A DNA stretch of 64,000 nucleotides from Terrabacter sp. Ter38 (GTDB taxonomy: Bacteria > Actinomycetota > Actinomycetes > Actinomycetales > Dermatophilaceae). The DNA lies in NCBI RefSeq assembly GCF_024519435.1, contig NZ_JALJRZ010000005.1, forward strand, positions 1 to 64,000, written 5' to 3'. Positions 1 to 64,000 of the stretch are shown piece by piece. The notes below the pieces were generated by a model, which had not been told where the DNA came from, made no database searches, and worked only from the letters and a program-made list of their open reading frames with translations. The first letter of the stretch is position 1. Every line of letters begins with the position of its first letter. The translations under genes were made by a program, and so were the position numbers.

Positions 1-52
1 AGCAGGATCTGGAGCTCTCAAACCACTGAGTCTCCCGACTCACCGGGGCGGT

Positions 53-634
53 TCAGTCGCCCTTGAGGATGGTCGTGGCGTCAACGAATCTGACGTCGCC
101 GAAACCGGCGTCTGCCAACTGCTCGGCGAGACGTTGCCTGTCGAATCCTTGATGACCGTCAAAGTCGACCTTGTCGGCGTGGAAGGCACCGTCGCGATCC
201 TCGTCGAGGTCCGCGATGGCCAGTTGGCCACCTTTGACCAGGAGCTCCGCCACGGACCGCAGCAGCCCGTCCAGGTCCTGAACGTGATGCAACGCCATCG
301 AGCTCCACACCACGTCGTAGGCCCCATCGAGCGGGTCCGTCGTGAGGTCCACCTGGACAGCGCGCAGCCGGTCACTGAGCCCGGCCGCCTGGATCCGCTC
401 CCGTGCTACCTGCACCATTCCGGCGGAGGGGTCGGTCACGACAACAGAGCCGACCCGGTCGGAGAGCAAGATGCTCAGCCGACCCGTGCCGCCACCCACG
501 TCGAGTGCACTCATCCGGGGGGTGAGGGTAAGGGCCTCCTCGATGGCCTGGGCCACCGCCACCTGCCGCTCCTCATGGCCGGCGTCGTCGTCCCACGTCG
601 CCGCCGCGTCATCGAATCCCTTGTGTTCGTGCAT
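53..634 (-). CDS. class I SAM-dependent methyltransferase
   Basis: A 193-residue protein when started at the ATG at 634; an upstream in-frame extension to 700 is possible but looks non-coding. The SAM-binding motif I (LDVGGGTGR) lies at about residues 44-52, followed by an acidic motif (VVTDPS) and the post-motif VWSSMALHHV, the usual layout of type 11/25 methyltransferases. It ends normally with ILKGD. Substrate cannot be read from sequence. It stands alone on the minus strand with no partner gene in the window. Confidence 0.85.
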   Translation of the reverse strand: MHEHKGFDDAAATWDDDAGHEERQVAVAQAIEEALTLTPRMSALDVGGGTGRLSILLSDRVGSVVVTDPSAGMVQVARERIQAAGLSDRLRAVQVDLTTDPLDGAYDVVWSSMALHHVQDLDGLLRSVAELLVKGGQLAIADLDEDRDGAFHADKVDFDGHQGFDRQRLAEQLADAGFGDVRFVDATTILKGD

Positions 635-840
635 GTGCTCGACCCTAGCCCCGGCGCTATCGGCCGATGCCGTCCAACCAGCTTGGCCAAACCGAGACAC
701 TGCCTGGACCCGGCCGGCCCCAGGCGGCGGTGAGTCCCAGGGGCAACCCGCCGCGAGGCGAGGCTCGTCGGCTCAGGTGAGTGGGTTCAGCCGACCGTCG
801 CGAATAGACTGGGCACGACGTGGGAGAGGAGGGCGAGCCA

Positions 841-1065
841 GTGCAAGACCGCATCTACCTGGTCCCCCTGGTCGTCATCAGCGCCCTGGTTGCCTGTGTC
901 TTCTGGGTGTTACGCGACGCTCGGGCCAACGCCGCCATCGGACACCCCGTCACCGTCTACCTCGGCGACTTGAAGATTGACAGGCCCGAAGCCTGGGCGA
1001 GTGCGTGTCTGATGATGTGGGTGGTGTTCTTCCCGCTCTACCTCAAGGCACGATCAGTGAGCTGA
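841..1065 (+). CDS. small two-helix membrane protein, unknown function
   Basis: About 74 residues from the GTG at 841, chosen because a GGAGAGGAGGG Shine-Dalgarno stretch (about 822-833) sits 7-8 nt upstream; a longer frame starts at 820. Two hydrophobic segments are visible, near residues 5-22 and again in the C-terminal third (ACLMMWVVFFPLYL). No family recognised. Confidence 0.55.
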   Translation: MQDRIYLVPLVVISALVACVFWVLRDARANAAIGHPVTVYLGDLKIDRPEAWASACLMMWVVFFPLYLKARSVS

Positions 1066-1299
1066 GTCCCTCGCGGCGGCGGAAGGACGCAGCTGCCCAT
1101 GGGAAACGAGCGCATCGACGGTACGGGCGTTCTGGTCGCTCAGACTGACGGTTGCTCGACGTCTGGGATCCTTGTGGCCAGCAGCCTCGACGAGGCCCTA
1201 ACTGCCGGCCCTGGGCGAGTGTCCTTGCGCTCAAACATAGGCGTAGGCGCGCGTCAGCAACACCGGGCATGTTTGCGGTTCGACTTTGGGCTGCTTCGG

Positions 1300-1905
1300 C
1301 TACGAGACTGGTGCGGGGGCTGGGTCGGTCAATGTCGGTTCCGCAGTGGCCACCGCCTCCATGCGGCGAGCGTGGCGCAGACCCATCAGCCCGAGGACGA
1401 GCAGAATCACTGCCCCGATGAACGCGCCGACGGCGGCATAGCCGGCGATGGTGCCCATCGTCGCGAAGGCCGCACCGTAGAGCAGCAGCCCACGCAGCGT
1501 GTTGCCCTGGAACAAGGTCTCGCGAAGCCCACCCAGAGCCTGCCCTGCCGGACTGGCCTTCTCCGCCGGACTCATCGCCTGGTACGCCCCGCTGACCTCC
1601 GAGTAGCTCTTGCCGCCGGATGCCGCGTTCAGGTGGGCCTGGATGTAGTGGTCGGCGTACGCGCGTGCCTCTGGCCCGGTGTCCATCGGGCTCCCTGCGT
1701 AGGGCTCGAGCGCGGCCTTGTCTGCCGGCGGGAGGGCGTCGAGCGCGGCACCTTGGGGCATCGTGATGTCCTGCGCCGTGAGCTGCTTCTCGACCTCGCC
1801 GCCGATGTAGGAATACGCGTAGGTGAGCAGTCCGCCCGCCGCCAGGAGCATGACCGCCAAGATCAAGCCGGTCACCGAGATCAACTTGTCAAATGATGCA
1901 CGCAT
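1300..1905 (-). CDS. membrane protein, unknown function
   Basis: 201 residues with an N-terminal helix (about 9-31), a polar, probably extracytoplasmic loop of about 100 residues rich in Ala and Asp, and two close C-terminal helices (about 137-180) ending in a basic cytoplasmic tail. A GGGAGG ribosome site lies 7 nt before the ATG. The layout is that of an actinobacterial conserved hypothetical membrane protein; no catalytic motif is seen. Convergent with the small gene at 841. Confidence 0.7.
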   Translation of the reverse strand: MRASFDKLISVTGLILAVMLLAAGGLLTYAYSYIGGEVEKQLTAQDITMPQGAALDALPPADKAALEPYAGSPMDTGPEARAYADHYIQAHLNAASGGKSYSEVSGAYQAMSPAEKASPAGQALGGLRETLFQGNTLRGLLLYGAAFATMGTIAGYAAVGAFIGAVILLVLGLMGLRHARRMEAVATAEPTLTDPAPAPVS

Positions 1906-2232
1906 GTCGAGCCTCCCTGTTTGAGCCCAAAGCGAAGCGAACTTCGACGGTACTCCTGCCGGTCAGCGGGGCACCATAGTCGACAAACCAGGCCATCAGG
2001 CTGCCCCATGAGACTCGACGGCGTTGAGGACGCCAGACGACGATCGCGGCGCCACCCAGGGACCAGGCTCTCGCCGCTCGCCCCTGATGTGACGCCTGCA
2101 CACGCGGCGGGTTAGACGCGGGCGTCAGGGTTCGGGGCCATGCCGACGGCGTACCGCACACAATGCACTCGGACGGGCAGAGTCATCCGGTCCTTCCCGG
2201 ACCTGTAACCGCTCCCGGCGAGACAATGAGGC
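1906..2232. other. gene-poor stretch
   Basis: Short frames here have irregular codon use and no ribosome sites. It separates the divergent genes at 1300-1905 and 2233-2622, so promoters for both probably lie here, but no clear -35/-10 pair was found. Confidence 0.5.
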
Positions 2233-2622
2233 ATGGATGAGCCCCGGTCCCTCGTTGCCCGCTGGCTGGCCGCAGGTGACTGCGGTGACGTGGAGGCCTT
2301 CGATTGCCTGCTGCATCGCGACGTTGTGGTCCACGCCCCGCGGGGGCTCTCCACTGAGGATCTCGAGTCAGAGAAGCAGGTGTGGCGGGACGCAGTGGCA
2401 GCCATGCCCAACCTTCGCCACGAGGTACAGGAAGTCGTGGCCCAAGGAGACGTGGAAATGGCACGGGTCATCGTCACCGGGACATTGGGCCACGACTTCG
2501 CAGGCATCCCAGGGAGGGGACAATCCATCCGTATGGATCAGGCGGTCATCTGCCACCTTGAGGACGGCAAGATCGCTGAAGCATGGGAGATCGCCGACGT
2601 CGGCTCGTCGGACGACCAGTAA
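2233..2622 (+). CDS. SnoaL-like (NTF2-fold) protein
   Basis: 129 residues, the usual length of single-domain SnoaL/ester-cyclase-like proteins. The N-terminal helix pattern LVARWLAAGDCGDVEAFDCLLHRDVVVH and the later WRDAVAAMPNLRHEVQEVVAQGD and KIAEAWEIAD segments follow the family pattern. Family members bind small hydrophobic ligands or isomerise/cyclise them; no substrate can be assigned. Monocistronic. Confidence 0.75.
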   Translation: MDEPRSLVARWLAAGDCGDVEAFDCLLHRDVVVHAPRGLSTEDLESEKQVWRDAVAAMPNLRHEVQEVVAQGDVEMARVIVTGTLGHDFAGIPGRGQSIRMDQAVICHLEDGKIAEAWEIADVGSSDDQ

Positions 2623-3141
2623 TTCCCTGACCGGCATCTTTCCGTGTCACTTGCGGCACGCGGCGAGAGGACGGATCCTACGGCGCCCGTGTCGACGCGT
2701 TGGGGCGACCCGGGTTGCACGGTTCTGCCGAAATTGGGGACGTCGCGCACCGTTCACATGCGTTCGCTGTAGCAGTCGCCCTGAGGTCTGCCGCAGGCCA
2801 TCGAGGCCTTCCCTTGCATGCGTCCGCCTTGAACTGCGCGTAGGACTGCACGGCGTCGGTCTCCACGTCCTGACTTCCGGCCGCCCGCACGACGTGAACG
2901 GACGCCGTGGTGTCCAGCAACGCCGCTTCGGTGACGCAGGTCGTCAAGGCCGCTTGCGGTGCGTCGAGCGGAGGACGACAGAGTTGTCACAGCGGCGACG
3001 GCTGCCACAATGAAGGTGGCGGCGGTGGTGGCGTTCCCGACCCGGAGCAGGCCATTCGTTCTCGGTGCGCGATCGAGCGACGCGTCTCCGTCGTTGACCC
3101 CGCACCGGCAGGCTCACCGAGGAGCCCGACCACCTCGCGGG
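2623..3141. other. gene-poor stretch with a possible decayed reading frame
   Basis: No intact gene seen. On the minus strand, about 3060 to 2678, one frame encodes a hydrophobic, signal-peptide-like stretch (TAATFIVAAVAAVTTL). A second frame then continues with protein-like sequence (LLDTTASVHVVRAAGSQD, YAQFKADAC). This would fit a frameshifted remnant of a small exported protein, but no family is recognised and the start codon is missing. Confidence 0.25.
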
Positions 3142-3843
3142 TCAATGTTTGATGGAGCCGCCGTCGACGACGATGGTCTGGCCTGTGACGAACGAGGAGC
3201 CCGGTGAGAGCAGGAACCGGACCGGCTCGATGTAGTCGTCGGTGGTGGACGCCCGCTTGATGGCGCGGGTCTGGATGTTGGCCACCTCCGAACCGGCGAT
3301 CGACGCTGACAGGGGAGTCCGGACCAGCCCCGGCGCCACCACGTTGACGGTGACTCGGCGGTCGCCGAGCTCCCCGGCGAGGCACCGAGCGAAGCCGATG
3401 ACGCCCGCCTTGGACGCGGCATACGCGGCGGCTCCTCGAGGGCCCTTGAAGGCCGTGCCGGACGAGAAGAGGACGACGCGGCCCTCGTCGGCGACGTGCG
3501 GGGCGAGGGACTGCACGGCTGACAGGGTGCCGTGCAGGTTCACGGTGAGAATCCGCTCCCACGAGCCGCGTGCCATGGTGAGGAAGTCGCCGAAGCCGCC
3601 TATGGCCGCACAGTGGACGAGCCCATGCAGCCCCCCATCCGCGCGCTCGGCGATCCCGCGAGCCAGCTGGTCCATCTCCTGGTGGGCCAGGACGTCACCG
3701 ACGAGGTAGGTGACCCCGGGCGCCGGACGTTCCGGTGCAGCGAGATCCACGACGACGACGTCCCAGTCGGGAGCCAGCGCGCGTGCCAGCGCCGCCCCGA
3801 TCCCCGACGACCCGCCGGTGATGACGACCGTCCGGGCGGTCAC
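3142..3843 (-). CDS. short-chain dehydrogenase/reductase (SDR)
   Basis: 233 residues, classical SDR length. The cofactor motif TGGSSGIG is at 9-16, HCAA replaces NNAG near 77-80, catalytic Ser is near 128, and Tyr141 and Lys145 form YAASK. The GTG start at 3843 overlaps the stop of the upstream permease gene (GTGA), indicating translational coupling. It is the last gene of a minus-strand operon: SDR (4805-5644), permease, this gene. Likely oxidises or reduces an alcohol/ketone intermediate of the substrate imported by the transporter. Substrate unknown. Confidence 0.88.
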   Translation of the reverse strand: MTARTVVITGGSSGIGAALARALAPDWDVVVVDLAAPERPAPGVTYLVGDVLAHQEMDQLARGIAERADGGLHGLVHCAAIGGFGDFLTMARGSWERILTVNLHGTLSAVQSLAPHVADEGRVVLFSSGTAFKGPRGAAAYAASKAGVIGFARCLAGELGDRRVTVNVVAPGLVRTPLSASIAGSEVANIQTRAIKRASTTDDYIEPVRFLLSPGSSFVTGQTIVVDGGSIKH

Positions 3844-4787
3844 CGGGTGCGGCTCTGGACGAGCCTCTGCAGCCCGGAGATGGCGTAGTCCAGAGACATC
3901 GACAACAGGCCCATCGCGAGCAGGACCGCGAACGACTCGGCGACCTGGAAGTTGTTGGTCAGCACGACGAGGCGCTGCCCCAGACCCGTGTATGCACCTA
4001 CCATCTCGGACACGACCGCGCCGAGCACGGAGTAGACGGCTCCGAGGCGCAAGGCCCCGATGATGCTCGGCAGGGCGCTCGGCATCTCGACCTTGACGAA
4101 GCGCTGGACGGGTGTCATCGACAGGGACCTGGCGAGCTGGTCGACGTCGTGGTCGATGCCGCGCAACGCGGTGGCGGTGTTCGTGAGGAGGACGAAGAAG
4201 ACGACGCTGGCGGCGACGAGGGCCTTCGGGCCGAATCCAAGGCCGAACCAGAGGATGAAGATGGGCGCGAGCGCAGGACGGGGGAGGCTGTTGGCCAGCG
4301 TGAGGAACGGCCCGGCCGCACGCTCGAGAACCGGCCACCGCGAGAAGGCGACGCCGCTGAGGATGCCGAGTGCGGCACCGACGACCAGACCCGCCATCGC
4401 CCCGGCGAACGTGCTGGTCACGTCCGTCCAGAACTTGGCGTCGCCGAGCTGGGTGACGAACGCTTTGGCGACGTCCTGCGGGGCGGAGATGAGGAGGGGG
4501 TCGATCAGCTGGCGCCCGCTGACGAGATACCAGCCGCCGAGAAACAGCACGCCCACGACGACCCGGATCGTCCACGTCGTGCGGGTCGCTCGGCGACGGG
4601 CACGGTTGCGCTCGACGAGGATGTCACGCTCGACGGCGTCGGCGGTGTGGTCAGCGTCCCGGTTGGCGGCATGCCGCGTGGAGGCCTGCCCGGCGGGTGA
4701 GGCGGAGGGAGAGCCCACGGTCGGTGTGCTCCTCTCGTCGATGGTGTTCACGATGGTCCTGACAGGATCGGGTCCTACGGCGGGCAT
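3840..4787 (-). CDS. ABC transporter permease, nitrate/sulfonate/taurine type
   Basis: 315 residues from the ATG at 4787. A charged cytoplasmic N-terminus of about 80 residues precedes a BPD_transp_1 domain with about six helices. The coupling (EAA) loop is visible near GALRLGAVYSVLGAVVSE with a following GLG. This is the SsuC/TauC/NrtB family. Its ATPase is divergently encoded at 5843 and the likely binding protein is 17 kb away at 22492. Start chosen to avoid running into the upstream SDR gene. Confidence 0.88.
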   Translation of the reverse strand: MPAVGPDPVRTIVNTIDERSTPTVGSPSASPAGQASTRHAANRDADHTADAVERDILVERNRARRRATRTTWTIRVVVGVLFLGGWYLVSGRQLIDPLLISAPQDVAKAFVTQLGDAKFWTDVTSTFAGAMAGLVVGAALGILSGVAFSRWPVLERAAGPFLTLANSLPRPALAPIFILWFGLGFGPKALVAASVVFFVLLTNTATALRGIDHDVDQLARSLSMTPVQRFVKVEMPSALPSIIGALRLGAVYSVLGAVVSEMVGAYTGLGQRLVVLTNNFQVAESFAVLLAMGLLSMSLDYAISGLQRLVQSRTR

Positions 4788-4804
4788 TGTTGCGCGTCCC
4801 GCCG

Positions 4805-5644
4805 TCAGACGAGGGCCGATTGGGGCACAAGGTCCACGTCGGCGGGGGTGGAGGTGTGTGGTCCTCCCGCGACGACGAGGCTCTCGCCGGTGATGTACGA
4901 GGCCGCGTCGGAGCTGAGGAACGCGCAGACGCCGGCGATGTCCTCCGGAGTGCCGACCCGCCCGAGGGCGACGTAGCGTGCCACCTTCTGCTCGGTGTCG
5001 CCCCCGGCAAACCGCGACGACGGCGTCATGACAGCACCGGGCTCGATGCAGTTCACGCGGACGCCCAGATGGGCCCACTCCCAGGCCATCGTCCGGGTGA
5101 GCGAGGCCAGTCCGGCCTTGGCGGCCGCATACGCCCCTCGCATCGGGTGCGCGTAGTTGGCCGACGCCGAGCCGACGTTGACGATGACACCGCCCCCGGA
5201 CTCGCGGAACGTCGGCAGGCAGGCCTTGGCCAGGTGGAAGGCGCCGGAGAGGTTCGCCTCGATGGTCGCGTTCCAGGCGTTGACCGAGAGGTCCTCCAGT
5301 CGCGCCCCGAAGTTGCCGCCGGCGTTGTTGACGAGCACGTCGATGCCGCCGAGCTCGGACAGCGCCGTCTCCACGATCGCTGCAGCGGTCTCGGGAGACC
5401 GGATGTTCCCGGAGACCGTGGCCGCCCGGCGACCGAGGGCCCGGACTCGTTCGGCCCCACGGGCCAGCGCCTCCAGGTCGCGTCCGTGCAGGAGGATGTC
5501 GGCGCCGGCACCCGCGAAGAGGTCGACCACGGCGGACCCGATGCCTCCTGATGCACCGGTGATGACGACGACCCGGTCGGTGAAGTCGAAGCTCGCGGAT
5601 CCGGACGGCGTGCGCCCGGTCGACGCTGCGTGCGCAGGCGGCAT
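4805..5644 (-). CDS. short-chain dehydrogenase/reductase (SDR)
   Basis: 279 residues from the ATG at 5644, which has a good GAGAGGA ribosome site; a longer frame to 5707 runs through a hairpin. TGASGGIG is at 29-36, NNAG at 106-109, Tyr172 and Lys176 (YAAAK) are present, and the C-terminus ends with the common YITGESLVVAGG strand. First gene of the minus-strand SDR-permease-SDR operon, reading away from the ATPase gene. Related to 3-oxoacyl-ACP reductase/gluconate dehydrogenase-like SDRs; the real substrate is not predictable. Confidence 0.88.
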   Translation of the reverse strand: MPPAHAASTGRTPSGSASFDFTDRVVVITGASGGIGSAVVDLFAGAGADILLHGRDLEALARGAERVRALGRRAATVSGNIRSPETAAAIVETALSELGGIDVLVNNAGGNFGARLEDLSVNAWNATIEANLSGAFHLAKACLPTFRESGGGVIVNVGSASANYAHPMRGAYAAAKAGLASLTRTMAWEWAHLGVRVNCIEPGAVMTPSSRFAGGDTEQKVARYVALGRVGTPEDIAGVCAFLSSDAASYITGESLVVAGGPHTSTPADVDLVPQSALV

Positions 5645-5662
5645 GGTTGTCCTCTCGTCACT

Positions 5663-5689
5663 GGGTGCGACCAGCGTCAGGTCGCACCC
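5663..5689. repeat. 10-bp inverted repeat in the leader of the SDR-permease operon
   Basis: GGGTGCGACC (5663-5672) and GGTCGCACCC (5680-5689) are perfect reverse complements separated by 7 nt. The dyad lies about 19 nt upstream of the SDR start at 5644. It could be an operator or an RNA hairpin in the minus-strand leader; sequence alone does not decide. Confidence 0.5.
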
Positions 5690-5713
5690 CTCGGGCAGGC
5701 AATGCATGGCCCC

Positions 5714-5728
5714 CTATCGGGGCGATAG
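5714..5728 (+). promoter_or_regulatory. operator-like dyad, LysR-box form (site 1)
   Basis: CTATCG-GGG-CGATAG, a perfect 6-bp dyad with a 3-nt centre. It contains T-N11-A, the LysR-type box. Its centre is about 66 nt before the predicted transcription start, the classic LysR activator position. An almost identical dyad with the same spacing to a promoter is at 22241-22255. It sits between divergent transporter operons, so it may control both. Confidence 0.7.
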
Positions 5729-5750
5729 TCGCGCCCGGGCCAGAGGCGCC

Positions 5751-5780
5751 TTGACACCGCCGACCACCCGCACTGACGAT
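5751..5780 (+). promoter_or_regulatory. predicted promoter of the ABC ATPase operon
   Basis: -35 TTGACA (5751-5756), 18-nt spacer, weak -10 GACGAT (5775-5780). The stretch from -35 to just past -10 matches the promoter at 22278-22307 at 22 of 32 positions. The weak -10 fits an activator-dependent promoter. Predicted start is near 5787, giving a leader of about 55 nt. Confidence 0.6.
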
Positions 5781-5842
5781 CGCCGAGTCCGCTGCAGCGG
5801 ACCCTGAAGAGTCGACGATGCCCAGACCAGGAGTTGACAGGC

Positions 5843-6679
5843 ATGTCCGCACAGAGCGCCCTCGAGCGAGACACCCGTGGTCTCGCGGTGGAGTTCGAGC
5901 ACGTCCACCACAGCTTCCTCCATGGGGATCGGCCTGTTCGGGTGCTCGAGGACTTCAACCTGAGGATCGAGCCGTCGGAGTTCGTCAGCATCGTCGGGCC
6001 CTCAGGGTGCGGCAAGACCACCGCGTTGTCGATGACCGGTGGCCTCATCCAGGCCCGCAGCGGGACGGTCCGGCTGGGTGACGAGGAGGTCTCCGGCGCC
6101 TCGCCGGACGTCGCGTTCCTCTTCGCCCGCGACGCCCTGATGCCGTGGCGGCGGGTGCGGAGCAATGTCGAGCTCGGGCTCGAGGTCCGCGGCGTTCCCA
6201 AGGCTGAGCGACGCGAGCGCGCCGACGCGTGGTTGAAGCGGGTGCGGCTGCATGAGTTCGCCGACTCGGACGTGCTGCACCTCTCCCAGGGGATGCGGCA
6301 ACGGGTCGCCATCGCCCGCACCCTGGTCCAGAGCCCGCGGGTCGTGCTGATGGACGAGCCGTTCGCGGCCCTCGACGCCCAGACCAGGGCCCTTCAACAG
6401 GAAGAGTTCATCCGCCTCTGGGAGGCCGAGCGCCCTACGGTCATCTTCGTCACGCACGACCTCGAGGAGGCGATCCTGCTCAGCGACCGGGTGATCCTGA
6501 TGGCGAGCCGGCCCGGCCGGATCGTGGCCGACATGAAGATCGACCTCGACCGGCCACGCACGCAGGAGATGCGCACCTCGGAGCCCTTCCGGCGCCACTT
6601 CGAGGAGCTGTCTGCCCAGCTGCGCCACGAGGTCGATCACGCCGAAGCGCTCCGCGCGGCAGAGGGCGGGGACTCCTGA
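5843..6679 (+). CDS. ABC transporter ATP-binding protein, nitrate/sulfonate/taurine type
   Basis: 278 residues; the ATG at 5843 has AGGAG 9 nt upstream. Walker A GPSGCGKTT is at 52-60, signature LSQGMRQR near 148-155, Walker B VVLMDE near 167-172 and the switch His (THD) near 205, all as in SsuB/TauB/NrtD. The Q-loop, normally FQ-x-x-ALLPW, reads FARDALMPW, so the usual Gln is replaced by Ala. Energises import with the permease at 3840 and probably the lipoprotein at 22492. One nt separates it from the following hydrolase gene. Confidence 0.92.
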   Translation: MSAQSALERDTRGLAVEFEHVHHSFLHGDRPVRVLEDFNLRIEPSEFVSIVGPSGCGKTTALSMTGGLIQARSGTVRLGDEEVSGASPDVAFLFARDALMPWRRVRSNVELGLEVRGVPKAERRERADAWLKRVRLHEFADSDVLHLSQGMRQRVAIARTLVQSPRVVLMDEPFAALDAQTRALQQEEFIRLWEAERPTVIFVTHDLEEAILLSDRVILMASRPGRIVADMKIDLDRPRTQEMRTSEPFRRHFEELSAQLRHEVDHAEALRAAEGGDS

Positions 6680-6680
6680 C

Positions 6681-7484
6681 ATGCCAGCGTCGTGGGGTGC
6701 ACGGGACGGGACGCGGCTCGGCTACGAGGTCGTCGGCCGCGGGTCGCGGACGATCACCTGCCTGCACTCCCTCGCGCTCGACGGGTCGTGGTTCCTGCCG
6801 TTGGCGGCTGAGCTCGGGAGCGACTACCGCGTCATCCTGCCCGACCTGCGGGGTCATGGGACGAGCGACTCCGGCCCCCTGCCGCTGAGTCTCGCGCAGA
6901 TGGCCGACGACGTCATCGCTCTGTGGGACCGGCTCGGCGTCGACTCGAGCGTCGTGGTCGGCATCTCCATGGGAGGAATGGTGGCGCAGGCCCTGGCGAC
7001 GACAGCCCCCGACCGGGTGGAGGCGCTCGTCCTCATCGCGACCGCCGGATCCTATGACGACGGCGCCCGGACGGCTGCGCTCGCTCGCGCCGCCGCGGCC
7101 CGGCGCCCCGGAGGCATCGAGCAGATGACCCCGGTGCTCCTCCAGCGCTGGTTCGGGGCGGAACCTTCCGAGCTGGTCGACCGCGCCCGAGGGGAGCTGT
7201 CGTCGGCGGACCCTGAGGTGCACGCGTCCTGCCTCGAGTCGATGACCCAGGTCGGGTCGATCGACCTCGACGGCGTGACGGCGCCCACCCTCGTCCTGGG
7301 CGGCCGAGACGACCTGAGCACTCCCCGCCCGGTGGTCGAGGCTCTCGCGGACGCCATTCCCGGTGCGGTTCTCGACATGGTGCCCGGCGCTCACCTGACG
7401 GCCTTCACCCATCCCCGCGAGGTCGCCGAGCGAATCCGGTCGTTCGTGGGCGTTCCTGCGGCGACCTCACCCACGCCATCCTGA
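6681..7484 (+). CDS. alpha/beta hydrolase, enol-lactonase/esterase-like
   Basis: 267 residues. Nucleophile elbow GISMGG with Ser96, a likely acid residue in GGRDDLSTP and catalytic His in GAHLTAFTHP near 243 form the triad. The overall pattern (PDLRGHGTSD) resembles 3-oxoadipate enol-lactonase-like and carboxylesterase proteins. It starts 1 nt after the ATPase stop and precedes a Baeyer-Villiger monooxygenase, so a role in hydrolysing the ester or lactone made by that enzyme is reasonable. Confidence 0.88.
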   Translation: MPASWGARDGTRLGYEVVGRGSRTITCLHSLALDGSWFLPLAAELGSDYRVILPDLRGHGTSDSGPLPLSLAQMADDVIALWDRLGVDSSVVVGISMGGMVAQALATTAPDRVEALVLIATAGSYDDGARTAALARAAAARRPGGIEQMTPVLLQRWFGAEPSELVDRARGELSSADPEVHASCLESMTQVGSIDLDGVTAPTLVLGGRDDLSTPRPVVEALADAIPGAVLDMVPGAHLTAFTHPREVAERIRSFVGVPAATSPTPS

Positions 7485-7507
7485 CGTCACAGAGCTCGGA
7501 GACCCCC

Positions 7508-9412
7508 ATGCCCCAACCGAATCCAGCACATCCGACCCTCGACGAGGTGCGATCCCACATCGAGGCCGCGACGACGCCGGCGCTGCTGATGCTCGTCGCG
7601 CACGTCACCGGCGACGTCACGGTGCTGCGAGAGGAGTGGCGACCCGACCCCGCGCTGCTTCCTCACGGTGGCCTCGACCCGGCCGAGGAGCGGCGGGTCC
7701 GCGAGTTCTGCCTCGCCCGTCTCGCCGGGCACCTCGAGTCGCCGGAGCCCTGGCCGACCCGACCGAACAGCGAGGTGCTGGAGGCGATCGGGGCATGGAG
7801 CCTCGGCCCCGGTGTCGCCCAGGCCGCACGACTGCTCGACGCGGCGTTCGTCCCCGACGGAACGGACCCGCGGGCTCCCCGCTGGACGCTCGAGGACGAG
7901 GCTCCGGACCGCACGCTGCGCGCTGCGATCATCGGCGCCGGCATCTCCGGACTGCTGGCCGGCCTGCGGATGAAACAGGCCGGCATACCCTTCACGATCT
8001 TCGAGAAGGGCACGAACGTCGGCGGCACCTGGTGGGACAACACCTATCCCGACTGCCGCACCGACGTGCACAGCCACATCTACACGTACTCCTTCTTCCC
8101 GCACGACTGGCCGTCGTACTTCAGCCGGCAGCACGTGATCCACGGGTACCTGCGGCGCTTCGCCGAGGAGCACGGCCTCATCGAGCACATCGCCTTCGGC
8201 ACCGAGGTCACTGATGCGTCGTGGCACGACCGTACGAGCACGTGGCGGCTCAGCACCTCCGGGGACGGCGTGGACAGCACCCACGAGTTCGAGGTCCTCG
8301 TTAGCGCCGTCGGCCAGCTCAACCGTCCACTCGTACCTGAGATCGAGGGGCTCGACGGCTTTCGCGGCCCGGCCTTCCACTCAGCCGAGTGGGACCACAC
8401 CGTCGACTTCGCCGGCAAGCGCGTCGCGGTCATCGGCACCGGCGCGAGCGCCTTGCAGTTCGTGCCGGCCCTGGCCGGCACCGCGGAGCGGCTCACCGTC
8501 TTCCAGCGGTCCGCGCCCTGGCTCATGCCGACGCCCGAGCTGCGCGAGGACATCGCAGACGGTGAGCGTTGGCTGCTGAGGAACCTTCCGCTCTACCGGG
8601 CCTACTACCGGTTCTCGATCTTCCTGCCCCGGGCGATCGGGCAGCTCGACGCTGCCACGGTCGATCCCGACTACCCGCCGAGCGAGCGTGCGGTGTCGGC
8701 GGCCAACGAGCGACTGCGCGTCATGCTCACCGACTACCTCGTGGCACAGGCCGACGGGCGCGAAGACCTCGTCGGCAAGATCGTCCCGAACTACCCTCCC
8801 GGGGCGAAGCGGATCGTGCGCGACGACGGCACGTGGGTCGCGACCCTGAAACGGGACGACGTCGACCTCGTCAGCGACAGGGTCGTGCGGGTGGACGCCC
8901 ACGGCGTCTGGACGGAGTCGGGCGACTACGTCCAGGCCGACGTGATCATCTTCGGCACCGGTTTCACGGCGTCCGAGTTCCTCACCCCGATGACGGTGAC
9001 GGGGGCGCATGGCAAGGACCTGCACGAGACGTGGGGCATCGACGCGTGCGCCTACATGGGGCTGACGTTGCCGGACTTCCCGAACTTCTTCTGCCTCTAC
9101 GGTCCGAACACCAACCTCGTCCTGCACGGAAACCTCGTCTTCTTCCTCGAGTGCCAGTCGGCCTACGTCCTCAGCGCCATCAAGGTGCTGCTCGACACGG
9201 GCAAGTCGGCGATGTCCCTGCGCCCCGAGGTGTTCGACGAGTACCGCGCCGAGGTGACCGCTGCCAGTGCGCTGCGAGCCTGGGGGTGGTCGAGGACGCA
9301 CAGCTGGTACCAGAACGCAGAGGGCCGCTCGACGATCATGTGGCCGCTGCCCGCCCAGCGCTACCTCGAGGGGACCGAACAGGCCCACGTCGAGCACTAC
9401 GACTTCATCTGA
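7508..9412 (+). CDS. flavin-containing Baeyer-Villiger monooxygenase, 4-hydroxyacetophenone type
   Basis: 634 residues. An N-terminal extension of about 135 residues precedes the FAD motif GAGISG (143-148) and GGTWW (172-176). The Baeyer-Villiger fingerprint F-x-G-x3-H-x3-W-D is complete (Phe285, Gly287, His291, Trp295, Asp296), followed by the NADPH motif GTGASA (310-315). The length and extension match 4-hydroxyacetophenone monooxygenases rather than the shorter cyclohexanone type. It should insert oxygen next to a ketone carbonyl using NADPH and O2. Flanked by hydrolases on both sides. Confidence 0.92.
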   Translation: MPQPNPAHPTLDEVRSHIEAATTPALLMLVAHVTGDVTVLREEWRPDPALLPHGGLDPAEERRVREFCLARLAGHLESPEPWPTRPNSEVLEAIGAWSLGPGVAQAARLLDAAFVPDGTDPRAPRWTLEDEAPDRTLRAAIIGAGISGLLAGLRMKQAGIPFTIFEKGTNVGGTWWDNTYPDCRTDVHSHIYTYSFFPHDWPSYFSRQHVIHGYLRRFAEEHGLIEHIAFGTEVTDASWHDRTSTWRLSTSGDGVDSTHEFEVLVSAVGQLNRPLVPEIEGLDGFRGPAFHSAEWDHTVDFAGKRVAVIGTGASALQFVPALAGTAERLTVFQRSAPWLMPTPELREDIADGERWLLRNLPLYRAYYRFSIFLPRAIGQLDAATVDPDYPPSERAVSAANERLRVMLTDYLVAQADGREDLVGKIVPNYPPGAKRIVRDDGTWVATLKRDDVDLVSDRVVRVDAHGVWTESGDYVQADVIIFGTGFTASEFLTPMTVTGAHGKDLHETWGIDACAYMGLTLPDFPNFFCLYGPNTNLVLHGNLVFFLECQSAYVLSAIKVLLDTGKSAMSLRPEVFDEYRAEVTAASALRAWGWSRTHSWYQNAEGRSTIMWPLPAQRYLEGTEQAHVEHYDFI

Positions 9413-9433
9413 ACTTCGAGCAAGGAGACCCAC

Positions 9434-10294
9434 GTGATCCTCGAGAAGACGGTCGTCATCAACGACCTCGAGACGCGCTACCTGTCGGGTGGCCCCGACG
9501 ACGCCCCGACGGTCGTGTTCCTGCACGACGGCGCATGGGGGGCGAGCTCCGACGTGACATGGGGCGGGGTGCTGCCGCTCGCGGCGGAGGGGTTCCGCGT
9601 CGTCGCACCCGACCTGCTCGGCTTCGGCGGATCGGCCAAGGCGATTCGGCTCGACCAGTCTCCCTTCGGCTTCCGGCTGCGCCACGTCTTCGCGTTGCTC
9701 GACCACCTCGGTGTCGCCGGGCCGGTGCACCTCGTCGGGAACTCGTTCGGGGGGTCGCTGGCGCTGCGCGCCCTCACCGACCCGTCCCTGCGTGACCGGA
9801 TCGCGTCGGTCGCAACGATCAGCGGGACCGGTGGCCCGTGGCGGACTGAGGCCGCCGCGCAGCTCGGACCCTTCGACGGCACCGAGGCGGACGCGCGCCG
9901 CATCGTCGACCTGCTGTGCGACGACTTCGACGGGATCGACGCCCAGGTGGCCGCCCGCTCCCGCTGGGCCGCCGCACCGGGGCACTTCGGGTGCATGATG
10001 GCGATCCACCAGCCGGTGCCCGAGCCGCTCCAGGGGCCGCGGCCGGCGGACCCCTACCCGGGATCGCTGGCCGGCGTCGAGACGCCCGTGCTGCTGTTCG
10101 AGTGCACCGAGGACCCGCTCGTGGAAGCCGGATGGACGGCACACCTGCGCGCCCTGCTGCCTGAGGCGCACGTCGTCGAGCTACCCCGCAGGCATGCTCC
10201 GAACATCAGCCATCCCGCGCAGATGTGGGCTGCGCTGGCCGAGTTCCTGACGCGGGTGGCGCCGTCGGAGGCGGTGCGACTTGCTGCCCGATGA
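9434..10294 (+). CDS. alpha/beta hydrolase
   Basis: 286 residues from the GTG at 9434, with AAGGAG 6 nt upstream. Nucleophile elbow VGNSFGG with Ser104, oxyanion region FLHDGAWG near 29-36 and the C-terminal RRHAPNISHP that supplies the His. Resembles meta-cleavage-product hydrolases and esterases. Second hydrolase in the same operon as the monooxygenase; the pair may hydrolyse an ester and a later C-C bond or lactone, but this is inference. Confidence 0.87.
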   Translation: MILEKTVVINDLETRYLSGGPDDAPTVVFLHDGAWGASSDVTWGGVLPLAAEGFRVVAPDLLGFGGSAKAIRLDQSPFGFRLRHVFALLDHLGVAGPVHLVGNSFGGSLALRALTDPSLRDRIASVATISGTGGPWRTEAAAQLGPFDGTEADARRIVDLLCDDFDGIDAQVAARSRWAAAPGHFGCMMAIHQPVPEPLQGPRPADPYPGSLAGVETPVLLFECTEDPLVEAGWTAHLRALLPEAHVVELPRRHAPNISHPAQMWAALAEFLTRVAPSEAVRLAAR

Positions 10295-11105
10295 CCCCCG
10301 GTCGCCCGTCGCGGCGACCGACGTCACCCATGACCGGCTCTTCCAGCTCGACGGCAACGTGTACGTCGTCGTCGGGGCAGGCGCCGGCATCGGGGAGCAC
10401 GTCAGTCGGACGCTCGTGGCCATGGGTGCTGGCGTCCTGCTCGTCGACGTCGAGGCCGACGCGCTCGGCGCAGTCGCGGCCGATCTCGGGGCGCCCCACG
10501 TCGTTGCTGACGTGACGACCGAGGACGGGGTCGCCGGCGTCCGGGACGCCGTCGCGACGCACGTCGACCGCCTGCACGGCTACGTTGACGTCGTCGGGCG
10601 TATGCAGCGGAAACGCTTGGGGGACTTCACTCTTGCTGAGTGGGAGGAAGACTTCCGCGTCAACCTCCGGCACGCGTTCCTCGTCTCGCAGGGCCTGGCA
10701 CCGGTCGTGGCCGCCGGTGGGGGAGGCTCCATCGTGCACGTCTCGAGCGTGATGGGCTCCCGGGCCGGCCGGAGGTCACCGGGCTACGGCCCGGCCAAGG
10801 CGGCCCTCGAGCTCTGGGTCAAGCAGCTCGCGGCCGAGTACGGGCCCTCCGGAGTGCGGGTCAACGCCGTGGCGCCGGGGCTGTTCCTCTCGCCACGCTT
10901 CGTCGCCAACGAGGCCGGCGCGCGGTCTGCCGACGCCCTCGCGTCCCGGACGATGCTCGGCCGGCTCGGCCAGCCGTTCGAGGTCGCGGCGACGATCGCG
11001 TTCCTGCTGACTCCCGCCGCGGGCTACATCACCGGCGCGACGATTCCCGTCGAGGGTGGTTCGCTGTCCGTCGACGCGACGGGCCTGGACGACGTGCCAC
11101 TCTGA
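10281..11105 (+). CDS. short-chain dehydrogenase/reductase (SDR), atypical motif
   Basis: 274 residues from a TTG at 10281; GGAGG lies about 10 nt upstream and the start overlaps the hydrolase gene by 14 nt. The cofactor loop is VGAGAGIG (31-38). The NNAG motif is not recognisable: YVDVVGRM occupies that position. Ser (VHVSS) near 155, Tyr169 and Lys173 (YGPAK) are conserved and the end YITGATIPVEGG is typical. Probably an active NAD(P)-dependent oxidoreductase. Last gene of the plus-strand operon 5843-11105. Confidence 0.82.
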   Translation: MLPDDPRSPVAATDVTHDRLFQLDGNVYVVVGAGAGIGEHVSRTLVAMGAGVLLVDVEADALGAVAADLGAPHVVADVTTEDGVAGVRDAVATHVDRLHGYVDVVGRMQRKRLGDFTLAEWEEDFRVNLRHAFLVSQGLAPVVAAGGGGSIVHVSSVMGSRAGRRSPGYGPAKAALELWVKQLAAEYGPSGVRVNAVAPGLFLSPRFVANEAGARSADALASRTMLGRLGQPFEVAATIAFLLTPAAGYITGATIPVEGGSLSVDATGLDDVPL

Positions 11106-11173
11106 GCCGGCGCCAGGCGCCGCGCGTGTAGCCTCGGGCGAAGGGCCGCCGTGTCGTTCGGGAAGGTGAGGGC

Positions 11174-12088
11174 GTGAGGTTCGAACAGCTTCGATACCTC
11201 GAGGCCGCCCTGCGCACCGGCTCGTTCCGGCAGGCCGCGAAGGAGCTCGGCGTCTCGCAGCCCACCATCACGAACCAGATCCAGCGTCTCGAGGAGGATC
11301 TCGGCGTCGTGCTCGTGCTGCGGACGGCACAGGGCGTCCGGCCGACGTATGCCGCCGAACGCATCCTTCCGCACGCGGAAGCGGCGATCCAGGCCGAGAA
11401 CCTGCTGCGGCAGGAAGCGAGCGCCGTCGAGGGCCTGAAGATCGGCAGTGTCCGCCTCGCCACGGTCTCGACCGGCAGCCTCATCGTGCTGCCGGAGCTC
11501 GTGAAGCAGCTGCACGACGAACACCCGAACATTCGCTTCGAGGTCACCGAGGGTGGCTCGGAGATGGTGCGTCATGGGGTCCTCGCGGGCCATTTCGACG
11601 TCGGGATCATCACCCGGCTGGGCCTGCCCGAGCCCGACGACCACACCGACCAGCTGCACCACATCGACCTGATGACGGGACGCCTGGTGCTCTGCGTGCC
11701 GGATTCGCATCCACTCGCCGACGCGGACACGCTCGAGGTGTCTGCCTTGAGCGGCGAGCCCCTCATCATCTTCAAGAAGGGCAGCATCCTGCGAACGGCG
11801 TTCGAGAAGCTCGTCGAGGGCGTCGAGGCGCGCGTGGTCTACAGCACCGACAGTGCCGAGACGGCGCAGCAGATGGTGCGGGCCGGGGTCGGGGTCTCCA
11901 TCGCGAACACGTTGGCGCCGTCCACCGTCAGCGGCAACGGCGTGGCGCTCGTGCCGATCAAGGAAGCATGGGCGCGGACGACGCTGTCCGCGATCGTGCG
12001 CACGGGCGAGCACCGCGGGCCGGTCGTGCAGACGATGCTGCGGCTCATCCGCGAGGACGCCCAACGCGCCCTGCGCGAGCGTCGCTGA
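11174..12088 (+). CDS. LysR-family transcriptional regulator
   Basis: 304 residues, standard LysR length. The N-terminal winged helix-turn-helix (about 1-60) contains FRQAAKELGVSQPTITNQIQRLEEDLG, followed by a linker helix and a periplasmic-binding-like effector domain. It starts at a GTG with GGGAAGGTGAGG upstream. It lies immediately downstream of the catabolic operon and is a good candidate for binding the T-N11-A boxes at 5714 and 22241. Effector unknown, probably a pathway intermediate. Confidence 0.9.
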   Translation: MRFEQLRYLEAALRTGSFRQAAKELGVSQPTITNQIQRLEEDLGVVLVLRTAQGVRPTYAAERILPHAEAAIQAENLLRQEASAVEGLKIGSVRLATVSTGSLIVLPELVKQLHDEHPNIRFEVTEGGSEMVRHGVLAGHFDVGIITRLGLPEPDDHTDQLHHIDLMTGRLVLCVPDSHPLADADTLEVSALSGEPLIIFKKGSILRTAFEKLVEGVEARVVYSTDSAETAQQMVRAGVGVSIANTLAPSTVSGNGVALVPIKEAWARTTLSAIVRTGEHRGPVVQTMLRLIREDAQRALRERR

Positions 12089-12159
12089 TAGGCCCTCGGC
12101 ATCACGGCTCCAACGATCGCGCTCTTCCCAGTGCAGCGAGGGTCTCGGAGACTCGGCGC

Positions 12160-14439
12160 ATGGCAGGGCTGCCTTCGCGGCCCACGGCCTTCCCCGTCAG
12201 TGAGGATCCGAACGTGTCCGTTGAGTCCGCCTCCGTCGCGATGGTCGCCGAGGCAGAGGCCAAGGCGATGCTGCGGTCCTTTGGCATCGACGTGCCTTCG
12301 GGCGTGGTCGTGTCCAGCATCCATGACGTCCCCAGTAGTCTGCGAGAGCCCTTGGTGCTCAAGGCGGTTGCGCCAGCCCTGATTCACAAGTCAGACGCGG
12401 GAGGGGTCCGCGTCGGGCTTCGGCACGAGGACCTTCCGAGCGCGGCCGAGCGGATGCGGACCGACGTGGCCCAGTCCGGGCACGGGCTCGAGGCCTACCT
12501 CGTGGAGGAGATGGCTCCCAGCGGTCGTGAGGTCGTCGTGGGTGCCGTGCGCACGCCGGGTGTCGGTTGGGTCGTGATGGTCGGGCTCGGCGGTGTCTTC
12601 GTCGAGATCCTCGCCGACGTCGCGTTCGCGGTCGCTCCGGTCTCGTCCGACGACGTGCGCGCGATGCTCGGTGAGCTCAGGGGCGCCGCACTGCTCCACG
12701 GAGCGCGCGGCGAGGCTCCGGTCGACGTCGACGCGCTCGTGCAGGTCGTCGAGCGGTTCGCCGGACCGTCCGGGCTGCTCGAGTCACTGCCCGACGACGT
12801 CGTCGAGCTCGACCTCAACCCCGTCATCGTGTCGCAGACCGGTGCCGTCGTGGTCGACGCCAGGATCGTCAGCCGTGGGCTCGGTGACGGCTCCCTCGTG
12901 CCCTCCGCGCCCGTGCCTGCACGGGCTTTCACACCAGCGGACGCACCGGCGTTCGCATCCCTGTTCGCACCGCGCACCGTCGCCGTGCTCGGGGCGAAGA
13001 GCGCGGGCACCAACGGGGCCAACCTCTTCATCCGCAACCTCGTCGCGGCCGGCTACGACGGGCGGATCCTGCCCGTCCACCCGAGCGCCGAGCAGATCGA
13101 GGGACTCCCCGCCAGCCCCTCGCTCGCCGTCGTCGACGGCGTGGTCGACTACGCCTACGTCGCGCTGCCGGCCGCCCGGGTGACCGATGCCCTCGCCGCC
13201 GGTGGGGGTCGGGTGCGGTTCGCACAGGTCGTGTCGAGCGGCTTCTCCGAGACCGACGAGGGAGCCGGGCTCGAGCGCGAGCTCGTCGAGCGGCTGCGTC
13301 CCCTCGGCACCCGGGTCATCGGGCCCAACTGCCTCGGCACGCACTCGTCCGCGGCGCGCCTGACGTTCATCCCTGAGGCACCGCTCACGCCTGGTGGTGT
13401 CGCGGTCGTCTCGCAGAGCGGCGGCCTCAGCGTCGACATCCTGCGGCTGGGCGCCGCATGTGGCCTCTCCTTCCACAGCGTCACGAGCATCGGCAACGGT
13501 GCGGACGTCACACCTGCCGAGCTGCTCGAGCACCTGCTGGACTCGGCCGAGACGACCGTCATCGGCCTCTACCTCGAGTCGCTCGGCGCGGCGCGCTCGA
13601 TCCTCGACGTGGTGCGGCGACGCGAGGTCGCCAAGCCCATCGTCCTGCTCGCCGGCGGCCGGACCGCCGACGGTTCGCGGGCGGCGACGAGCCACACCGG
13701 TGCGCTCTCGGGCAACCATCGGCTCTGGCCGGCGATCGCCCGCCAGTCCGGCATCACCCTCACCGACTCGCTCGAGGACTTCGTCAACGTCCTGCTCGTG
13801 ATGGACACCGTGGACCTCGACGTCCGACCTCGCGGTGTCGACGCGGTCCTCTTCGGCAACGGCGGTGGTGCCAGCGTCCTCGCAGCAGACGCCCTGGAGC
13901 GTCACGGCCTGCGCACTCCGAGGCTGCCGGACGCGACGGTGGCGCGGCTCGACGACCTCGGGCTCCCTCCGGGTAACGGCCTGCACAACCCCATCGACGC
14001 CCCGGCACCGACCCTCGCGGTCCGCGGGGGCGCCATCGCCGAGGACATCATCACGACGGTGCTCGAGGAGACGTGCCCTGCGGTCGTCATCACGCACCTC
14101 AACGTGGGCATCATCCAGCGGAACCTGGGCGCGACGCACGGTGACGTGACGGGCGCGATCGTCGAGGCGGTGGCCCGAGCCCGGGTCGCCGCACGGCACG
14201 CCTGCCACCACGTCCTGGTGCTCAAGACTGACGGCAAGCCCGACACCGAGGAGCAGATCAGGGGCTACGCCGAGCGGGCGCGGACACTCGGGCTCCCGGT
14301 GCTGCCGACGTTCGAGGACGCCGCGGTCGCGGTGCAGGCGCTGCTGCGCCACCAGGCGCGAACCGCCCCCTCCGTGGCGTCGTCAGGCGGAGCCCCCACC
14401 ACACCCAACGACACCGACAGCCAGCAGGAGGCGACATGA
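12160..14439 (+). CDS. NDP-forming acyl-CoA synthetase (ATP-grasp plus CoA-binding)
   Basis: 759 residues from the ATG at 12160 (GGAG 9 nt upstream; a GTG at 12214 is an alternative). An ATP-grasp domain (about 20-235) comes first. A CoA-binding Rossmann domain (LFAPRTVAVLGAKSAGTNG) and succinyl-CoA-ligase-like domains follow, including the phosphohistidine-type motif SHTGALSG and IGPNCLG. The order is the reverse of the common CoA-domain-first enzymes. Predicted to make an acyl-CoA from a free acid with ATP. Its stop overlaps the carboxylase start (ATGA). Confidence 0.87.
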   Translation: MAGLPSRPTAFPVSEDPNVSVESASVAMVAEAEAKAMLRSFGIDVPSGVVVSSIHDVPSSLREPLVLKAVAPALIHKSDAGGVRVGLRHEDLPSAAERMRTDVAQSGHGLEAYLVEEMAPSGREVVVGAVRTPGVGWVVMVGLGGVFVEILADVAFAVAPVSSDDVRAMLGELRGAALLHGARGEAPVDVDALVQVVERFAGPSGLLESLPDDVVELDLNPVIVSQTGAVVVDARIVSRGLGDGSLVPSAPVPARAFTPADAPAFASLFAPRTVAVLGAKSAGTNGANLFIRNLVAAGYDGRILPVHPSAEQIEGLPASPSLAVVDGVVDYAYVALPAARVTDALAAGGGRVRFAQVVSSGFSETDEGAGLERELVERLRPLGTRVIGPNCLGTHSSAARLTFIPEAPLTPGGVAVVSQSGGLSVDILRLGAACGLSFHSVTSIGNGADVTPAELLEHLLDSAETTVIGLYLESLGAARSILDVVRRREVAKPIVLLAGGRTADGSRAATSHTGALSGNHRLWPAIARQSGITLTDSLEDFVNVLLVMDTVDLDVRPRGVDAVLFGNGGGASVLAADALERHGLRTPRLPDATVARLDDLGLPPGNGLHNPIDAPAPTLAVRGGAIAEDIITTVLEETCPAVVITHLNVGIIQRNLGATHGDVTGAIVEAVARARVAARHACHHVLVLKTDGKPDTEEQIRGYAERARTLGLPVLPTFEDAAVAVQALLRHQARTAPSVASSGGAPTTPNDTDSQQEAT

Positions 14440-15977
14440 CGTCGATGACCGAGACCGACGCGGCCGCGAGGCATGAGCTGCGCCGCGCGGCGGCCCTCGC
14501 GATGGGCGGCCCTCGTAAGCTCGAGAAGCGCGCCGAGGCCGGCCAGCTCAATGCGCGCGAGCGCGTCGACCGGCTATTCGACCCCGAGTCCTTCCGGGAG
14601 TCCGGGCTCTTCGCGACCTCGCACCTCGAGGCCGACAAGGACGTCACACCCGCCGACGGGAAGGTCACCGGGACCGGTGACGTCGACGGCCGCCGGGCTG
14701 CGGTCATCGCGTACGACTTCACGGTCAAGGGCGCCTCGAGTGGCCAGGTGAGCAACAAGAAGATGCAGCACATGAAGGACCTCGCGACCCGTTGCGGTAT
14801 GCCGCTCGTCTACCTCGCGGAGTCCACCGGGGTTCGAATGCCCGACATCATGGGCGGTACGGGGATGGGCTCGGGCAACGAACGCACGCGCTTCCTCCGC
14901 AAGCGCGAGAGTCCTTGGGCCTCAGCGGTCTTCGGCTACGCCTTCGGCTCGGCGACCTGGCACACGGTCTCGTCCGACTTCGCGGTGTTCCGCAAGGGTG
15001 CGGTGATGGCCGTCTCGAGCCCCGGCCTGGTCAGCCGTGCGACCGGACAGCAGGTCGACGCCGAGGAGCTCGGTGGCTGGAAGCTCCACGCCGAGGTGAC
15101 CGGCTTCGCGGACGCGGTGGCCAACACCGACGAGGAGGCCATCGAGCTGGTCCGGCGCTTCCTCGGCTACCTGCCCTCGCACAACGCGGAGCCGCCGCCG
15201 GTCGTGCCGGTGACGCCGGGCTCGGGAGAGCGGTCGGCCGAGCTGCGCTCGCTCGTGCCGGAGTCGCGCGCGCAGGTGTACGACGTGCGCAAGGTCATCG
15301 AGGTCGTGGCGGACACGGGCTCCGTCTTCCCCGTCAAGGCGGCATACGGCAAGAGCCTCGTGACGTGCCTGGCCCGGATCGACGGGCGAAGCGTCGGCAT
15401 CATCGCGAACAACCCGATCTTCAAGGGCGGCGCGATCGACGGGCCGGCGTGCGACAAGGCGACGAGCTTCCTCACCCTGTGCGACTCCTACAACATCCCC
15501 ATCGTCTTCCTCGTCGACCAGCCGGGCTTCCTCATCGGCCTCGAGGCCGAGCGCAACAAGGTCGCCGGCAAGATCATCAACTGGATGAACGCGCTCGCCC
15601 TCGTCACGGTCCCGAAGGTGACCGTGATGATGCGCAAGAACTACGGGCAGGCCTACGCCAACATGGGTGGCGGGTTCACCGCAGACGCGACCGCCGCGTG
15701 GTGGTCGGCCGAGGTCAGCTTCATGGACCCGCGCTCGGCGGTCGGCGTCGTGTACGGCGTCACGCAGGAGGATGACCCCGAGCTCTACGAGCGCCGGTTG
15801 GCCGAGATGGCGCGCGAGTCGACGGCATACGACGTCGCCCGCGTGTACGGCGTCCAGGACGTCATCGACCCGGCCGACACCAGAGGCTTCCTCATCGGTG
15901 CGCTGCGCGACAACCACCTCGCCCGCACGGACGGGGTCGGCGAGCACCTGCTCAGCACCTGGCCGACGAGCTTCTGA
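14436..15977 (+). CDS. acyl-CoA carboxylase, carboxyltransferase (beta) subunit
   Basis: 513 residues, normal for PccB/AccD-type carboxyltransferases. N-terminal ARERVDRLFD and the two oxyanion/CoA regions are recognisable, including ANNPIFKGGAIDGPACDKATSF and FLVDQPGFLIG in the second half. AGGAGG precedes the ATG, which overlaps the synthetase stop. It should transfer CO2 from carboxybiotin to an acyl-CoA made by the preceding synthetase. Acceptor specificity cannot be told from sequence; propionyl-, 3-methylcrotonyl- or geranyl-CoA-like substrates are all possible. Confidence 0.9.
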   Translation: MTSMTETDAAARHELRRAAALAMGGPRKLEKRAEAGQLNARERVDRLFDPESFRESGLFATSHLEADKDVTPADGKVTGTGDVDGRRAAVIAYDFTVKGASSGQVSNKKMQHMKDLATRCGMPLVYLAESTGVRMPDIMGGTGMGSGNERTRFLRKRESPWASAVFGYAFGSATWHTVSSDFAVFRKGAVMAVSSPGLVSRATGQQVDAEELGGWKLHAEVTGFADAVANTDEEAIELVRRFLGYLPSHNAEPPPVVPVTPGSGERSAELRSLVPESRAQVYDVRKVIEVVADTGSVFPVKAAYGKSLVTCLARIDGRSVGIIANNPIFKGGAIDGPACDKATSFLTLCDSYNIPIVFLVDQPGFLIGLEAERNKVAGKIINWMNALALVTVPKVTVMMRKNYGQAYANMGGGFTADATAAWWSAEVSFMDPRSAVGVVYGVTQEDDPELYERRLAEMARESTAYDVARVYGVQDVIDPADTRGFLIGALRDNHLARTDGVGEHLLSTWPTSF

Positions 15978-16040
15978 CACGCAGCCCGGACATCCGGCGC
16001 GGAGAGCGAGTCCTTCGACGCGTCCTGACATCCGCCTTCC

Positions 16041-16096
16041 TGACCACCGAGTCCTGACAACCGAGTCCTGACCACCGAGTCCTGACCACCGAGTCC
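16041..16096 (+). repeat. four tandem 14-nt repeats upstream of the biotin carboxylase gene
   Basis: Unit TGACCACCGAGTCC repeats at 16041, 16055, 16069 and 16083; only the second copy differs (one base, TGACAACC). The array ends 15 nt before the ATG at 16112 and lies between the carboxyltransferase and biotin carboxylase genes. It could be a protein-binding array or a slippage product. Confidence 0.9.
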
Positions 16097-16111
16097 TGCA
16101 AAGGGGACGAC

Positions 16112-17464
16112 ATGGGAGCCTTTCCAGAGCGGCTGCTCGTCGCGAACCGCGGCGAGATCGCCCGACGGGTCATCGCGACGGCCCGGCGGCTCGGCATCGA
16201 GTCCGTGGCCGTGCACCACCCGATCGACGCCGCGCTGCCGTTCGTGCTCGAGGCCGACCTGGCCGTCCCCCTCGAGGGGGACGTCCCGGTCCGGGCGTAT
16301 CTCGACGGTGCCCAGATCATCCGCATCGCCCGCGAGGTCGGCGCCACGGCGATCCACCCGGGGTACGGATTCCTCGCCGAGAACGAGCAGTTCGCCAGGG
16401 ATGTCGTCGCGGCCGGGCTGACCTGGGTCGGGCCGTCGCCCGGGACGATCGCTGCGATGGGTGACAAGGTGGAGGCTCGCCGGGTCGTCGCCGAGGCGGG
16501 CGTGCCGGTGAGCGGGGGGGCGGACGATGCCCTGGGCTCGGTGGAGGAGGCCCTGCTCGAGGCGAGCCGCATCGGCTACCCGGTCATGGTCAAGGCCGCC
16601 GGAGGTGGTGGCGGCATCGGCATGGCCGTCGCCCACGACGCCGACGCGCTGCGCACGGCATTCGACGGCACCCGCTCGATGGCCGAGCGCAGCTTCGGCT
16701 CCGACCGGGTCTTCGTCGAGAAGTTCGTCTCCGCCGCGCGCCACGTCGAGGTGCAGGTCCTCGGCCTCGCGAACGGCACCGTCATCGCCTTGGGCGAGCG
16801 CGACTGCTCGGCGCAACGTCGCCACCAGAAGCTCGTCGAGGAGAGCCCGGCCCCGATGCTCGACCCGAGGGTCCGTGGGCGGATGCTCCTGAGCGCAGTG
16901 CAGGCGGCCGAGGTCGTCGGCTACCTCAACGCCGGCACGGTGGAGTTCCTGCTCGACACCGTCTCGGGCGAGTTCGTCTTCCTCGAGATGAACACGCGGA
17001 TCCAGGTGGAGCACCCCGTCACCGAGCTGACCTACGGCATCGACCTCGTCGAGCAGCAGCTGAGCATCGCCCACACCGGCACGACCACGGCCGACTTCGC
17101 GCCGTCACCGCGGGGGCACGCGATCGAGGTTCGCGTGTGTGCGGAGGACCCGAAGCGGTTCTATCCGCGACCGGGAGTCATCGACGAGTGGGTGGAGCCC
17201 TGCGGGCCGGGCATCCGCGTCGACTCCGCGTATGCCGCCGGCGTGGAGGTCACGCCCTTCTTTGACTCGCTCGTGGCGAAGGTGTGCGCGTACGGTGACA
17301 CGCGCGAGCAGGCGCTCGCGCGGGTCGTCGCGGCCCTGGACGAGTTCGTGGTCACGGGGCTGGTCACCAACCTCCCGTTCCTGCGCGAGCTGGTGCGGTC
17401 CGACGAGTTCGCGAGCGGCCGTTACGACACCAACGTCGTCGCGAACGTCAAGGCCGGCCGGTAG
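16112..17464 (+). CDS. biotin carboxylase subunit of acyl-CoA carboxylase
   Basis: 450 residues, the length of stand-alone AccC-type biotin carboxylases. N-terminal LLVANRGEIARRVI, the ATP-grasp glycine loop (MVKAAGGGGGIGM), the EKFVSAARHVEVQVLG segment and the catalytic MNTRIQVEHPVTE are all intact. AAAGGGGA precedes the ATG. It lacks a fused biotin domain, which is supplied by the next gene. It carboxylates biotin with bicarbonate and ATP. Confidence 0.93.
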   Translation: MGAFPERLLVANRGEIARRVIATARRLGIESVAVHHPIDAALPFVLEADLAVPLEGDVPVRAYLDGAQIIRIAREVGATAIHPGYGFLAENEQFARDVVAAGLTWVGPSPGTIAAMGDKVEARRVVAEAGVPVSGGADDALGSVEEALLEASRIGYPVMVKAAGGGGGIGMAVAHDADALRTAFDGTRSMAERSFGSDRVFVEKFVSAARHVEVQVLGLANGTVIALGERDCSAQRRHQKLVEESPAPMLDPRVRGRMLLSAVQAAEVVGYLNAGTVEFLLDTVSGEFVFLEMNTRIQVEHPVTELTYGIDLVEQQLSIAHTGTTTADFAPSPRGHAIEVRVCAEDPKRFYPRPGVIDEWVEPCGPGIRVDSAYAAGVEVTPFFDSLVAKVCAYGDTREQALARVVAALDEFVVTGLVTNLPFLRELVRSDEFASGRYDTNVVANVKAGR

Positions 17465-17498
17465 CAGGCCCGGGCCGGAACCACGAAAGGAAACCTCG

Positions 17499-17720
17499 AT
17501 GTCCGAGAGCATCCATGCCGACATGAGCGCGAACGTCTGGAAGATCCTCGTCGCACCCGGCGACGCCGTCGAGGAGGACACGCCGCTCATGATCCTCGAG
17601 TCCATGAAAATGGAGATCCCGGTCATGTCGGAGGTCGCAGGCGTCGTCGTCGCGGTCCACGTGTCCGAGGGCGACTCGGTGGACCCCGGCCAGTCCCTGC
17701 TCGACCTCTCCACCGACTGA
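17499..17720 (+). CDS. biotin carboxyl carrier protein, minimal
   Basis: 73 residues consisting only of a biotinyl domain. The attachment motif ESMKME is at about residues 33-38, with the target Lys at 36, and flanking Gly/Val strands match lipoyl/biotinyl domains. GAAAGGA precedes the ATG. Together with the two upstream genes it completes a three-polypeptide biotin-dependent carboxylase. Confidence 0.9.
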   Translation: MSESIHADMSANVWKILVAPGDAVEEDTPLMILESMKMEIPVMSEVAGVVVAVHVSEGDSVDPGQSLLDLSTD

Positions 17721-17751
17721 ACACCTACCTGAGCTCCGAGTGAGGAACACG

Positions 17752-18750
17752 ATGACACGTATGAAGGGCTGGTCCGTCACGAGCCTCGGTGAGCCCGAGC
17801 AGGTGCTCGAGCTGCGCGACCTCGTGGTGCCGGAGCCGGGGCCGCGGCAGGTGCTCGTCCGAGTCCGTGCCAGCGCGGCCAACTTCCCCGACGTCCTGAT
17901 GTGCCGCGGCCTGTACCAGATCAAGCCGGAGCTGCCGTTCACCCCCGGTGCGGAGCTGTGCGGGGACGTGGAGGCGGTGGGATCCGAGGTGACGCGTCAC
18001 ACCGTCGGAGACCGAGTGCTCGGGCTGTGCAGCCTGCCGCACGGCGGGTTCGCCGAGTTCGCCCTCATGGACGAACACACCACGTATGCCGCCCCGGCCT
18101 CCCTCGACGACGCCCAGTCGGCGGCGCTCTTCATCGGCTACCAGACGGGCTGGTTCGGGCTGCACCGCCGCGCGCGGATTCAGCCCGGCGAGACCCTCCT
18201 CGTGCATGCCGCTGCCGGCGGTGTCGGTAGCGCCGCGGTCCAGCTCGGCAAGGCGGCGGGAGCGCGGGTCATCGGTGTCGTGGGGGGCGAGGCGAAGGCT
18301 CGGTACGCCAGGGAGCTCGGTGCCGACGTCGTCGTCGACCGCCACACCGAGGACTTCGTCGACGTCGTCAAGCGCGAGACGGGCGGTCGCGGTGCCGACG
18401 TGGTGTACGACCCCGTCGGTGGAGAGGTGTACGACCGCTCGACGAAGTGCATCGCCTTCGAGGGCCGCATCGTCGTCGTCGGGTTCGCCGGGGGCACGAT
18501 GCAGCAGGCGGCGCTGAACCACGCACTCGTGAAGAACTACTCGATCCTGGGCCTGCACTGGGGGCTCTACAACGTCAAGGACCTCCCAGCCGCCGCGGCC
18601 TGTCAGGCGGAGCTCACGCGCTTGGCCGACTCGGGCCTCATCGCGCCGTTCGTCAGCGAGAGGTTCCCCCTCGACGACACTGCGTCTGCGCTCCAGCGCC
18701 TCGCCGACGGCAGGACCGTGGGCCGGGTCGTCCTCGACGTCCGTTCCTGA
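17752..18750 (+). CDS. zinc-independent MDR, NADPH:quinone oxidoreductase-like
   Basis: 332 residues from the ATG at 17752 (a GTG at 17740 is in frame). GroES-like N-terminal domain followed by a Rossmann domain with the nucleotide loop HAAAGGVGSAAVQLGKAAGA near 147-166. No zinc-binding Cys cluster. The family (Qor, enoyl reductases, crotonyl-CoA-type reductases) reduces activated double bonds with NADPH. Probably reduces an unsaturated intermediate. Last gene of the 12160-18750 operon. Confidence 0.88.
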   Translation: MTRMKGWSVTSLGEPEQVLELRDLVVPEPGPRQVLVRVRASAANFPDVLMCRGLYQIKPELPFTPGAELCGDVEAVGSEVTRHTVGDRVLGLCSLPHGGFAEFALMDEHTTYAAPASLDDAQSAALFIGYQTGWFGLHRRARIQPGETLLVHAAAGGVGSAAVQLGKAAGARVIGVVGGEAKARYARELGADVVVDRHTEDFVDVVKRETGGRGADVVYDPVGGEVYDRSTKCIAFEGRIVVVGFAGGTMQQAALNHALVKNYSILGLHWGLYNVKDLPAAAACQAELTRLADSGLIAPFVSERFPLDDTASALQRLADGRTVGRVVLDVRS

Positions 18751-18765
18751 CACCGGCCGTCGCTC

Positions 18766-18794
18766 TTGACCTCCTTTAGCCACTTGGCTAGAAT
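18766..18794 (+). promoter_or_regulatory. predicted sigma-70-type promoter of the P450 operon
   Basis: -35 TTGACC (18766-18771), exactly 17 nt spacer, -10 TAGAAT (18789-18794). It lies 50 nt before the P450 start. The operator dyad at 18776-18810 covers the spacer and the -10, as expected for repression. Confidence 0.75.
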
Positions 18795-18810
18795 CTAGCC
18801 AAGTGGCTAA
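18776..18810 (+). promoter_or_regulatory. 35-bp perfect palindromic operator overlapping the P450 promoter
   Basis: Two 17-nt arms (left TTAGCCACTTGGCTAGA) are perfect reverse complements around a single central base at 18793. Each arm also contains its own smaller dyad, TAGCCA-N2-TGGCTA, so two repressor dimers could bind side by side. A TetR- or MarR-type repressor is likely; the TetR gene at 21556 is the nearest candidate. Confidence 0.8.
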
Positions 18811-18843
18811 CGAGGGCCCTGTCCCTCGCATCAGGAGGACTTC

Positions 18844-20145
18844 ATGGACGCAGTCCCAGTCGACACCGACGCCGACACCAGGACCGACACGAGCAGCGGC
18901 GGTCAAGCGACGACCGCGGATGACGGTGCGGCTGCGTGCCCGCACCTGCGCAAGTACTCGTTGACCCCACCCGAGAGCCGGCCGCTCGACGAGCCCGACT
19001 ACTTCGGCGAGCTGCGCCAGGAGTGCCCGGCCAGCACCGTCACGTTGGGCGAGAGCGGGTCGTCGTGGCTCTTCACGGCCTTCGAGGACGTCAAGACGAT
19101 CCTGGCCGACACGCGGTTCAGCTCCAGCCCGCTGACACCAGGTTTCCCGCTCGAGGGTGCCCCCGGCTCGGATGCGCCCGTCGCCGTGACGACGATGATC
19201 CGTTCCGATCCGCCGGTCCACACGCGCCTGCGGCGCATGGTCGCGAAGGACTTCATGCCCAAGGCCGTCGAGGGCTACCGCGACTTCGTCTGCGCCACGA
19301 TCGACGCCCGCATCGACTCGCTGGCGACCCTGCCGCAGCCGATCGACCTCATCGAGTCGTTCGCCCTTGCCGTGCCCTCGGACGTCATCTCGAAGATCCT
19401 CGGCGTGCCGGTGGAGGACGAGGCGATGTTCCAGGAGCTCACCGAGCGGATGACGACCCTGTCGCTGACCCGCGAGGAGCAGTACCAGGTGATCGGCGAG
19501 TTCGCGGCGTTCTGCGACCGGCTCATCTCCCTCAAGGAGTCCGAGCCTGCGGACGACCTCCTGACGCGCCTGACCCACGAGCAGCTGCTCACCGGCGAGC
19601 TCACGCGCGAGCAGCTGGCCGGCTTCGTCATCATGCTCGTCTCGGCGGGGCACGACACCACGGCCGGGATGTTCGGCCTGTCCGTGCTGACCCTGCTGCA
19701 GCACCCGGATCAGCTCGAGCTGCTCCGGTCCGGCGCTCGGAGCTGGGACAGCGCCGTGGAGGAGCTGGTCCGGATCCACACGGTCGTCCGCATGGGCCCG
19801 CGGCGTGCCGCGACAGAGGACATCGAGGTCGGCGGCACGCTGGTGCGCAAGGGGGAGGGTGTCATCGCCTCGATCCTCGCGGCCAACCACGACGAGTCGC
19901 AGTTCGGACCCTCTCGCTTCGCCGACTTCAGCATCCCGGAGGAGAAGCCGAAGCATCTCGGCTTCGGCTTCGGGCCCCACCAGTGCGTCGGACAGAACCT
20001 CGCTCGTCTCGAGCTCGGCTACGGGCTCCCGCGTCTGTTCGAGCGCTACCCGGACCTGCGCCTGGTCGACGACGACATCACGCGACTCCGATTCCGAGAG
20101 GGCCGCGCGTTCTTCGGCATCCGTGAGCTGCGAGTACACCTGTGA
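18844..20145 (+). CDS. cytochrome P450
   Basis: 433 residues, bacterial class I P450 length. I-helix oxygen-binding motif AGHDTTAG, K-helix ExxR (ELVR), and heme-ligand motif FGFGPHQCVG with Cys381 are intact. AGGAGG lies just before the ATG. The ferredoxin and ferredoxin reductase genes follow with overlaps, so the full electron chain is encoded in one operon. It probably hydroxylates the imported substrate or an early intermediate. Strongly regulated, judging from the palindrome over its promoter. Confidence 0.93.
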   Translation: MDAVPVDTDADTRTDTSSGGQATTADDGAAACPHLRKYSLTPPESRPLDEPDYFGELRQECPASTVTLGESGSSWLFTAFEDVKTILADTRFSSSPLTPGFPLEGAPGSDAPVAVTTMIRSDPPVHTRLRRMVAKDFMPKAVEGYRDFVCATIDARIDSLATLPQPIDLIESFALAVPSDVISKILGVPVEDEAMFQELTERMTTLSLTREEQYQVIGEFAAFCDRLISLKESEPADDLLTRLTHEQLLTGELTREQLAGFVIMLVSAGHDTTAGMFGLSVLTLLQHPDQLELLRSGARSWDSAVEELVRIHTVVRMGPRRAATEDIEVGGTLVRKGEGVIASILAANHDESQFGPSRFADFSIPEEKPKHLGFGFGPHQCVGQNLARLELGYGLPRLFERYPDLRLVDDDITRLRFREGRAFFGIRELRVHL

Positions 20146-20366
20146 CCACCGACCTGAAGGCGGCGACGACCATGAACCTCACCATCGACGTGGCCAAGTG
20201 CTGCGGCTCCGGCCAGTGCGTCATGGCAGCCCCCGACGTCTTCGACCAGGACGATGACGGTGTGGCGTTCCTGCTGGACCAGACGCCACCCGACACCGAG
20301 CGCGCCAACGTCGACGAGGCCATCGCCTCGTGCCCGACCGGGGCCATCACGGTCGTCGATGGCTGA
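20142..20366 (+). CDS. ferredoxin, 3Fe-4S type, P450 partner
   Basis: 74 residues from a GTG that overlaps the P450 stop (GTGA); an internal ATG at 20172 is possible. The cluster pattern is CCGSGQC followed by VMAAPDVFDQDDDG and a distant CPTGAI, typical of P450-linked actinobacterial ferredoxins. In these the position of the fourth ligand is not Cys, giving a 3Fe-4S cluster. Passes electrons from the reductase at 20359 to the P450. Confidence 0.9.
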   Translation: MTTDLKAATTMNLTIDVAKCCGSGQCVMAAPDVFDQDDDGVAFLLDQTPPDTERANVDEAIASCPTGAITVVDG

Positions 20367-21579
20367 GCCGACGACTGGACGAGTCGTCGTCGTGGGCACC
20401 GGACACGGAGGTGTCCAGACAGGCAACGCGCTGCGTCGCGCGGGTTGGGTCGGCCCGATCACCCTGGTCGGCGCAGAGAAGCACCTGCCCTACCAGCGCC
20501 CGCCGCTGTCCAAGTCGTGTGCCGACGCCGAGGCCCTGGACGACCTGGCCCTGTTCCACCCAGCCGCGCACTACGACTCAGTCGGGGTCGACCTCGAGCT
20601 GGGCGCGCAGGTGGTCGGGATCGACCGCGACGGCTCTGAGGTCGAGCTGCACTCAGGCAGGCGCCTGGCCTATGACCACCTGGTCCTGGCCCTCGGTTCG
20701 CGACCCAGACCGGTGCCGGTCGCCGGCTGCGGGCTGGCCGGCGTTCACACGCTGCGGACACTCGACGACGCTCGTTGGATCAGCGCACGCCTGCGCACCG
20801 CCGGCTCGGTCGTCCTCGTGGGCGGCGGCTTCATCGGCCTCGAGCTGGCCACGGTCGCTGCCCGACTCGGCAAGCGCGTCACGGTGGTCGAGGCCGCTCC
20901 GCGACTTCTCCACGGCGCCGTCACGCCGGTCACCGGCCAGTTCCTGACCGAGCGGCATACGGCAGCAGGTGTGCGTCTGCGGCTCGGTGAGGCGGTCGAC
21001 CGGATCACCGGCGTCGACGGAGCCGTCCGGAGCGTCCTCACTGCCAGTGGCGACGAGCTGTCGGCCGACCTGGTCGTCGTGTGTGTCGGTGCAGTTCCCA
21101 ACTGTGAGCTGGCTCGGGCGGCAGGGCTACCCGTGGACGACGGCATCCTCGTCGACTACGACCTGGTGACGGCAGACCCGGCCATCTCGGCGATCGGCGA
21201 CTGTGCACGGTTTCCCTACGGCAACCGCCGCGTGCGACTCAGCTCCGTGCAGAATGCCTTCGACGGAGCGACCCACGTGGCACGCCGGCTCACGAGCGGC
21301 GCCGGCGGGTATGCGCCGGTGCCGTGGTTCTGGTCCGACCAAGCCGGTGTCAAGGTCCAGATGGCCGGGCTCCCGACTGCGCTCCACGGCGGGCTCGGCA
21401 GCGGGCCCGAGGAGCAGCTCGACGTCGAGGGGGACGTCGCGGGCGGATCATTCAGTGTGCACCGCTACGTCGATGGTCGCTTCGTCGGCGGCGAGTCGGT
21501 CGGTATGCCGCGGGCGCACCTGGCCATGCGCCGCCGGCTGGCCGCCGAGCGTGCCTCAGCCGTCCCGCTTGCCGGATGA
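20359..21579 (+). CDS. NAD(P)H-dependent ferredoxin reductase
   Basis: 406 residues. FAD motif GTGHGG near 13-18, LPYQRPPLSK typical of putidaredoxin-reductase-type enzymes, NAD(P) motif GGGFIGLELA, and the second FAD motif ending SAIGDCARFP. The start overlaps the ferredoxin stop by 8 nt. Its 3' end overlaps the convergent TetR gene by 24 nt. Completes the P450 electron chain. Confidence 0.92.
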   Translation: MAEPTTGRVVVVGTGHGGVQTGNALRRAGWVGPITLVGAEKHLPYQRPPLSKSCADAEALDDLALFHPAAHYDSVGVDLELGAQVVGIDRDGSEVELHSGRRLAYDHLVLALGSRPRPVPVAGCGLAGVHTLRTLDDARWISARLRTAGSVVLVGGGFIGLELATVAARLGKRVTVVEAAPRLLHGAVTPVTGQFLTERHTAAGVRLRLGEAVDRITGVDGAVRSVLTASGDELSADLVVVCVGAVPNCELARAAGLPVDDGILVDYDLVTADPAISAIGDCARFPYGNRRVRLSSVQNAFDGATHVARRLTSGAGGYAPVPWFWSDQAGVKVQMAGLPTALHGGLGSGPEEQLDVEGDVAGGSFSVHRYVDGRFVGGESVGMPRAHLAMRRRLAAERASAVPLAG

Positions 21580-22155
21580 GCCCGAGCCGGATGCGATCGT
21601 CAGTGCCCGGTCGCGGATGCCGGCGAGCTCCTCGTCGTCGAGCTCGAGCCCTCGCTGGAAGATGGGCTGGAGCAGGCCCCAGCCGATCAGGGTGGCCCCG
21701 AACGCAGCCGTGTGGGCGCGGACCTCTCGGTCATCCCAGTCGGGATGCTGCTGCGCGATTCCGGCCGTAATGGCCCGAATGAGCGGAAACTCCCACTCCA
21801 TGGACTCCATCAGATCGGGGTCGACCACCAGGTTTGCAACAATCCGCCACAGGTCGGCATCGGTCGAGAACAGAGTCGGATCACTCCACCAGTCCGCTTC
21901 GTGTTCGTTTCTGGCTTGTGCCGTCGCCCGGTCCGAGAGCTGCAGGAAAACCTCTCGGAATATCTTCTCCTTGGTGCCGAAATACTGATGGATCAGACCG
22001 TAGTTCACGTGCGCGCGTCGGGCGATCGCCCGACCCGAGACCTGGCTGGCCGGCTGGGCTGCCAACAGCTCCGTCGCAGCCGTCACGAGCGACGCCTTGA
22101 CCGCCTCCACCCCCCGCGGGGGTGCGATATCGTGCTCAGCCTTGGGCGTCGCCAT
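21556..22155 (-). CDS. TetR-family transcriptional regulator
   Basis: 199 residues. The N-terminal helix-turn-helix contains VSGRAIARRAHVNYGLIHQYFGTKEKIFREVF, followed by a divergent ligand-binding domain. GAGGAGA precedes the ATG at 22155. It is convergent with the P450 operon and divergent from the binding-protein gene. Possible targets are the 35-bp palindrome at 18776 or the dyad at 22241, 86 nt upstream of its own start. Ligand unknown. Confidence 0.9.
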   Translation of the reverse strand: MATPKAEHDIAPPRGVEAVKASLVTAATELLAAQPASQVSGRAIARRAHVNYGLIHQYFGTKEKIFREVFLQLSDRATAQARNEHEADWWSDPTLFSTDADLWRIVANLVVDPDLMESMEWEFPLIRAITAGIAQQHPDWDDREVRAHTAAFGATLIGWGLLQPIFQRGLELDDEELAGIRDRALTIASGSGSSGKRDG

Positions 22156-22240
22156 GCGTGTCTCTCCTCGTGTGGCACCGGCTCGACGTCAGCGCGGCGG
22201 GGTGTCCCGAGCATACTGGCGGGCCCGCTGCACCCACCGA

Positions 22241-22255
22241 CTATCGGAGCGATAG
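22241..22255 (+). promoter_or_regulatory. operator-like dyad, LysR-box form (site 2)
   Basis: CTATCG-GAG-CGATAG, differing from the site at 5714 only in the central base. It ends 22 nt before a TTGACA -35 box, exactly as site 1 does. It lies in the 336-nt region between the TetR gene and the substrate-binding-protein gene, so autoregulation by TetR is the alternative reading. Confidence 0.7.
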
Positions 22256-22277
22256 CGCGCTCCACCGGGGTGATCCA

Positions 22278-22307
22278 TTGACACCCCCGATGGCCCGGGA
22301 TGAGTAT
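22278..22307 (+). promoter_or_regulatory. predicted promoter of the substrate-binding protein gene
   Basis: -35 TTGACA (22278-22283), 18-nt spacer, -10 GAGTAT (22302-22307), matching the promoter at 5751-5780 in spacing and in most spacer bases. Predicted start is near 22314, leaving a leader of about 178 nt in which no structure was identified. Confidence 0.6.
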
Positions 22308-22491
22308 CTGGCCACCGGCGTTGGACGCACGATGTGCCTGCAGAATCCTTGTGACCCGAGGTGGCGACCAGTCAGACCACGCGAACCGGCCGGGCCCCTG
22401 GAAATGGTCTGAGGAAGTTTGGTTCCAAGCCTTTCATCCAGTCAAAGAAATCGATTCTCGGATTCAATGCCGAATCTCATGAGGAGCAGGA

Positions 22492-23637
22492 ATGTTCAGT
22501 ACCCAGCAGCGGCTCGCAGGCGATTCGGCCTCCGCTCTCTCCGCGTCGACATCGCGCCGGACCCTGCTCAGGGCCATCGGCCTTGGAGCCGTGGCCGTCG
22601 GCGGGGCCAGCGCCCTCGCCGCGTGCGGCGGTGACCCCGCCCCCACGAGCGCTGGCACGCAGGGGGGTGCGGCTGGTGGCCTGGCGGAGCCGACCGCGTT
22701 CAAGATCGCCTCCGCGCCCGGCGACAACTACTTCCTCGACGCCGTCTGCGCCGACCAGAAGCTGTTCGACAAGTACAAGCTCGATGTCGGTGAGTTCGTC
22801 TTCCCCCAGAGCGGCGTCCAGGCGATGCAGCTCTTCGCGGCGGGGGCCATCAACGGCATGCAGCAGGACACCGTGCTGACCATGGCCAGCTTCGCCAACG
22901 CCCAGCAGGGCAAGCGGCCTGTCATCGTCGGCATGCGCATCCCCGAGACGACCTACAGCATCGTCGTCAACCAGGGCACCTGGCCCGCCGCGTCCGCGAG
23001 CTTCGACGAGAAGATGCACGCCCTGGCGGGCAAGAAGATCGGCGTGGCGGCCGTCGGTGCGGGGGCGGACCAGCAGCTGCGTCTGGCCCTCGAGGCCGCC
23101 GGCATGAAGTACGAGGACGTCACGCACCTCGGTGTCGGACAGTTCACGCCGGGCATCGCGCAGATGAGGGCGGGGCGCGTCGGCGCCTACGTCGCCGTGA
23201 CGTTCGCGACGAGCGAGCTCATGGCCCAGGCCTCGGGTGGCCAGTCGTACATCCAGTTCTGGAACGAGGACGCTCCCGCGATCCTCAGCAAGCAGCAGGT
23301 CCAGCCGATCATCGTCCGCGAGGACTTCCTCGCGGACAGCAAGGACGTCGTCGCCGCGTGGAAGTCGGCCGCGTGGGATGCCAAGGACTGGATCCTGGCC
23401 AACCGCAAGGAGGCTGCCGACAAGCTGAACCAGACGCAGTTCGGTGGCAAGGGCGCCGCGGCGGCGACGGCATACATCGAGCACTACGCGACCTCCGTCG
23501 TCCCGAAGATCCTGCCCGACTGGAAGGTCGGCAAGGACGGCATCGAGGTGATGATCGCCGTCGCGGAGAAGCTCGGCGCCGTCAAGGCCGGCCAGGTGAC
23601 CTACGAGAACATCGTCGCGGACTTCGCGCGGGCCTGA
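22492..23637 (+). CDS. ABC transporter substrate-binding lipoprotein, SsuA/NMT1-like
   Basis: 381 residues. A Tat-type signal (SRRTLLRAIG) with a lipobox (ALAAC, Cys near 45) predicts export and lipid anchoring. The mature part has the sulfonate/nitrate/taurine binding-protein pattern, with GKKIGVAAVGAGADQQLRLALEAAGM in the middle. GAGGAGCAGGA precedes the ATG. It should deliver substrate to the permease at 3840 and ATPase at 5843, with which it shares promoter architecture. A strong terminator follows. Confidence 0.88.
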   Translation: MFSTQQRLAGDSASALSASTSRRTLLRAIGLGAVAVGGASALAACGGDPAPTSAGTQGGAAGGLAEPTAFKIASAPGDNYFLDAVCADQKLFDKYKLDVGEFVFPQSGVQAMQLFAAGAINGMQQDTVLTMASFANAQQGKRPVIVGMRIPETTYSIVVNQGTWPAASASFDEKMHALAGKKIGVAAVGAGADQQLRLALEAAGMKYEDVTHLGVGQFTPGIAQMRAGRVGAYVAVTFATSELMAQASGGQSYIQFWNEDAPAILSKQQVQPIIVREDFLADSKDVVAAWKSAAWDAKDWILANRKEAADKLNQTQFGGKGAAAATAYIEHYATSVVPKILPDWKVGKDGIEVMIAVAEKLGAVKAGQVTYENIVADFARA

Positions 23638-23666
23638 CGCGAGCCGACCCGGTCACCATGACCACA

Positions 23667-23705
23667 GACGGACCCGGCCGCGCTCCTCGCGCGGCCGGGT
23701 CCGTC
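23667..23705 (+). terminator. strong hairpin terminator after the substrate-binding protein gene
   Basis: A perfect 17-bp GC-rich stem (23667-23683 with 23689-23705) closes a 5-nt loop (TCCTC), 29 nt after the stop. There is no T run, as is common in high-GC actinobacterial terminators. It separates the lipoprotein gene from the acyl-CoA dehydrogenase gene. Confidence 0.85.
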
Positions 23706-23749
23706 GCCGTAGGCCCTCGCCCGGTCACGACGCCCAAGGAGCTGCGCTG

Positions 23750-24982
23750 ATGGATTTCGAGTTCGATGCCAGGACGCTCGAGCTGCGCGACAACCTGCTC
23801 GACTTCATGCGGGACCACGTGCACCCGGCCGAGCCGGTCGCCCAGGCGCAGCGCGGACGGCTCGAGGACCGGTGGGCCTGGGACTCGGTGCCCGTGCTCG
23901 CCGAGCTGCGCTCCACGGCCCGGGCTCGTGGCCTGTGGAACCTCTTCCTGCCCGGTGAGCACGGAGCGGGGCTGACCAACCTGCAGTACGCACCCCTCGC
24001 GGAGATCACCGGTCGCAGCGCGCACCTGGCCCCGGCAGCGCTCAACTGCAGCGCACCGGACACCGGAAACATGGAGGTCCTGTCGCTCTTCGGCAGCGAG
24101 CAGCAGCAGAAGGAGTGGCTCGAACCGCTGCTCGAGGCCGAGATCCGATCGTCCTTCGCGATGACGGAGCCGGACGTGGCCTCGTCTGATGCGACGAACA
24201 TCTCGACGACGATCCGGCGCGACGGAGACGAGTACGTGATCACCGGCCGCAAGTGGTGGATCACCGGCGCCATGAACCCCAACGCGCGCATCTTCATCGT
24301 GATGGGCAAGACCGACCCGAGTGCCGAGCGGCACCGGCAGCAGTCGATGGTCCTGGTCCCACGGGACGCTCCCGGCGTCGAGATCGTGCGCGGCATGGAG
24401 GTCTTCGGCTACGACGACCACGACCACGGAGGCCACGCGGAGCTCGTCTTCCACGACGTGCGCGTCCCGGTCGACAACCTCATCGGTGAGCAGGGAGGCG
24501 GCTTCGCCATCGCCCAGGCGAGGTTGGGCCCCGGCAGGATCCACCACTGCATGCGCTCGATCGGCGTCGCGGAGCGGGCCGTGGAGCTGATGTGCGCGCG
24601 GGCGCAGGAACGGGTCGCCTTCGGCCGGCCACTGGCCGACCAGGGGGTGGTGCGGGACTGGATCGCGGAGTCGCGCGTGCGGATCGAGCAGCTGCGGCTG
24701 CTCGTGCTCAAGACCGCATGGCTCATGGACACGGTCGGAAACAAGGGAGCCCACACGGAGATCCAGGCGATCAAGATCGCGACGCCGCGGACGGTCCAGT
24801 GGATCCTGGACAAGGCGATCCAGGTGCACGGCGCCGGCGGGCTGTCACAGGACTTCCCGCTCGCCAACGCCTATGCGAGCATCCGGACACTGCGGTTCGC
24901 CGACGGACCCGACGAGGTCCACAAGAACGCGCTCGCCAAGGCTGAGCTTCGCCGGCGAACATCGACCCAGCATGGGAGCTGA
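23750..24982 (+). CDS. acyl-CoA dehydrogenase
   Basis: 410 residues. The FAD-binding signature FAMTEPDVASSDATNI, the ITGRKWWITGA strand and the C-terminal helix region ending IQVHGAGGLSQDFPLANAYASIRTLRFADGPDEVHKN are all typical. It introduces a double bond alpha/beta to an acyl-CoA, passing electrons to ETF. The length and RTLRFADGPDEVH ending resemble the ACAD10/11-like branch. Overlaps the following exporter gene by 11 nt. Fits the beta-oxidation part of the proposed pathway. Confidence 0.9.
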   Translation: MDFEFDARTLELRDNLLDFMRDHVHPAEPVAQAQRGRLEDRWAWDSVPVLAELRSTARARGLWNLFLPGEHGAGLTNLQYAPLAEITGRSAHLAPAALNCSAPDTGNMEVLSLFGSEQQQKEWLEPLLEAEIRSSFAMTEPDVASSDATNISTTIRRDGDEYVITGRKWWITGAMNPNARIFIVMGKTDPSAERHRQQSMVLVPRDAPGVEIVRGMEVFGYDDHDHGGHAELVFHDVRVPVDNLIGEQGGGFAIAQARLGPGRIHHCMRSIGVAERAVELMCARAQERVAFGRPLADQGVVRDWIAESRVRIEQLRLLVLKTAWLMDTVGNKGAHTEIQAIKIATPRTVQWILDKAIQVHGAGGLSQDFPLANAYASIRTLRFADGPDEVHKNALAKAELRRRTSTQHGS

Positions 24983-26069
24983 ACCCGCGGGAGCCCCGGC
25001 CGACCCTCGGGTCGATCCGGTGGTTGCGACCACAGGCGCCGTCGAGCACTCATCCGAGGCGACGTGCCCGAAGTGGTATGGCGTCGTCCCCGGGGTACTG
25101 ATGGCGCTGGTCGGTGTGGGCCTCGCGCAGGCGGGGCACCTCCTCGTCCCGGAGGTCGGGCTCCTCACCTGGTCGGTGCTATTGGGCGCGGTCGCGACCA
25201 ACACCGGCCTGGTGCCGCACGCGGCCGAGCCGGGACTACGGGTCGCGACGAAGAAGCTGTTGAGAGTCGGGGTGGCGTTGTTGGGGCTCTCGCTGTCTGT
25301 CGAGGCGATGCTGGGTCTGGGGCTTCCGGTCATCGCCCTCGTCGTGGTGACGCTCCTCGCGACCCTGCTGGGCACGAACTGGCTTGGCAGGCGGATGGGT
25401 CTCGGGAGCGCACGAAGCCTCTTGCTGGCAACTGGATTCGCGATCTGTGGCGCCTCTGCGATCGCGGCGGTCCAGTCGAGCACAGAGGCCGACGACGACG
25501 ACGTCGCACTGGCCGTGGCCATGGTGACGTTGTGTGGCACCACGATGATGCTGATCCTGCCCCTGCTCCAGGGGCCTCTGCACCTCTCCGCTCACGAGAT
25601 GGGTGTGTGGATCGGCGCCAGCGTCCACGACGTGGGCCAGGTGGTCGGAGCCGCCAGTGCGGTCGGTGCGAGTGCGCTGGGCGTGGCCGTCGTCGTCAAG
25701 CTCACGCGCGTGCTCATGTTGGGACCCGTCGTCGCAGTGGTGAGCGCGATGGGTGCACGACGTGCGCGCACCGAGGGTGTGTCGCGTCCGGACGCGCGGC
25801 GCCCACCCCTCGTTCCGCTGTTCGTCCTCGGCTTCCTGGGATGCGTCGCGCTGCGCAGCACTGTCGTCCTTCCGCAAGACCTCCTCGACCGGGTGGGCAT
25901 GGTGCAGAGTGCCGTGCTGGCCGCGGCCCTGTTCGGCATGGGGACAGGAGTGAGACTGGGCACCCTCTTCCGCCGCAGCGGACGCGCCACGGTGCTCGCC
26001 GTCGTCTCGACCCTGCTCATCGCGACCGTGTCGCTGGGCGGCGTCCATCTCCTGGCCGGCCGAGCCTAG
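24972..26069 (+). CDS. YeiH/UPF0324-family putative sulfate exporter
   Basis: 365 residues from the ATG at 24972, overlapping the dehydrogenase gene. About ten hydrophobic helices, with the family signature ATGFAICGASAIAA in the middle. A cytoplasmic loop near 260-280 is Arg-rich. This family is annotated as putative sulfate exporters, from context in taurine degradation in other bacteria. Coupled to a catabolic acyl-CoA dehydrogenase and near a sulfonate-type ABC transporter, which hints at a sulfur-containing substrate. Confidence 0.85.
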   Translation: MGAEPAGAPADPRVDPVVATTGAVEHSSEATCPKWYGVVPGVLMALVGVGLAQAGHLLVPEVGLLTWSVLLGAVATNTGLVPHAAEPGLRVATKKLLRVGVALLGLSLSVEAMLGLGLPVIALVVVTLLATLLGTNWLGRRMGLGSARSLLLATGFAICGASAIAAVQSSTEADDDDVALAVAMVTLCGTTMMLILPLLQGPLHLSAHEMGVWIGASVHDVGQVVGAASAVGASALGVAVVVKLTRVLMLGPVVAVVSAMGARRARTEGVSRPDARRPPLVPLFVLGFLGCVALRSTVVLPQDLLDRVGMVQSAVLAAALFGMGTGVRLGTLFRRSGRATVLAVVSTLLIATVSLGGVHLLAGRA

Positions 26070-26564
26070 GGGTGTGGCGGAGGCCCTGAACGGTCGTCTT
26101 CGGTGCCTTGCACGTTGCCGGCATGTCGGGCATTCGTCACACGCTGCTTCTTGCCGCGATGTCGGGTTGCCGCCCTGATGGTGAACTGGCCGGTCAATGC
26201 CATCCCCTGTCGACCCTGACGTAGCGCGCGGACCGACGTCAGCTCACCAGCATCGGAGCACACCTTGAAGGTCGTGAGGCAGCCGCGACCAGCCGTGCGG
26301 AAGATATCCGCGAGGGTCCGCCCTTGAAGTCGCGTGACTTCTGCGGACGCACCCTGAGCCGGCCCGTGAGACCACCGCGGCCTAACCGATTCGCGGCGAT
26401 GTTGTCGCACCCGCACGTCGGCGAGTGGTGGGCCACCCGGCTCGACGTGGCGCCCGGACAGCGGTGCGGCGCCTCGAGCACACGGTCACGTGTGTACGAA
26501 GAACCGGGTCGCGAGGTAGGTCAGTCCGGACGCGAGCAGGACGTCGCGCCCGGGCGAGAAGGGG
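26070..26564. other. intergenic stretch without a supported gene
   Basis: Several short frames, none with convincing coding character. One plus-strand frame contains AAMLSHPHVGEWW, reminiscent of the start of GNAT acetyltransferases but with no domain following. A minus-strand frame ends with a 27-residue protein-like tail at 26486. Both could be gene remnants. A hairpin lies at 26316-26348. Confidence 0.4.
26316..26348. repeat. imperfect inverted repeat
   Basis: GTCCGC (26316-26321) pairs with GCGGAC (26343-26348), and inside it GAAGTC pairs with GACTTC around a GCGT loop. A possible terminator for either neighbouring gene, about 220-250 nt from each. Confidence 0.35.
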
Positions 26565-27431
26565 TCATGGCCGGTCGAGTGCGTTCGCGAGGGTGGAGAG
26601 AAGGCCGATGTGCTCGTCCACGGAGTCCAGGCCGCGGCCCATGGTCACGACAGAAACGTGTGTGCCGCCGGCTCGTTGCCACGCCTCGATCTGATCGGTG
26701 AGGTCGCTGATCTCGCCCCAGGGCGCCATCACGTACTCGCCGCCGAAGGTTTCTGTCGGCCTGCCCTGTGCGCGCACCAGCTCCTGGACCTTGTGCCAGT
26801 CGTCGGTGGCGTGGTCGACACCGCCGCCGGAGAAGATGAATCCGTCGCCCAGCCGGGCGGCCCGCTCGAACGCCGCCTCACTGGATCCACCCAGCCAGAT
26901 CGGGACCGAACGCGTCGGCTTCGGCACCAGGGCGGCTCGGTCAACCCGGTCGAAGCGGCCGGCGAAGTCGACAACCGGTTCGGTGAACATCCGACGGAGT
27001 AGCTCGATCTGCTCTTCCTGCCGACTGCCTCGGCTTCGGAACTCCTGACCCAGGGCCTGGTACTCCACCGGGCTCCAGCCAACCCCGACCCCCAGGCGCA
27101 GCCGGCCGCCAGAGAGCAGGTCGACGTCGGCCGCCTGCCGGGCCACCAGCGCCGTCTGACGCTGCGGCAGGATCAGGACCCCAGTCGCGAACTCGATCCG
27201 CTTCGTCACGCCGGCGAGGTACGCGAACATCACGAACGGGTCGTGAAACGGGTCCCGTTCGGTATAGGGGCCGGTCAGCGGTGGCGTCCGGCCGGCGTGG
27301 ACGGCGCCGAGGACATGGTCATAGGCGAGCAAGTGGTCAAAGCCCAGCTCCTCGACCGCCCGGCCAAATGGCAGGACAGCCGTCGGGTCTCCACCAAGCT
27401 CGATCTGCGGATACACCACACCGATCTGCAC
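26565..27431 (-). CDS. LLM-class F420-dependent oxidoreductase
   Basis: 288 residues from the GTG at 27431, which has GGGAGGG upstream; the frame upstream of this is not needed by the family. TIM-barrel luciferase-like fold signs: LAYDHV, ATGVLILPQR, RLRLGVGVGWSPVEYQALG and IWLGGSSEAAFERAARLGDGFIF. These are characteristic of F420-dependent LLM enzymes with DH motifs near the N-terminus. Reaction unknown; family members oxidise alcohols or reduce unsaturated compounds. Divergent from the methyltransferase-like gene. Confidence 0.9.
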   Translation of the reverse strand: MQIGVVYPQIELGGDPTAVLPFGRAVEELGFDHLLAYDHVLGAVHAGRTPPLTGPYTERDPFHDPFVMFAYLAGVTKRIEFATGVLILPQRQTALVARQAADVDLLSGGRLRLGVGVGWSPVEYQALGQEFRSRGSRQEEQIELLRRMFTEPVVDFAGRFDRVDRAALVPKPTRSVPIWLGGSSEAAFERAARLGDGFIFSGGGVDHATDDWHKVQELVRAQGRPTETFGGEYVMAPWGEISDLTDQIEAWQRAGGTHVSVVTMGRGLDSVDEHIGLLSTLANALDRP

Positions 27432-27624
27432 ACACGCACCCTCCCACGCTGTCCCTGGACTCAACACCAGAAGCAGTCGACCCTCGCTGACCATGTCACT
27501 GCCGACGCACGGGTTGGACGCCACGAACGGGCGTTGCCCCCGACTCGCTGCCACCGTGCCCCCACGCAGGCTCGCGGCAGCCCGGACACGCTATGACTGG
27601 AAGACTGGTTCGCGTGGTGACGCC

Positions 27625-28197
27625 TTGATCCAACAGGAAGCCTGGGCTCGGCTGGTGTTCGGCATCAGCGTCGCTGCGTTCGCTGTGGGCGAGTTCTCTC
27701 AGGTGGTGAAGTGGCGTCGCGGTGCCTCGCGCACGGACGTGCGAGGTGAAGTGGTGTTCCGGGTGATCTTCTTCGGGGGCATCCTCATGCTGCCGCTCGC
27801 CCAGGCCCTCGCGCCCGATGCCGTCCTCGATGGTGCCGGGGTGTTCGTACTGGGAACACTGATCGGTTGGCTCGGCCTGCTGCTGCGATGGTGGTCGTTC
27901 GCCACCCTGGGCACGTACTTCACGACCGTGGTGAAGACCTCTTCCGATCAGGTGGTCGTCGAACGCGGCCCGTATCGCATACTGCGGCACCCCAGCTACG
28001 CCGGCCTCCTCGCGGCGTTCGTCGGCTGTGGCCTGATCCTCGGGAACTGGGTGGGCACCGCTGCGTGCTTCCTGCTGATCCTGGTTGGGCTCATCTACCG
28101 ACTTCAGCGCGAGGAGCACGCGATGATCGACAGTCTGGGAGACGCCTATCTGGACTTCGCCAAGGACCGCGCGCGTCTGGTCCCCTTCGTCTGGTGA
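27625..28197 (+). CDS. isoprenylcysteine carboxyl methyltransferase-like membrane protein
   Basis: About 190 residues from a TTG at 27625; an ATG at 27493 would add 44 residues of doubtful coding character and neither start has a clear ribosome site. Four to five helices and the signature VERGPYRILRHPSYAGLL, followed by REEHAMIDSLGDAYLDF, define the ICMT/phospholipid methyltransferase family. In bacteria these membrane enzymes methylate diverse lipids or acids with SAM. No genetic partner. Confidence 0.8.
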   Translation: MIQQEAWARLVFGISVAAFAVGEFSQVVKWRRGASRTDVRGEVVFRVIFFGGILMLPLAQALAPDAVLDGAGVFVLGTLIGWLGLLLRWWSFATLGTYFTTVVKTSSDQVVVERGPYRILRHPSYAGLLAAFVGCGLILGNWVGTAACFLLILVGLIYRLQREEHAMIDSLGDAYLDFAKDRARLVPFVW

Positions 28198-28393
28198 CAG
28201 GCCGATCCGAGGGGCCGGCGACACCAGACTGTTTCAATGGTTCGACGCCCCAGGAATACGGTGAGGCGCACGCGCCCGGCACGCGGCGCTGTGACGCAGG
28301 TCGAGTTGGTCACCGTCGTGCGTGCTCGATCGCCCTCTGCCGGTCCAGACCCCCAAGGCCCTTGATCCGGACCTGAGGAGGGCGGTCGGATCC

Positions 28394-28424
28394 TTGACTG
28401 TGACGTGACGTCACACCGGATGAT
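28394..28424 (+). promoter_or_regulatory. MerR-type promoter and operator
   Basis: -35 TTGACT (28394-28399), 19-nt spacer, -10 GATGAT (28419-28424). A perfect 17-bp palindrome, TGTGACGTGACGTCACA (28399-28415), fills the long spacer. A 19-nt spacer holding a dyad is the hallmark of promoters untwisted by MerR proteins. The expected start falls at about 28430-28431, the A of the ATG, so the mRNA may be leaderless. Confidence 0.8.
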
Positions 28425-28430
28425 GAGGTC

Positions 28431-29237
28431 ATGCGCATCAAGGATCTGGCCAGCCTGTCGGGGACGACGGTTCGGACGATCCGGTACTACCACCAGCTCG
28501 GGCTGCTCGCGGTCCCGGACGCGGACACCACGTGGCGGGCGTACGGCTTCGCCCACCTGACCAGGCTCATGCGCATCCGCTGGCTCGTGGAGTCCGGTGT
28601 GCCGCTGGCCGAGGTGCCGCACATGCTCAGACCGCCGGGGAGCCCTGACGAACGCGGCATGGTCATCGAGGACCTGGACGCCGTCCTGGCCTCGATCGAT
28701 GACAAGATCGCCGTCCTCACCACGCAGCGTGCGCGCGTCGAGACCCTGCTCGACCGGGTGAGCACCCACGGGCGTCTGTCTCCGCTGCCGTGGCCGGTCG
28801 TGCGGGTGTATGCCGCCCTGCTCGAACGACCGCTGTCGCCGGGCCTGCGCGAGGCGATGTCGCGCGAGCGCGATCTGCTCGAGCTCGCGTGCTATCGCGG
28901 GGCCGTGCCGGCCGAGGTCACCGCCCTGCTCGATGCCGCGTCGGAGGATGACCTCGACGAGCTGGCGAGGCTGTGGGAGGCGTGCCATCTCCTCGCGGAG
29001 ACCAGCGGGCCGCGCCTGCCGGCACCCGTTCGCGAAGAAGTCGACGAGCTCGTGCGACGTACGGTCGACTTCGCCGAACGGCTCGATCCCGACGCCGCTC
29101 ACCGCCTTCTCCTGCGCGCTGCGGACCTGGACAGACCGGCGGTGCGCGCCGCGGTCGACCTCGCCTACCCGTCGCCGGTGTACCGCGAGTTCGTGCGCCG
29201 GTTGACGGCCACGGCCAGGCAGGAGTCTCGAGCATGA
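28431..29237 (+). CDS. MerR-family transcriptional regulator
   Basis: 268 residues. N-terminal MerR domain with LASLSGTTVRTIRYYHQLGLL and later LTRLMRIRWLVESGVPLAEV, then a coiled segment (about 80-105) and a long C-terminal domain of roughly 160 residues of unknown ligand. Its stop overlaps the ATPase start (ATGA), so it is the first gene of an exporter operon and likely autoregulates it through the spacer palindrome. Probably senses a drug or hydrophobic compound. Confidence 0.9.
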   Translation: MRIKDLASLSGTTVRTIRYYHQLGLLAVPDADTTWRAYGFAHLTRLMRIRWLVESGVPLAEVPHMLRPPGSPDERGMVIEDLDAVLASIDDKIAVLTTQRARVETLLDRVSTHGRLSPLPWPVVRVYAALLERPLSPGLREAMSRERDLLELACYRGAVPAEVTALLDAASEDDLDELARLWEACHLLAETSGPRLPAPVREEVDELVRRTVDFAERLDPDAAHRLLLRAADLDRPAVRAAVDLAYPSPVYREFVRRLTATARQESRA

Positions 29238-30136
29238 CCGTGCAGCCCATCGTGGCCGAACACCTGACGAAGACGTTCGGGCAGGACCGTGGGATCAATG
29301 ACGTCAGCCTCGTCGTCGAACCCGGTCAGGTGTTCGGCTTCCTCGGACCGAACGGTGCCGGCAAGTCCACGACGATCCGCTGCCTGCTGGGCCTCTACCG
29401 GCCGAGCCGGGGTCAGGCCCGGGTGCTCGGTCAGGACCCGGCAGCCGGGCAGGCCGGGTTCCTCGCCGACGTCGGCTACCTCCCCGGGGAGCTGCGGCTG
29501 CCCGATCGGCTGACCGGGGCCGACGTACTGGGGACGTTCCGCCGGATGCGTCGAGGCCAACACACGGCATACGAGGACGATCTCGTCGAACGTCTCGGTG
29601 CCGAGCTCACCCGCCCGGTCGCCTCGTTGTCGAAGGGGAACAAGCAGAAGCTCGGCCTCGTGCTGGCGTTCATGCACCGGCCTCGCCTGCTCGTCCTCGA
29701 CGAACCCACGTCCGGGCTGGACCCGCTGCTGCAGGACGAGTTCGCCTCGCTCCTTCGCGAGACCACCGCCGACGGCCGCACGGTCCTGCTCTCCTCGCAC
29801 GACCTCGACGAGGTGCAGCGGGTCGTGCAGCGCGTCGCCATCATCAGGTCCGGGCGGATCGTCATCGACGACACCGTCGCATCGCTGCGCGCCTCCGCCC
29901 CCCGCACCATCGAGCTGACCTTCGACCACGACGTCGACGCGCGGTCGCTTGCGTCCGTCCCGGGAGTCACCCTGCACGTCACGACCGCGCGCCACGTCAC
30001 CCTGACCCACACCGGCGGGGCCGCCGCGGTCCTGACCGCCATCGCCCCACTGCAGCCCGACACGATCACGGCTCGGCCCGCAGACCTCGAGGAGCTCTTC
30101 CTGCGCCTGTACGGAGGGACCACCCATGCCGACTGA
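29234..30136 (+). CDS. ABC exporter ATP-binding protein
   Basis: 300 residues. Walker A GPNGAGKST near 38-46, signature LSKGNKQKLGLV, Walker B LLVLDEPTSGLDP and switch His (SSHDLDE) are present. A C-terminal extension of about 90 residues resembles DrrA/CcmA-type drug-export ATPases. Overlaps both neighbours (4 nt with MerR, 11 nt with the permease). Energises the partner at 30126. Confidence 0.92.
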   Translation: MTVQPIVAEHLTKTFGQDRGINDVSLVVEPGQVFGFLGPNGAGKSTTIRCLLGLYRPSRGQARVLGQDPAAGQAGFLADVGYLPGELRLPDRLTGADVLGTFRRMRRGQHTAYEDDLVERLGAELTRPVASLSKGNKQKLGLVLAFMHRPRLLVLDEPTSGLDPLLQDEFASLLRETTADGRTVLLSSHDLDEVQRVVQRVAIIRSGRIVIDDTVASLRASAPRTIELTFDHDVDARSLASVPGVTLHVTTARHVTLTHTGGAAAVLTAIAPLQPDTITARPADLEELFLRLYGGTTHAD

Positions 30137-30914
30137 CCTCATCAGGCTCGACCTGCGGTTGCGGCGCCGAATGCTCATCGGCACGGCCGTCGGGGCTGCG
30201 GCATACCTGTTTCTCGTCGTCGCGGTCTACCCGACCTTCAAGCACGACACGGCCTTCGACGACATGATCGCCGCGAACCCGGCCGCCGCTGCGGCCTTCG
30301 GGATCACCGGTTCGATCACGTCACCCGAGGGCTGGCTGAGCGCCAACATGTACGCCAACTTCGGCCCTCTCCTTGCGCTGATGCTCACGATCGGTTACGG
30401 CAGCGCTGCCATCGCCGGGCAGGACGGCGACGGCCTTCTCGGTCTGCTGGCGACCCTGCCCGTGCCCCGCGCACGGATCGTCGCGGGGAAGGCGCTGAGC
30501 CTGCTCGTGGCCGCGCTCGTCGTCCCCGCCGTCTCGTATGCCGTGTGCCTCGCGGGTCCGCAGTTCGAGCTGACCCCCCGATGGGGGCCGCTGCTGGGGG
30601 TCAGCGTCGCCCTGACCTTGCTGGCCTTCGACCTGGGAGCGATCGCCCTGCTCGTCGGCGCGCTCAGCGGCAGCCGCGGCGCGGCCATGGGCGCGGCGAG
30701 CGCGATCGCCGCCTGCGCGTACCTGATCAGCTCCCTGTCACCGGTCGCCGAGGCGGTGCACCGGGTCCGGTGGCTCTCACCCTTCCTCTGGGCAGTGGGT
30801 GACGGTCAGCTCACCCGTGGGGTGACCGTCGGCGAGCTCGGCGCCCTGGCCGTTCTGGGCGTCACTCTCGTCGCGGGGACGGTCCTCGCGTTCCGCCGCC
30901 TCGACATACAGTGA
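30126..30914 (+). CDS. ABC exporter permease
   Basis: 262 residues with about six helices: one near 16-36, then a periplasmic segment with an AFGITGSITSPEGW pattern, and five more. The layout matches ABC-2-type permeases (ABC transporter permease subunits linked to DrrA-type ATPases). Third gene of the MerR operon. Substrate unknown. Confidence 0.85.
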   Translation: MPTDLIRLDLRLRRRMLIGTAVGAAAYLFLVVAVYPTFKHDTAFDDMIAANPAAAAAFGITGSITSPEGWLSANMYANFGPLLALMLTIGYGSAAIAGQDGDGLLGLLATLPVPRARIVAGKALSLLVAALVVPAVSYAVCLAGPQFELTPRWGPLLGVSVALTLLAFDLGAIALLVGALSGSRGAAMGAASAIAACAYLISSLSPVAEAVHRVRWLSPFLWAVGDGQLTRGVTVGELGALAVLGVTLVAGTVLAFRRLDIQ

Positions 30915-31107
30915 CTCGCGCCGCCGGCATGCAACAGCGGGTGGAGGCGTCGAGCCCAGGTCGATGAGCGAGCGCGTGGGGGACGACACCAAGGAGTCGA
31001 TGAAGATGACAGGGCGCCGACCCGCGTCGCGCTGCGGTCGCCCTGAGGTTCCGGACCAGGGTGGCTAGACTCGCCGTCGTCCCGAGGTCCGAGGTGGTGG
31101 TTGGTCC

Positions 31108-31569
31108 ATGTTGGCTGCTCAGCTGGCGCGGCCGTACCCAACGGTGACGTTGGACACCGGCGCGCTGGAGGCGGCCCGCATCCTGGCTGACGGGAGACTT
31201 CCCGGTTTGATCGTGCTGGATGACACAGGTCGGCCGTATACGGTGCTTCCCGGTTCTCAGGTGCTGCGGTTCATCGTGCCGAGCTACGTCCAGGAGGACC
31301 CGTCGTTGGCCCGGGCCTACGACGAGGCATCCGCCGACGCCATGTGCGACGAGCTCTCGGCGCGCAGCGTGCGTGACGTGCTTCCGAAGCGGAAGGACGT
31401 CTTCGACCTGCCTGTGGTGGACTCCGATGCGACCTCCATGGAGATCGCGGCCGTGATGGCCGCGCAGCGCAGTCCGATCGTCGCGGTCGTCGACGGCTCC
31501 TCGTTCCTGGGTGCCATCACCGTCTCGGCTCTGCTGGTGCATCTGCTCGCGCCCGGGCCGGAACGGTGA
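31108..31569 (+). CDS. CBS-domain protein
   Basis: 153 residues comprising a tandem pair of CBS motifs (about 5-60 and 88-150), recognisable as LPGLIVLDDTGRPYTVLPGSQVLRF and RSPIVAVVDGSSFLGAITVSALL. CBS pairs bind adenine nucleotides and regulate partner proteins. Its stop overlaps the start of the transporter gene (GTGA), so it probably regulates that transporter. A TAGACT -10-like box lies at 31066-31071. Confidence 0.85.
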   Translation: MLAAQLARPYPTVTLDTGALEAARILADGRLPGLIVLDDTGRPYTVLPGSQVLRFIVPSYVQEDPSLARAYDEASADAMCDELSARSVRDVLPKRKDVFDLPVVDSDATSMEIAAVMAAQRSPIVAVVDGSSFLGAITVSALLVHLLAPGPER

Positions 31570-32858
31570 CCACCTGGCTGGTCATCGCCGCGTTCGTCGG
31601 GGCGTACGTCTTGATCGCCACCGAACGGATCCACCGGGTGGCGGCGGCGCTCGGCGGCGCGGCGGCGATGGTCTTGCTCGGCGCGGTCAACGCGAGCACC
31701 GCGTTCTTCAGCGAGGAGACCGGGGTCGACTGGAACGTCATCTTCCTGCTGCTCGGGATGATGATCATCGTCAGCATCGTCAAGAAGACCGGGGTGTTCG
31801 AGTACCTCGCCATCTGGTCGGCCAAGAGGGCTCGGGGCCGGCCCTTCGCGGTGATGGTGATGCTGATCGTGATCACAGCCCTGGCATCGGCGCTGCTCGA
31901 CAACGTCACGACGGTGCTGCTGGTGGCCCCGGTGACCCTGCTGGTGTGCGACCGACTGGGGGTCTCCCCGATCCCGTTCCTGATCGCGGAGGCGATGGCC
32001 TCGAACATCGGCGGCACGGCCACCTTGATCGGTGACCCGCCGAACATCATCATCGCCAGCCGGTCCGGGCTCGGCTTCAACGACTTCCTGATCAACCTGG
32101 CGCCGGTGATCATCGTGCTGGTCGGTGCGCTGGTGCTGCTTTGCCGGTGGCTGTTCCGTTCGGCCTTCGTCTACGACGAGAAGCGAGCTGCGCGAGTGAT
32201 GCGGCTCGACGAACGCGACGTCATCAAGGACAAGGGCCTGCTGGTGCAGTGCGGGATCGTGTTGTCCCTGGTGATGGTCGGCTTCATCGCCCATGGTGCG
32301 CTCGACATCGACCCGTCGCTGGTCGCCCTGCTGGGTGCGGGGGCTCTCGTGGCCGTGTCCCGGACGCAGCCGGGGGAGTTCCTCGACGAGGTCGAGTGGA
32401 TGACGCTGGTCTTCTTCATGGGTCTGTTCGTGATGGTCGGCGCGCTGGTCGAGGTCGGGGCGATCGCCAGCGTCGGGACCTGGCTCGCCGACGCGGTTGG
32501 CGACAACTACCTGCTCGCCGGAACCGGGCTGATCTTCGGCTCCGCGGCCTTGTCCGGGGTCATCGACAACATCCCCTTCGTGGCCACACTCGCCCCCATC
32601 GTCAAGGACCTCGTGGACGCCGGAGGCGGGTCCGATCAGGCCACCTCGATGTGGTGGGCGCTCGCCCTCGGGTCGGACCTCGGCGGAAACGCCACTGCGG
32701 TCGGAGCCAGCGCCAACGTGGTGATCATCGGCATCGCCGCACGCAACGGCCACCCGATCTCCTTCTGGCACTTCACCAAGTACGGCTTGGTCGTCACCGC
32801 GGTCACGGTCACGATCGCCTGGGCCTACTTCGCTCTGAGGTACGTCGCCCTCGCGTGA
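31566..32858 (+). CDS. ArsB/NhaD-family ion transporter (SLC13/CitT-like)
   Basis: 430 residues with about eleven helices. LDNVTTVLLVAPVTLLVCDRLG and IGGTATLIGDPPNIIIASRSGLGFNDF are the two re-entrant signature regions of the ArsB/NhaD group, repeated in the second half as IDNIPFVATLAPIVKDL and GSDLGGNATAVGASANVV. Known members export arsenite or exchange Na+/H+. Coupled to a CBS protein. No arsenic-resistance gene is nearby, so the substrate is open. Confidence 0.88.
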   Translation: MTTWLVIAAFVGAYVLIATERIHRVAAALGGAAAMVLLGAVNASTAFFSEETGVDWNVIFLLLGMMIIVSIVKKTGVFEYLAIWSAKRARGRPFAVMVMLIVITALASALLDNVTTVLLVAPVTLLVCDRLGVSPIPFLIAEAMASNIGGTATLIGDPPNIIIASRSGLGFNDFLINLAPVIIVLVGALVLLCRWLFRSAFVYDEKRAARVMRLDERDVIKDKGLLVQCGIVLSLVMVGFIAHGALDIDPSLVALLGAGALVAVSRTQPGEFLDEVEWMTLVFFMGLFVMVGALVEVGAIASVGTWLADAVGDNYLLAGTGLIFGSAALSGVIDNIPFVATLAPIVKDLVDAGGGSDQATSMWWALALGSDLGGNATAVGASANVVIIGIAARNGHPISFWHFTKYGLVVTAVTVTIAWAYFALRYVALA

Positions 32859-33032
32859 GCCCTCATGGACGGGCAGCGTCCGGGACGCCCGGCGAGGCGT
32901 CGGTGCGGCGTCAACGGTCGTGGTCGGCACGCTGCCACCACACCACGGTCACGATGCCCAGCACAGGATCGGCAGACACGTCCCCTTCCTGGATCCGGTC
33001 TCCGGTGATGGGGTGGCTCACCCGGTGGGCGG

Positions 33033-34277
33033 TCATGGGCTGTGGCAGCAGTTTCGTCCTGCAGGTGGCAGCGCCAGAGCCACGAGCGCGGCAAGTCCGG
33101 CGCCGGTGATGGCACTGGAAGATGGCTGGGCCCACACCGACGCGTGCGTCGACGCAACGGTCGCCAGGCTCGAGGCCGAAGCCCCTAGCGAGACAGCCAG
33201 AACCCCGGCCCCGACGACGCGACGACCGAGCCGCCAGCACAGCACTCCGGCTGCCGGAAGCAGGAGCCAGTGGTGCGACCACGAGATCGGTGAGATGAGC
33301 AGCCCGGTCAGGGCGCTGACGATGACGCCGTTGATCGGTGGTCCGGTCCGGTGCCGACGCAGGACGATGACCGCCACGCCGATCGCGAGCACACTTCCGA
33401 GAAGCCAGGCGCTCGTGGACCACGACGGGCTCAGACGCGTCGCGGCCCCGAGCAGGGACTGGTTGTCGGCGAATCCAGGAGCCCCGACCCGACCTGTGTC
33501 GACGACGAGGTCGCGCCAGAACGACACGGTTTCCCTCGGCAACGCCAGTGCGCCTGCGAGCACAGTCAGTCCGAAGCCGAGTCCGACTCGGGCGGCGGCG
33601 GCGCGTTCCCGTCGCACGACAAGGTGGAGCAGGAAGACCAGCGGTGTCAGCTTGAGTCCTGCGGCCAGTCCCGTCAGCCAGCCACGCCACCGCGGGGGCA
33701 CCACGAGGAGATCGAGGAGGACCAGTCCCACCACGAGGCCGTTGACCTGGCCGAGGTGCAGTCCCCGTAGCACGGGCTCGCTCGCAAGAGCGATGGCCAC
33801 GACGATGGGCAGCCGGTGTCCACGCAGATCGCCGCGTTCCTGCTGGCTGGCGCGGGCATTCGTCACGCTTGCGGCTTGCGACGAGTTCCACGCCGCCGCA
33901 GCGGCTGCTGCGGCCGCCGTGACCGTCGAGAGGCCGAGCACGACGACGGCTGCGGCGGGGGCGATCGCGGCGCCCGCAGCGAGAACGGCGGCGAAGGGCG
34001 GGTAGGTGAAGGGCAGCTCGGGGCGGGCAGCATACGGGTCCTGTCCCGTCAGCCAGCGATCGCCGGCGCGCCGGTACACGTCCAGGTCGACCAGGTCGCC
34101 GCGCGCAGCGACGGCGAGCGCCACGGTGAACGCACCCACGAGGAGCACGACGGACGGCCAGCGAGGCCTGGACCCGTCCGTGCGCACATCCGGAACGAGA
34201 CCCGTTCCCGGCGGCGAGCTCCGGGTCGCCGGAGAGAGCGGTGTCGGGGTCCCCGACGGACTCGGCACTGGTCTCAT
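33033..34277 (-). CDS. GT87-family polyprenol-dependent glycosyltransferase (GT-C)
   Basis: About 414 residues with roughly ten helices; the ATG at 34277 or adjacent GTG at 34280 both overlap the upstream methyltransferase stop. The first extracytoplasmic loop carries DLDVYRRAGDRWLTGQDPYA and FTYPPFAAVL, the pattern of actinobacterial alpha-mannosyltransferases (DUF2029). A run of Ala (about 120-129) is in a helix. It likely transfers a sugar from polyprenyl phosphate outside the membrane. Last gene of the minus-strand cassette. Confidence 0.85.
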   Translation of the reverse strand: MRPVPSPSGTPTPLSPATRSSPPGTGLVPDVRTDGSRPRWPSVVLLVGAFTVALAVAARGDLVDLDVYRRAGDRWLTGQDPYAARPELPFTYPPFAAVLAAGAAIAPAAAVVVLGLSTVTAAAAAAAAAWNSSQAASVTNARASQQERGDLRGHRLPIVVAIALASEPVLRGLHLGQVNGLVVGLVLLDLLVVPPRWRGWLTGLAAGLKLTPLVFLLHLVVRRERAAAARVGLGFGLTVLAGALALPRETVSFWRDLVVDTGRVGAPGFADNQSLLGAATRLSPSWSTSAWLLGSVLAIGVAVIVLRRHRTGPPINGVIVSALTGLLISPISWSHHWLLLPAAGVLCWRLGRRVVGAGVLAVSLGASASSLATVASTHASVWAQPSSSAITGAGLAALVALALPPAGRNCCHSP

Positions 34278-35023
34278 CACTCGGGCTGGCCGGCGCGCCG
34301 CAGCAGCACGAACTGCCTCCCGCCGCGGCGGAGTCGCTTGGAAGGGACGAGTCCGTGGGCGACCGCGAGCGACTCGACGACGTGCGTCCCGACGTGGGCC
34401 CAGGGAAACGAGTCGCTGCCGACGTCGCCGTCCTCGCCGTCGACGACGAGCTCTGCGTGGTAGCGATGGTCACGCTCAGGGTCGCAGTCGGTCTCCACCG
34501 CGACCGTGCCGCCGGGCGTGATGAGCTCGGCGCACCGAGCCAGCAGCGCGCCGGGATCTCCACCGATCCCCACGTTGCCGTCGAGGAGAAGCGCCGTCGA
34601 CCAGTGGCCGTCGTCCGGCACGGCGTCGAAGACCGACTGCAGCAGCACCGGACGCCCCGATGCCCGGGCCAGCGCAACGGCAGCGGGGGAGACGTCGATG
34701 CCCAGGGACACCCGACCGCGGCGCATCGCCTCGGCCACCATCCGTCCGGGGCCCGATCCGATGTCGAGCACGGAGCCGCGGGTCCGGGACAGGACCATCC
34801 GGTCGACGCGGTCCGCGTCGGCGAGGAAGCGTCCCACCTCCACGACGCCAGCGTCGATGTGGGTTGTCGGCTCGTCAGGCCGCCCACCGGGCCGGGGGCG
34901 GAGGATCAAGGTGGGGCGTCGTTGGGTCAGGGCGAGCTCGTACGGGCTGGCCCCACCATGACCGAAGTGCACGACGGCGCTGCCGTCGAGCCCGATCGCC
35001 AGCCCGTTTACGGACGCGCTCAC
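34277..35023 (-). CDS. SAM-dependent methyltransferase in glycoconjugate cassette
   Basis: 248 residues from a GTG at 35023 that overlaps the stop of the upstream transferase gene. Motif I VLDIGSGPGRM lies near 85-95, followed by LGIDVSPAAVALA. An unusual N-terminal 80 residues (VNGLAIGLDGSAVVHFG) precede the Rossmann fold. Probably methylates a sugar or carrier intermediate, judged from its neighbours. Confidence 0.82.
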   Translation of the reverse strand: MSASVNGLAIGLDGSAVVHFGHGGASPYELALTQRRPTLILRPRPGGRPDEPTTHIDAGVVEVGRFLADADRVDRMVLSRTRGSVLDIGSGPGRMVAEAMRRGRVSLGIDVSPAAVALARASGRPVLLQSVFDAVPDDGHWSTALLLDGNVGIGGDPGALLARCAELITPGGTVAVETDCDPERDHRYHAELVVDGEDGDVGSDSFPWAHVGTHVVESLAVAHGLVPSKRLRRGGRQFVLLRRAGQPE

Positions 35024-35682
35024 GACGGTACGCCGGCGGTGATGGGGCCGACGGTCGTGACCCCCAGATCGGCCAGCGACCGACGCAACTGCCGCGCGAA
35101 CCGCGTGTGGGGTGCGGCTGCGGCGACGTCGATCGCGTCCGCCACGGTGTCCACGTCGCGCAGCTCCCCGACAGAGCACGTACGCAGCCCCGCCTCGTCG
35201 AGGCGGGATCGGACCTCTGCGCCCGTCGTGTCCAGTGACATCTCGACGCCCCGCACGTGGGCGCCGGTCGGCTCGCGCAGGGCCAGCAGCCAGAAGCCGC
35301 CGTCGGCGGCCTCACCGAACCACGCTTCGACGTCGTCGGGCCACGGGGCCGCAAGGCGGCGCAGGAGTGCCGGGTCAACCTGCGGGGTGTCCATCCCGAT
35401 GAGGACCGTGGGGCCCACGCACACGTCGAAGAGGTGGGCCAGCCGCTCGTCGAACGGTCCGCAGCACTGCGACAGCACGTCGAAGCCCGAGGCGGAGGAC
35501 GGGGGGCGTGCCCCGTCGAAGTAGAGCAGCGGGGTCCCCCCGGCACCCCGCACGGCCGTCAGGGTGTCGTCGAGCGCGGCCTGGGCCACGAGGGCCGCGT
35601 GCACGCGCGTCAGCGGTGGGCACAGTCGCGTCTTGACCCGCCCGGGCAGGCACTCCTTCGCGACGACCACGACGGTGGTCAT
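35020..35682 (-). CDS. DUF2064/TIGR04282-type nucleotidyl- or glycosyltransferase-like protein
   Basis: 220 residues. The N-terminal motif VVVAKECLPGRVKTRLCPPL is the DUF2064 signature (K-x-P-G-x-V-K-T-R-L), in the CofC/GT-A-like fold. LIGMDTPQVDPALLRRLA is the central DTP-type motif and GGFWLLAL the later strand. Overlaps both neighbours by 4 nt. Activity of this family is not established. Confidence 0.85.
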   Translation of the reverse strand: MTTVVVVAKECLPGRVKTRLCPPLTRVHAALVAQAALDDTLTAVRGAGGTPLLYFDGARPPSSASGFDVLSQCCGPFDERLAHLFDVCVGPTVLIGMDTPQVDPALLRRLAAPWPDDVEAWFGEAADGGFWLLALREPTGAHVRGVEMSLDTTGAEVRSRLDEAGLRTCSVGELRDVDTVADAIDVAAAAPHTRFARQLRRSLADLGVTTVGPITAGVPS

Positions 35683-36362
35683 CGGCCCGCCTCGGCGAGG
35701 AGGCGCGACATGTCCGACACCGCCTGGGCGGTGCCGCGCACGGTGCCCGTCACCTTCGAGCGCCCGAGCCTCGGTGCGTACGCCACGTCGACCTCGCGTA
35801 CGCGCCAGCCTGCGGCATGTGCGCGCAGCACCGTCTCGAGGGGGTACCCGCTCCGACGGTCCGTCAGCCCGAGGTCGAGGAGTGCCTCGCGGGCCGCGAC
35901 CCGGATGGGGCCCAGGTCGTGCAGCCGCAGACCCGTGACCTGTCGGATGCGTTGCGCAAGAACACGGTTCGCAACCTGGGCGTGCAGCGGCCAACTCCCA
36001 CGTGCCGTCGGTCGACGGCGCCCGAGGACGAGCTCGGCGTCGCCGTCGAGCACGATGTCGGCGAGCTGCACCACGTCAGCGGGATCGAGAGAGCCGTCGG
36101 CGTCACAGAACGCGACCAAGGGCGCCGTTGCGGCGAGGAGGCCGGCGTGGGCGGCGGCCCCATAGCCGCGGCGCCGCTCGCGGATCACGAGGGCGCCGAG
36201 GGCTGCGGCGATGTCAGGGCTACCGTCCGTGGAGCCGTTGTCGACGACGACCGCCCGGCAGCTTCGGGGCACGGCGGCGAGCACGCCGGGCAGGGCCTGC
36301 GCCTCGTCGAGACACGGCAGGATGATGTCGACGAGAGTGGGACGTGGCGATGACGGGTTCAC
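35679..36362 (-). CDS. family 2 glycosyltransferase
   Basis: 227 residues from a GTG at 36362; a GTG at 36383 is an alternative. GT-A fold with VDIILPCLDEAQALP, VVVDNGSTDGS and the metal-binding CDADGS. TVRGTAQAVSDM near the C-terminus resembles dolichyl-phosphate-sugar synthase-like enzymes. It probably loads a nucleotide sugar onto a polyprenyl carrier used by the GT-C enzymes on either side of the cassette. Confidence 0.87.
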   Translation of the reverse strand: MNPSSPRPTLVDIILPCLDEAQALPGVLAAVPRSCRAVVVDNGSTDGSPDIAAALGALVIRERRRGYGAAAHAGLLAATAPLVAFCDADGSLDPADVVQLADIVLDGDAELVLGRRRPTARGSWPLHAQVANRVLAQRIRQVTGLRLHDLGPIRVAAREALLDLGLTDRRSGYPLETVLRAHAAGWRVREVDVAYAPRLGRSKVTGTVRGTAQAVSDMSRLLAEAGR

Positions 36363-36409
36363 CCTCCCGACGCTAGGAGTCACGGCCTCACCCAGATCTT
36401 TCGTAGGTC

Positions 36410-36838
36410 TTACGAACTGCGGACGGTCGAGCGTCGTTGAGCGACAAGGACTCCGAGAGCCGTCAGCACAGCCAGTCCGAGCCACACGCCGGCGAGCACG
36501 GCGGCGTAGGGTCGGGTCAGCACGGTGGGGTTGAAGGTGCCTCGCCACTGGGCGACGACCGCCGGGACGGTGATCAGAGTCAGTACGACCCCGACGACGA
36601 CGCCGACCCGGATGACGCCGCGCGACGCGGGGGCCAGTGCCGCACCGCGACGTTCGAGCGCCCGGGACAGCACCGCACCGCCCGGCGCCAGGAGCGCGTC
36701 GTGGAGGGCGATCGCGCCGGCGAGCCACACCGCCATCCCGACGAGCTGGGCGATGCCGAGAGCCCGCCAGGCCTCGACCGCGCCCACCCCGACGAGACCG
36801 ATCCCGGCAACGAGCAGGGCAGCACGGCTCGAACGCAT
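36410..36838 (-). CDS. small four-helix membrane protein
   Basis: 142 residues, four hydrophobic helices (about 7-22, 29-47, 74-92, 110-130). Its ATG overlaps the stop of the molybdopterin enzyme gene (TGATG), so it belongs to the same operon. No family recognised; may be a membrane partner of the redox pair. Confidence 0.65.
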   Translation of the reverse strand: MRSSRAALLVAGIGLVGVGAVEAWRALGIAQLVGMAVWLAGAIALHDALLAPGGAVLSRALERRGAALAPASRGVIRVGVVVGVVLTLITVPAVVAQWRGTFNPTVLTRPYAAVLAGVWLGLAVLTALGVLVAQRRSTVRSS

Positions 36839-37470
36839 CACAGCACCTCGATCTCGGAGAGCCACTTCGTCTGGAGGACGCCCGGTCGTCCCGGGGCGAT
36901 GACCCGCGCGGGGTAGCCGTGCTCGAGGTCGAGCGGCTGACCCGCGATGCCGAGGGCGACGAGCGTCAGGGGGTCGGCGACATACGACGCCGGCATCTCG
37001 GTCACGCGGTAGGCCCCGCTGCGCTCGAGGCTCGTCAGGCGCAGGGCGGAGCCGTCGGGTGCACCCGCCGCGGCCAGCAGGTCCCGGACAGGCACGCCGT
37101 CCCACGTGGCGGTGGCGCTCCAGCCCTCGACGCACGCGATGGGCAGCTCGGAGCGAGACTGGGGCAGCGCGAGCAGCTCCTGGCGCGAGAACTCACGCTG
37201 CGCGGAGCCGACGAGCACCGTCAGCCGCCAGGCCCGGTCGCGGGCCGTCGAGAGGACCCCTGCCTGCGCCGCCGTGCGGTTGACGGGGATCCCCTGCGGT
37301 CCGACCCGCGGGTCGCGTGGGGCGAGGAGTGCGAGCGGCGCCAGGCCGGGGACGGTCTGCCCTGCGGTGAGAAGCGCGGCGGTCGCGGCCCCGAGCCCGG
37401 TGGCCGCGAGGAGCGTCCGCCTCGACACGCGCCCAGTTGCCGCGCCGCGATCTATCTCATCGTCGCTCAA
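36838..37470 (-). CDS. molybdopterin-dependent oxidoreductase, sulfite-oxidase fold, Tat-exported
   Basis: 210 residues from a TTG at 37470 with GGAGG 9 nt upstream and a TTGA overlap with the cytochrome gene stop. A Tat signal (SRRTLLAATGLGAATAALL) precedes the Mo-cofactor domain. The domain includes PIACVEGW, whose Cys is the expected molybdenum ligand, and the GYPARVIAPGRPG loop. Shorter than full sulfite oxidase. Its partner is the cytochrome b at 37467, a YedY/YedZ-like arrangement outside the membrane. Confidence 0.86.
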   Translation of the reverse strand: MSDDEIDRGAATGRVSRRTLLAATGLGAATAALLTAGQTVPGLAPLALLAPRDPRVGPQGIPVNRTAAQAGVLSTARDRAWRLTVLVGSAQREFSRQELLALPQSRSELPIACVEGWSATATWDGVPVRDLLAAAGAPDGSALRLTSLERSGAYRVTEMPASYVADPLTLVALGIAGQPLDLEHGYPARVIAPGRPGVLQTKWLSEIEVL

Positions 37471-38039
37471 CGCGATCCGCCTCCGGCCCGCCAGTGCCTG
37501 ACGATGAGCGGCAGCTTGACCGCGAGGTGGACGAGGAGCGCGCCGACCATGACCCAGGCGAGCGCGTAGTGCGTCTCCCGGAACGGGAACGGCCACGGGT
37601 ACCACTGGTAGGTGTTGACGAGGCCGATGAGCGGCTGGAGCACGCTCGTCGACACGAGGAGCGCGACGGACAGTCGCTCGATGCCGTTGACCGGTGACGT
37701 GACCGGCGGCCACTCGAAGAGTTTCGGGTAGACGACCCAGAGCTTGGCGAGGACGAGCGGGAGCATGACGGTGCCGAGCAGGACGTGAGTGCCCTGGGTC
37801 CACTGGTAGAGCGTCGACGGCCGCGTCGGCAGGGGCAGCCATTCCGGAGGCTCCTGGAGCAGGTGGCTCCACAGCCCGGTCAGGAAGACGAGGATCACGA
37901 CGCCACCGAGCAGCCGCCCGATGACGACGGCCTGGCGCGTCGTCCGGGCCGGCGAGTCGAGCCCGCGACGAACTGCCTCGAGCCGTGGCACGACGGTGTC
38001 GTCGATCCGTTCAGTCAGTCTGGTCACGTCGCCCAGCAT
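37467..38039 (-). CDS. membrane cytochrome b subunit
   Basis: About 190 residues from the ATG at 38039 (a GTG at 38072 is possible). Four helices containing His in TGLWSHLL, QGTHVLLG, ETHYALAW and ALLVHLAV, the pattern of di-heme b-type cytochromes such as MsrQ/thiosulfate-reductase subunits. First gene of the minus-strand cassette and the probable electron partner of the molybdopterin protein. Confidence 0.8.
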   Translation of the reverse strand: MLGDVTRLTERIDDTVVPRLEAVRRGLDSPARTTRQAVVIGRLLGGVVILVFLTGLWSHLLQEPPEWLPLPTRPSTLYQWTQGTHVLLGTVMLPLVLAKLWVVYPKLFEWPPVTSPVNGIERLSVALLVSTSVLQPLIGLVNTYQWYPWPFPFRETHYALAWVMVGALLVHLAVKLPLIVRHWRAGGGSR

Positions 38040-38142
38040 CCGCGGCGCAGTGCGGGGGAGACCATGACGCACTCCTTACGATCCGCGAACGCCGCTGTCG
38101 CGTCGGCGCTTTCGCGCCCTCGACGAGGCCACTATCGGTCGG

Positions 38143-39552
38143 GTGAGAGCTGCCCTGACCACCGCGCTGCTCGCGGCCCTCGTCGCGGTGACAGCGCGCG
38201 CGACGGCCACCGAGTCGATCTTCGACGGTGCGAGCGGGGTGCCGTTGCTCGGTTGGACCGCCGGCGCGTGGCTGCTCTTCGGCCTGGCCTGGCTGGCCGT
38301 GCGACGCGTCCCGCGCAGGGCAGCGTCGGTCCTCGTCCTCGGGGGTACCGTGGCCCTCGGGCTGGCAGCCATGGCCGGCCCACCCAACACGAGCACCGAC
38401 TCGGCTCGGTACGCCTGGGACGGCATCGTCAGCGATGCCGGAACCTCGCCGTACGCGTACGCCCCCGTCGCTGACGCCCTCGACGGCCTGCGGGTGCCGT
38501 GGCTCTACCCCGAGCCGGCCCCCGCCGCGGACGGCACACCCCGGTGCACCGGCGCCCGTGTCGCCTCGACACGGACCGTCCCGGACGGCGACCTGCTCTG
38601 CACGACCCTCAACCGCCCGGCCGTCCCGACGATCTACCCTCCTACCGCGCAGGCGTGGTTCGCCGTCGTGCGCGCACCCGTCGACGTTCACGCGACATGG
38701 TGGCCCATGCAGGCCGGTGGAGTGGTGCTCGTCGTCGTGGTGACGCTCCTGCTCATGCGCCTGCTCGCGCGACGAGGTCTCGACCCCGGGGCAGCGGCGT
38801 GGTGGGGCTGGTGCCCGTTCGTCGCGTCCGAGGCCGTGACGAACTCGCACGTCGACACCCTCGGGGTCGCCTTCGTCGTCGCAGCAACCCTCGTGGCCGT
38901 CCCGCCGCCCGGGTCGACCCCGCGCTCCACCAGGCGACGCGCCACCGCCGCCGGGGTGCTGCTCGGGCTGGCCGCCACCGTGAAGTTCGTGCCCGTCGTG
39001 GCGGCGCTGCCGCTGGCCCGCCGACGGCCGCTGTACGTCGTCGCCTCCGCGGCCGCCACCGTGGTCGCCGTCTACGTCCCTCACGTCGTCGCCACGGGAG
39101 GCCAGGTGGTCGGCTACCTGCCGGGCTACCTCAAGGAGCAGGGCTACGAGGGCGGCGACGGCTTCACGCTGACCGGGCTGCTCCTCAGCGGCCCTGCGAG
39201 CACCGCGCTGTCGGTCGTCGCACTCGTCACCGTCGCTGCACTCCAGTGGCGGTTCACCGACCCCGACGACCCGTGGACGGCGCAGCTCGTCGGCGCCGGC
39301 GCGATGCTGCTCGTCGTCAGCTCGCCCTTCCCCTGGTACGCCCTCGTCCTCGTGCCTTTCATCGCCCTGACCCGTCGTTGGGAGTGGTTCGTCGTGCCCC
39401 TGCTCATGTCAGCGCACCTGCTCGTGCCAGGCGTGGCCGTCCTGCGCGCGGTCATCCCGGTCGCCGTGGCCGTCGTCGTCGCCGGCTGGCTCGTGCGGCG
39501 CCGGCCCCAGAGCGACGACGCCGCACCAGCACTCGAGGAGGTGACCGCATGA
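38143..39552 (+). CDS. GT-C membrane glycosyltransferase (DUF2029/GT87-like)
   Basis: 469 residues with about eleven helices and a GTG start. The first large loop carries DSARYAWDGIVSDAGTSPYAYAP and the later NRPAVPTIYPPTAQAWF, typical of polyprenyl-phosphate-dependent mannosyl/arabinosyl-type enzymes. Divergent from the cytochrome/Mo/GT cassette and overlapping the epimerase gene by 4 nt. Likely transfers the sugar made by that epimerase. Confidence 0.85.
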   Translation: MRAALTTALLAALVAVTARATATESIFDGASGVPLLGWTAGAWLLFGLAWLAVRRVPRRAASVLVLGGTVALGLAAMAGPPNTSTDSARYAWDGIVSDAGTSPYAYAPVADALDGLRVPWLYPEPAPAADGTPRCTGARVASTRTVPDGDLLCTTLNRPAVPTIYPPTAQAWFAVVRAPVDVHATWWPMQAGGVVLVVVVTLLLMRLLARRGLDPGAAAWWGWCPFVASEAVTNSHVDTLGVAFVVAATLVAVPPPGSTPRSTRRRATAAGVLLGLAATVKFVPVVAALPLARRRPLYVVASAAATVVAVYVPHVVATGGQVVGYLPGYLKEQGYEGGDGFTLTGLLLSGPASTALSVVALVTVAALQWRFTDPDDPWTAQLVGAGAMLLVVSSPFPWYALVLVPFIALTRRWEWFVVPLLMSAHLLVPGVAVLRAVIPVAVAVVVAGWLVRRRPQSDDAAPALEEVTA

Positions 39553-40628
39553 CGATCCTCGTGACCGGAGGGGCTGGCTTCATCGGCTCGCATGTCGTCG
39601 AGGCGCTCGTGCGTGCCGGCCACGGGGTCCGCGTCCTCGACTCGCTCCGCGCAGACGTGCACGGCCCGGATCCCGACCTCGCGCCGATCACGCTCCCTGG
39701 CGTCGATCTGGTCGTCGGCGACGTCACCTCCCCCAGCGCTGTCGCCGCCGCCGTCGACGGTTGTGACGCCGCCGTGCACCTCGCCGCGAAGGTCGGCCTC
39801 GGCGTCGACTTCGCCGACACCACGGACTACGTCCACACCAACACGATGGGCACCGCGGTACTGCTCGCTGCGCTGGCCGACACCGGCATCCGTCGTCTCG
39901 TGCTCGCCTCCTCGATGGTGGTGTACGGCGACGGTGACTACCTCGACGACACCGGGCGCCTCGTGCGGCCAGCACCGCGCCGGATGGAGGATCTCGAGGC
40001 TGGACGGTTCGACCCGACCGGACCCGCCGGCGAACCGCTCATCCCGACCCTCGTCGACGAGACCTCGCGGCTCGACCCCCAGAACGTGTACGCCGCGACG
40101 AAGCTTCACCAGGAGCACCTGTCGGAGGCCTGGGCCCGCTCCACCGCTGGCCGAGCAGTGGCCCTTCGCTTTCACAATGTCTACGGACCACGGATGCCGA
40201 TGAACACGCCGTACGCCGGTGTCGCCTCGATCTTCCGTTCGGCCGTCGAGCGCCGGGAGGCACCGACCGTCCTCGAGGACGGGGCGCAGCGACGCGACCT
40301 CGTCCACGTGCGCGACGTCGCCGACGCCGTGGTCGCCGGGCTCGACGCGACCACGCACGCTGCAACCGGGTCGCTGGCGGCATACAACGTCGGAAGCGGC
40401 ATCGTCCACACCATCGGGCAGCTCGCGGATGCCGTCAGCCGAGCCGGGGGTGGGCCCGCCCCGGTCGTGACCGGCCGCTACCGGATCGGCGACGTCCGGC
40501 ACATCACGGCGAGCTCGGAACGGATCGCCGCGGAACTCGGGTGGCGTGCCCGCATCGGCTTCACCGAGGGAATGAGAGAGTTTGCTCTCGCTCCGCTGCG
40601 GCAGCGATCAGGGTCCGCTCAGAGGTGA
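39549..40628 (+). CDS. NAD-dependent nucleotide-sugar epimerase/dehydratase
   Basis: 359 residues, extended SDR. TGGAGFIGSH is at 6-15, catalytic Tyr-Lys in NVYAATK, and the substrate-side motif ALRFHNVYGPRMP is present. HVRDVADAVVAGLD near 255 is typical of UDP- or dTDP-sugar epimerases. AUG overlaps the GT-C stop. Supplies a modified nucleotide sugar for the cassette. Confidence 0.9.
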   Translation: MTILVTGGAGFIGSHVVEALVRAGHGVRVLDSLRADVHGPDPDLAPITLPGVDLVVGDVTSPSAVAAAVDGCDAAVHLAAKVGLGVDFADTTDYVHTNTMGTAVLLAALADTGIRRLVLASSMVVYGDGDYLDDTGRLVRPAPRRMEDLEAGRFDPTGPAGEPLIPTLVDETSRLDPQNVYAATKLHQEHLSEAWARSTAGRAVALRFHNVYGPRMPMNTPYAGVASIFRSAVERREAPTVLEDGAQRRDLVHVRDVADAVVAGLDATTHAATGSLAAYNVGSGIVHTIGQLADAVSRAGGGPAPVVTGRYRIGDVRHITASSERIAAELGWRARIGFTEGMREFALAPLRQRSGSAQR

Positions 40629-41045
40629 GGGCACACGGGCAGACGATGCGAAGGGGGCACCCCGTAGGGCGAATCTGCCGGAATGCACCACGGCCGGCGT
40701 CTCTCGCCAAGACTCATGTCCGCCTCGCGATGAGGTAAGAGACAGGGAGTCAAGCCGGCCGACGCCGCCCGACGAGAAGCCATGAGGTCTGGTCGCGCGA
40801 GGTCGACGGCGACGGGAGGTGACAGTGGTGCATGTGACGGATAGCACGCAGATCGCACGACGACGTAGGGGCATGGCGGTCGCGACGCCGTCTTCGAAGG
40901 TCAGGTGCTCGCTTTCGCCCGGGTGTCCGTCGACGGCTTGTCAACAGGCGGTTAGGGGTTCGGGTCCCCTCGCCAGCTCTCCGTGTCCTCTGTCGACATC
41001 GAGGCGGCGGTCAACGGTACTCGAGGCAGGTTCCGAGTCTCCGAC
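40629..41045. other. intergenic stretch without a supported gene
   Basis: Small overlapping frames only, none protein-like. It lies between the end of the glycan operon and the end of the convergent Dcu-like gene, so no promoter is required here. It contains the tRNA T-arm-like sequence at 40954-40970. Confidence 0.5.
40954..40970 (+). other. tRNA T-arm-like sequence, no intact tRNA
   Basis: AGGGG-TTCGGGT-CCCCT forms a 5-bp stem with a 7-nt TTC-type loop, followed by CGCCAGC as a would-be acceptor strand. No matching 5' acceptor strand or good anticodon arm was found upstream. It may be a remnant of a tRNA 3' end such as an old attachment site, or chance. Confidence 0.3.
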
Positions 41046-42479
41046 CTAGAAGAAGATCGCTCCGATCGCCGTGCCGACCGCGACCGTCGTGACGGAGAGG
41101 ATCAGCATCGGCACGAAGTAGCTGTGGTCGACGAGCTTGGTGCCGAGCTTGGTGGTGCCGGACAGGTCGAAGTTGGCGCCGGCGATCTGAGGACCGCCTG
41201 TGGGGAGCGTGTAGACGCCGCCGATGGCGCCCGCCCACATGCCGGTGACGACGCCCACGGGCAGGCCGGCCGCCAGGCCGATCGGGACCATGGTGCGCGT
41301 GGCGGTCGACTGGCTCGTGGTGAGTGCAGCGACGATGAAGACCGAGAGCGCGAAGACGAACCGGTAGTCGTTGACCCAGCCTCCGACGGTGTTGACGATC
41401 GCTTCCTCGTTCGCCGAGATGAAGGTGGCGGTCAGCCAGGCGATGCCGAACAGGGCGATGGCCGACATCATGCCGGCCTTGAACACCGACTGGTCGGGCA
41501 CCGTCTTCACGGAGGGCTTGCCCAGGAAGAGGATTGCGACACCGACGACGAACATCACCATGACGATCGTGGTGGTCATGTCGATCGGCACCGGTCCCTC
41601 GCCCGAGTCGAAGGCCGGGCGCAGGCCTGGGAAGAGGCCCAGGAGGACGATCAGGAGCACCCCGGACAGGAACGCCATGGCTGCGTTGCGGCCCTCCGTG
41701 GTGGCAGTCAGTCGCGCGGACGCCGGCTCCACCGGGGCATCGGCAACCGCGCCGGAGGCGTCCGTCGCGCCTGCGCCGGCTGACAGGGCAACCGCCGGGG
41801 CTGGCGCGCCGGCACTGGCGTGGGCGGGCGCGGCGAGCAGCCCGGCCCGGATCCGCTCCTGCACTTCGGGGTCGTCGGCGAGCTCTGGACCCAGCCGGTT
41901 GACGACGAGTGACGTGACGACGATGCCGACCACGCAGGCGGGGAACGTGATGAGCAGGATCTGGGTGAGGCCCAAGCCGTACGTGGGGGTGTCGGTGAGG
42001 GTCAGCATGGCCGCCATCGCTGCCGAGACCGGGGAGGCGGCCAGAGCGACGCCGGACTGGACGACGCTGACGCTGATCGGGCGGGAGGGACGGATCCCGT
42101 TGCGGTACGACACGTCGTAGATCACCGGTAGGAGGGGATAGAGGATGTTGCTCGTCCCGGCTCCGACCGAGAAGAGGAAGGCCGTCAGCGGCGCGATCAG
42201 GGTGATCTGCTTCGGTCGGCTCTCGATGATCTTCGCGGCGACCAGCACCATCCAGTCGATGCCACCGGCGGCCTGCATCATCGCGGCTGCTGTCACGACG
42301 GCCAGGATGATGGCGATGGCAGCGGCGGGCGGCTCACCGGGCGGCTCACGGAAGACGAAGACGAGGACGAACACGCCGAGGCCGCCCCAGAGCCCGACGC
42401 CGACGCCGCTGACCCGCGTGCCCATGAGGATGCACCCCAGGACGACCAGGGCTTCCAGCACGAAGATGATGCTGTCCAT
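41046..42479 (-). CDS. Dcu-family C4-dicarboxylate transporter (DcuA/DcuB-like)
   Basis: 477 residues, about ten to twelve helices. MGTRVSGVGVGLWGGLGVFVL, MMQAAGGIDWMV and SVVQSGVALAASPVSAAMA match the start and middle of DcuA/DcuB proteins, as do VFKAGM in the second half and GTTKLGTKLVDHSYF near the end. A long Ala/Pro-rich cytoplasmic loop (about 225-260) is larger than usual. Dcu proteins exchange aspartate, fumarate, malate and succinate. Last in a minus-strand group with pyroglutamyl peptidase. Confidence 0.85.
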   Translation of the reverse strand: MDSIIFVLEALVVLGCILMGTRVSGVGVGLWGGLGVFVLVFVFREPPGEPPAAAIAIILAVVTAAAMMQAAGGIDWMVLVAAKIIESRPKQITLIAPLTAFLFSVGAGTSNILYPLLPVIYDVSYRNGIRPSRPISVSVVQSGVALAASPVSAAMAAMLTLTDTPTYGLGLTQILLITFPACVVGIVVTSLVVNRLGPELADDPEVQERIRAGLLAAPAHASAGAPAPAVALSAGAGATDASGAVADAPVEPASARLTATTEGRNAAMAFLSGVLLIVLLGLFPGLRPAFDSGEGPVPIDMTTTIVMVMFVVGVAILFLGKPSVKTVPDQSVFKAGMMSAIALFGIAWLTATFISANEEAIVNTVGGWVNDYRFVFALSVFIVAALTTSQSTATRTMVPIGLAAGLPVGVVTGMWAGAIGGVYTLPTGGPQIAGANFDLSGTTKLGTKLVDHSYFVPMLILSVTTVAVGTAIGAIFF

Positions 42480-42568
42480 GCGTGAACCTGCCTCTCATTA
42501 CGCAGTGCTGGACACGGAACGCCGCCGCGGCGAAGCCCGCGAACCGGCCCCGCGGTGCGGGGCACCGC

Positions 42569-43216
42569 CTAGTGGATGGATCCGCCCACCGTGCGCTCGT
42601 CCGGCTTGCCGGTGTATTCGACGATGGCGCCGATCCCAGCGGCCAGGGCCGTCGTCATGTCGTCGATGCCCATCGAGGGCTGGGGCGGCTGGTTGACGAC
42701 CTGCTGGGGGGAGTAGGGCACGTGGACGAAACCGGCTCGTTTGCCCGAGAACTCGCGGTCGATCATGTAGAGGGCCTGGTACATGATGTGGTTGCAGACG
42801 TAGGTCCCCGCCGTGTTCGAGACCCGACCCGGAATCCCGGCCTGCCGCATCGCCGTCACCATCGCCTTGACGGGCAGCGAGGTGAAGTAGGCGGCCGGAC
42901 CGTCCTCCCGGATCGGGGTGTCGATGGGCTGCTGCCCGTCGTTGTCGGGGATGCGCCCGTCGTCGACGTTGATGGCGACGCGCTCGGGGGTCACCTCGAA
43001 CCGGCCGCCGGCCTGCCCGACGTGGAGCACCACGTCCGGGTCGTGCTCCACGATCGCGTCGCGGACGACATCGGCGGACCGGCCGAACACCACGGGGATC
43101 TGCACCTTGATGACCTCAGCGCCGGAGATCGTGTCGGGCAGGTGGCGGACCGCCTCCCACGACGGGTTGATCGGCTCGCCACCGAACGGCTCGAAGCCTG
43201 TGACCAAGATCTTCAT
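42569..43216 (-). CDS. pcp: pyrrolidone-carboxylate (pyroglutamyl) peptidase I
   Basis: 215 residues, exactly the family length. The catalytic triad Glu78 ([11 protein letters not shown]), Cys141 (TYVCNH) and His165 (FVHVPY) is complete, and TGFEPFGG is at the N-terminus. GGAGG precedes the ATG. This cytoplasmic cysteine peptidase removes N-terminal pyroglutamate from peptides. Its gene lies between the DUF979 and Dcu-like transporter genes, suggesting that the transporters handle pyroglutamate-containing peptides or their products. Confidence 0.95.
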
Positions 43217-43240
43217 GGACGTGCCTCCATCATTTCCTTG

Positions 43241-44173
43241 TCAGAACGCCCAGACGTACATCAGGACGACCTGGATGACGAACAGGATCGCTGCCAGTGG
43301 TGCCTGGGCCTTGATGACCCCGTAGGTGTTCTTCATCTCGAGCAGGCCCACGGGCAGCGCGTTGAAGTTGGCCGCCATGGGAGTGACCAGGGTGCCGCAG
43401 AAGCCCGTGGTCATGGCGATGGCCCCGACGATGACCGGGTTGCCCCCGAGCGCGATGACGAACGGGATCCCGATGCCGGTGGTGATCACGGTGAAGGCGG
43501 CGAACGTGTTGCCCACGATGATGGTGAACACGGCCATCCCGACGCAGTAGGCGATGACGCCGGCGAGCTGGTTGCCTTCGGGCACGATCTTGGCGATGCC
43601 GTTCGCGACGACCTCACCGACGCCCCCGGTGGTGAAGACGACGCCCAGCATCGCGAGGAACTGGGGAAGCATCCCGATCGGGCCGACCTGCTGGATCATC
43701 CGGTCGGACTGCGCCACCACCACCCGGGCCGGTGCCCGGGTCAGCACCCAGGCGATGACCAGCGCGAGGACCGACGCGATGCCGATGGCGACCGAGCCCG
43801 ACTGGTCCCCGAAGGGCGCCCATGTCGAGATCAGCACCGCGATGGCGGCCAGGGAGAGCGCTGGGGCGAACAACCAGTTTCCGAGTCGTCGGGCGTGTGC
43901 TCCCCGGTCCTCGGGTGTGCCTTCGTCGAAGGTACCGGTCTTGACACCACGCGCCAGCGACAACCCGCCGATGGCCAGCACGATGATGCCGGCGACCCGG
44001 TCCGGAAGCACGGCTCCGAAAGCGAACGTGATGCTGAGGAGCAGCCAGAAGGCTGCGGTCGTGACCCGACGAGGGTTCGAGTGGTCGAGGAAGGCACGGA
44101 CGCCGGTGACGGCGAGCATGATGCCGATGAGGACGAAGGTGGCTTCCAGGAGCCCGGGCCCGAGGTCACTCAT
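43241..44173 (-). CDS. DUF979 membrane protein
   Basis: 310 residues with about nine helices, starting at the ATG at 44173 inside the end of the DUF969 gene (8-nt overlap). The C-terminal TGFCGTLVTPMAANFNALPVGLLEMKNTYGVIKAQAP is characteristic of DUF979. DUF969 and DUF979 genes occur as a pair, commonly with pyroglutamyl peptidase; both look like halves of one transporter of the ion-transporter superfamily. Confidence 0.88.
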   Translation of the reverse strand: MSDLGPGLLEATFVLIGIMLAVTGVRAFLDHSNPRRVTTAAFWLLLSITFAFGAVLPDRVAGIIVLAIGGLSLARGVKTGTFDEGTPEDRGAHARRLGNWLFAPALSLAAIAVLISTWAPFGDQSGSVAIGIASVLALVIAWVLTRAPARVVVAQSDRMIQQVGPIGMLPQFLAMLGVVFTTGGVGEVVANGIAKIVPEGNQLAGVIAYCVGMAVFTIIVGNTFAAFTVITTGIGIPFVIALGGNPVIVGAIAMTTGFCGTLVTPMAANFNALPVGLLEMKNTYGVIKAQAPLAAILFVIQVVLMYVWAF

Positions 44174-44867
44174 CGCCGGCCACCTCGCTGTCCTGCGCAA
44201 CCGCGGCGTGTTTGGTCAACCGGCGGTCGATGTTCCAGAAGTGGACGGCCGCGACGATGGCGGCGATCACGATCATGGGCAAGGACGCGGCCGCGATGAG
44301 CTCCGGCGTCACGTCGTAACCGGCCTCCTTCAACGTGGCGACGATGAGCAGGACCCCGGAGGCTGCGACGAAGCCGTTCTGGCCGAAGAAGTTGCCGATG
44401 TTCTCCGAGAGGGCGCTCTCCGCCTTGACCAGCTCCGCCTCGGACTCGGAGTCCGCGCCACGGCTCTTCGCCGCGGCGGAGCTCATCGGATGCACGATCG
44501 GACGGACGAACTGCACCATTCCACTGATGCGGATCCCGAAGATGCCCGTCAGCTGGCGGATGACCGTGTAGATCGTCAGGAACCTGCCAGGGGTGAGCGC
44601 GTGCAGCTTGCTGATGAGAGTGACGGCTTGTTCCTTGAGTCCGTAGCGCTCCGAGAGAGCGATCATCGGGAGCGTCAGCAGGAACAACGACACCGAACGG
44701 TTGTCCACGAACGCCTTGCCGAGCAGGTCCAGGAACGCCAGGAAGGACTCACCGGCCGCCAGCATCGTCACCAGAGCAGCGGCGATGACGACGGCGATGA
44801 CGTCCAGCTTGAGCAGAAACCCGACGACGATGACCAACACGCCGACCAACACGAACCAATCCGGCAT
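44166..44867 (-). CDS. DUF969 membrane protein
   Basis: 233 residues from the ATG at 44867 with AGGAGGG upstream. Five to six helices. The loop TPGRFLTIYTVIRQLTGIFGIRISGMVQFVRPIVHPM followed by SENIGNFFGQNGFVAASG is the DUF969 signature. First gene of the operon DUF969-DUF979-pcp-Dcu. Probably forms a transporter with the DUF979 protein. Confidence 0.88.
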   Translation of the reverse strand: MPDWFVLVGVLVIVVGFLLKLDVIAVVIAAALVTMLAAGESFLAFLDLLGKAFVDNRSVSLFLLTLPMIALSERYGLKEQAVTLISKLHALTPGRFLTIYTVIRQLTGIFGIRISGMVQFVRPIVHPMSSAAAKSRGADSESEAELVKAESALSENIGNFFGQNGFVAASGVLLIVATLKEAGYDVTPELIAAASLPMIVIAAIVAAVHFWNIDRRLTKHAAVAQDSEVAGDE

Positions 44868-45281
44868 TGCGACCCTCCTGATCGACTGACCTGCCCGGGC
44901 GCGAGGACGCTCTGGGAAGCACGTGTCTCGCACGACCAACGTGACACCGCCCGACGGACCCGTACTCACCCTCCTAGGATGAGAAGCCGTCTCGGTCTCG
45001 TGGAGTGTGGCGCCGACGGGGGCATGGCGGGCTTGCAAGAGGGTGGCCGGATCATCCATCGTGTGTGGTGCCTCGACGAGCGCTCAGGCAGCGCTCGACT
45101 GCAGCACCGCTGCCATCAGGGTCGGCGCGAAAGTGACTGGACCGCAGAACTTTTCGCAACCTCCACTCCCACCTCGATGGGGCCGCCAGAGCGCCCCCGA
45201 AGCCGAGCAGATGGCATCCTGACGCCTTGAGCGGCCGGCCCGCACCGACGTCACCACATGGGCGGCTGTCCGTGCCTCTCG
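44868..45281. other. intergenic stretch, likely promoter of the DUF969 operon
   Basis: No coding frame is convincing. The minus-strand operon starting at 44867 must be transcribed from here. A hairpin at 45077-45097 may end transcription from the gene at 45282-45983. Confidence 0.45.
45077..45097. repeat. 8-bp inverted repeat, possible terminator
   Basis: CGAGCGCT (45077-45084) and AGCGCTCG (45090-45097) form an 8-bp stem with a 5-nt loop, downstream of the minus-strand membrane protein gene and upstream of the DUF969 operon. Confidence 0.35.
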
Positions 45282-45983
45282 CTACGCCGGCGACGCTCGG
45301 AAGGACGAGACGAGGAGGTGCAGGCTGAGGAGCAGGACCCACAACGGGAAGAGCAGGACGGCCCAGATCGTCCGCGGCGGCGCGAGGAGCAGGACCGGCG
45401 CGACCACGAACCCCACGGCGACCAGCCACCGCGGCACGATGCCGGTGCGCCGACCGAGGTTGGTGACCACCATGGTGAAGACCGCTGCCATGCGGATGCC
45501 GAAGGTCGTGAGGAGGGCCGAGCTCACCGCTCCCACCTGCCGGATGTACTCCGGCGACACGCTGTCCGGTCCGTTGTACAGGGCCAGCAACGCTCCGACG
45601 TCTGCAGAGGCTGCGAACAGCATGGCGACGAACAGCAGCCCCGACCCGAGGAAGGCCGTGGCGAAGAGCTTGTCCTCCTGGTGCCCGAGACGCGAACGGA
45701 TCACCCCGATGAACCACAGGAAGGCGATGCCCGCGTAGGGGGTGAGCTGCATCGCCAGCGCCACCCGGTCGCGGCGGTCGGCATCGGTGATCCACGACGA
45801 ACGACTGCCGGTGCCGGGGAGCGCCAGGTACATCAGGATGATGACGGCCCCCAGGAGCACGGCGAAGGCGATCCCGGCGATGGCCGCGGCTCTCGGCGTA
45901 CGGATCTCGTCGAGCACCCTCCCTCGCGGGCCTGGCTCCGCTGGTGACTCGTCCGGACCGCTCTGATCTCCAGGCATGTTCAT
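45282..45983 (-). CDS. membrane protein, unknown function
   Basis: 233 residues with six helices after a Pro/Glu-rich cytoplasmic N-terminus of about 30 residues. Helices lie near 32-52, 78-94, 107-125, 149-170 and 180-225. LAMQLTPYAGIAFLWFIGVIRSRLGHQEDKLFATAFLGSGLLF resembles conserved actinobacterial hypothetical membrane proteins. Divergent from the asparaginase gene. Confidence 0.75.
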   Translation of the reverse strand: MNMPGDQSGPDESPAEPGPRGRVLDEIRTPRAAAIAGIAFAVLLGAVIILMYLALPGTGSRSSWITDADRRDRVALAMQLTPYAGIAFLWFIGVIRSRLGHQEDKLFATAFLGSGLLFVAMLFAASADVGALLALYNGPDSVSPEYIRQVGAVSSALLTTFGIRMAAVFTMVVTNLGRRTGIVPRWLVAVGFVVAPVLLLAPPRTIWAVLLFPLWVLLLSLHLLVSSFRASPA

Positions 45984-46216
45984 GCTCCAGTTGTAGCGCC
46001 CACGGACCTCGTCGGGTCAGATCGCGGGAGACTGCCGCCCGTCTGACGGCCGGCTCGACGTCAGGACCGATCCGCCGAGGCGCCCTGACAGCAGGTCGTT
46101 CTGGACAGGGCGGGCGTCGAGTGTCACGGTGAGCTGCGCACGCTGCCGGGACGGGTGGCGGGACGCGTGGGCTCACCGCGAGTTCGCGGTGCCACGTCCG
46201 ACGGAGGGAGATGCGT

Positions 46217-47245
46217 GTGAGCGACAGCGTGTTCGTGCTTCACACGGGCGGGACCATCGGGATGGTCGACACTCCCGACGGCTACGCGCCGGTGGCCGGA
46301 GCGCTGGCTCCGTACGTCGACTGGATCGTCGAGAACTCGAGGGGCGAGCTGCCGCCGATCGTCTTCGAGGAGCTGGACCCGCCGATCGACTCCGCCAACG
46401 CGACACCCCACGACTGGTGTGCGATCGCGCGCGTCCTGCACGAGCACCGCAGCCAACACCGTGGTTTCGTCGTCCTGCACGGGACGGACACGATGGCCTA
46501 CACGGCGTCGGCGCTCTCGTTCCTGCTCCCGTCGTTCGGCAAGCCCGTCATCGTCACCGGCTCGCAGATCCCGGTCGCCCGCACCCGCAGCGACGGGCGG
46601 CAGAACCTCATCGGGGCCCTGCAGGTGGCGGCGCGGTCGGACGTCCCCGAGTCCACCCTGCTCTTCGGGGAGGTCCTGCTCAGGGGCAACCGGGCGACGA
46701 AGGTCGACGCCTCGGGCCTCGACGCCTTCGACTCGCCACGCTTTCCGCCGCTTGCCTCGATCGGTATCGACATCGACGTCCGGCACTCGCTGCTCCGCCC
46801 CCCTGACGGGGAGCCTCAGCTCAGAGCCGGTCGACTGGGAGAGGTGGCAGCGGTCCGTCTCTTTCCCGGGTTCTCGGCCTCCATCCTCGCGAACCTGTGC
46901 CGACCGCCGCTGCAGGGCCTCGTCATCGAGGCCTACGGGGCAGGCAACGGGCCCTCGAACGACGAGGATTTCATGGCCGTCGTCGAGACCGCCACGGCCC
47001 AGGGCATCGTCGTGGTCGTCGTCACGCAGTGCGTGCGTGGGTCGGTGCAGCCGGGTGCGTATGCGACAGGGTCGGCCCTGATGCGGGCGGGCGCCGTGCC
47101 CGGATACGACATGACGTCCGAGGCGGCGCTCACCAAGCTCGCGGTCCTGCTCGGCCAGGGCCTCGACCCGGCCGGGGTATCCGAGTTGATGCAACGTGAC
47201 CTTGCCGGCGAGCTGACGAGAAGGGACGTCGCCGGGGCGACCTGA
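46217..47245 (+). CDS. ansA: L-asparaginase
   Basis: 342 residues from the GTG at 46217, preferred because GGAGGG (46203-46208) lies 8 nt upstream; the ATG at 46211 would leave only 2 nt. The two catalytic threonine motifs are intact: HTGGTIG (Thr13) and VLHGTDTMAYTASALSF. The mid-region VTGSQIPVARTRSDGRQNL is typical of cytoplasmic type I enzymes. No signal peptide. Hydrolyses asparagine to aspartate and ammonia; aspartate is a Dcu substrate. Confidence 0.92.
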   Translation: MSDSVFVLHTGGTIGMVDTPDGYAPVAGALAPYVDWIVENSRGELPPIVFEELDPPIDSANATPHDWCAIARVLHEHRSQHRGFVVLHGTDTMAYTASALSFLLPSFGKPVIVTGSQIPVARTRSDGRQNLIGALQVAARSDVPESTLLFGEVLLRGNRATKVDASGLDAFDSPRFPPLASIGIDIDVRHSLLRPPDGEPQLRAGRLGEVAAVRLFPGFSASILANLCRPPLQGLVIEAYGAGNGPSNDEDFMAVVETATAQGIVVVVVTQCVRGSVQPGAYATGSALMRAGAVPGYDMTSEAALTKLAVLLGQGLDPAGVSELMQRDLAGELTRRDVAGAT

Positions 47246-47309
47246 CCCCGGCCCCGCCCGGCCCGAGACCACGCCCGTCGCCGGGCAGCGGCGCGCTGTG
47301 TGCAGGCGC

Positions 47310-50093
47310 TCAGGCGGGGGGCGTCGTCCGGGCGCGGGTCGGCGCGACCGCCGCCCCGGGATCGAGTGGTCCTGCAGGCTCGAGCCGGCGCCTCCTGACC
47401 AGCTTGCCGAGCTCCACGACCGTGGGGAGCGCGGCCGCCAGGGCTGCGCACGCGAGCCACTCGCGCGGCGTGAGCGGGGTGGTGAGGAGTCCCTGCTGCA
47501 ACGTCGGGAGCTGGGTCGCCAGCAGCAGCATCCCGGCCGTGACGAGGGCGATCGCCAGCGCCTTGAGGACCGGTGGAGTGAGCCCGGTGGTGGGGTCGCG
47601 CCGGTTGACCACGGCGTTCAACGCCGTCGCCAGGCCCATGACCACGAACGTCATCGTCATCGACACGGACGCGCGCGTGGGGCTCGGCTCGTCGGGGCCC
47701 AGGACGAGGGGGACGAACGCGGCGACGAACAGCACCAGTGCGTAGACCACCCACATGACGACGGCCCGGCGGTTCGTGATCGGGACGGCGGGATCGCGGG
47801 GCGGGCGGTGCATGACGTCGGGGTCGCCGGGATCGACGGCGATGACGATGACACCGACGGCGGTGGCGAAGAACAGCAGGTAGAGCACCATGGTCGGGGT
47901 CATCGCGACGCCCTGGTTGACGTTGAACACGGTCGCGGCGAGGAAGAGGAACACGAGCGAGAGCAACTGCGTCATCTGGTAGCGCACGTACGAGACGACC
48001 TTGTCGTAGACCCGCCTCCCGATCTCGACCGCATGGACGAGCGTCCCGAAGTTGTCGTCGGTGAGGACCATGCGTGCGGCCTGCTTGGTCACCTCGCTCC
48101 CGCTTCCCATCGCGACGCCGATGTCGGCCTGCTTGAGGGCGGCCGCGTCGTTGACGGCGTCGCCGGTCATCGCGACGATCATCCCCTCCTCCTGCATCGC
48201 CCTCGCCAGTCGGAGCTTGTCCTCCGGTGTCACGCGGCCGAACACGTGCAGCTCCGGCAGCCGTCGCTTGAGCTCCTCGTCGCTGAGCGCCTGGAGCTCC
48301 GTCCCGCTGATGGCGCCGGCCCCCAGCCCCAGCTCCTGGCCGATCGCCTGCGCGGTCACGGCGTGGTCGCCGGTGATCATCCGCACGTCGATCCCCGCTG
48401 TCAATGCCGTCGCGACAGCGCTTCTCGCCTCGCTGCGCAGAGGGTCGATGATGCCCGCCAGGCCGACGAAGGAGAGGCCCTGCGTGAGGGACATGGGATC
48501 GTCGGTCATGGTCGCCAGCTCGTCGTCGGCGACGAGGCGTGCCGCGAACGCGAGCACCCGCAGTCCCTTGGCTCCCATCCGCTCGTTCGCCTCGTCGATG
48601 CCGTCGTTCGCGTGCTCGATCGGCGCCTGCGAGCCACTGAGGGGACCGCCGGCCATGGTGCACCGGGCGATGACGACGTCAGGGGCGCCCTTGACCAGCT
48701 CGATCACGTGCTCGCCGCCGTCGATCGTCACGCGATGGAACGTGGCCATGAACTTGTACTCGGAGTCGAAGGGCACCTCGGCGAGGCGCGCAAAGGTGCG
48801 GCGGGTCTCCTCTGCGTCGATGCCGAGCTTGGCGGCGAGCACCACGAGCGCCGCCTCGGTGGGGTCTCCGATCACCGAGCCGTCGTCGCCGACCAGGGCG
48901 TCGCTGGCGAGGCACAGTCCCAGTCCGAGCCGGGTGAAGTCCGGCACAGGTGTGCCCGCGACGGCCCGGATCGCTCCGGTCTTGGCATAGCCCTCCCCGT
49001 CGACCGTGAACCAGGAGCCACTCGCGTAGAGGACGGACACCATCATCTCGTTCAGGGTCAGCGTGCCCGTCTTGTCGGTGTTGATCGCGCTCGTCGACCC
49101 GAGGGTCTCGACGTCGGTGAGGTTCTTCACGACAGCCTTGGACGCAGCGAGCTGCTTGGCACCGAGCGACAGCAGACCGGAGACGAACGCCGGCATGCCG
49201 GTAGGAATCGCCGAGACGGCCATCGCCGTTCCCAGGAGCAGAAGGTCCTTGCCCGGCGTCCCGCGGACGAGACCGACAACGACGATGACGGCGACCGCTC
49301 CCCAGGCGATGAGGCCCAGCACCTTGGTGAGGGCGTCCAGCTCCTTCTGCAGCGGCGAACGCGTGCGGGTGACCGAGGTGAGCATCGTCGCGATCTGGCC
49401 CATCTGCGTCTGCATCCCGGTGGCTGTGACCACGATCGCGCCGGTCCCCCGGGTGACGGACGTGTTCTGGAAGAGCATGTTGGTCCGGTCACCGAGCGCC
49501 ACGTCTCCGGACGCCAGCGTGGTGTGGTCCTTCGCGATCGGGGCGCTCTCTCCCGTGAGGGCTGCTTCCTGGGCCTCGAGGGTGGCGGACCTGACGATGC
49601 GCCCGTCCGCCGGGACGATGTCACCCGCCTCGAGCTGCACGAGGTCGCCCGGCACGATCTCGGTGGCGGGGACCAGGGCGACGGAGCCGTCACGGACGAC
49701 CCGGGCCTGAGGGACCTGCATCTTCGCGAGGGCGTCGACGCTGGCCCGAGCTGTCAGCTCCTGGCGGGTGCCGAGCACGACGTTGAGCACGATGAGCAAC
49801 CCGACCAGCACCCCGGTCGAGACCTGTCCGATCGCGAGGCTGACGACCACGACGGCCACGAGCATGATGTTCATCGGGTCGCGGAGCTGGGACGCCGCGA
49901 TGGCCCAGCCGGAGGGCGGCCGTTCTGCCGCTATCTTGTTGGGGCCGTGGGCCGAGCGGCGCCTCGCTGCTTCGGCGCTGCTCAGACCGGAGACGACATC
50001 GGTGCCGGCGGCCGCCACGACCTCGTCGGCACTCATGGCAAATGGTGGGGTCGCGATGTCCGCAGTCGACGCCGGCGTGCCGCTCTCGCTCAT
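47310..50093 (-). CDS. P-type cation-transporting ATPase (P2-like)
   Basis: 927 residues. N-terminal cation-ATPase domain (VSGLSSAEAARRRSAHGPNKI), actuator motif LTGESAP, phosphorylation site DKTGTLT with Asp340, KGAPDVVIARC nucleotide-binding motif, and the hinge MTGDAVNDAAALKQADIGVAMG. C-terminal cluster of six helices. Resembles Ca2+/cation ATPases of the CtpF/PMA-like group; the transported ion is not certain. GGGGGAC precedes the ATG. Convergent with the asparaginase gene. Confidence 0.93.
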   Translation of the reverse strand: MSESGTPASTADIATPPFAMSADEVVAAAGTDVVSGLSSAEAARRRSAHGPNKIAAERPPSGWAIAASQLRDPMNIMLVAVVVVSLAIGQVSTGVLVGLLIVLNVVLGTRQELTARASVDALAKMQVPQARVVRDGSVALVPATEIVPGDLVQLEAGDIVPADGRIVRSATLEAQEAALTGESAPIAKDHTTLASGDVALGDRTNMLFQNTSVTRGTGAIVVTATGMQTQMGQIATMLTSVTRTRSPLQKELDALTKVLGLIAWGAVAVIVVVGLVRGTPGKDLLLLGTAMAVSAIPTGMPAFVSGLLSLGAKQLAASKAVVKNLTDVETLGSTSAINTDKTGTLTLNEMMVSVLYASGSWFTVDGEGYAKTGAIRAVAGTPVPDFTRLGLGLCLASDALVGDDGSVIGDPTEAALVVLAAKLGIDAEETRRTFARLAEVPFDSEYKFMATFHRVTIDGGEHVIELVKGAPDVVIARCTMAGGPLSGSQAPIEHANDGIDEANERMGAKGLRVLAFAARLVADDELATMTDDPMSLTQGLSFVGLAGIIDPLRSEARSAVATALTAGIDVRMITGDHAVTAQAIGQELGLGAGAISGTELQALSDEELKRRLPELHVFGRVTPEDKLRLARAMQEEGMIVAMTGDAVNDAAALKQADIGVAMGSGSEVTKQAARMVLTDDNFGTLVHAVEIGRRVYDKVVSYVRYQMTQLLSLVFLFLAATVFNVNQGVAMTPTMVLYLLFFATAVGVIVIAVDPGDPDVMHRPPRDPAVPITNRRAVVMWVVYALVLFVAAFVPLVLGPDEPSPTRASVSMTMTFVVMGLATALNAVVNRRDPTTGLTPPVLKALAIALVTAGMLLLATQLPTLQQGLLTTPLTPREWLACAALAAALPTVVELGKLVRRRRLEPAGPLDPGAAVAPTRARTTPPA

Positions 50094-50181
50094 CGGTGGT
50101 CCCCCTCAGCTCCGGGTGCCTCAACCTCAGCATCTGTCACGCTAGTGCCAACCAACCCCTGCGTGGCTGGTCGGCGGCGTC

Positions 50182-50760
50182 ATGTCGTCCCACATGTCGT
50201 CCGACGATCCGCTGAGCGCCCACGACTTCCGTGCGAGCCTTGACCGCGTGACGAGTCAAGAACCGCATTCGGTGCGCGTCGCCGGGGTCGCGCTGGACCT
50301 CGAGCGTCTGACGTACGCGACCATCGTCGTGATGGCCGTGCTGTCCGCCTACTCCGGCTGGTCCGAGCTGTCGTTCCCCGCCGCTGCCGTCGTCGTCATC
50401 TCTCCCGTGGTGGCCGTGTGCCTGGCGCACGCGTTCTCCGAGCTGCTCCAGGAGCACGCTGCGGTCCAACGGGGACTCACGAGGTCGGAATGGCTCGCCG
50501 TGGCGCGCCGGCAGGTGCATCTGCTGCTGGCTGCCGTGCCCCCGATCGCCGTGCTGGCCATCGGTCGGGCCACGTCGCTCAGGACCGCCGACACCCTTCC
50601 CGTCGTGGAGATCACCGGGCTGCTGACCCTGGCCTTCCTGTCGGCGATCGCGAGCAGGCGGGCGGGCCTCCGGGGACCGTGGCTGGTCGTCGGGTCGCTC
50701 GCCGGCGGCCTGGTCGGGCTGACGGTCATCGCTCTGCAGGTCGTCCTGAAGCCGCACTAG
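50182..50760 (+). CDS. membrane protein, unknown function
   Basis: 192 residues, about four helices (near 45-60, 65-80, 110-126, 140-158 and 163-187). Two ATG codons, 50182 and 50194, are possible and neither has a clear ribosome site. Divergent from the P-type ATPase gene; its 3' end overlaps the convergent MmpL-like gene by 35 nt. No family recognised. Confidence 0.65.
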   Translation: MSSHMSSDDPLSAHDFRASLDRVTSQEPHSVRVAGVALDLERLTYATIVVMAVLSAYSGWSELSFPAAAVVVISPVVAVCLAHAFSELLQEHAAVQRGLTRSEWLAVARRQVHLLLAAVPPIAVLAIGRATSLRTADTLPVVEITGLLTLAFLSAIASRRAGLRGPWLVVGSLAGGLVGLTVIALQVVLKPH

Positions 50761-52990
50761 TCCGGGGCCCACGAGATCCCTCGCCGTCCACGTCGCCCGC
50801 ACCCTCGTGCTTGCCGGATGCCCCGCTCGACGAGCGGCGCAGGCCGATGGGCCACCAGATGCGGTCGCCGAGGTCGTAGGAGACCGCGGGGACCAGCAGG
50901 CTGCGCACGATGAGCGTGTCGAGCAGGACGCCGAAGGCGACGATGAAGGCGATCTGCACGAGGAAGAGGATCGGCAGCACCGCGAGGGCCGAGAACGTCG
51001 CCGCGAGCACGATGCCCGCGCTCGTGATGACACCGCCCGTCACGGCGAGACCCACGAGGATGCCGGGTCGGGTGCCCCGGGTGCGCGACTCCTCACGGAC
51101 GCGCGTCATGAGGAAGATGGAGTAGTCGATACCGAGGGCGACGAGGAAGACGAAGCCGTAGAGCGGCGTCGACGGGTCGGAGCCCGGGAACCCGAACACG
51201 TGGTTGAACGCGATGGCGGAGACGCCCATCGTCGCGGCGAACGACAGGACGTTCGCGGCGACGAGCACGAGCGGAGCCACGATCGAGCGCAGCAGCAGCA
51301 TGAGCACGACGAAGATGACGGCGAGGATCGTCGGGATGATCACCTTGAGGTCGCGCTCGCTGGCGAGGCGCACGTCGAGGTTCGTCGCCGTGGTCCCTCC
51401 CACGAGGACGTCGGAGCCGGCCCGGTCGAGCGAGGCGCGCAGGGTCTCGATGGTGTCCTCGGCCGCGACGCTGTCGGCGGCCGCGTCGAGCGTGGCCTGC
51501 ACGACGACCTGGCCGTCGACGACCTTCGGCGCCTGACCGGGGACGAGTCCCACCTGTGGGCTGCTGACCCCGTCGGTCGACTCCAGCACCTTGACCACGG
51601 CATCGGCCTTGGCCTCGGGGGCGGCGATCTGGACAGGTGAGCCTGACCCGGCAGGGAAGTGGCGCGCGAGCACCTCCTGCCCGGTGACGGAGTCCACTTG
51701 GGTGAGGAAGAGGTCGGACTGGGCGATGCCGCGGGCGTTGAGCGTCGGCAGGAACGCCGCACAGGTGGCGAGGGCGAGGAGGGTGACCACCCAGGTACGC
51801 CGGGGGTGACGCCCGACCAGTCCGGCGACCCGGCCCCAGATGCCGCGGGTCCCCACCGCGTCCGCGCTGTGCACGTGGTCGACGTGGGGCACCTGCGGCC
51901 AGAAGACGCGTCGGCCGATGAGGAGAAGGACGGCAGGCAAGAAGGTCAGGGAGGCGACGAAGGCGCCGACGATGCCCAGCGCGCCGACGGGACCCAGGCC
52001 TTTGGTGCTGCCGAGATCCGACAGCCGCAGGCAGAGCAGCCCGATGACGACGGTGGCGGCGCTCGCGGCGATCGGCTCGACCGAGGCGCGCCACGCGATC
52101 TTCATCGCCTCCCACGTCGACTCCTCGTCGTGCAGCTCCTCCTTGAACCGCGCGACGAGGAGCAGGGCGTAGTCGGTCGCGGCGCCGACGACGAGGATCG
52201 ACAGGATGCCCTGGCTCTGACCGCTCAGGCTGATCGTGCCGTTCTCGGCGAGCGGGAAGACGACGAGCGCGGCGAGGGAGAGGCCGAACACCGCCGAGAT
52301 GAGCACGGCGAAGGGCAGGATCGGGCTGCGGTAGACGATGAGCAGGATGAGGAAGACGACCCCCAGCGCGACGAGCAGCAGGATTCCGTCGATGCCGCCG
52401 AAGGCGATGATGAAGTCGGCGAAGAAGCCGCCGGCCCCCGTGACGTGGACGGTCAGCCCGGACTCACCCAGCGTCGACGCAGCGGACTCGCGCAGGGCCT
52501 GCGCGACGGCATACAACGCGGTGTCCCCGGCGATGGTGTCCTCGGCCTTGTCGGCGAGGAAGGCGACGGGGACGAGCGCGGCCTGCTTGTCCTGGCTGGG
52601 GATCGCGAGCTTCGGGGGCGACTGCAGGAACTCGCCGACGGTGCGTCCGGGGTCGGCGAGCTTCAGATCGGGGATGCCCTCGACGTAGCGCTGGACGGCC
52701 GCGAGGTCCGCCGGGGTCAGGCCGCTAGGGCGCTCGACGACGACGAGGTAGGGCAGCGTCTGGGTGTCGGTCGTGCGCGCCACCAGCTTGCTCACCGACG
52801 TCGACTCCGCCGACGGGGGAAGGAAGTTCGCGTTGTCGTTGGTGGCGACCTCGGAGAGCCGGCCCACCAGTGGACCGCCGACGCCTCCGATGGCGAGCCA
52901 GGCCAGCACCGCCAGGGCGGCCACCCACCGGACGGCGGCACGGCCCTTCGGCCTGCTCGACCCGTGCCTGCCCCCGGATGCGTCGCTCAT
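50726..52990 (-). CDS. MmpL-family (RND superfamily) transporter
   Basis: 754 residues with the duplicated MmpL layout: helix 1, a large extracytoplasmic domain (about 40-190), five helices, a second domain (about 390-520) and five more. Signatures VGAATDYALLLVARFKEE and GIDYSIFLMTRVREE are the paired D-Y motifs carrying the proton-relay Asp. Exports lipids or hydrophobic compounds using the proton gradient. Monocistronic. Confidence 0.9.
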   Translation of the reverse strand: MSDASGGRHGSSRPKGRAAVRWVAALAVLAWLAIGGVGGPLVGRLSEVATNDNANFLPPSAESTSVSKLVARTTDTQTLPYLVVVERPSGLTPADLAAVQRYVEGIPDLKLADPGRTVGEFLQSPPKLAIPSQDKQAALVPVAFLADKAEDTIAGDTALYAVAQALRESAASTLGESGLTVHVTGAGGFFADFIIAFGGIDGILLLVALGVVFLILLIVYRSPILPFAVLISAVFGLSLAALVVFPLAENGTISLSGQSQGILSILVVGAATDYALLLVARFKEELHDEESTWEAMKIAWRASVEPIAASAATVVIGLLCLRLSDLGSTKGLGPVGALGIVGAFVASLTFLPAVLLLIGRRVFWPQVPHVDHVHSADAVGTRGIWGRVAGLVGRHPRRTWVVTLLALATCAAFLPTLNARGIAQSDLFLTQVDSVTGQEVLARHFPAGSGSPVQIAAPEAKADAVVKVLESTDGVSSPQVGLVPGQAPKVVDGQVVVQATLDAAADSVAAEDTIETLRASLDRAGSDVLVGGTTATNLDVRLASERDLKVIIPTILAVIFVVLMLLLRSIVAPLVLVAANVLSFAATMGVSAIAFNHVFGFPGSDPSTPLYGFVFLVALGIDYSIFLMTRVREESRTRGTRPGILVGLAVTGGVITSAGIVLAATFSALAVLPILFLVQIAFIVAFGVLLDTLIVRSLLVPAVSYDLGDRIWWPIGLRRSSSGASGKHEGAGDVDGEGSRGPRTSAASGRPAER

Positions 52991-53045
52991 GGACTCATCA
53001 TGGGGCAGGCGCGCGCCTCAAGGTTGGACAGTCGGCGAAGCACGG

Positions 53046-53795
53046 TCAGGCGGGCACGTCGGCGCCCGTGGGGTCGGTGTCGGTCTTCGAGACGGCCGTC
53101 TCGAAGTACGGGGAGGCGAGGGCCGCGATGGCACCGCCGATGAGCGGCGCGACGATGAACATCCACACGTGAGCCAGCGGCTCGCCGCCGTTGAGCAGGG
53201 CGGGACCGATGGACCGGGCCGGGTTGACCGAGGTGCCGTCGAGCGGGATGCCGACGATGTGGATCACGGTGAGCACGAGTCCGATCGCGAGTCCGGCGAA
53301 GCCCGGTGCCGCGGCCCGGCTCGTCACGAGCAGGACGACGAACACGAGGAGGAAGGTGAGGACGACCTCGAGCACGAAGGTGCCCCCCGCGGTGATCGTC
53401 GCGCCCCAGTTGTTGGTCCCGAGGGCGCCGGTCTCGTCCTTGACACCACCGAAGCTCGAGACCATGAGCTTGAGCAGGGCCGCCCCGAGGATCGCACCGA
53501 CGAGCTGGGCGATCCAGTAGTAGATCGCCTCGGTCGTCGTGATGCCCTTGCGCATGAGCACGCCGAGGGTGACTGCGGGGTTGACGTGGCAGCCCGAGAC
53601 GGGGCCGATGGCGTACGCCAGTGCGAGCAGCACGAAGCCGAAGGCCACGGCGACGGCGAGCCTGCTCATCGTCTCGAGGCCGACGACGGCGGCACCCACG
53701 GCGAAGAAGACGAGGATGAACGTTCCGACCGCCTCGGCCACGGCCTTGCGCGTGAGGTCGGGAGTCGGGCCGGCAACGGTGCTGGAGTCAGGCAT
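53046..53795 (-). CDS. aqpZ: aquaporin (MIP family), AqpZ-like
   Basis: 249 residues, six helices and both NPA boxes: HVNPAVT (Asn72) and SVNPARS (Asn191). His179 in VIHIVGIPLDGTSVNPARS and Arg194 of the selectivity filter match water-selective AqpZ rather than glycerol channels. GGAAGGA precedes the ATG. Divergent from the histidine kinase operon. Confidence 0.92.
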   Translation of the reverse strand: MPDSSTVAGPTPDLTRKAVAEAVGTFILVFFAVGAAVVGLETMSRLAVAVAFGFVLLALAYAIGPVSGCHVNPAVTLGVLMRKGITTTEAIYYWIAQLVGAILGAALLKLMVSSFGGVKDETGALGTNNWGATITAGGTFVLEVVLTFLLVFVVLLVTSRAAAPGFAGLAIGLVLTVIHIVGIPLDGTSVNPARSIGPALLNGGEPLAHVWMFIVAPLIGGAIAALASPYFETAVSKTDTDPTGADVPA

Positions 53796-54015
53796 GAAAG
53801 TCCTTCCGTAGCAGGGCGAGCGGGCCCGTTCCCCCGGGGCGCTCGTCTTCAGAGTAGGGGTCAGGCGGTCCGAGGGCAGTCATCTGCGCGGCGCCTCGCG
53901 GTGCGCCGGCTGGACCCCGGCGTCGAGCTCTTCGGATTCCCATGGTGCGTCGACCGTTCGGGGAGGACACTCGTGTGGGGGACCACAGGGACTCACAGGT
54001 CGATGGGGGACTCGC

Positions 54016-56685
54016 ATGAGCGGGTTCGGAAAGACGGGCGACGAGGCGGTCGAGGGTGCCCACCAGCTTGCCGACCGGCTGGCGACGACGCAGGAGCAGC
54101 TGCGGGCCACGAGCGACATCCTCAAGGTCCTCACGGCCTCGACGACGGGCGGCGCCGCCAGCCGTGACGAGGTCTTCGACGCGGTCGTCGACAGCGCCCG
54201 GCGGCTCCTCGGCGCGCAGGTCGCCCAGATCTACCTCGTGCAGGATGACTCGTTCGTGCTCGCGCGGTCGAGCGGACTGACGCCCGAGTTCGTCGACTTC
54301 GTCTCGCAGCACCCGATCGTCCGCGACCGCGCGACGTTGGTCGGGCGGGTCACCATCGACCGGAGGGTGCACCAGATCGAGGACGTCCTCGCCGATCCGG
54401 ACTACCGTCGCATCGACTTCCAGCGGGTCGGGGGCTACCGGACGATGATGGGCGCACCGATGGTGGTCGGCGACCAGGTCGTCGGCGCCCTCAACGTGTG
54501 GCGAACCCAGGTCGCGCCCTTCGACGAGGCCGCCGAGGAGCTCCTGTCGACGTTCGCCGAGCAGGCGGCGCTCGCCCTTCGGCACGTCGAGCTCTTCTCG
54601 GCGCTCGAGAGCAGGTCGGCCGAGCTCGCCCGCAAGGTCGACCAGCTCGAGGCGCTCGCCGAGGTGGGGGAGGCGATCAGCTCGACGCTCGTCGCGGACG
54701 AGGTGCTGACGACGATCGTCAGCCACGCGGTCGAGCTGTCGGACACCGACGGCGGCTCGCTCATGGAGTTCGACGAGGCGACGGGTCTCTTCCGGGTGCG
54801 CACGGCCTACGGCACGAGCGAGGACGTCATCGACGCGCTGCGAGCCGCGGAGATCCACATCGACCGGACCTGGGTGGGCCGGGCCGCGCGCGGCCGGCGG
54901 GTGCTCCAGATCCCCGACCTCGACGCCGCGCCCGAGCCGCTCGACCCGCACCTCGCCGTGCTCCACGGGTCGGGCTGGCGCTCGCTCGTGGCCATCCCCC
55001 TCGTGCGTCCCGACCGGGTCGTCGGGGCGCTCGTCGTGCGGCGCAAGTCGACGGGCTCGTTCAGCGACGAGACGTGCGAGCTGCTCGCGGCCTTCGCGAG
55101 CCAGTCGGCCGTCGCCCTGACCAACGCCCGCCTCTACCAGCAGCTCGAGCAGCAGAGCGTCGCGCTCGCTGAGGCCAGCCAGCACAAGTCGGAGTTCCTC
55201 GCGAGCATGTCGCACGAGCTGCGCACCCCGCTCAACGCCGTCATCGGCTTCTCCGAGGTGCTCCTCGAGCGGATGTTCGGCGACCTCAACGAGCGACAGG
55301 AGGACTATCTCGAGGACATCCACTCGGCGGGCCGCCACCTGCTCGCGCTGCTCGGCGACATCCTCGACCTGTCGAAGATCGAGGCCGGACACATGGAGCT
55401 CGACCGCACGACCTTCCCCATCGACGACATCCTCGTCCAGGCGCTCTCGCTGGTGCGCGAGCGGGCCGCGCTGCACGGCATACGACTGACCCTGGAGGCG
55501 GCGGACGGGCTCGGCCTCGTCACAGCGGACGAGCTGCGCCTCAAGCAGGTGCTGCTCAACCTGCTGAGCAACGCCGTGAAGTTCACGCCCGACGGCGGCA
55601 GCATCGTCGTCCGCGCGTGGCGCGACGGTGAGGAGCTCGACGTCACGGTCACCGACACGGGCATCGGCATCGCACCGGCGGACCAGGAGCGCATCTTCGA
55701 CTCCTTCCAGCAGGGCGAGCGGTCGGCGTCGTCGAGCGAGGGCACCGGCCTCGGTCTCACCCTGAGCCGCCGCATCGTCGAGCTGCACGGCGGGCGACTC
55801 TGGCTCACGAGCGCACCGGGCGAGGGAAGCACCTTCGGGATCTCTGTCCCGCAACCCGACGCCGACCGCTCGGCCGGCGGGGGCGTGTGGATGCTCGACG
55901 ACGGCCCCGCCGACGGCCCGACCGTCGTCGTCATCGAGGACGACCCCCGCTCGGCCGAGCTCGTCGAGCTGCACCTGCGCGCAGCGGGTCTCCGTCCCGT
56001 CGCAGCGTCGACGGGCGAGCAGGGACTCGACCTCGTCCGGGCCCGGGACCCGGTCGCGGTCGTCCTCGACATCCACCTGCCCGGGATGGACGGGTGGGAG
56101 GTCCTCACCGAGCTCAAGAGCGACCCTGCCACGGCCGACGTGCCCGTGGTCGTGGTCAGCGTCGAGCCCGAGCGCGGCCGTGGCTTCGCCCTGGGGGCCA
56201 CGGAGTACCTCGTGAAGCCCGTGAGCGGCGAGCACCTCCTCGCGGCGGTGACGCGGCTGCTCCCACCGCCGCGCGCGGACGAGCAGAGCCCTCGGCTGCG
56301 TGTCGTCGTCGTCGACGACGACCCCCTCGCCCTCAAGCTCGTGCGCAGCACGCTCGAGCCGCTGGGCTGGGAGGTGCACACGTGCGCGGGCGGTCAGCAG
56401 GCGGCGGACCTCGTGCGCGCGGTCGCCCCGTCCGTCGTCGTCATCGACCTGCTCATGCCCCACGTCGACGGCTTCGCCGTCATCGACGAGCTGCGGCCGC
56501 ACCGCGACTCCGACGGGCCGCCGATCGTCGTGCTCACCGCGAAGTCCTTGACACCACAGGATCGCTCGCGTCTCGAGGGGCGCATCGCGTTCGTCGCCGA
56601 GAAGGCCGGCATCGACCTGCCGGGGCTCGCGCGCCGGCTCGCGACGGTCGCCGCCGAGCACGTGAGGGAGGAGGAGCGGCCGTGA
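54016..56685 (+). CDS. hybrid sensor histidine kinase, GAF-GAF-HisKA-HATPase-REC-REC
   Basis: 889 residues, cytoplasmic: two GAF domains (about 40-190 and 215-370), HisKA with His400 (SMSHELRTPLN), an HATPase domain with N, G1 and G2 boxes (NLLSNAVKF, DTGIGI, GTGLGLTL), and two receiver domains with Asp685 and Asp811. No signal peptide or membrane helix. GGGGGAC precedes the ATG. Heads a four-gene overlapping operon. The receivers probably form an internal phosphorelay; GAF ligands are unknown. Confidence 0.93.
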   Translation: MSGFGKTGDEAVEGAHQLADRLATTQEQLRATSDILKVLTASTTGGAASRDEVFDAVVDSARRLLGAQVAQIYLVQDDSFVLARSSGLTPEFVDFVSQHPIVRDRATLVGRVTIDRRVHQIEDVLADPDYRRIDFQRVGGYRTMMGAPMVVGDQVVGALNVWRTQVAPFDEAAEELLSTFAEQAALALRHVELFSALESRSAELARKVDQLEALAEVGEAISSTLVADEVLTTIVSHAVELSDTDGGSLMEFDEATGLFRVRTAYGTSEDVIDALRAAEIHIDRTWVGRAARGRRVLQIPDLDAAPEPLDPHLAVLHGSGWRSLVAIPLVRPDRVVGALVVRRKSTGSFSDETCELLAAFASQSAVALTNARLYQQLEQQSVALAEASQHKSEFLASMSHELRTPLNAVIGFSEVLLERMFGDLNERQEDYLEDIHSAGRHLLALLGDILDLSKIEAGHMELDRTTFPIDDILVQALSLVRERAALHGIRLTLEAADGLGLVTADELRLKQVLLNLLSNAVKFTPDGGSIVVRAWRDGEELDVTVTDTGIGIAPADQERIFDSFQQGERSASSSEGTGLGLTLSRRIVELHGGRLWLTSAPGEGSTFGISVPQPDADRSAGGGVWMLDDGPADGPTVVVIEDDPRSAELVELHLRAAGLRPVAASTGEQGLDLVRARDPVAVVLDIHLPGMDGWEVLTELKSDPATADVPVVVVSVEPERGRGFALGATEYLVKPVSGEHLLAAVTRLLPPPRADEQSPRLRVVVVDDDPLALKLVRSTLEPLGWEVHTCAGGQQAADLVRAVAPSVVVIDLLMPHVDGFAVIDELRPHRDSDGPPIVVLTAKSLTPQDRSRLEGRIAFVAEKAGIDLPGLARRLATVAAEHVREEERP

Positions 56686-57074
56686 GCGATCTGCCCGTCG
56701 TGCTCATCGTCGAGGACAACCCGCGCAACCTCAAGCTCGCGCGGGACGTGCTGGAGTATGCCGGCTTCTGCGTCGTCGTCGCCACCACCGGTGAGGAGGC
56801 GGTCGAGCAGGCGAGGACCAGCCTTCCGGACGTCATCCTCATGGACCTCCAGCTGCCCGGCATCGACGGTTTCGCCGCCCTCGAACAGATAAGAGGCCAC
56901 GAACCGACGGCGCACATCCCGATCGTCGCGCTCACGGCGTTCGCCATGCACCGCGACCGCGAGCGGGCCCTCCTCTCGGGCTTCTCGGGCTACCTCGAGA
57001 AGCCGATCAGCGTTCGCGAGTTCCCGGCCCAGGTGCGCCGTCACCTGCCGCGACGCGAGGCACCGGAGCCGTGA
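56682..57074 (+). CDS. single-domain response regulator (DivK-like)
   Basis: 130 residues forming one receiver domain: acidic pair EDN near 11-13, phospho-acceptor Asp55 (LMDLQLPGIDG), switch Thr (ALTAF) and conserved Lys (LEKPIS). GTG start overlaps the kinase stop by 4 nt. With no output domain it probably shuttles phosphate between the kinase and another protein. Confidence 0.92.
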   Translation: MSDLPVVLIVEDNPRNLKLARDVLEYAGFCVVVATTGEEAVEQARTSLPDVILMDLQLPGIDGFAALEQIRGHEPTAHIPIVALTAFAMHRDRERALLSGFSGYLEKPISVREFPAQVRRHLPRREAPEP

Positions 57075-58231
57075 GCCCCGTCGACGGCGATGCCATGGTC
57101 CCGCCGCTCACGGGCGTGCGGGTGCTCGTCGTCGACGACCTCGAGCAGAACCGCAAGCTCATGCACGCCGTCCTCGAGCCCCGCGGCTTCGTCGTGCGTT
57201 CGGAGGCGTCGGGGCACGCCGCATTGGAGGCACTCGCCGAGTGTGAGGTCGACGTCGTCCTGCTCGACGTGCTCATGCCGGTCATGGACGGCTATGAGAC
57301 GTGTCAGCGCATCAAGGCCGACCCCCGCACGGCGATGCTGCCGGTCGTCATGGTCACGGCGAGCGGGACCCAGCAGCGGCTGCGTGCCCTCGAGGTCGGC
57401 GCCGACGACTTCGTCACCAAGCCGTTCGACCAGGCCGAGCTCATGGCTCGGGTCCGGTCGCTGGCGCGCGTCAAGCGTCTGCACGACACGGTGCTCGAGC
57501 AGACGGTCGCGCTCGAGCGCTGGAACGCCGAGCTCGAGACCCGGGTCGCCGAGCAGGTGGACGACCTCGACCGGCTGGGTCGCCTGCGCCGGTTCCTGTC
57601 CCCCCAGATCGCTGGGCTCATCGTCGAGTCCGGCGACGAGTCGTTCCTCGAGAGCCACCGACGCGACATCACCACCGTCTTCACCGACCTCCGGGGTTTC
57701 ACCGCGTTCGCCGAGACCGCCGAGCCGGAGGAGACGATGTCCGTGCTGCGCGACTACCACGGCGCCCTGGGGGAGCTCGTCTTCGCCTACGAGGGCACGT
57801 TGGAGCACTTCGCCGGCGACGGGCTCATGGTGTTCTTCAACGACCCCCCGCCGTGTCCGGACGCACCCGAGCGGGCCGTGCGGATGGCGCTCGACATGCG
57901 GGACCGCGTCGACGACCTCGCGTCCGGGTGGTCCCGGCAGGGGCACCGGCTCGGCTTCGGGGTCGGCATCGCGCAGGGCTACGCGACGCTGGGTCGGGTC
58001 GGCTTCGAAGGACGCTGGGACTACGCGGCGATCGGGACCGTCACCAACGTCGCGGCCCGCCTCTGCGCGGTCGCAGCCGCGCGCCAGATCCTCATCAGCC
58101 CGCGCGTTCTGGCCGGCCTCGACGAGCGGTTCGAGACGCGCTCGCTCGGGCCGGTGGAGCTGCGCGGCATCTCGCGGCCCCTCGAGGTCCACGAGGTCAT
58201 CGGCACCACCGACCGGGAGGACGACCCATGA
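57071..58231 (+). CDS. receiver-domain class III adenylate/guanylate cyclase
   Basis: 386 residues. Receiver domain (about 15-130) with Asp66 and Lys in TKPFD, a coiled linker (about 140-170), then a cyclase domain with metal Asp206 (VFTDLRGFTAFAE) and Asp250 (FAGDGLMVF). The transition-state motif TNVAARL is intact. GTG start overlaps the receiver gene (GTGA). Predicted to make cAMP under control of the phosphorelay; the nucleotide preference is not certain. Confidence 0.9.
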   Translation: MSPVDGDAMVPPLTGVRVLVVDDLEQNRKLMHAVLEPRGFVVRSEASGHAALEALAECEVDVVLLDVLMPVMDGYETCQRIKADPRTAMLPVVMVTASGTQQRLRALEVGADDFVTKPFDQAELMARVRSLARVKRLHDTVLEQTVALERWNAELETRVAEQVDDLDRLGRLRRFLSPQIAGLIVESGDESFLESHRRDITTVFTDLRGFTAFAETAEPEETMSVLRDYHGALGELVFAYEGTLEHFAGDGLMVFFNDPPPCPDAPERAVRMALDMRDRVDDLASGWSRQGHRLGFGVGIAQGYATLGRVGFEGRWDYAAIGTVTNVAARLCAVAAARQILISPRVLAGLDERFETRSLGPVELRGISRPLEVHEVIGTTDREDDP

Positions 58232-59874
58232 ATGCGACGACCCAGGCCCAGATCGTCCCGACGGTGGACGGCGGTGGCCTCGACGCGCTCGACGAGGCGG
58301 CGCGCAGCCGACTGTTCGACGACCTGCAGCAGGCCCTGCCCGAGGTCTGGCGCCACTTCGGTCAAGCCGACCCACGGGAGTCGGTGGTCGTCGTGCCGTC
58401 GATGAGCGTCGACAACCTCACGCAGTCGGCGGGCGCCATGAACCAGGCCTTGGAGGAGCGTTTTCTCTTCATGCTGCTGCTGCTGCGTCAGCCGCGCCTC
58501 CGGATGGTCTACGTGACGTCGATGCCGATCAACGAGCACATCATCGAGTACTACCTGTCGCTGCTTCCCGGCGTCATCCCGAGCCATGCCCGGGCCCGAC
58601 TCGACCTCGTCTCGGTGGGTGACTCCTCCCCGCGGCCTTTGACCGACAAGCTGCTGGCCCGCCCCCGGGTCCTGTCCCGCATCGCCTCCCTCGTGACGGA
58701 CCCCGCGAGGTCGCACCTCGTCCCGTACACGAGCACGACGCGCGAGCGTGACCTGGCGCTGATGCTCGGCATCCCCATGTATGCCGCGGACCCGCGCCTC
58801 TATCCGCTGGGCACCAAGACCGGCTGCCGACGGATCTTCGCCGAGGCCGGCGTCGACCATCCCTTCGGCGCCGAGGACGTCCACTCCGTCGACGACGTCG
58901 TCGACGCCGTGCTCGAGCTGCACGCGTCGCGGCCCGGCGCGCAGTGGGCGATGGTCAAGCTCGACGAGGGTGTCTCGGGTTCGGGCAACGCCCTCGTCGA
59001 CCTCGCCGACGTGGACGCGGCGGCCGCGACGGCCGCGGAACCGGGCGGGGAGACAGTCGCACTGCGTGCGGTCGTCACCGACCGGGTGCTGGGCCTGCAG
59101 CTCGAGGACGCACGCATCGAGACCGCTGCCTACCTCGGGCGGCTGGACGAGCGCGGTGGCATCGTCGAGGAGCGCATCGTCGGTGACGAGGTGCGCAGTC
59201 CGAGCGTGCAGCTGCGCGTGACGCCCCTGGGGGAGCTGGAGATCCTCTCGACCCACGACCAGGTCCTCGGTGGCCCGACGGGCCAGATGTACCTCGGTGC
59301 GCGGTTCCCGGCCGACCCGGCCTACGCGACGACGATCACGAAGGAGGCGGAGAAGGTGGGTCGCGTCCTCGCGGACAAGGGCGTGCTCGGGCGGTTCGCC
59401 CTCGACTTCGTCGTCGTCCGCCATGGCGAGCAGTGGCAGACCCACGCCATCGAGATCAACCTGCGCAGGGGCGGTACGACGCACCCGTTCCTCACGCTGC
59501 AGTTCCTGACGGACGGCACGTACGTCCACGAGGAGGGGCGCTTCGTCACCCCGTCCGGTGCCGAACGCCACCTCGTGGCGACCGACCACCTCGAGGACGA
59601 GACGCTCCGGGGCATGGGTGTCGACGACCTCTTCGACCTCGTGGCCCGCGCGGGGCTCCACTTCGACCAGTCGCGCCAGACGGGCGCCGTGTTCCACATG
59701 ATCAGCTCGATCACCGAGTGCGGCCGCGTCGGCATGACCGCCATCGGGGACACGCCAGACTCCGCCCAGGATGTGTTCGACCGGGCGGAGTCGGCGTTGC
59801 TCGCCGAGGCGCGTGCGTCGCTGTCGCCGCTCCCCGTGCCCCTGCGGGGGCGCATCGGCGAGGGTCTGCGGTGA
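58228..59874 (+). CDS. PGM1-like ATP-grasp peptide ligase
   Basis: 548 residues. Pre-ATP-grasp region (about 30-200), then an ATP-grasp fold with MVKLDEGVSGSGNALVDL as the ATP-binding strand and HAIEINLRRGGTTHP as the metal-binding region. It matches the family related to the pheganomycin peptide ligase PGM1. The ATG overlaps the cyclase stop (ATGA). A ligase in a two-component/cyclase operon is unexpected. It may join an amino acid to a carboxylate in a signal molecule or a protein; the substrate is unknown. Confidence 0.85.
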   Translation: MNATTQAQIVPTVDGGGLDALDEAARSRLFDDLQQALPEVWRHFGQADPRESVVVVPSMSVDNLTQSAGAMNQALEERFLFMLLLLRQPRLRMVYVTSMPINEHIIEYYLSLLPGVIPSHARARLDLVSVGDSSPRPLTDKLLARPRVLSRIASLVTDPARSHLVPYTSTTRERDLALMLGIPMYAADPRLYPLGTKTGCRRIFAEAGVDHPFGAEDVHSVDDVVDAVLELHASRPGAQWAMVKLDEGVSGSGNALVDLADVDAAAATAAEPGGETVALRAVVTDRVLGLQLEDARIETAAYLGRLDERGGIVEERIVGDEVRSPSVQLRVTPLGELEILSTHDQVLGGPTGQMYLGARFPADPAYATTITKEAEKVGRVLADKGVLGRFALDFVVVRHGEQWQTHAIEINLRRGGTTHPFLTLQFLTDGTYVHEEGRFVTPSGAERHLVATDHLEDETLRGMGVDDLFDLVARAGLHFDQSRQTGAVFHMISSITECGRVGMTAIGDTPDSAQDVFDRAESALLAEARASLSPLPVPLRGRIGEGLR

Positions 59875-59878
59875 CCGT

Positions 59879-60076
59879 TCAGGGAGCGATCGAGGCCGAG
59901 TGGATGAGGGCACCCACGAACGCCTGGTGCCACGTCAGGCGGGCCACGACGGAGCGGGCCGAGGCGCCGCCGCAGTCGCACTCCCACGTCCACCCTCCGC
60001 GGGGCAGGCGCGTCACCCGTGGGTGGTGGTGCGCCAGGTCCGGGTGGACCCGTCGTCGTGCCGTGGTCGTCGTCAT
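59879..60076 (-). CDS. small CDCGG protein, unknown function
   Basis: 65 residues, Arg/His-rich, with the core RLPRGGWTWECDCGGASAR and later TWHQAFVGALIHSA. The three close Cys/Gly residues could bind metal, but one CxC pair alone is weak evidence. It has GAGGGAAGG upstream, spaced about 10 nt, and good codon use. Its stop lies 4 nt from the end of the convergent ligase gene; upstream it faces the Crp-like gene. Could be regulated by that protein. Confidence 0.65.
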   Translation of the reverse strand: MTTTTARRRVHPDLAHHHPRVTRLPRGGWTWECDCGGASARSVVARLTWHQAFVGALIHSASIAP

Positions 60077-60250
60077 GGAAGTGCCTTCCCTCGGTGAGGG
60101 GTTCGCTGCCCCTCGTAATGCGGATGTCCCGGTGCGGTCACGTTCTGGTGTCGTCTCCCACGACGGTCCCGCCGACGCCGGCCCCTGTCTGTGCGCGCGA
60201 CGACACCCCGGGAGTGCTCGCGGTCTCCGGGTCCGGACGGCAGGGCAGCC

Positions 60251-60949
60251 GTGACCCTCGACCTCGGGCTGCTGTCCGACCTCGCGCCGGCCGAGCGTCG
60301 GGAGGTCGTGGCGACGATGCACCGGCACACGTACGACGCGGGCGAGGTGGTCTTCCACGAGGGGGACGCCGCCGACACCGTGCACTTCGTCGTCGAGGGG
60401 CGGGTCGTCGCCCGCCGGTCGTCGGAGCAGGGGGACCGGCTGGCCTATGCGGTCATGGGCCCCGGCCAGGCCTTCGGCGAGCTCGCGATGATCGTGCGCG
60501 CCGGTCGGCGGACGGCGACGATCGAGGCGGTCGAGCGGACTGTGACCCTGGCGCTGTCCTTCGCGGACTTCGAGCGGCTGTGCGACCGTCACCCCGAGGT
60601 CAACCGCCTCCTCGTGCGCCTTCTCGCAGCCCGGGTCAGCCGCCTGACAGAGGCGCTCATGGAGGCCTTGCACACGCCCGCCGAGCTCCGTGTCGTGCGC
60701 AGCCTCGTGTCCCTGTGTGGGGTGTATGCCGTTGCCGCACCGCCACGCTCACCGGTGACCGTGCACCTCAACCAGTCCGAGCTGGCCGAGCTGGCGGGGG
60801 TCACCCGGCCGACGGCCAACCGGGTCCTGCGTCGCCTCGAGTCGGCCGGGGCCGTGGTCCTCGACCGTGGCCGCGTCACCGTCGTGGACCCTGCGTCCCT
60901 GCGCCGTTCGGCGACCGGAGCCCCCGGCCCCGAGCCCGGGCCGGCCTGA
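60251..60949 (+). CDS. Crp/Fnr-family transcriptional regulator
   Basis: 232 residues from the GTG at 60251. A cyclic-nucleotide-binding domain (about 10-120, DAGEVVFHEGDAADTVHFVVEGRV and GQAFGELAMI) is followed by a C-terminal helix-turn-helix (LNQSELAELAGVTRPTANRVLRRLESAG). No Cys set for an iron-sulfur cluster, so it is Crp-like rather than Fnr-like. With the cyclase gene nearby, cAMP is a natural candidate ligand. Confidence 0.9.
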   Translation: MTLDLGLLSDLAPAERREVVATMHRHTYDAGEVVFHEGDAADTVHFVVEGRVVARRSSEQGDRLAYAVMGPGQAFGELAMIVRAGRRTATIEAVERTVTLALSFADFERLCDRHPEVNRLLVRLLAARVSRLTEALMEALHTPAELRVVRSLVSLCGVYAVAAPPRSPVTVHLNQSELAELAGVTRPTANRVLRRLESAGAVVLDRGRVTVVDPASLRRSATGAPGPEPGPA

Positions 60950-60966
60950 GGGGTCCGGCCTGCCGG

Positions 60967-61449
60967 TCAGTCCTGGCGGGCGAGCCGGTAGCGCGCGGTG
61001 TCGTCGGACATCGGTGCCGTGTCGACGAACTGCGTGCAGGTCCCGGCGAGCGTGCAGGTCTGGAGGTCGCTCACGGTCCCCGGCCGGCCGTACTGGTGGA
61101 CGAGGCCGAGCACCACGGTCGTGTCATCGAGGAACCGTGCGTCGAGGAACCCGGCACCCTTGAGACGCACAGTGATCCGGCCCGTGGCGACGTCGAGCCG
61201 CTCCCGGTGGCGCCAGGTTCGGCGCCACCACGTCGTGTGCTCGTTGACCATGACCTTGCGCACCCAGGCCTCGACGGCCTCGCTGGCGCGGATGGTGTCC
61301 CACTTGAGGTAGAGCTTCGCGAGGGCCGTCTGGGTCAGGTCCTCGCCGCTCATCCGGTCGCCGGTGAGGAGGTAGCCGAACCGCACGAGGGCGTGCTGTC
61401 GGGCTCGGACGAACGCGGCGAAGTCGTCCTCGTCCTCTGGTGTCTGCAT
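60967..61449 (-). CDS. chimeric ORF: ECF sigma factor N-terminus joined to a sensor-protein C-terminus
   Basis: 160 residues from the ATG at 61449. The first 85 residues match region 2 of the SigE-like factor at 62868, sharing VRKVMVNEHTTWWRR and the following RHRER. The last 70 residues match the C-terminal end of the membrane-anchored protein at 61618, with LQTCTLAGTCTQF corresponding to LQQCTLSLDCTDL and RYRLARQD to RYTVPR. Sigma region 4 and most of the sensor protein are missing. An in-frame deletion within a duplicated pair explains this best. Confidence 0.75.
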   Translation of the reverse strand: MQTPEDEDDFAAFVRARQHALVRFGYLLTGDRMSGEDLTQTALAKLYLKWDTIRASEAVEAWVRKVMVNEHTTWWRRTWRHRERLDVATGRITVRLKGAGFLDARFLDDTTVVLGLVHQYGRPGTVSDLQTCTLAGTCTQFVDTAPMSDDTARYRLARQD

Positions 61450-61558
61450 CGTGGGTGCCTCTCTGGCGGTTCCCCCTGTCGGAACCGACGACCACAGGAC
61501 GCGGTCGGCCCCGCGAATGGTTGCACGTCGTCCGGACCTGTTCAGCCCGAGCACGCAG

Positions 61559-61586
61559 GCCGCCCGCCCAGGTGTGGGCGGACGGC
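61559..61586 (-). terminator. hairpin terminator of the sigma/sensor operon
   Basis: CCGCCCA (61564-61570) pairs with TGGGCGG (61575-61581) around a 4-nt loop, with an outer GCC/GGC pair. It begins about 32 nt after the stop of the sensor gene on the minus strand. Confidence 0.6.
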
Positions 61587-61617
61587 ATACGCGGGCGGTG
61601 GGCGGGCGGGAACCCGG

Positions 61618-62871
61618 TCAGCGCGGCACGGTGTAGCGGGGCTCCCTCGAGCCGCCCCAGTCGAGCGTCGGGAGCTCGGGGCGCAGGTCGGTGCAGTCCA
61701 GGGAGAGGGTGCACTGCTGGAGCGTGTTGCCGGTCGCGGGCGACAGCGGCGTCGAGGTGTTGCGCGAGATCGTGAACGTCGACTCGTCGTCCCCGAGGTG
61801 CCAGGTCCACCCCGACACGACACGGTCACCCGTGCCGCCGAGCACTCTGCTGCCGTCGCTGGCGCGGACCACGCCCGCGCTGAACCAGAAGCCGCCGTCG
61901 ACGTAGTGCGAGCCGACGAGGTAGGTGCCCCGGCTCGAGAACGCGGTCGGCATGAACATCGCCGGGTTCTCGCCGGGACCACACCGCTCGACGGTCTTGG
62001 GGAACGACGGCTTCGTCAGCTCGACGACGGCCCAGCACGCCTCGTCCATCGCGTCGGTCGAGACGAACCACTGGAGGGCGGCCCGCGTGCGGTCCGGCGA
62101 CACCGCGACGACGTGGGCGGGGAGCGCCCTCGTCGCGCCGGTCGCGACATTCCACTCGAGCGATCCTCGCGTCGCATCCCCCGTGAGGTAGGCGACGTCG
62201 CCGACGATCGCGCCGACGTCGCGGGCGTCCGTGCGCTGGGCCACCTTCGAGCCGTCTGCGGCGTAGACCACGATGGTGTCCCCGTTCGCGTCCCCGCTCT
62301 TCGCGATCACGTACGAGCCGTCCGGCGACACCGCGTACATCCCGCTGAGCCCGAGCGATGCCACGGTGCGACCGGTGGGGGAGAGGATCTCCATCTCGCT
62401 CTGGGACGAGCCGGTCGACTGGTGTGACTGGAGCAGGAAACCGCCGTTGGCGAGCACCGCGAAGGTCTCGACGACGGTCCCCTTCTCGAGCCCGACCACC
62501 GTGTCGCCGAAGCGGATCGTGTCGTCGAGGGCGTATGCCGTGTCGCGCGTCGCCGTCGTCGCGGAGGGTGCCGCGCCGGTCGTGGTCGGTGCGCCCTCGG
62601 TCGGCACGGAGCTCGTCGACGACGATGGGAGAGGCGTCGTCGAGGTGGTCAGGGCCGGGACGGGTGCCGTGCCGCGGCCTGCCGACCACACGGTCGGGAC
62701 GGCCACCGCGATGACGGCGACGGCCGCAGCCGCCCCGAGGGCGGCCCGGGTGCGCTGGTCACGACGGCGGCGCGCGATGGCGACGGGCGCGAAGTCCCCG
62801 GACACCTCGACGCCGTCGGCGTGCTGCCGGAGCAGCGCCTGGAACTCGTTCTCCTGGTCTGGCGTGGTCAC
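61618..62871 (-). CDS. membrane-anchored sensor-like protein coupled to an ECF sigma factor
   Basis: 417 residues from a GTG at 62871 that overlaps the sigma-factor stop (GTGA). About 40 cytoplasmic residues, a single helix (about 42-62), a Thr/Ser/Pro-rich linker (about 63-105), then an extracytoplasmic domain with beta-strand repeats (SPDGSYVIAKSGDANGDTIVVYAADGSKVAQ) resembling a beta-propeller. Its place and topology suggest an anti-sigma role, but no known anti-sigma motif is visible. Confidence 0.75.
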   Translation of the reverse strand: MTTPDQENEFQALLRQHADGVEVSGDFAPVAIARRRRDQRTRAALGAAAAVAVIAVAVPTVWSAGRGTAPVPALTTSTTPLPSSSTSSVPTEGAPTTTGAAPSATTATRDTAYALDDTIRFGDTVVGLEKGTVVETFAVLANGGFLLQSHQSTGSSQSEMEILSPTGRTVASLGLSGMYAVSPDGSYVIAKSGDANGDTIVVYAADGSKVAQRTDARDVGAIVGDVAYLTGDATRGSLEWNVATGATRALPAHVVAVSPDRTRAALQWFVSTDAMDEACWAVVELTKPSFPKTVERCGPGENPAMFMPTAFSSRGTYLVGSHYVDGGFWFSAGVVRASDGSRVLGGTGDRVVSGWTWHLGDDESTFTISRNTSTPLSPATGNTLQQCTLSLDCTDLRPELPTLDWGGSREPRYTVPR

Positions 62872-63368
62872 GACGTGACCTCCTTCATCCTGCTGCGCAA
62901 CGAGCTGATCGCTCGGCTCGTGTGGCTCTTGACGGTGCCGACGGAGACCCCGAGGATCTCCGCGGTCTGGGCCTCGGTGAGGTCCTCGTAGTAGCGCAGG
63001 ACGACGGCGGCCCGCTGCCGCGGCGCGAGCGAGCGGACGTGCGCCCACAGCTCGGCGTCGTGCGCCGTGGCGGGCGCGGCCGCCGGGTCGATGACGCGGA
63101 TCAGCTCGCTGTCGGTGCGCTCGCGGTGACGCCAGGCCCGGCGCCACCATGTCGTGTGCTCGTTGACCATGACCTTGCGCACGTAGGCGTCGGGCGACTC
63201 GACCGTGCTGATGTGGTCCCACCTGGCGTAGACCTTCGCCAGCGACGACTGGACGAGGTCCTCGGCGCTGTGCGGGTCTCCGGTGAGCAGGTACGCGAAG
63301 CGCGCGAGCGACGTCTGTCGTGCCCGCACGTAGGCCGAGAAGTCGACCTCGCGCTCGGTGTTTCCCAC
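62868..63368 (-). CDS. ECF sigma factor, SigE family
   Basis: 166 residues, GTG start. Region 2 (about 8-75, including SLAKVYARWDHI and the VRKVMVNEHTTWWRR pattern typical of the actinobacterial SigE-type group) and region 4 (about 110-155, LTEAQTAEILGVSVGTVKSHTSRAISSL) are complete. First gene of a two-gene operon with the sensor-like protein. Confidence 0.9.
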   Translation of the reverse strand: MGNTEREVDFSAYVRARQTSLARFAYLLTGDPHSAEDLVQSSLAKVYARWDHISTVESPDAYVRKVMVNEHTTWWRRAWRHRERTDSELIRVIDPAAAPATAHDAELWAHVRSLAPRQRAAVVLRYYEDLTEAQTAEILGVSVGTVKSHTSRAISSLRSRMKEVTS

Positions 63369-63514
63369 TGACGTCCCCTGTCTGAAGTGGTTGGACGCAC
63401 CCTCGACGCGGTGGGGTCACCCGGAGGTTGTCATCCGGCACGATCTTCTAAGAGAACGGCACCCGGGGCACGGCGGCACCACGTGAATCCCGGCGCCGAG
63501 CGCCGGCTCCGTCG

Positions 63515-64000
63515 TCAGCCGTGGATGAACCGCTCGAGGACGCTCGCGAAGCGGTCCGGCTGCTCGAGGTGCGGGAAGTGCCCGGCGCCCTGGAAGAGCA
63601 CGACCTCCGCGCCCGGGAAGACCTCGTGGGCGCGCTCGGCGTGGCCGACGGGGATCATCCGGTCCCGCGTGCCCCAGATGACGAGGGTGCGGATGTGGTC
63701 TGCCGTCGTCAGATGGCCGTGGGCGTTGACCGTCTGGCCACCGGGGTCGATGACACCGCGGGTCGTGGCCAGGAAGGCCCGACGGCTCTCGGCGTCCGAG
63801 AGGGACGTGAAGCCCTTCCACGCGGCCGAGACATCGGCGCTCGGTCGCCAGCCCAGGCCGCGGACGGCGCGCCCGACGGTCTCGACGCGGTCGCGCACCC
63901 AGGCCGAGGCGATGACCGGCAGCACGAGCTCGGCGCCGGGGAGGGTCGCCGAGCGCAGCAGGGGGCTGACGGATCTCCCGAGGCCGCCGCTGGAGACGAG
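63515..64000 (-). CDS. alpha/beta hydrolase, N-terminally truncated by window edge
   Basis: The frame stays open to the right edge. The visible part starts LVSSGGLGRSVSPLLR, just after the expected nucleophile elbow. It includes LVIWGTRDRMIPVGHA (catalytic Asp) and GAGHFPHLEQPDRFASVLERFI (catalytic His). The nucleophile lies outside the window. An epoxide hydrolase/lipase-like enzyme is likely. Confidence 0.85.
   Translation of the reverse strand, partial: LVSSGGLGRSVSPLLRSATLPGAELVLPVIASAWVRDRVETVGRAVRGLGWRPSADVSAAWKGFTSLSDAESRRAFLATTRGVIDPGGQTVNAHGHLTTADHIRTLVIWGTRDRMIPVGHAERAHEVFPGAEVVLFQGAGHFPHLEQPDRFASVLERFIHG

Follow-up and report, generated by a model that had tools for sequence, protein, structure and literature searches.

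A conserved gene cluster of Terrabacter sp. Ter38 combining cytochrome P450, Baeyer-Villiger monooxygenase and biotin carboxylase genes, with a proposed catabolic role

Closest described systems

The camphor pathway employs a CYP101 P450, and its first Baeyer-Villiger enzymes are luciferase-like diketocamphane monooxygenases. The camphor (cam) and 1,8-cineole routes consist of P450 hydroxylation, an alcohol dehydrogenase and Baeyer-Villiger oxidation, as proposed here, and the camphor route also includes a CoA ester; unlike the Terrabacter cluster, neither has a carboxylase or a 4-hydroxyacyl-CoA step in the available portion of the source (PMC4097962). The same portion describes CoA activation and a biotin carboxylase, again as in our cluster, for the acyclic terpene (ATU/LIU) route (PMC4097962). 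The Hpe pathway of Rhodococcus rhodochrous GD02, which phosphorylates and carboxylates the ketone itself, shares with it aerobic actinobacterial ketone catabolism and a three-part biotin carboxylase, but no BVMO appears among the hpe genes in the accessible part of the paper (PMC9618137). With the lva operon/ACAD10-ACAD11 route, the common features are the phosphate-binding R, H and R and the catalytic D of the acyl-CoA dehydrogenase (ACAD) domain and, in relatives, an adjacent kinase.

We analysed a window of 64,000 nucleotides, of which positions 3142-24982 hold 20 genes by Pfam, NCBIfam and PDB searches (Table 1). Those for uptake encode an SsuABC-type importer, and two others encode regulators. 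The enzymes comprise a long BVMO, the two hydrolases and three SDRs, an ADP-forming acyl-CoA synthetase (ACS), a biotin carboxylase in three parts (CT, BC and BCCP), a reductase, an ACAD, and a P450 together with its ferredoxin and ferredoxin reductase. All of the functions named in the original prediction were found, at or near the coordinates given there. Unlike Hpe, the cluster has a BVMO and an ADP-forming ACS; unlike the lva and ACAD10-ACAD11 systems, its ACAD gene lies inside a larger P450/BVMO/carboxylase cluster, with the kinase gene outside. Membership of the cam pathway was rejected, since the nearest structures of the P450 are mainly CYP105-type and no luciferase-like protein is among the 20. 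The Hpe pathway was rejected as well, the domains expected of the two-part PEP-synthase-like kinase hpeHI and the phosphatase hpeD, which in Hpe accompany the carboxylase, being absent from the same 20 proteins.

Gene content and predicted enzymes

Table 1. Genes of the Terrabacter cluster and a possible additional part
Gene product	Position	Strand	Matches and occurrence
SDR1, short-chain dehydrogenase	3142..3843	-	PF13561 (E 1.2e-44); 10/10 BVMO-bearing relatives
ABC permease, SsuC/TauC type	3840..4787	-	PF00528; 10/10 BVMO-bearing relatives
SDR2, short-chain dehydrogenase	4805..5644	-	PF13561; 10/10 BVMO-bearing relatives
ABC ATPase, SsuB/TauB type	5843..6679	+	PF00005; 72-85% identity, 10/10 BVMO-bearing relatives
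Hyd1, alpha/beta hydrolase, 3-oxoadipate enol-lactonase/esterase-like	6681..7484	+	PF00561; 10/10 BVMO-bearing relatives
BVMO	7508..9412	+	PF00743; PDB top match steroid monooxygenase; FRGPAFHSAEWD
Hyd2, alpha/beta hydrolase	9434..10294	+	PF12697; PDB meta-cleavage-product hydrolases; 10/10 BVMO-bearing relatives
SDR3, short-chain dehydrogenase	10281..11105	+	PF13561; 10/10 BVMO-bearing relatives
LysR regulator	11174..12088	+	PF03466/PF00126; 56-81%, 10/10 BVMO-bearing relatives
ADP-forming ACS, fused ATP-grasp, CoA-binding and ligase domains	12160..14439	+	PF13549, PF13380, PF13607
CT, biotin-dependent carboxyltransferase	14436..15977	+	PF01039; separate clade
BC, biotin carboxylase	16112..17464	+	PF02786/PF00289/PF02785
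BCCP, biotin carrier	17499..17720	+	PF00364; SMKM site
QOR-like MDR reductase, PIG3 family	17740..18750	+	PF00107; 9/10 BVMO-bearing relatives
Cytochrome P450	18844..20145	+	PF00067; nearest PDB structures largely CYP105-type
Ferredoxin (Fdx)	20172..20366	+	PF13370; 58% in Microtetraspora
Ferredoxin reductase (FdR)	20359..21579	+	PF07992/PF14759; 52% in Microtetraspora
TetR regulator	21556..22155	-	PF00440; Terrabacter only, 0/10 relatives' stretches
ABC substrate-binding protein, SsuA/ThiY-type fold	22492..23637	+	
ACAD11/LvaC-type dehydrogenase (4-phosphoacyl-CoA)	23750..24982	+	PDB ACAD11 (E 1.9e-140); 7/10 relatives
Possible extra part: YeiH-like putative sulfate exporter	24972..26069	+	PF03601

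The ORF originally listed at 3142-4575 (-) was corrected to SDR1 and, in a different frame, the permease; the ACS probably starts near 12160. The TetR gene is an addition to the earlier list, and the BCCP and ferredoxin genes are small ones sitting between larger ones. Overlaps of 4 bp (ACS/CT), 8 bp (Fdx/FdR) and 14 bp (Hyd2/SDR3), and a gap of 1 bp (ATPase/Hyd1), are compatible with operons. Characteristic motifs were scanned in 14 of the 20 proteins, namely the three SDRs, the ABC ATPase, both hydrolases, the BVMO, ACS, BC, BCCP, the QOR-like reductase, the P450, the ferredoxin and the ACAD, and were intact in all 14. Among the NCBIfam matches listed, at most 25 per protein, a single model scored above its cut-off, the general one matching the 73-residue BCCP; Hyd1 reached 164 bits against the PcaD model (cut-off 256), its PDB matches being esterases, and the QOR-like reductase 245 bits against TIGR02824, also under the cut-off. 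The GC content is 0.66-0.73 in all 2-kb segments, and the composition carries no island signal. No insertion site can be demonstrated, because the stretch begins at the contig start and the CitMHS gene of the right flank is absent in all eight congeners. To the right of the 20-gene block lie the PF03601 gene, which overlaps the ACAD gene by 11 bp, and a gene for a luciferase-like protein (26565-27554).

Profile and structure matches assign the importer to the sulfonate/taurine type (SsuABC). The model of its binding protein, which is weak (mean pLDDT 63), matches SsuA and a pyrimidine-precursor-binding protein equally well, with proteins that bind thiamin, PQQ or nitrate not far behind.

Type I BVMOs are marked by the fingerprint FxGxxxHxxxW(P/D) and two dinucleotide-binding motifs. 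The Terrabacter protein possesses FRGPAFHSAEWD at residue 285, GAGISG at 143 and, as the second dinucleotide-binding motif, GTGASA (GxGxxA) at 310; approximately 140 residues precede the FAD motif, an extension which we take to be HAPMO-like architecture. These motifs place it with the type I BVMOs as a HAPMO-like enzyme of predicted NADPH-dependent ketone activity. HAPMO and steroid monooxygenase share with it the fingerprint and the nucleotide-binding motifs, and HAPMO is also similar in length to its 634 residues, but the Terrabacter protein belongs to a separate group, 58-71% identical within, with orthologs in ten of 11 named actinobacterial genomes. The best of the plasmid-borne matches listed stood at about 42%.

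The ACS carries an SHTG motif at residue 511, and its gene adjoins that of the CT in all 11 actinobacterial loci. The CT belongs to a well-supported separate clade that has no assigned substrate (39 rows, 100/100 support), apart from 29 paralogs which are without tested function, some of the branches being long. In the PDB search it scored up to 297 bits against propionyl-CoA carboxylase, 163 against the geranyl-CoA enzyme and 154-177 against methylcrotonyl-CoA carboxylase. The original prediction had cited carboxylases of acyclic-terpene routes; the geranyl-CoA kind is not the nearest to this CT. These scores, together with the lack of any Pfam-recognised hydratase or lyase for the carboxylated product among the 20 proteins, set the cluster apart from ATU/LIU, membership of which was rejected. 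That of the ordinary propionyl-CoA carboxylases was set aside, since the CT does not group with the usual acyl-CoA carboxylase subunits found in related genomes. In S. coelicolor PccB, Asp422 serves as a propionyl-CoA determinant. At the corresponding position the Terrabacter CT has alanine and nearly all of the clade I, L or V; the PccB chain compared (3ibb, perhaps a mutant) likewise has alanine at index 422. Proteobacterial members of the clade have varied gene neighbours, including TTT transporters, CaiB CoA-transferases, MaoC, enolase-superfamily proteins and a CoA-ester lyase, and these point to no particular substrate.

In ACAD11 the phosphate-binding residues are R626, H634 and R637 and the catalytic one is D753, according to PMC12440821. 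Alignment, in which the chain index is shifted by one residue, gives R258, H266, R269 and D385 as the Terrabacter equivalents; RLGPGRIHHCMR and ADGPDEVH are found in this protein, and the same motifs in all ten ACADs examined. An ACAD11/LvaC-like enzyme with intact phosphate-binding residues points to 4-hydroxyacyl-CoA as the predicted substrate. The dehydrogenase expected from the original prediction is present, but as an enzyme of this type and not as an ordinary acyl-CoA dehydrogenase. No APH-type partner kinase, fused or adjacent, is encoded among the 20 Terrabacter proteins; it lies inside the cluster in eight of the ten relatives, and a 56% relative is found elsewhere in the Terrabacter genome, on another contig (C51). 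Because the kinase is missing from the cluster, the ACAD may act on another substrate.

Conservation and spread

Eleven named actinobacterial genomes were found through the CT alone, and ten of them have the BVMO within about 20 kb of it; absences in these CT-sampled relatives apply to the stretches fetched, 27-68 kb each. The ten span Micrococcaceae, Streptosporangiaceae and Nocardiaceae, and 14 cluster genes are common to all of them; the eleventh, Amycolatopsis, keeps ACS-CT-BC without a BVMO. Thirteen genes are collinear between Terrabacter and Microtetraspora, the latter having one extra LysR gene and SDR2 elsewhere. In R. tukisamuensis the QOR gene is away from its usual position, and the contig ends shortly after. 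Three of the ten clusters include two further ACADs, a hydratase, a 3-hydroxyacyl-CoA dehydrogenase and a thiolase, and two a second BVMO with an esterase and alcohol and aldehyde dehydrogenases.

A P450 with redox partners is present in nine of the ten BVMO-bearing clusters and is of three non-orthologous kinds. The Terrabacter P450 has an ortholog in Microtetraspora only (59%), and eight others have different P450s; six Micrococcaceae clusters have a CYP199-like one (E 3.3e-140 for the one searched) beside a 2Fe-2S reductase. The P450 chain that had been predicted as part of the unit does occur in it, but, being orthologous in one of ten relatives, it is an exchangeable module outside the conserved core.

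Pairwise BVMO and CT distances are correlated (r 0.95; none of 2000 permutations as high), which may partly reflect the species tree. A scan of a further 395 genomes from the phylum detected neither protein (CT at E <= 1e-110, BVMO at E <= 1e-200, three candidates scored per genome). CT identity was at most 38% in all 57 relatives, including the eight congeners, so that the cluster was probably gained; horizontal spread is the best reading. A search for scattering of the genes in relatives disclosed none. Since most of the block is kept together in ten distantly related genomes, it appears to be a real pathway and not a chance neighbourhood, and this co-occurrence supports the predicted single catabolic unit running from uptake through P450, BVMO, hydrolases, SDRs and CoA activation to carboxylation and dehydrogenation. 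The original prediction had known of no pathway with the whole set, and no description of it was found in open-licence PubMed Central papers, judged by titles and abstract openings.

Putative pathway and alternatives

On balance, we consider that the cluster probably serves the catabolism of an anionic or amphiphilic ring or ketone compound, which is probably alicyclic and possibly terpenoid-like. The sequence itself shows which genes are present, that their motifs are intact where scanned, that they recur together in relatives and that the ACAD has the active-site residues of ACAD11; we infer the substrate, the order of the steps and the choice of the acyl-CoA to be carboxylated. Uptake would be by the ABC importer; the P450 and its partners would hydroxylate the compound, an SDR would form the ketone, and the BVMO would insert oxygen; Hyd1 or Hyd2 could then open the resulting lactone or ester to a hydroxy acid. 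The synthetase would then yield the CoA ester, and the 4-hydroxyacyl-CoA would be phosphorylated by the APH-type kinase from the other contig and converted by the ACAD11-like enzyme to the 2-enoyl-CoA. Finally, the biotin carboxylase might add CO2 to an acyl-CoA at which ordinary beta-oxidation would stall, with the reductase adjusting the redox state and beta-oxidation completing the route. Points against this reading are the kinase missing from the Terrabacter cluster, the P450 block that lacks orthologs in nine of ten relatives, the displaced QOR gene of R. tukisamuensis, the lack of a hydratase or lyase for the carboxylated product among the 20 proteins, and the Amycolatopsis locus with ACS-CT-BC but no BVMO. 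Norisoprenoids or abscisic acid and cyclohexanecarboxylate-type acids were also considered as substrates; no paper on the norisoprenoid/abscisic acid link was found in open-licence PubMed Central.

Another pathway, for aryl ketones or para-substituted aromatics, would have the P450 O-dealkylate or hydroxylate the compound, the BVMO convert a ketone of the acetophenone type to the acetyl ester and the hydrolases release a phenol for central aromatic catabolism, while the ACS and carboxylase take the side-chain acid. The stretch ahead of the BVMO's FAD motif is comparable to that of 4-hydroxyacetophenone monooxygenase, and the substrates of CYP199 enzymes, such as those resembled by the Micrococcaceae P450s, are para-substituted benzoates; a paper on acetophenone metabolism by an Arthrobacter is among the references of PMC9618137. 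We nevertheless regard this reading as unlikely: the Terrabacter P450 is CYP105-like, the annotated ORFs include no recognisable ring-cleavage gene, and the ACAD11-type enzyme, the kinase, the carboxylase and the beta-oxidation set of three relatives would be superfluous.

The importer type would also suit an organosulfonate, whose carbon skeleton would be oxidised and its sulfate or sulfite exported by the PF03601 protein. We presume that TauZ belongs to this family. The gene lies beside that of the ACAD in Terrabacter, and occurs in four of ten relatives' stretches and at a Sulfitobacter plasmid locus with the same CT clade; TauZ is described as a sulfate exporter of taurine regulons in PMC5320631. 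Against this, we recognised no enzyme for desulfonation, the binding-protein model is tied between SsuA and the pyrimidine-precursor-binding protein, six stretches lack the gene, and the MYb227 copy lies some 7.5 kb away from the cluster, next to a gene for a sulfatase. We judge sulfonates improbable. Least probable of all would be two independent adjacent pathways with their own substrates, one made up of the BVMO, SDRs and hydrolases and the other of the ACS, carboxylase and ACAD. The Amycolatopsis locus, the other partners of the CT clade in proteobacteria and the varying P450 types speak for such a division, but the units are joined, with a shared importer and LysR, in Terrabacter and in all ten BVMO-bearing, CT-sampled genomes of three families.

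Returning to the ring or ketone route, we suggest only tentatively, as rather less than an even chance, that it represents a new aerobic strategy, in which a BVMO-derived gamma-hydroxy acid would be converted to its CoA ester, de-hydroxylated by kinase and ACAD11 and carboxylated by an unrecognised carboxylase clade, exchangeable P450 modules fitting the core to varied starting compounds. The analysis thus delimits a conserved module, names relatives in which it can be studied, such as Pseudarthrobacter siccitolerans 4J27, Arthrobacter sp. C2 and Glutamicibacter soli, and singles out a carboxyltransferase clade without assigned substrate. The pathway would connect the breakdown of cyclic ketones in bacteria with the 4-hydroxy-acid chemistry known from ACAD10/11, and would be an example of unrelated P450s plugged into a single core route.

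Gene content of the cluster

Gene calling together with Pfam and NCBIfam searches identified twenty genes between positions 3142 and 24982, bearing out the original prediction that the named catabolic functions are found together in this region. Motifs are intact in all 14 of the 20 proteins that were scanned. The spacing and overlaps of the genes are compatible with operons. Among the NCBIfam matches listed (up to 25 for each of the 20 proteins), only a general BCCP model scored above its cut-off, leaving the enzymes unassigned to any named equivalog family.

Features of the cluster, its flank and related loci (SDR, short-chain dehydrogenase; BVMO, Baeyer-Villiger monooxygenase; ACS, ADP-forming acyl-CoA synthetase; CT, BC and BCCP, carboxyltransferase, biotin carboxylase and biotin carrier; QOR, QOR-like MDR reductase; ACAD, acyl-CoA dehydrogenase; Hyd1 and Hyd2, alpha/beta hydrolases)
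Feature	Location	Strand	Arrangement
SDR1, ABC permease, SDR2	window	minus	left end of cluster
ABC ATPase, Hyd1, BVMO, Hyd2, SDR3, LysR	window	plus	in that order
ACS, CT, BC, BCCP, QOR	window	plus	after LysR
P450, ferredoxin, ferredoxin reductase	window	plus	after QOR
TetR	window	minus	between ferredoxin reductase and substrate-binding protein
Substrate-binding protein, then ACAD	window; ACAD 23750-24982	plus	after TetR
PF03601 (YeiH-like) transporter	window 24972-26069		overlaps ACAD gene
Luciferase-like monooxygenase (PF00296)	window 26565-27554	minus	0.5 kb downstream of PF03601 gene
APH kinase, 56% identical	C51 (same genome) 72854-73861		beside second ACAD of same kind
APH kinase, second ACAD11-type gene, one further ACAD	L068 (on C51) 6365-9895
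Transposase-like ORFs	L069 (Microtetraspora) 7510-8097, 11202-11621		either side of P450-ferredoxin-reductase block
Kinase-ACS-CT-BC	L034 (Amycolatopsis alkalitolerans) 1-12901

Homologues of the PF03601 transporter occur in four of the ten relatives' stretches and at a Sulfitobacter locus (L066). No homologue of the luciferase-like monooxygenase (>38% identity) was found in the ten stretches.

Conservation among actinobacteria

A BVMO ortholog (58-71% identity) lies near CT in 10 of the 11 CT-bearing actinobacterial genomes, these ten relatives having been sampled via CT. Stretches of 27-68 kb around their clusters were compared, with cut-offs of 38% for identity and 35% for query coverage. 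All ten contain SDR1, permease, SDR2, ATPase, Hyd1, Hyd2, BVMO, SDR3, LysR, ACS, CT, BC, BCCP and binding protein; QOR is present in nine, the APH kinase in eight and ACAD in seven, absences being weak evidence because flank lengths vary between genomes. Two of the three ACAD-less stretches (A. cavernae and R. tukisamuensis) run into a contig end; the latter retains a 51% ACAD fragment.

The gene order of Microtetraspora is that of the window (SDR1 and permease on the minus strand; ATPase, Hyd1, BVMO, Hyd2, SDR3, LysR, ACS, CT, BC, BCCP and QOR on the plus strand), apart from one additional LysR gene and an SDR2 located elsewhere. Pairwise protein distances of CT correlate with those of eight other cluster genes (r 0.78 to 0.96; BVMO 0.95), to which shared species history can contribute; for each of the eight, 0 of 2000 label permutations was as high. 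Among the observations that count against a single pathway, Amycolatopsis retains ACS-CT-BC with no BVMO ortholog found near CT (best match 41%), and R. tukisamuensis has no QOR at its usual position. The BVMO-less A. alkalitolerans locus also holds a luciferase-like monooxygenase, an importer and a cyclase gene.

P450 genes of three kinds are found in nine of the ten stretches; the tenth (A. cavernae) ends at a contig end. Six carry a CYP199-like P450 with a 2Fe-2S reductase, and those of Nocardia and R. tukisamuensis a CYP105-like P450 with a 2Fe-2S reductase. Microtetraspora has the window's kind of P450, ferredoxin and reductase (59%, 58% and 52%), about 27 kb upstream of BVMO and adjoining a second binding protein and SDR2. 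On this distribution, some P450 seems to belong to the cluster's function, the particular P450 being exchangeable. The Microtetraspora ORFs flanking the block, judged transposase-like by eye, would fit a movable module. Arthrobacter sp. MYb227 carries, no more than about 50 kb from its first BVMO, second copies of BVMO, CYP199 and ACAD, and a CHMO-like BVMO set (L076, L077).

The carboxylase and its distribution

CT forms one clade with 38 other sequences (support 100/100), separate from 29 paralogs; members were picked at >=45% identity, and the tree program warns of some long branches. Most share a YGQAxxNMG stretch. Against solved structures, CT best matches propionyl-CoA carboxylase and transcarboxylase; geranyl- and methylcrotonyl-CoA carboxylases score below these. 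At the equivalent of PccB 422 the window CT has alanine and nearly all of the clade I, L or V; the wild-type aspartate is not visible in the PccB chain compared.

CT and ACS are neighbours at each of the 11 actinobacterial loci and at some of the proteobacterial loci. The same clade occurs in Proteobacteria, Myxococcota and Thermodesulfobacteriota (L063-L066, L036-L061), where genes for TTT binding proteins, CaiB CoA-transferase, a second CT, MaoC or enolase-superfamily proteins are often adjacent in the loci inspected, a putative acid-carboxylation module. One CT, from a MAG labelled Bordetella parapertussis (L052), is nearly identical to uncultured betaproteobacterial CTs; the label is probably wrong.

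The genome_contigs scan gave 38 loci with CT, a lower bound because its peptide patterns catch close relatives only. Eleven are in named actinobacteria (64-81% identity): seven Micrococcaceae, Microtetraspora, Nocardia, Rhodococcus tukisamuensis and Amycolatopsis. A search of 57 genomes related to the host's, eight of them congeners (one only 74% complete), found no CT above 38% identity. Neither CT (E <= 1e-110) nor BVMO (E <= 1e-200) turned up in 395 other genomes spread evenly over the phylum, with only the three best candidates scored per genome. Since the nearest cluster is that of Microtetraspora and the host's own congeners are without CT, we read the cluster as putatively gained horizontally.

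The ACAD11-type dehydrogenase and the putative pathway

Among solved structures, the window dehydrogenase matches ACAD11 (E 1.9e-140) far better than ordinary ACADs. PMC12440821 gives R626, H634, R637 and the catalytic D753 as 4-phosphoacyl-CoA determinants of ACAD11; their aligned counterparts are R258, H266, R269 and D385, if the numbering of the paper is shifted by one residue relative to that of the chain, as holds at all positions inspected. The motifs are identical in 10 of 10 ACADs compared. In relatives the kinase gene immediately precedes the ACAD gene. No APH kinase was found in the window's cluster, which counts against a 4-hydroxyacyl-CoA role; the same genome encodes one on C51. 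We infer from these sequences that the pathway forms a 4-hydroxyacyl-CoA; hydrolytic opening of a lactone made by the BVMO would naturally supply it.

Three Arthrobacter-type stretches also hold two ACADs, an enoyl-CoA hydratase, a 3-hydroxyacyl-CoA dehydrogenase and a thiolase. Two have a second BVMO, of the cyclohexanone-monooxygenase kind by eye, with an esterase and alcohol and aldehyde dehydrogenases, and those of Nocardia and R. tukisamuensis a transhydrogenase-like gene (AlaDh_PNT domains). These additional genes would be compatible with conversion of an alicyclic ketone to acyl-CoAs, short of proof.

The proposal that the region is one catabolic unit is much strengthened by the 14 genes common to all ten BVMO-bearing relatives and the order shared with Microtetraspora. 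The cluster would serve a single pathway, and we rate it as a variant of known P450/BVMO catabolic clusters.
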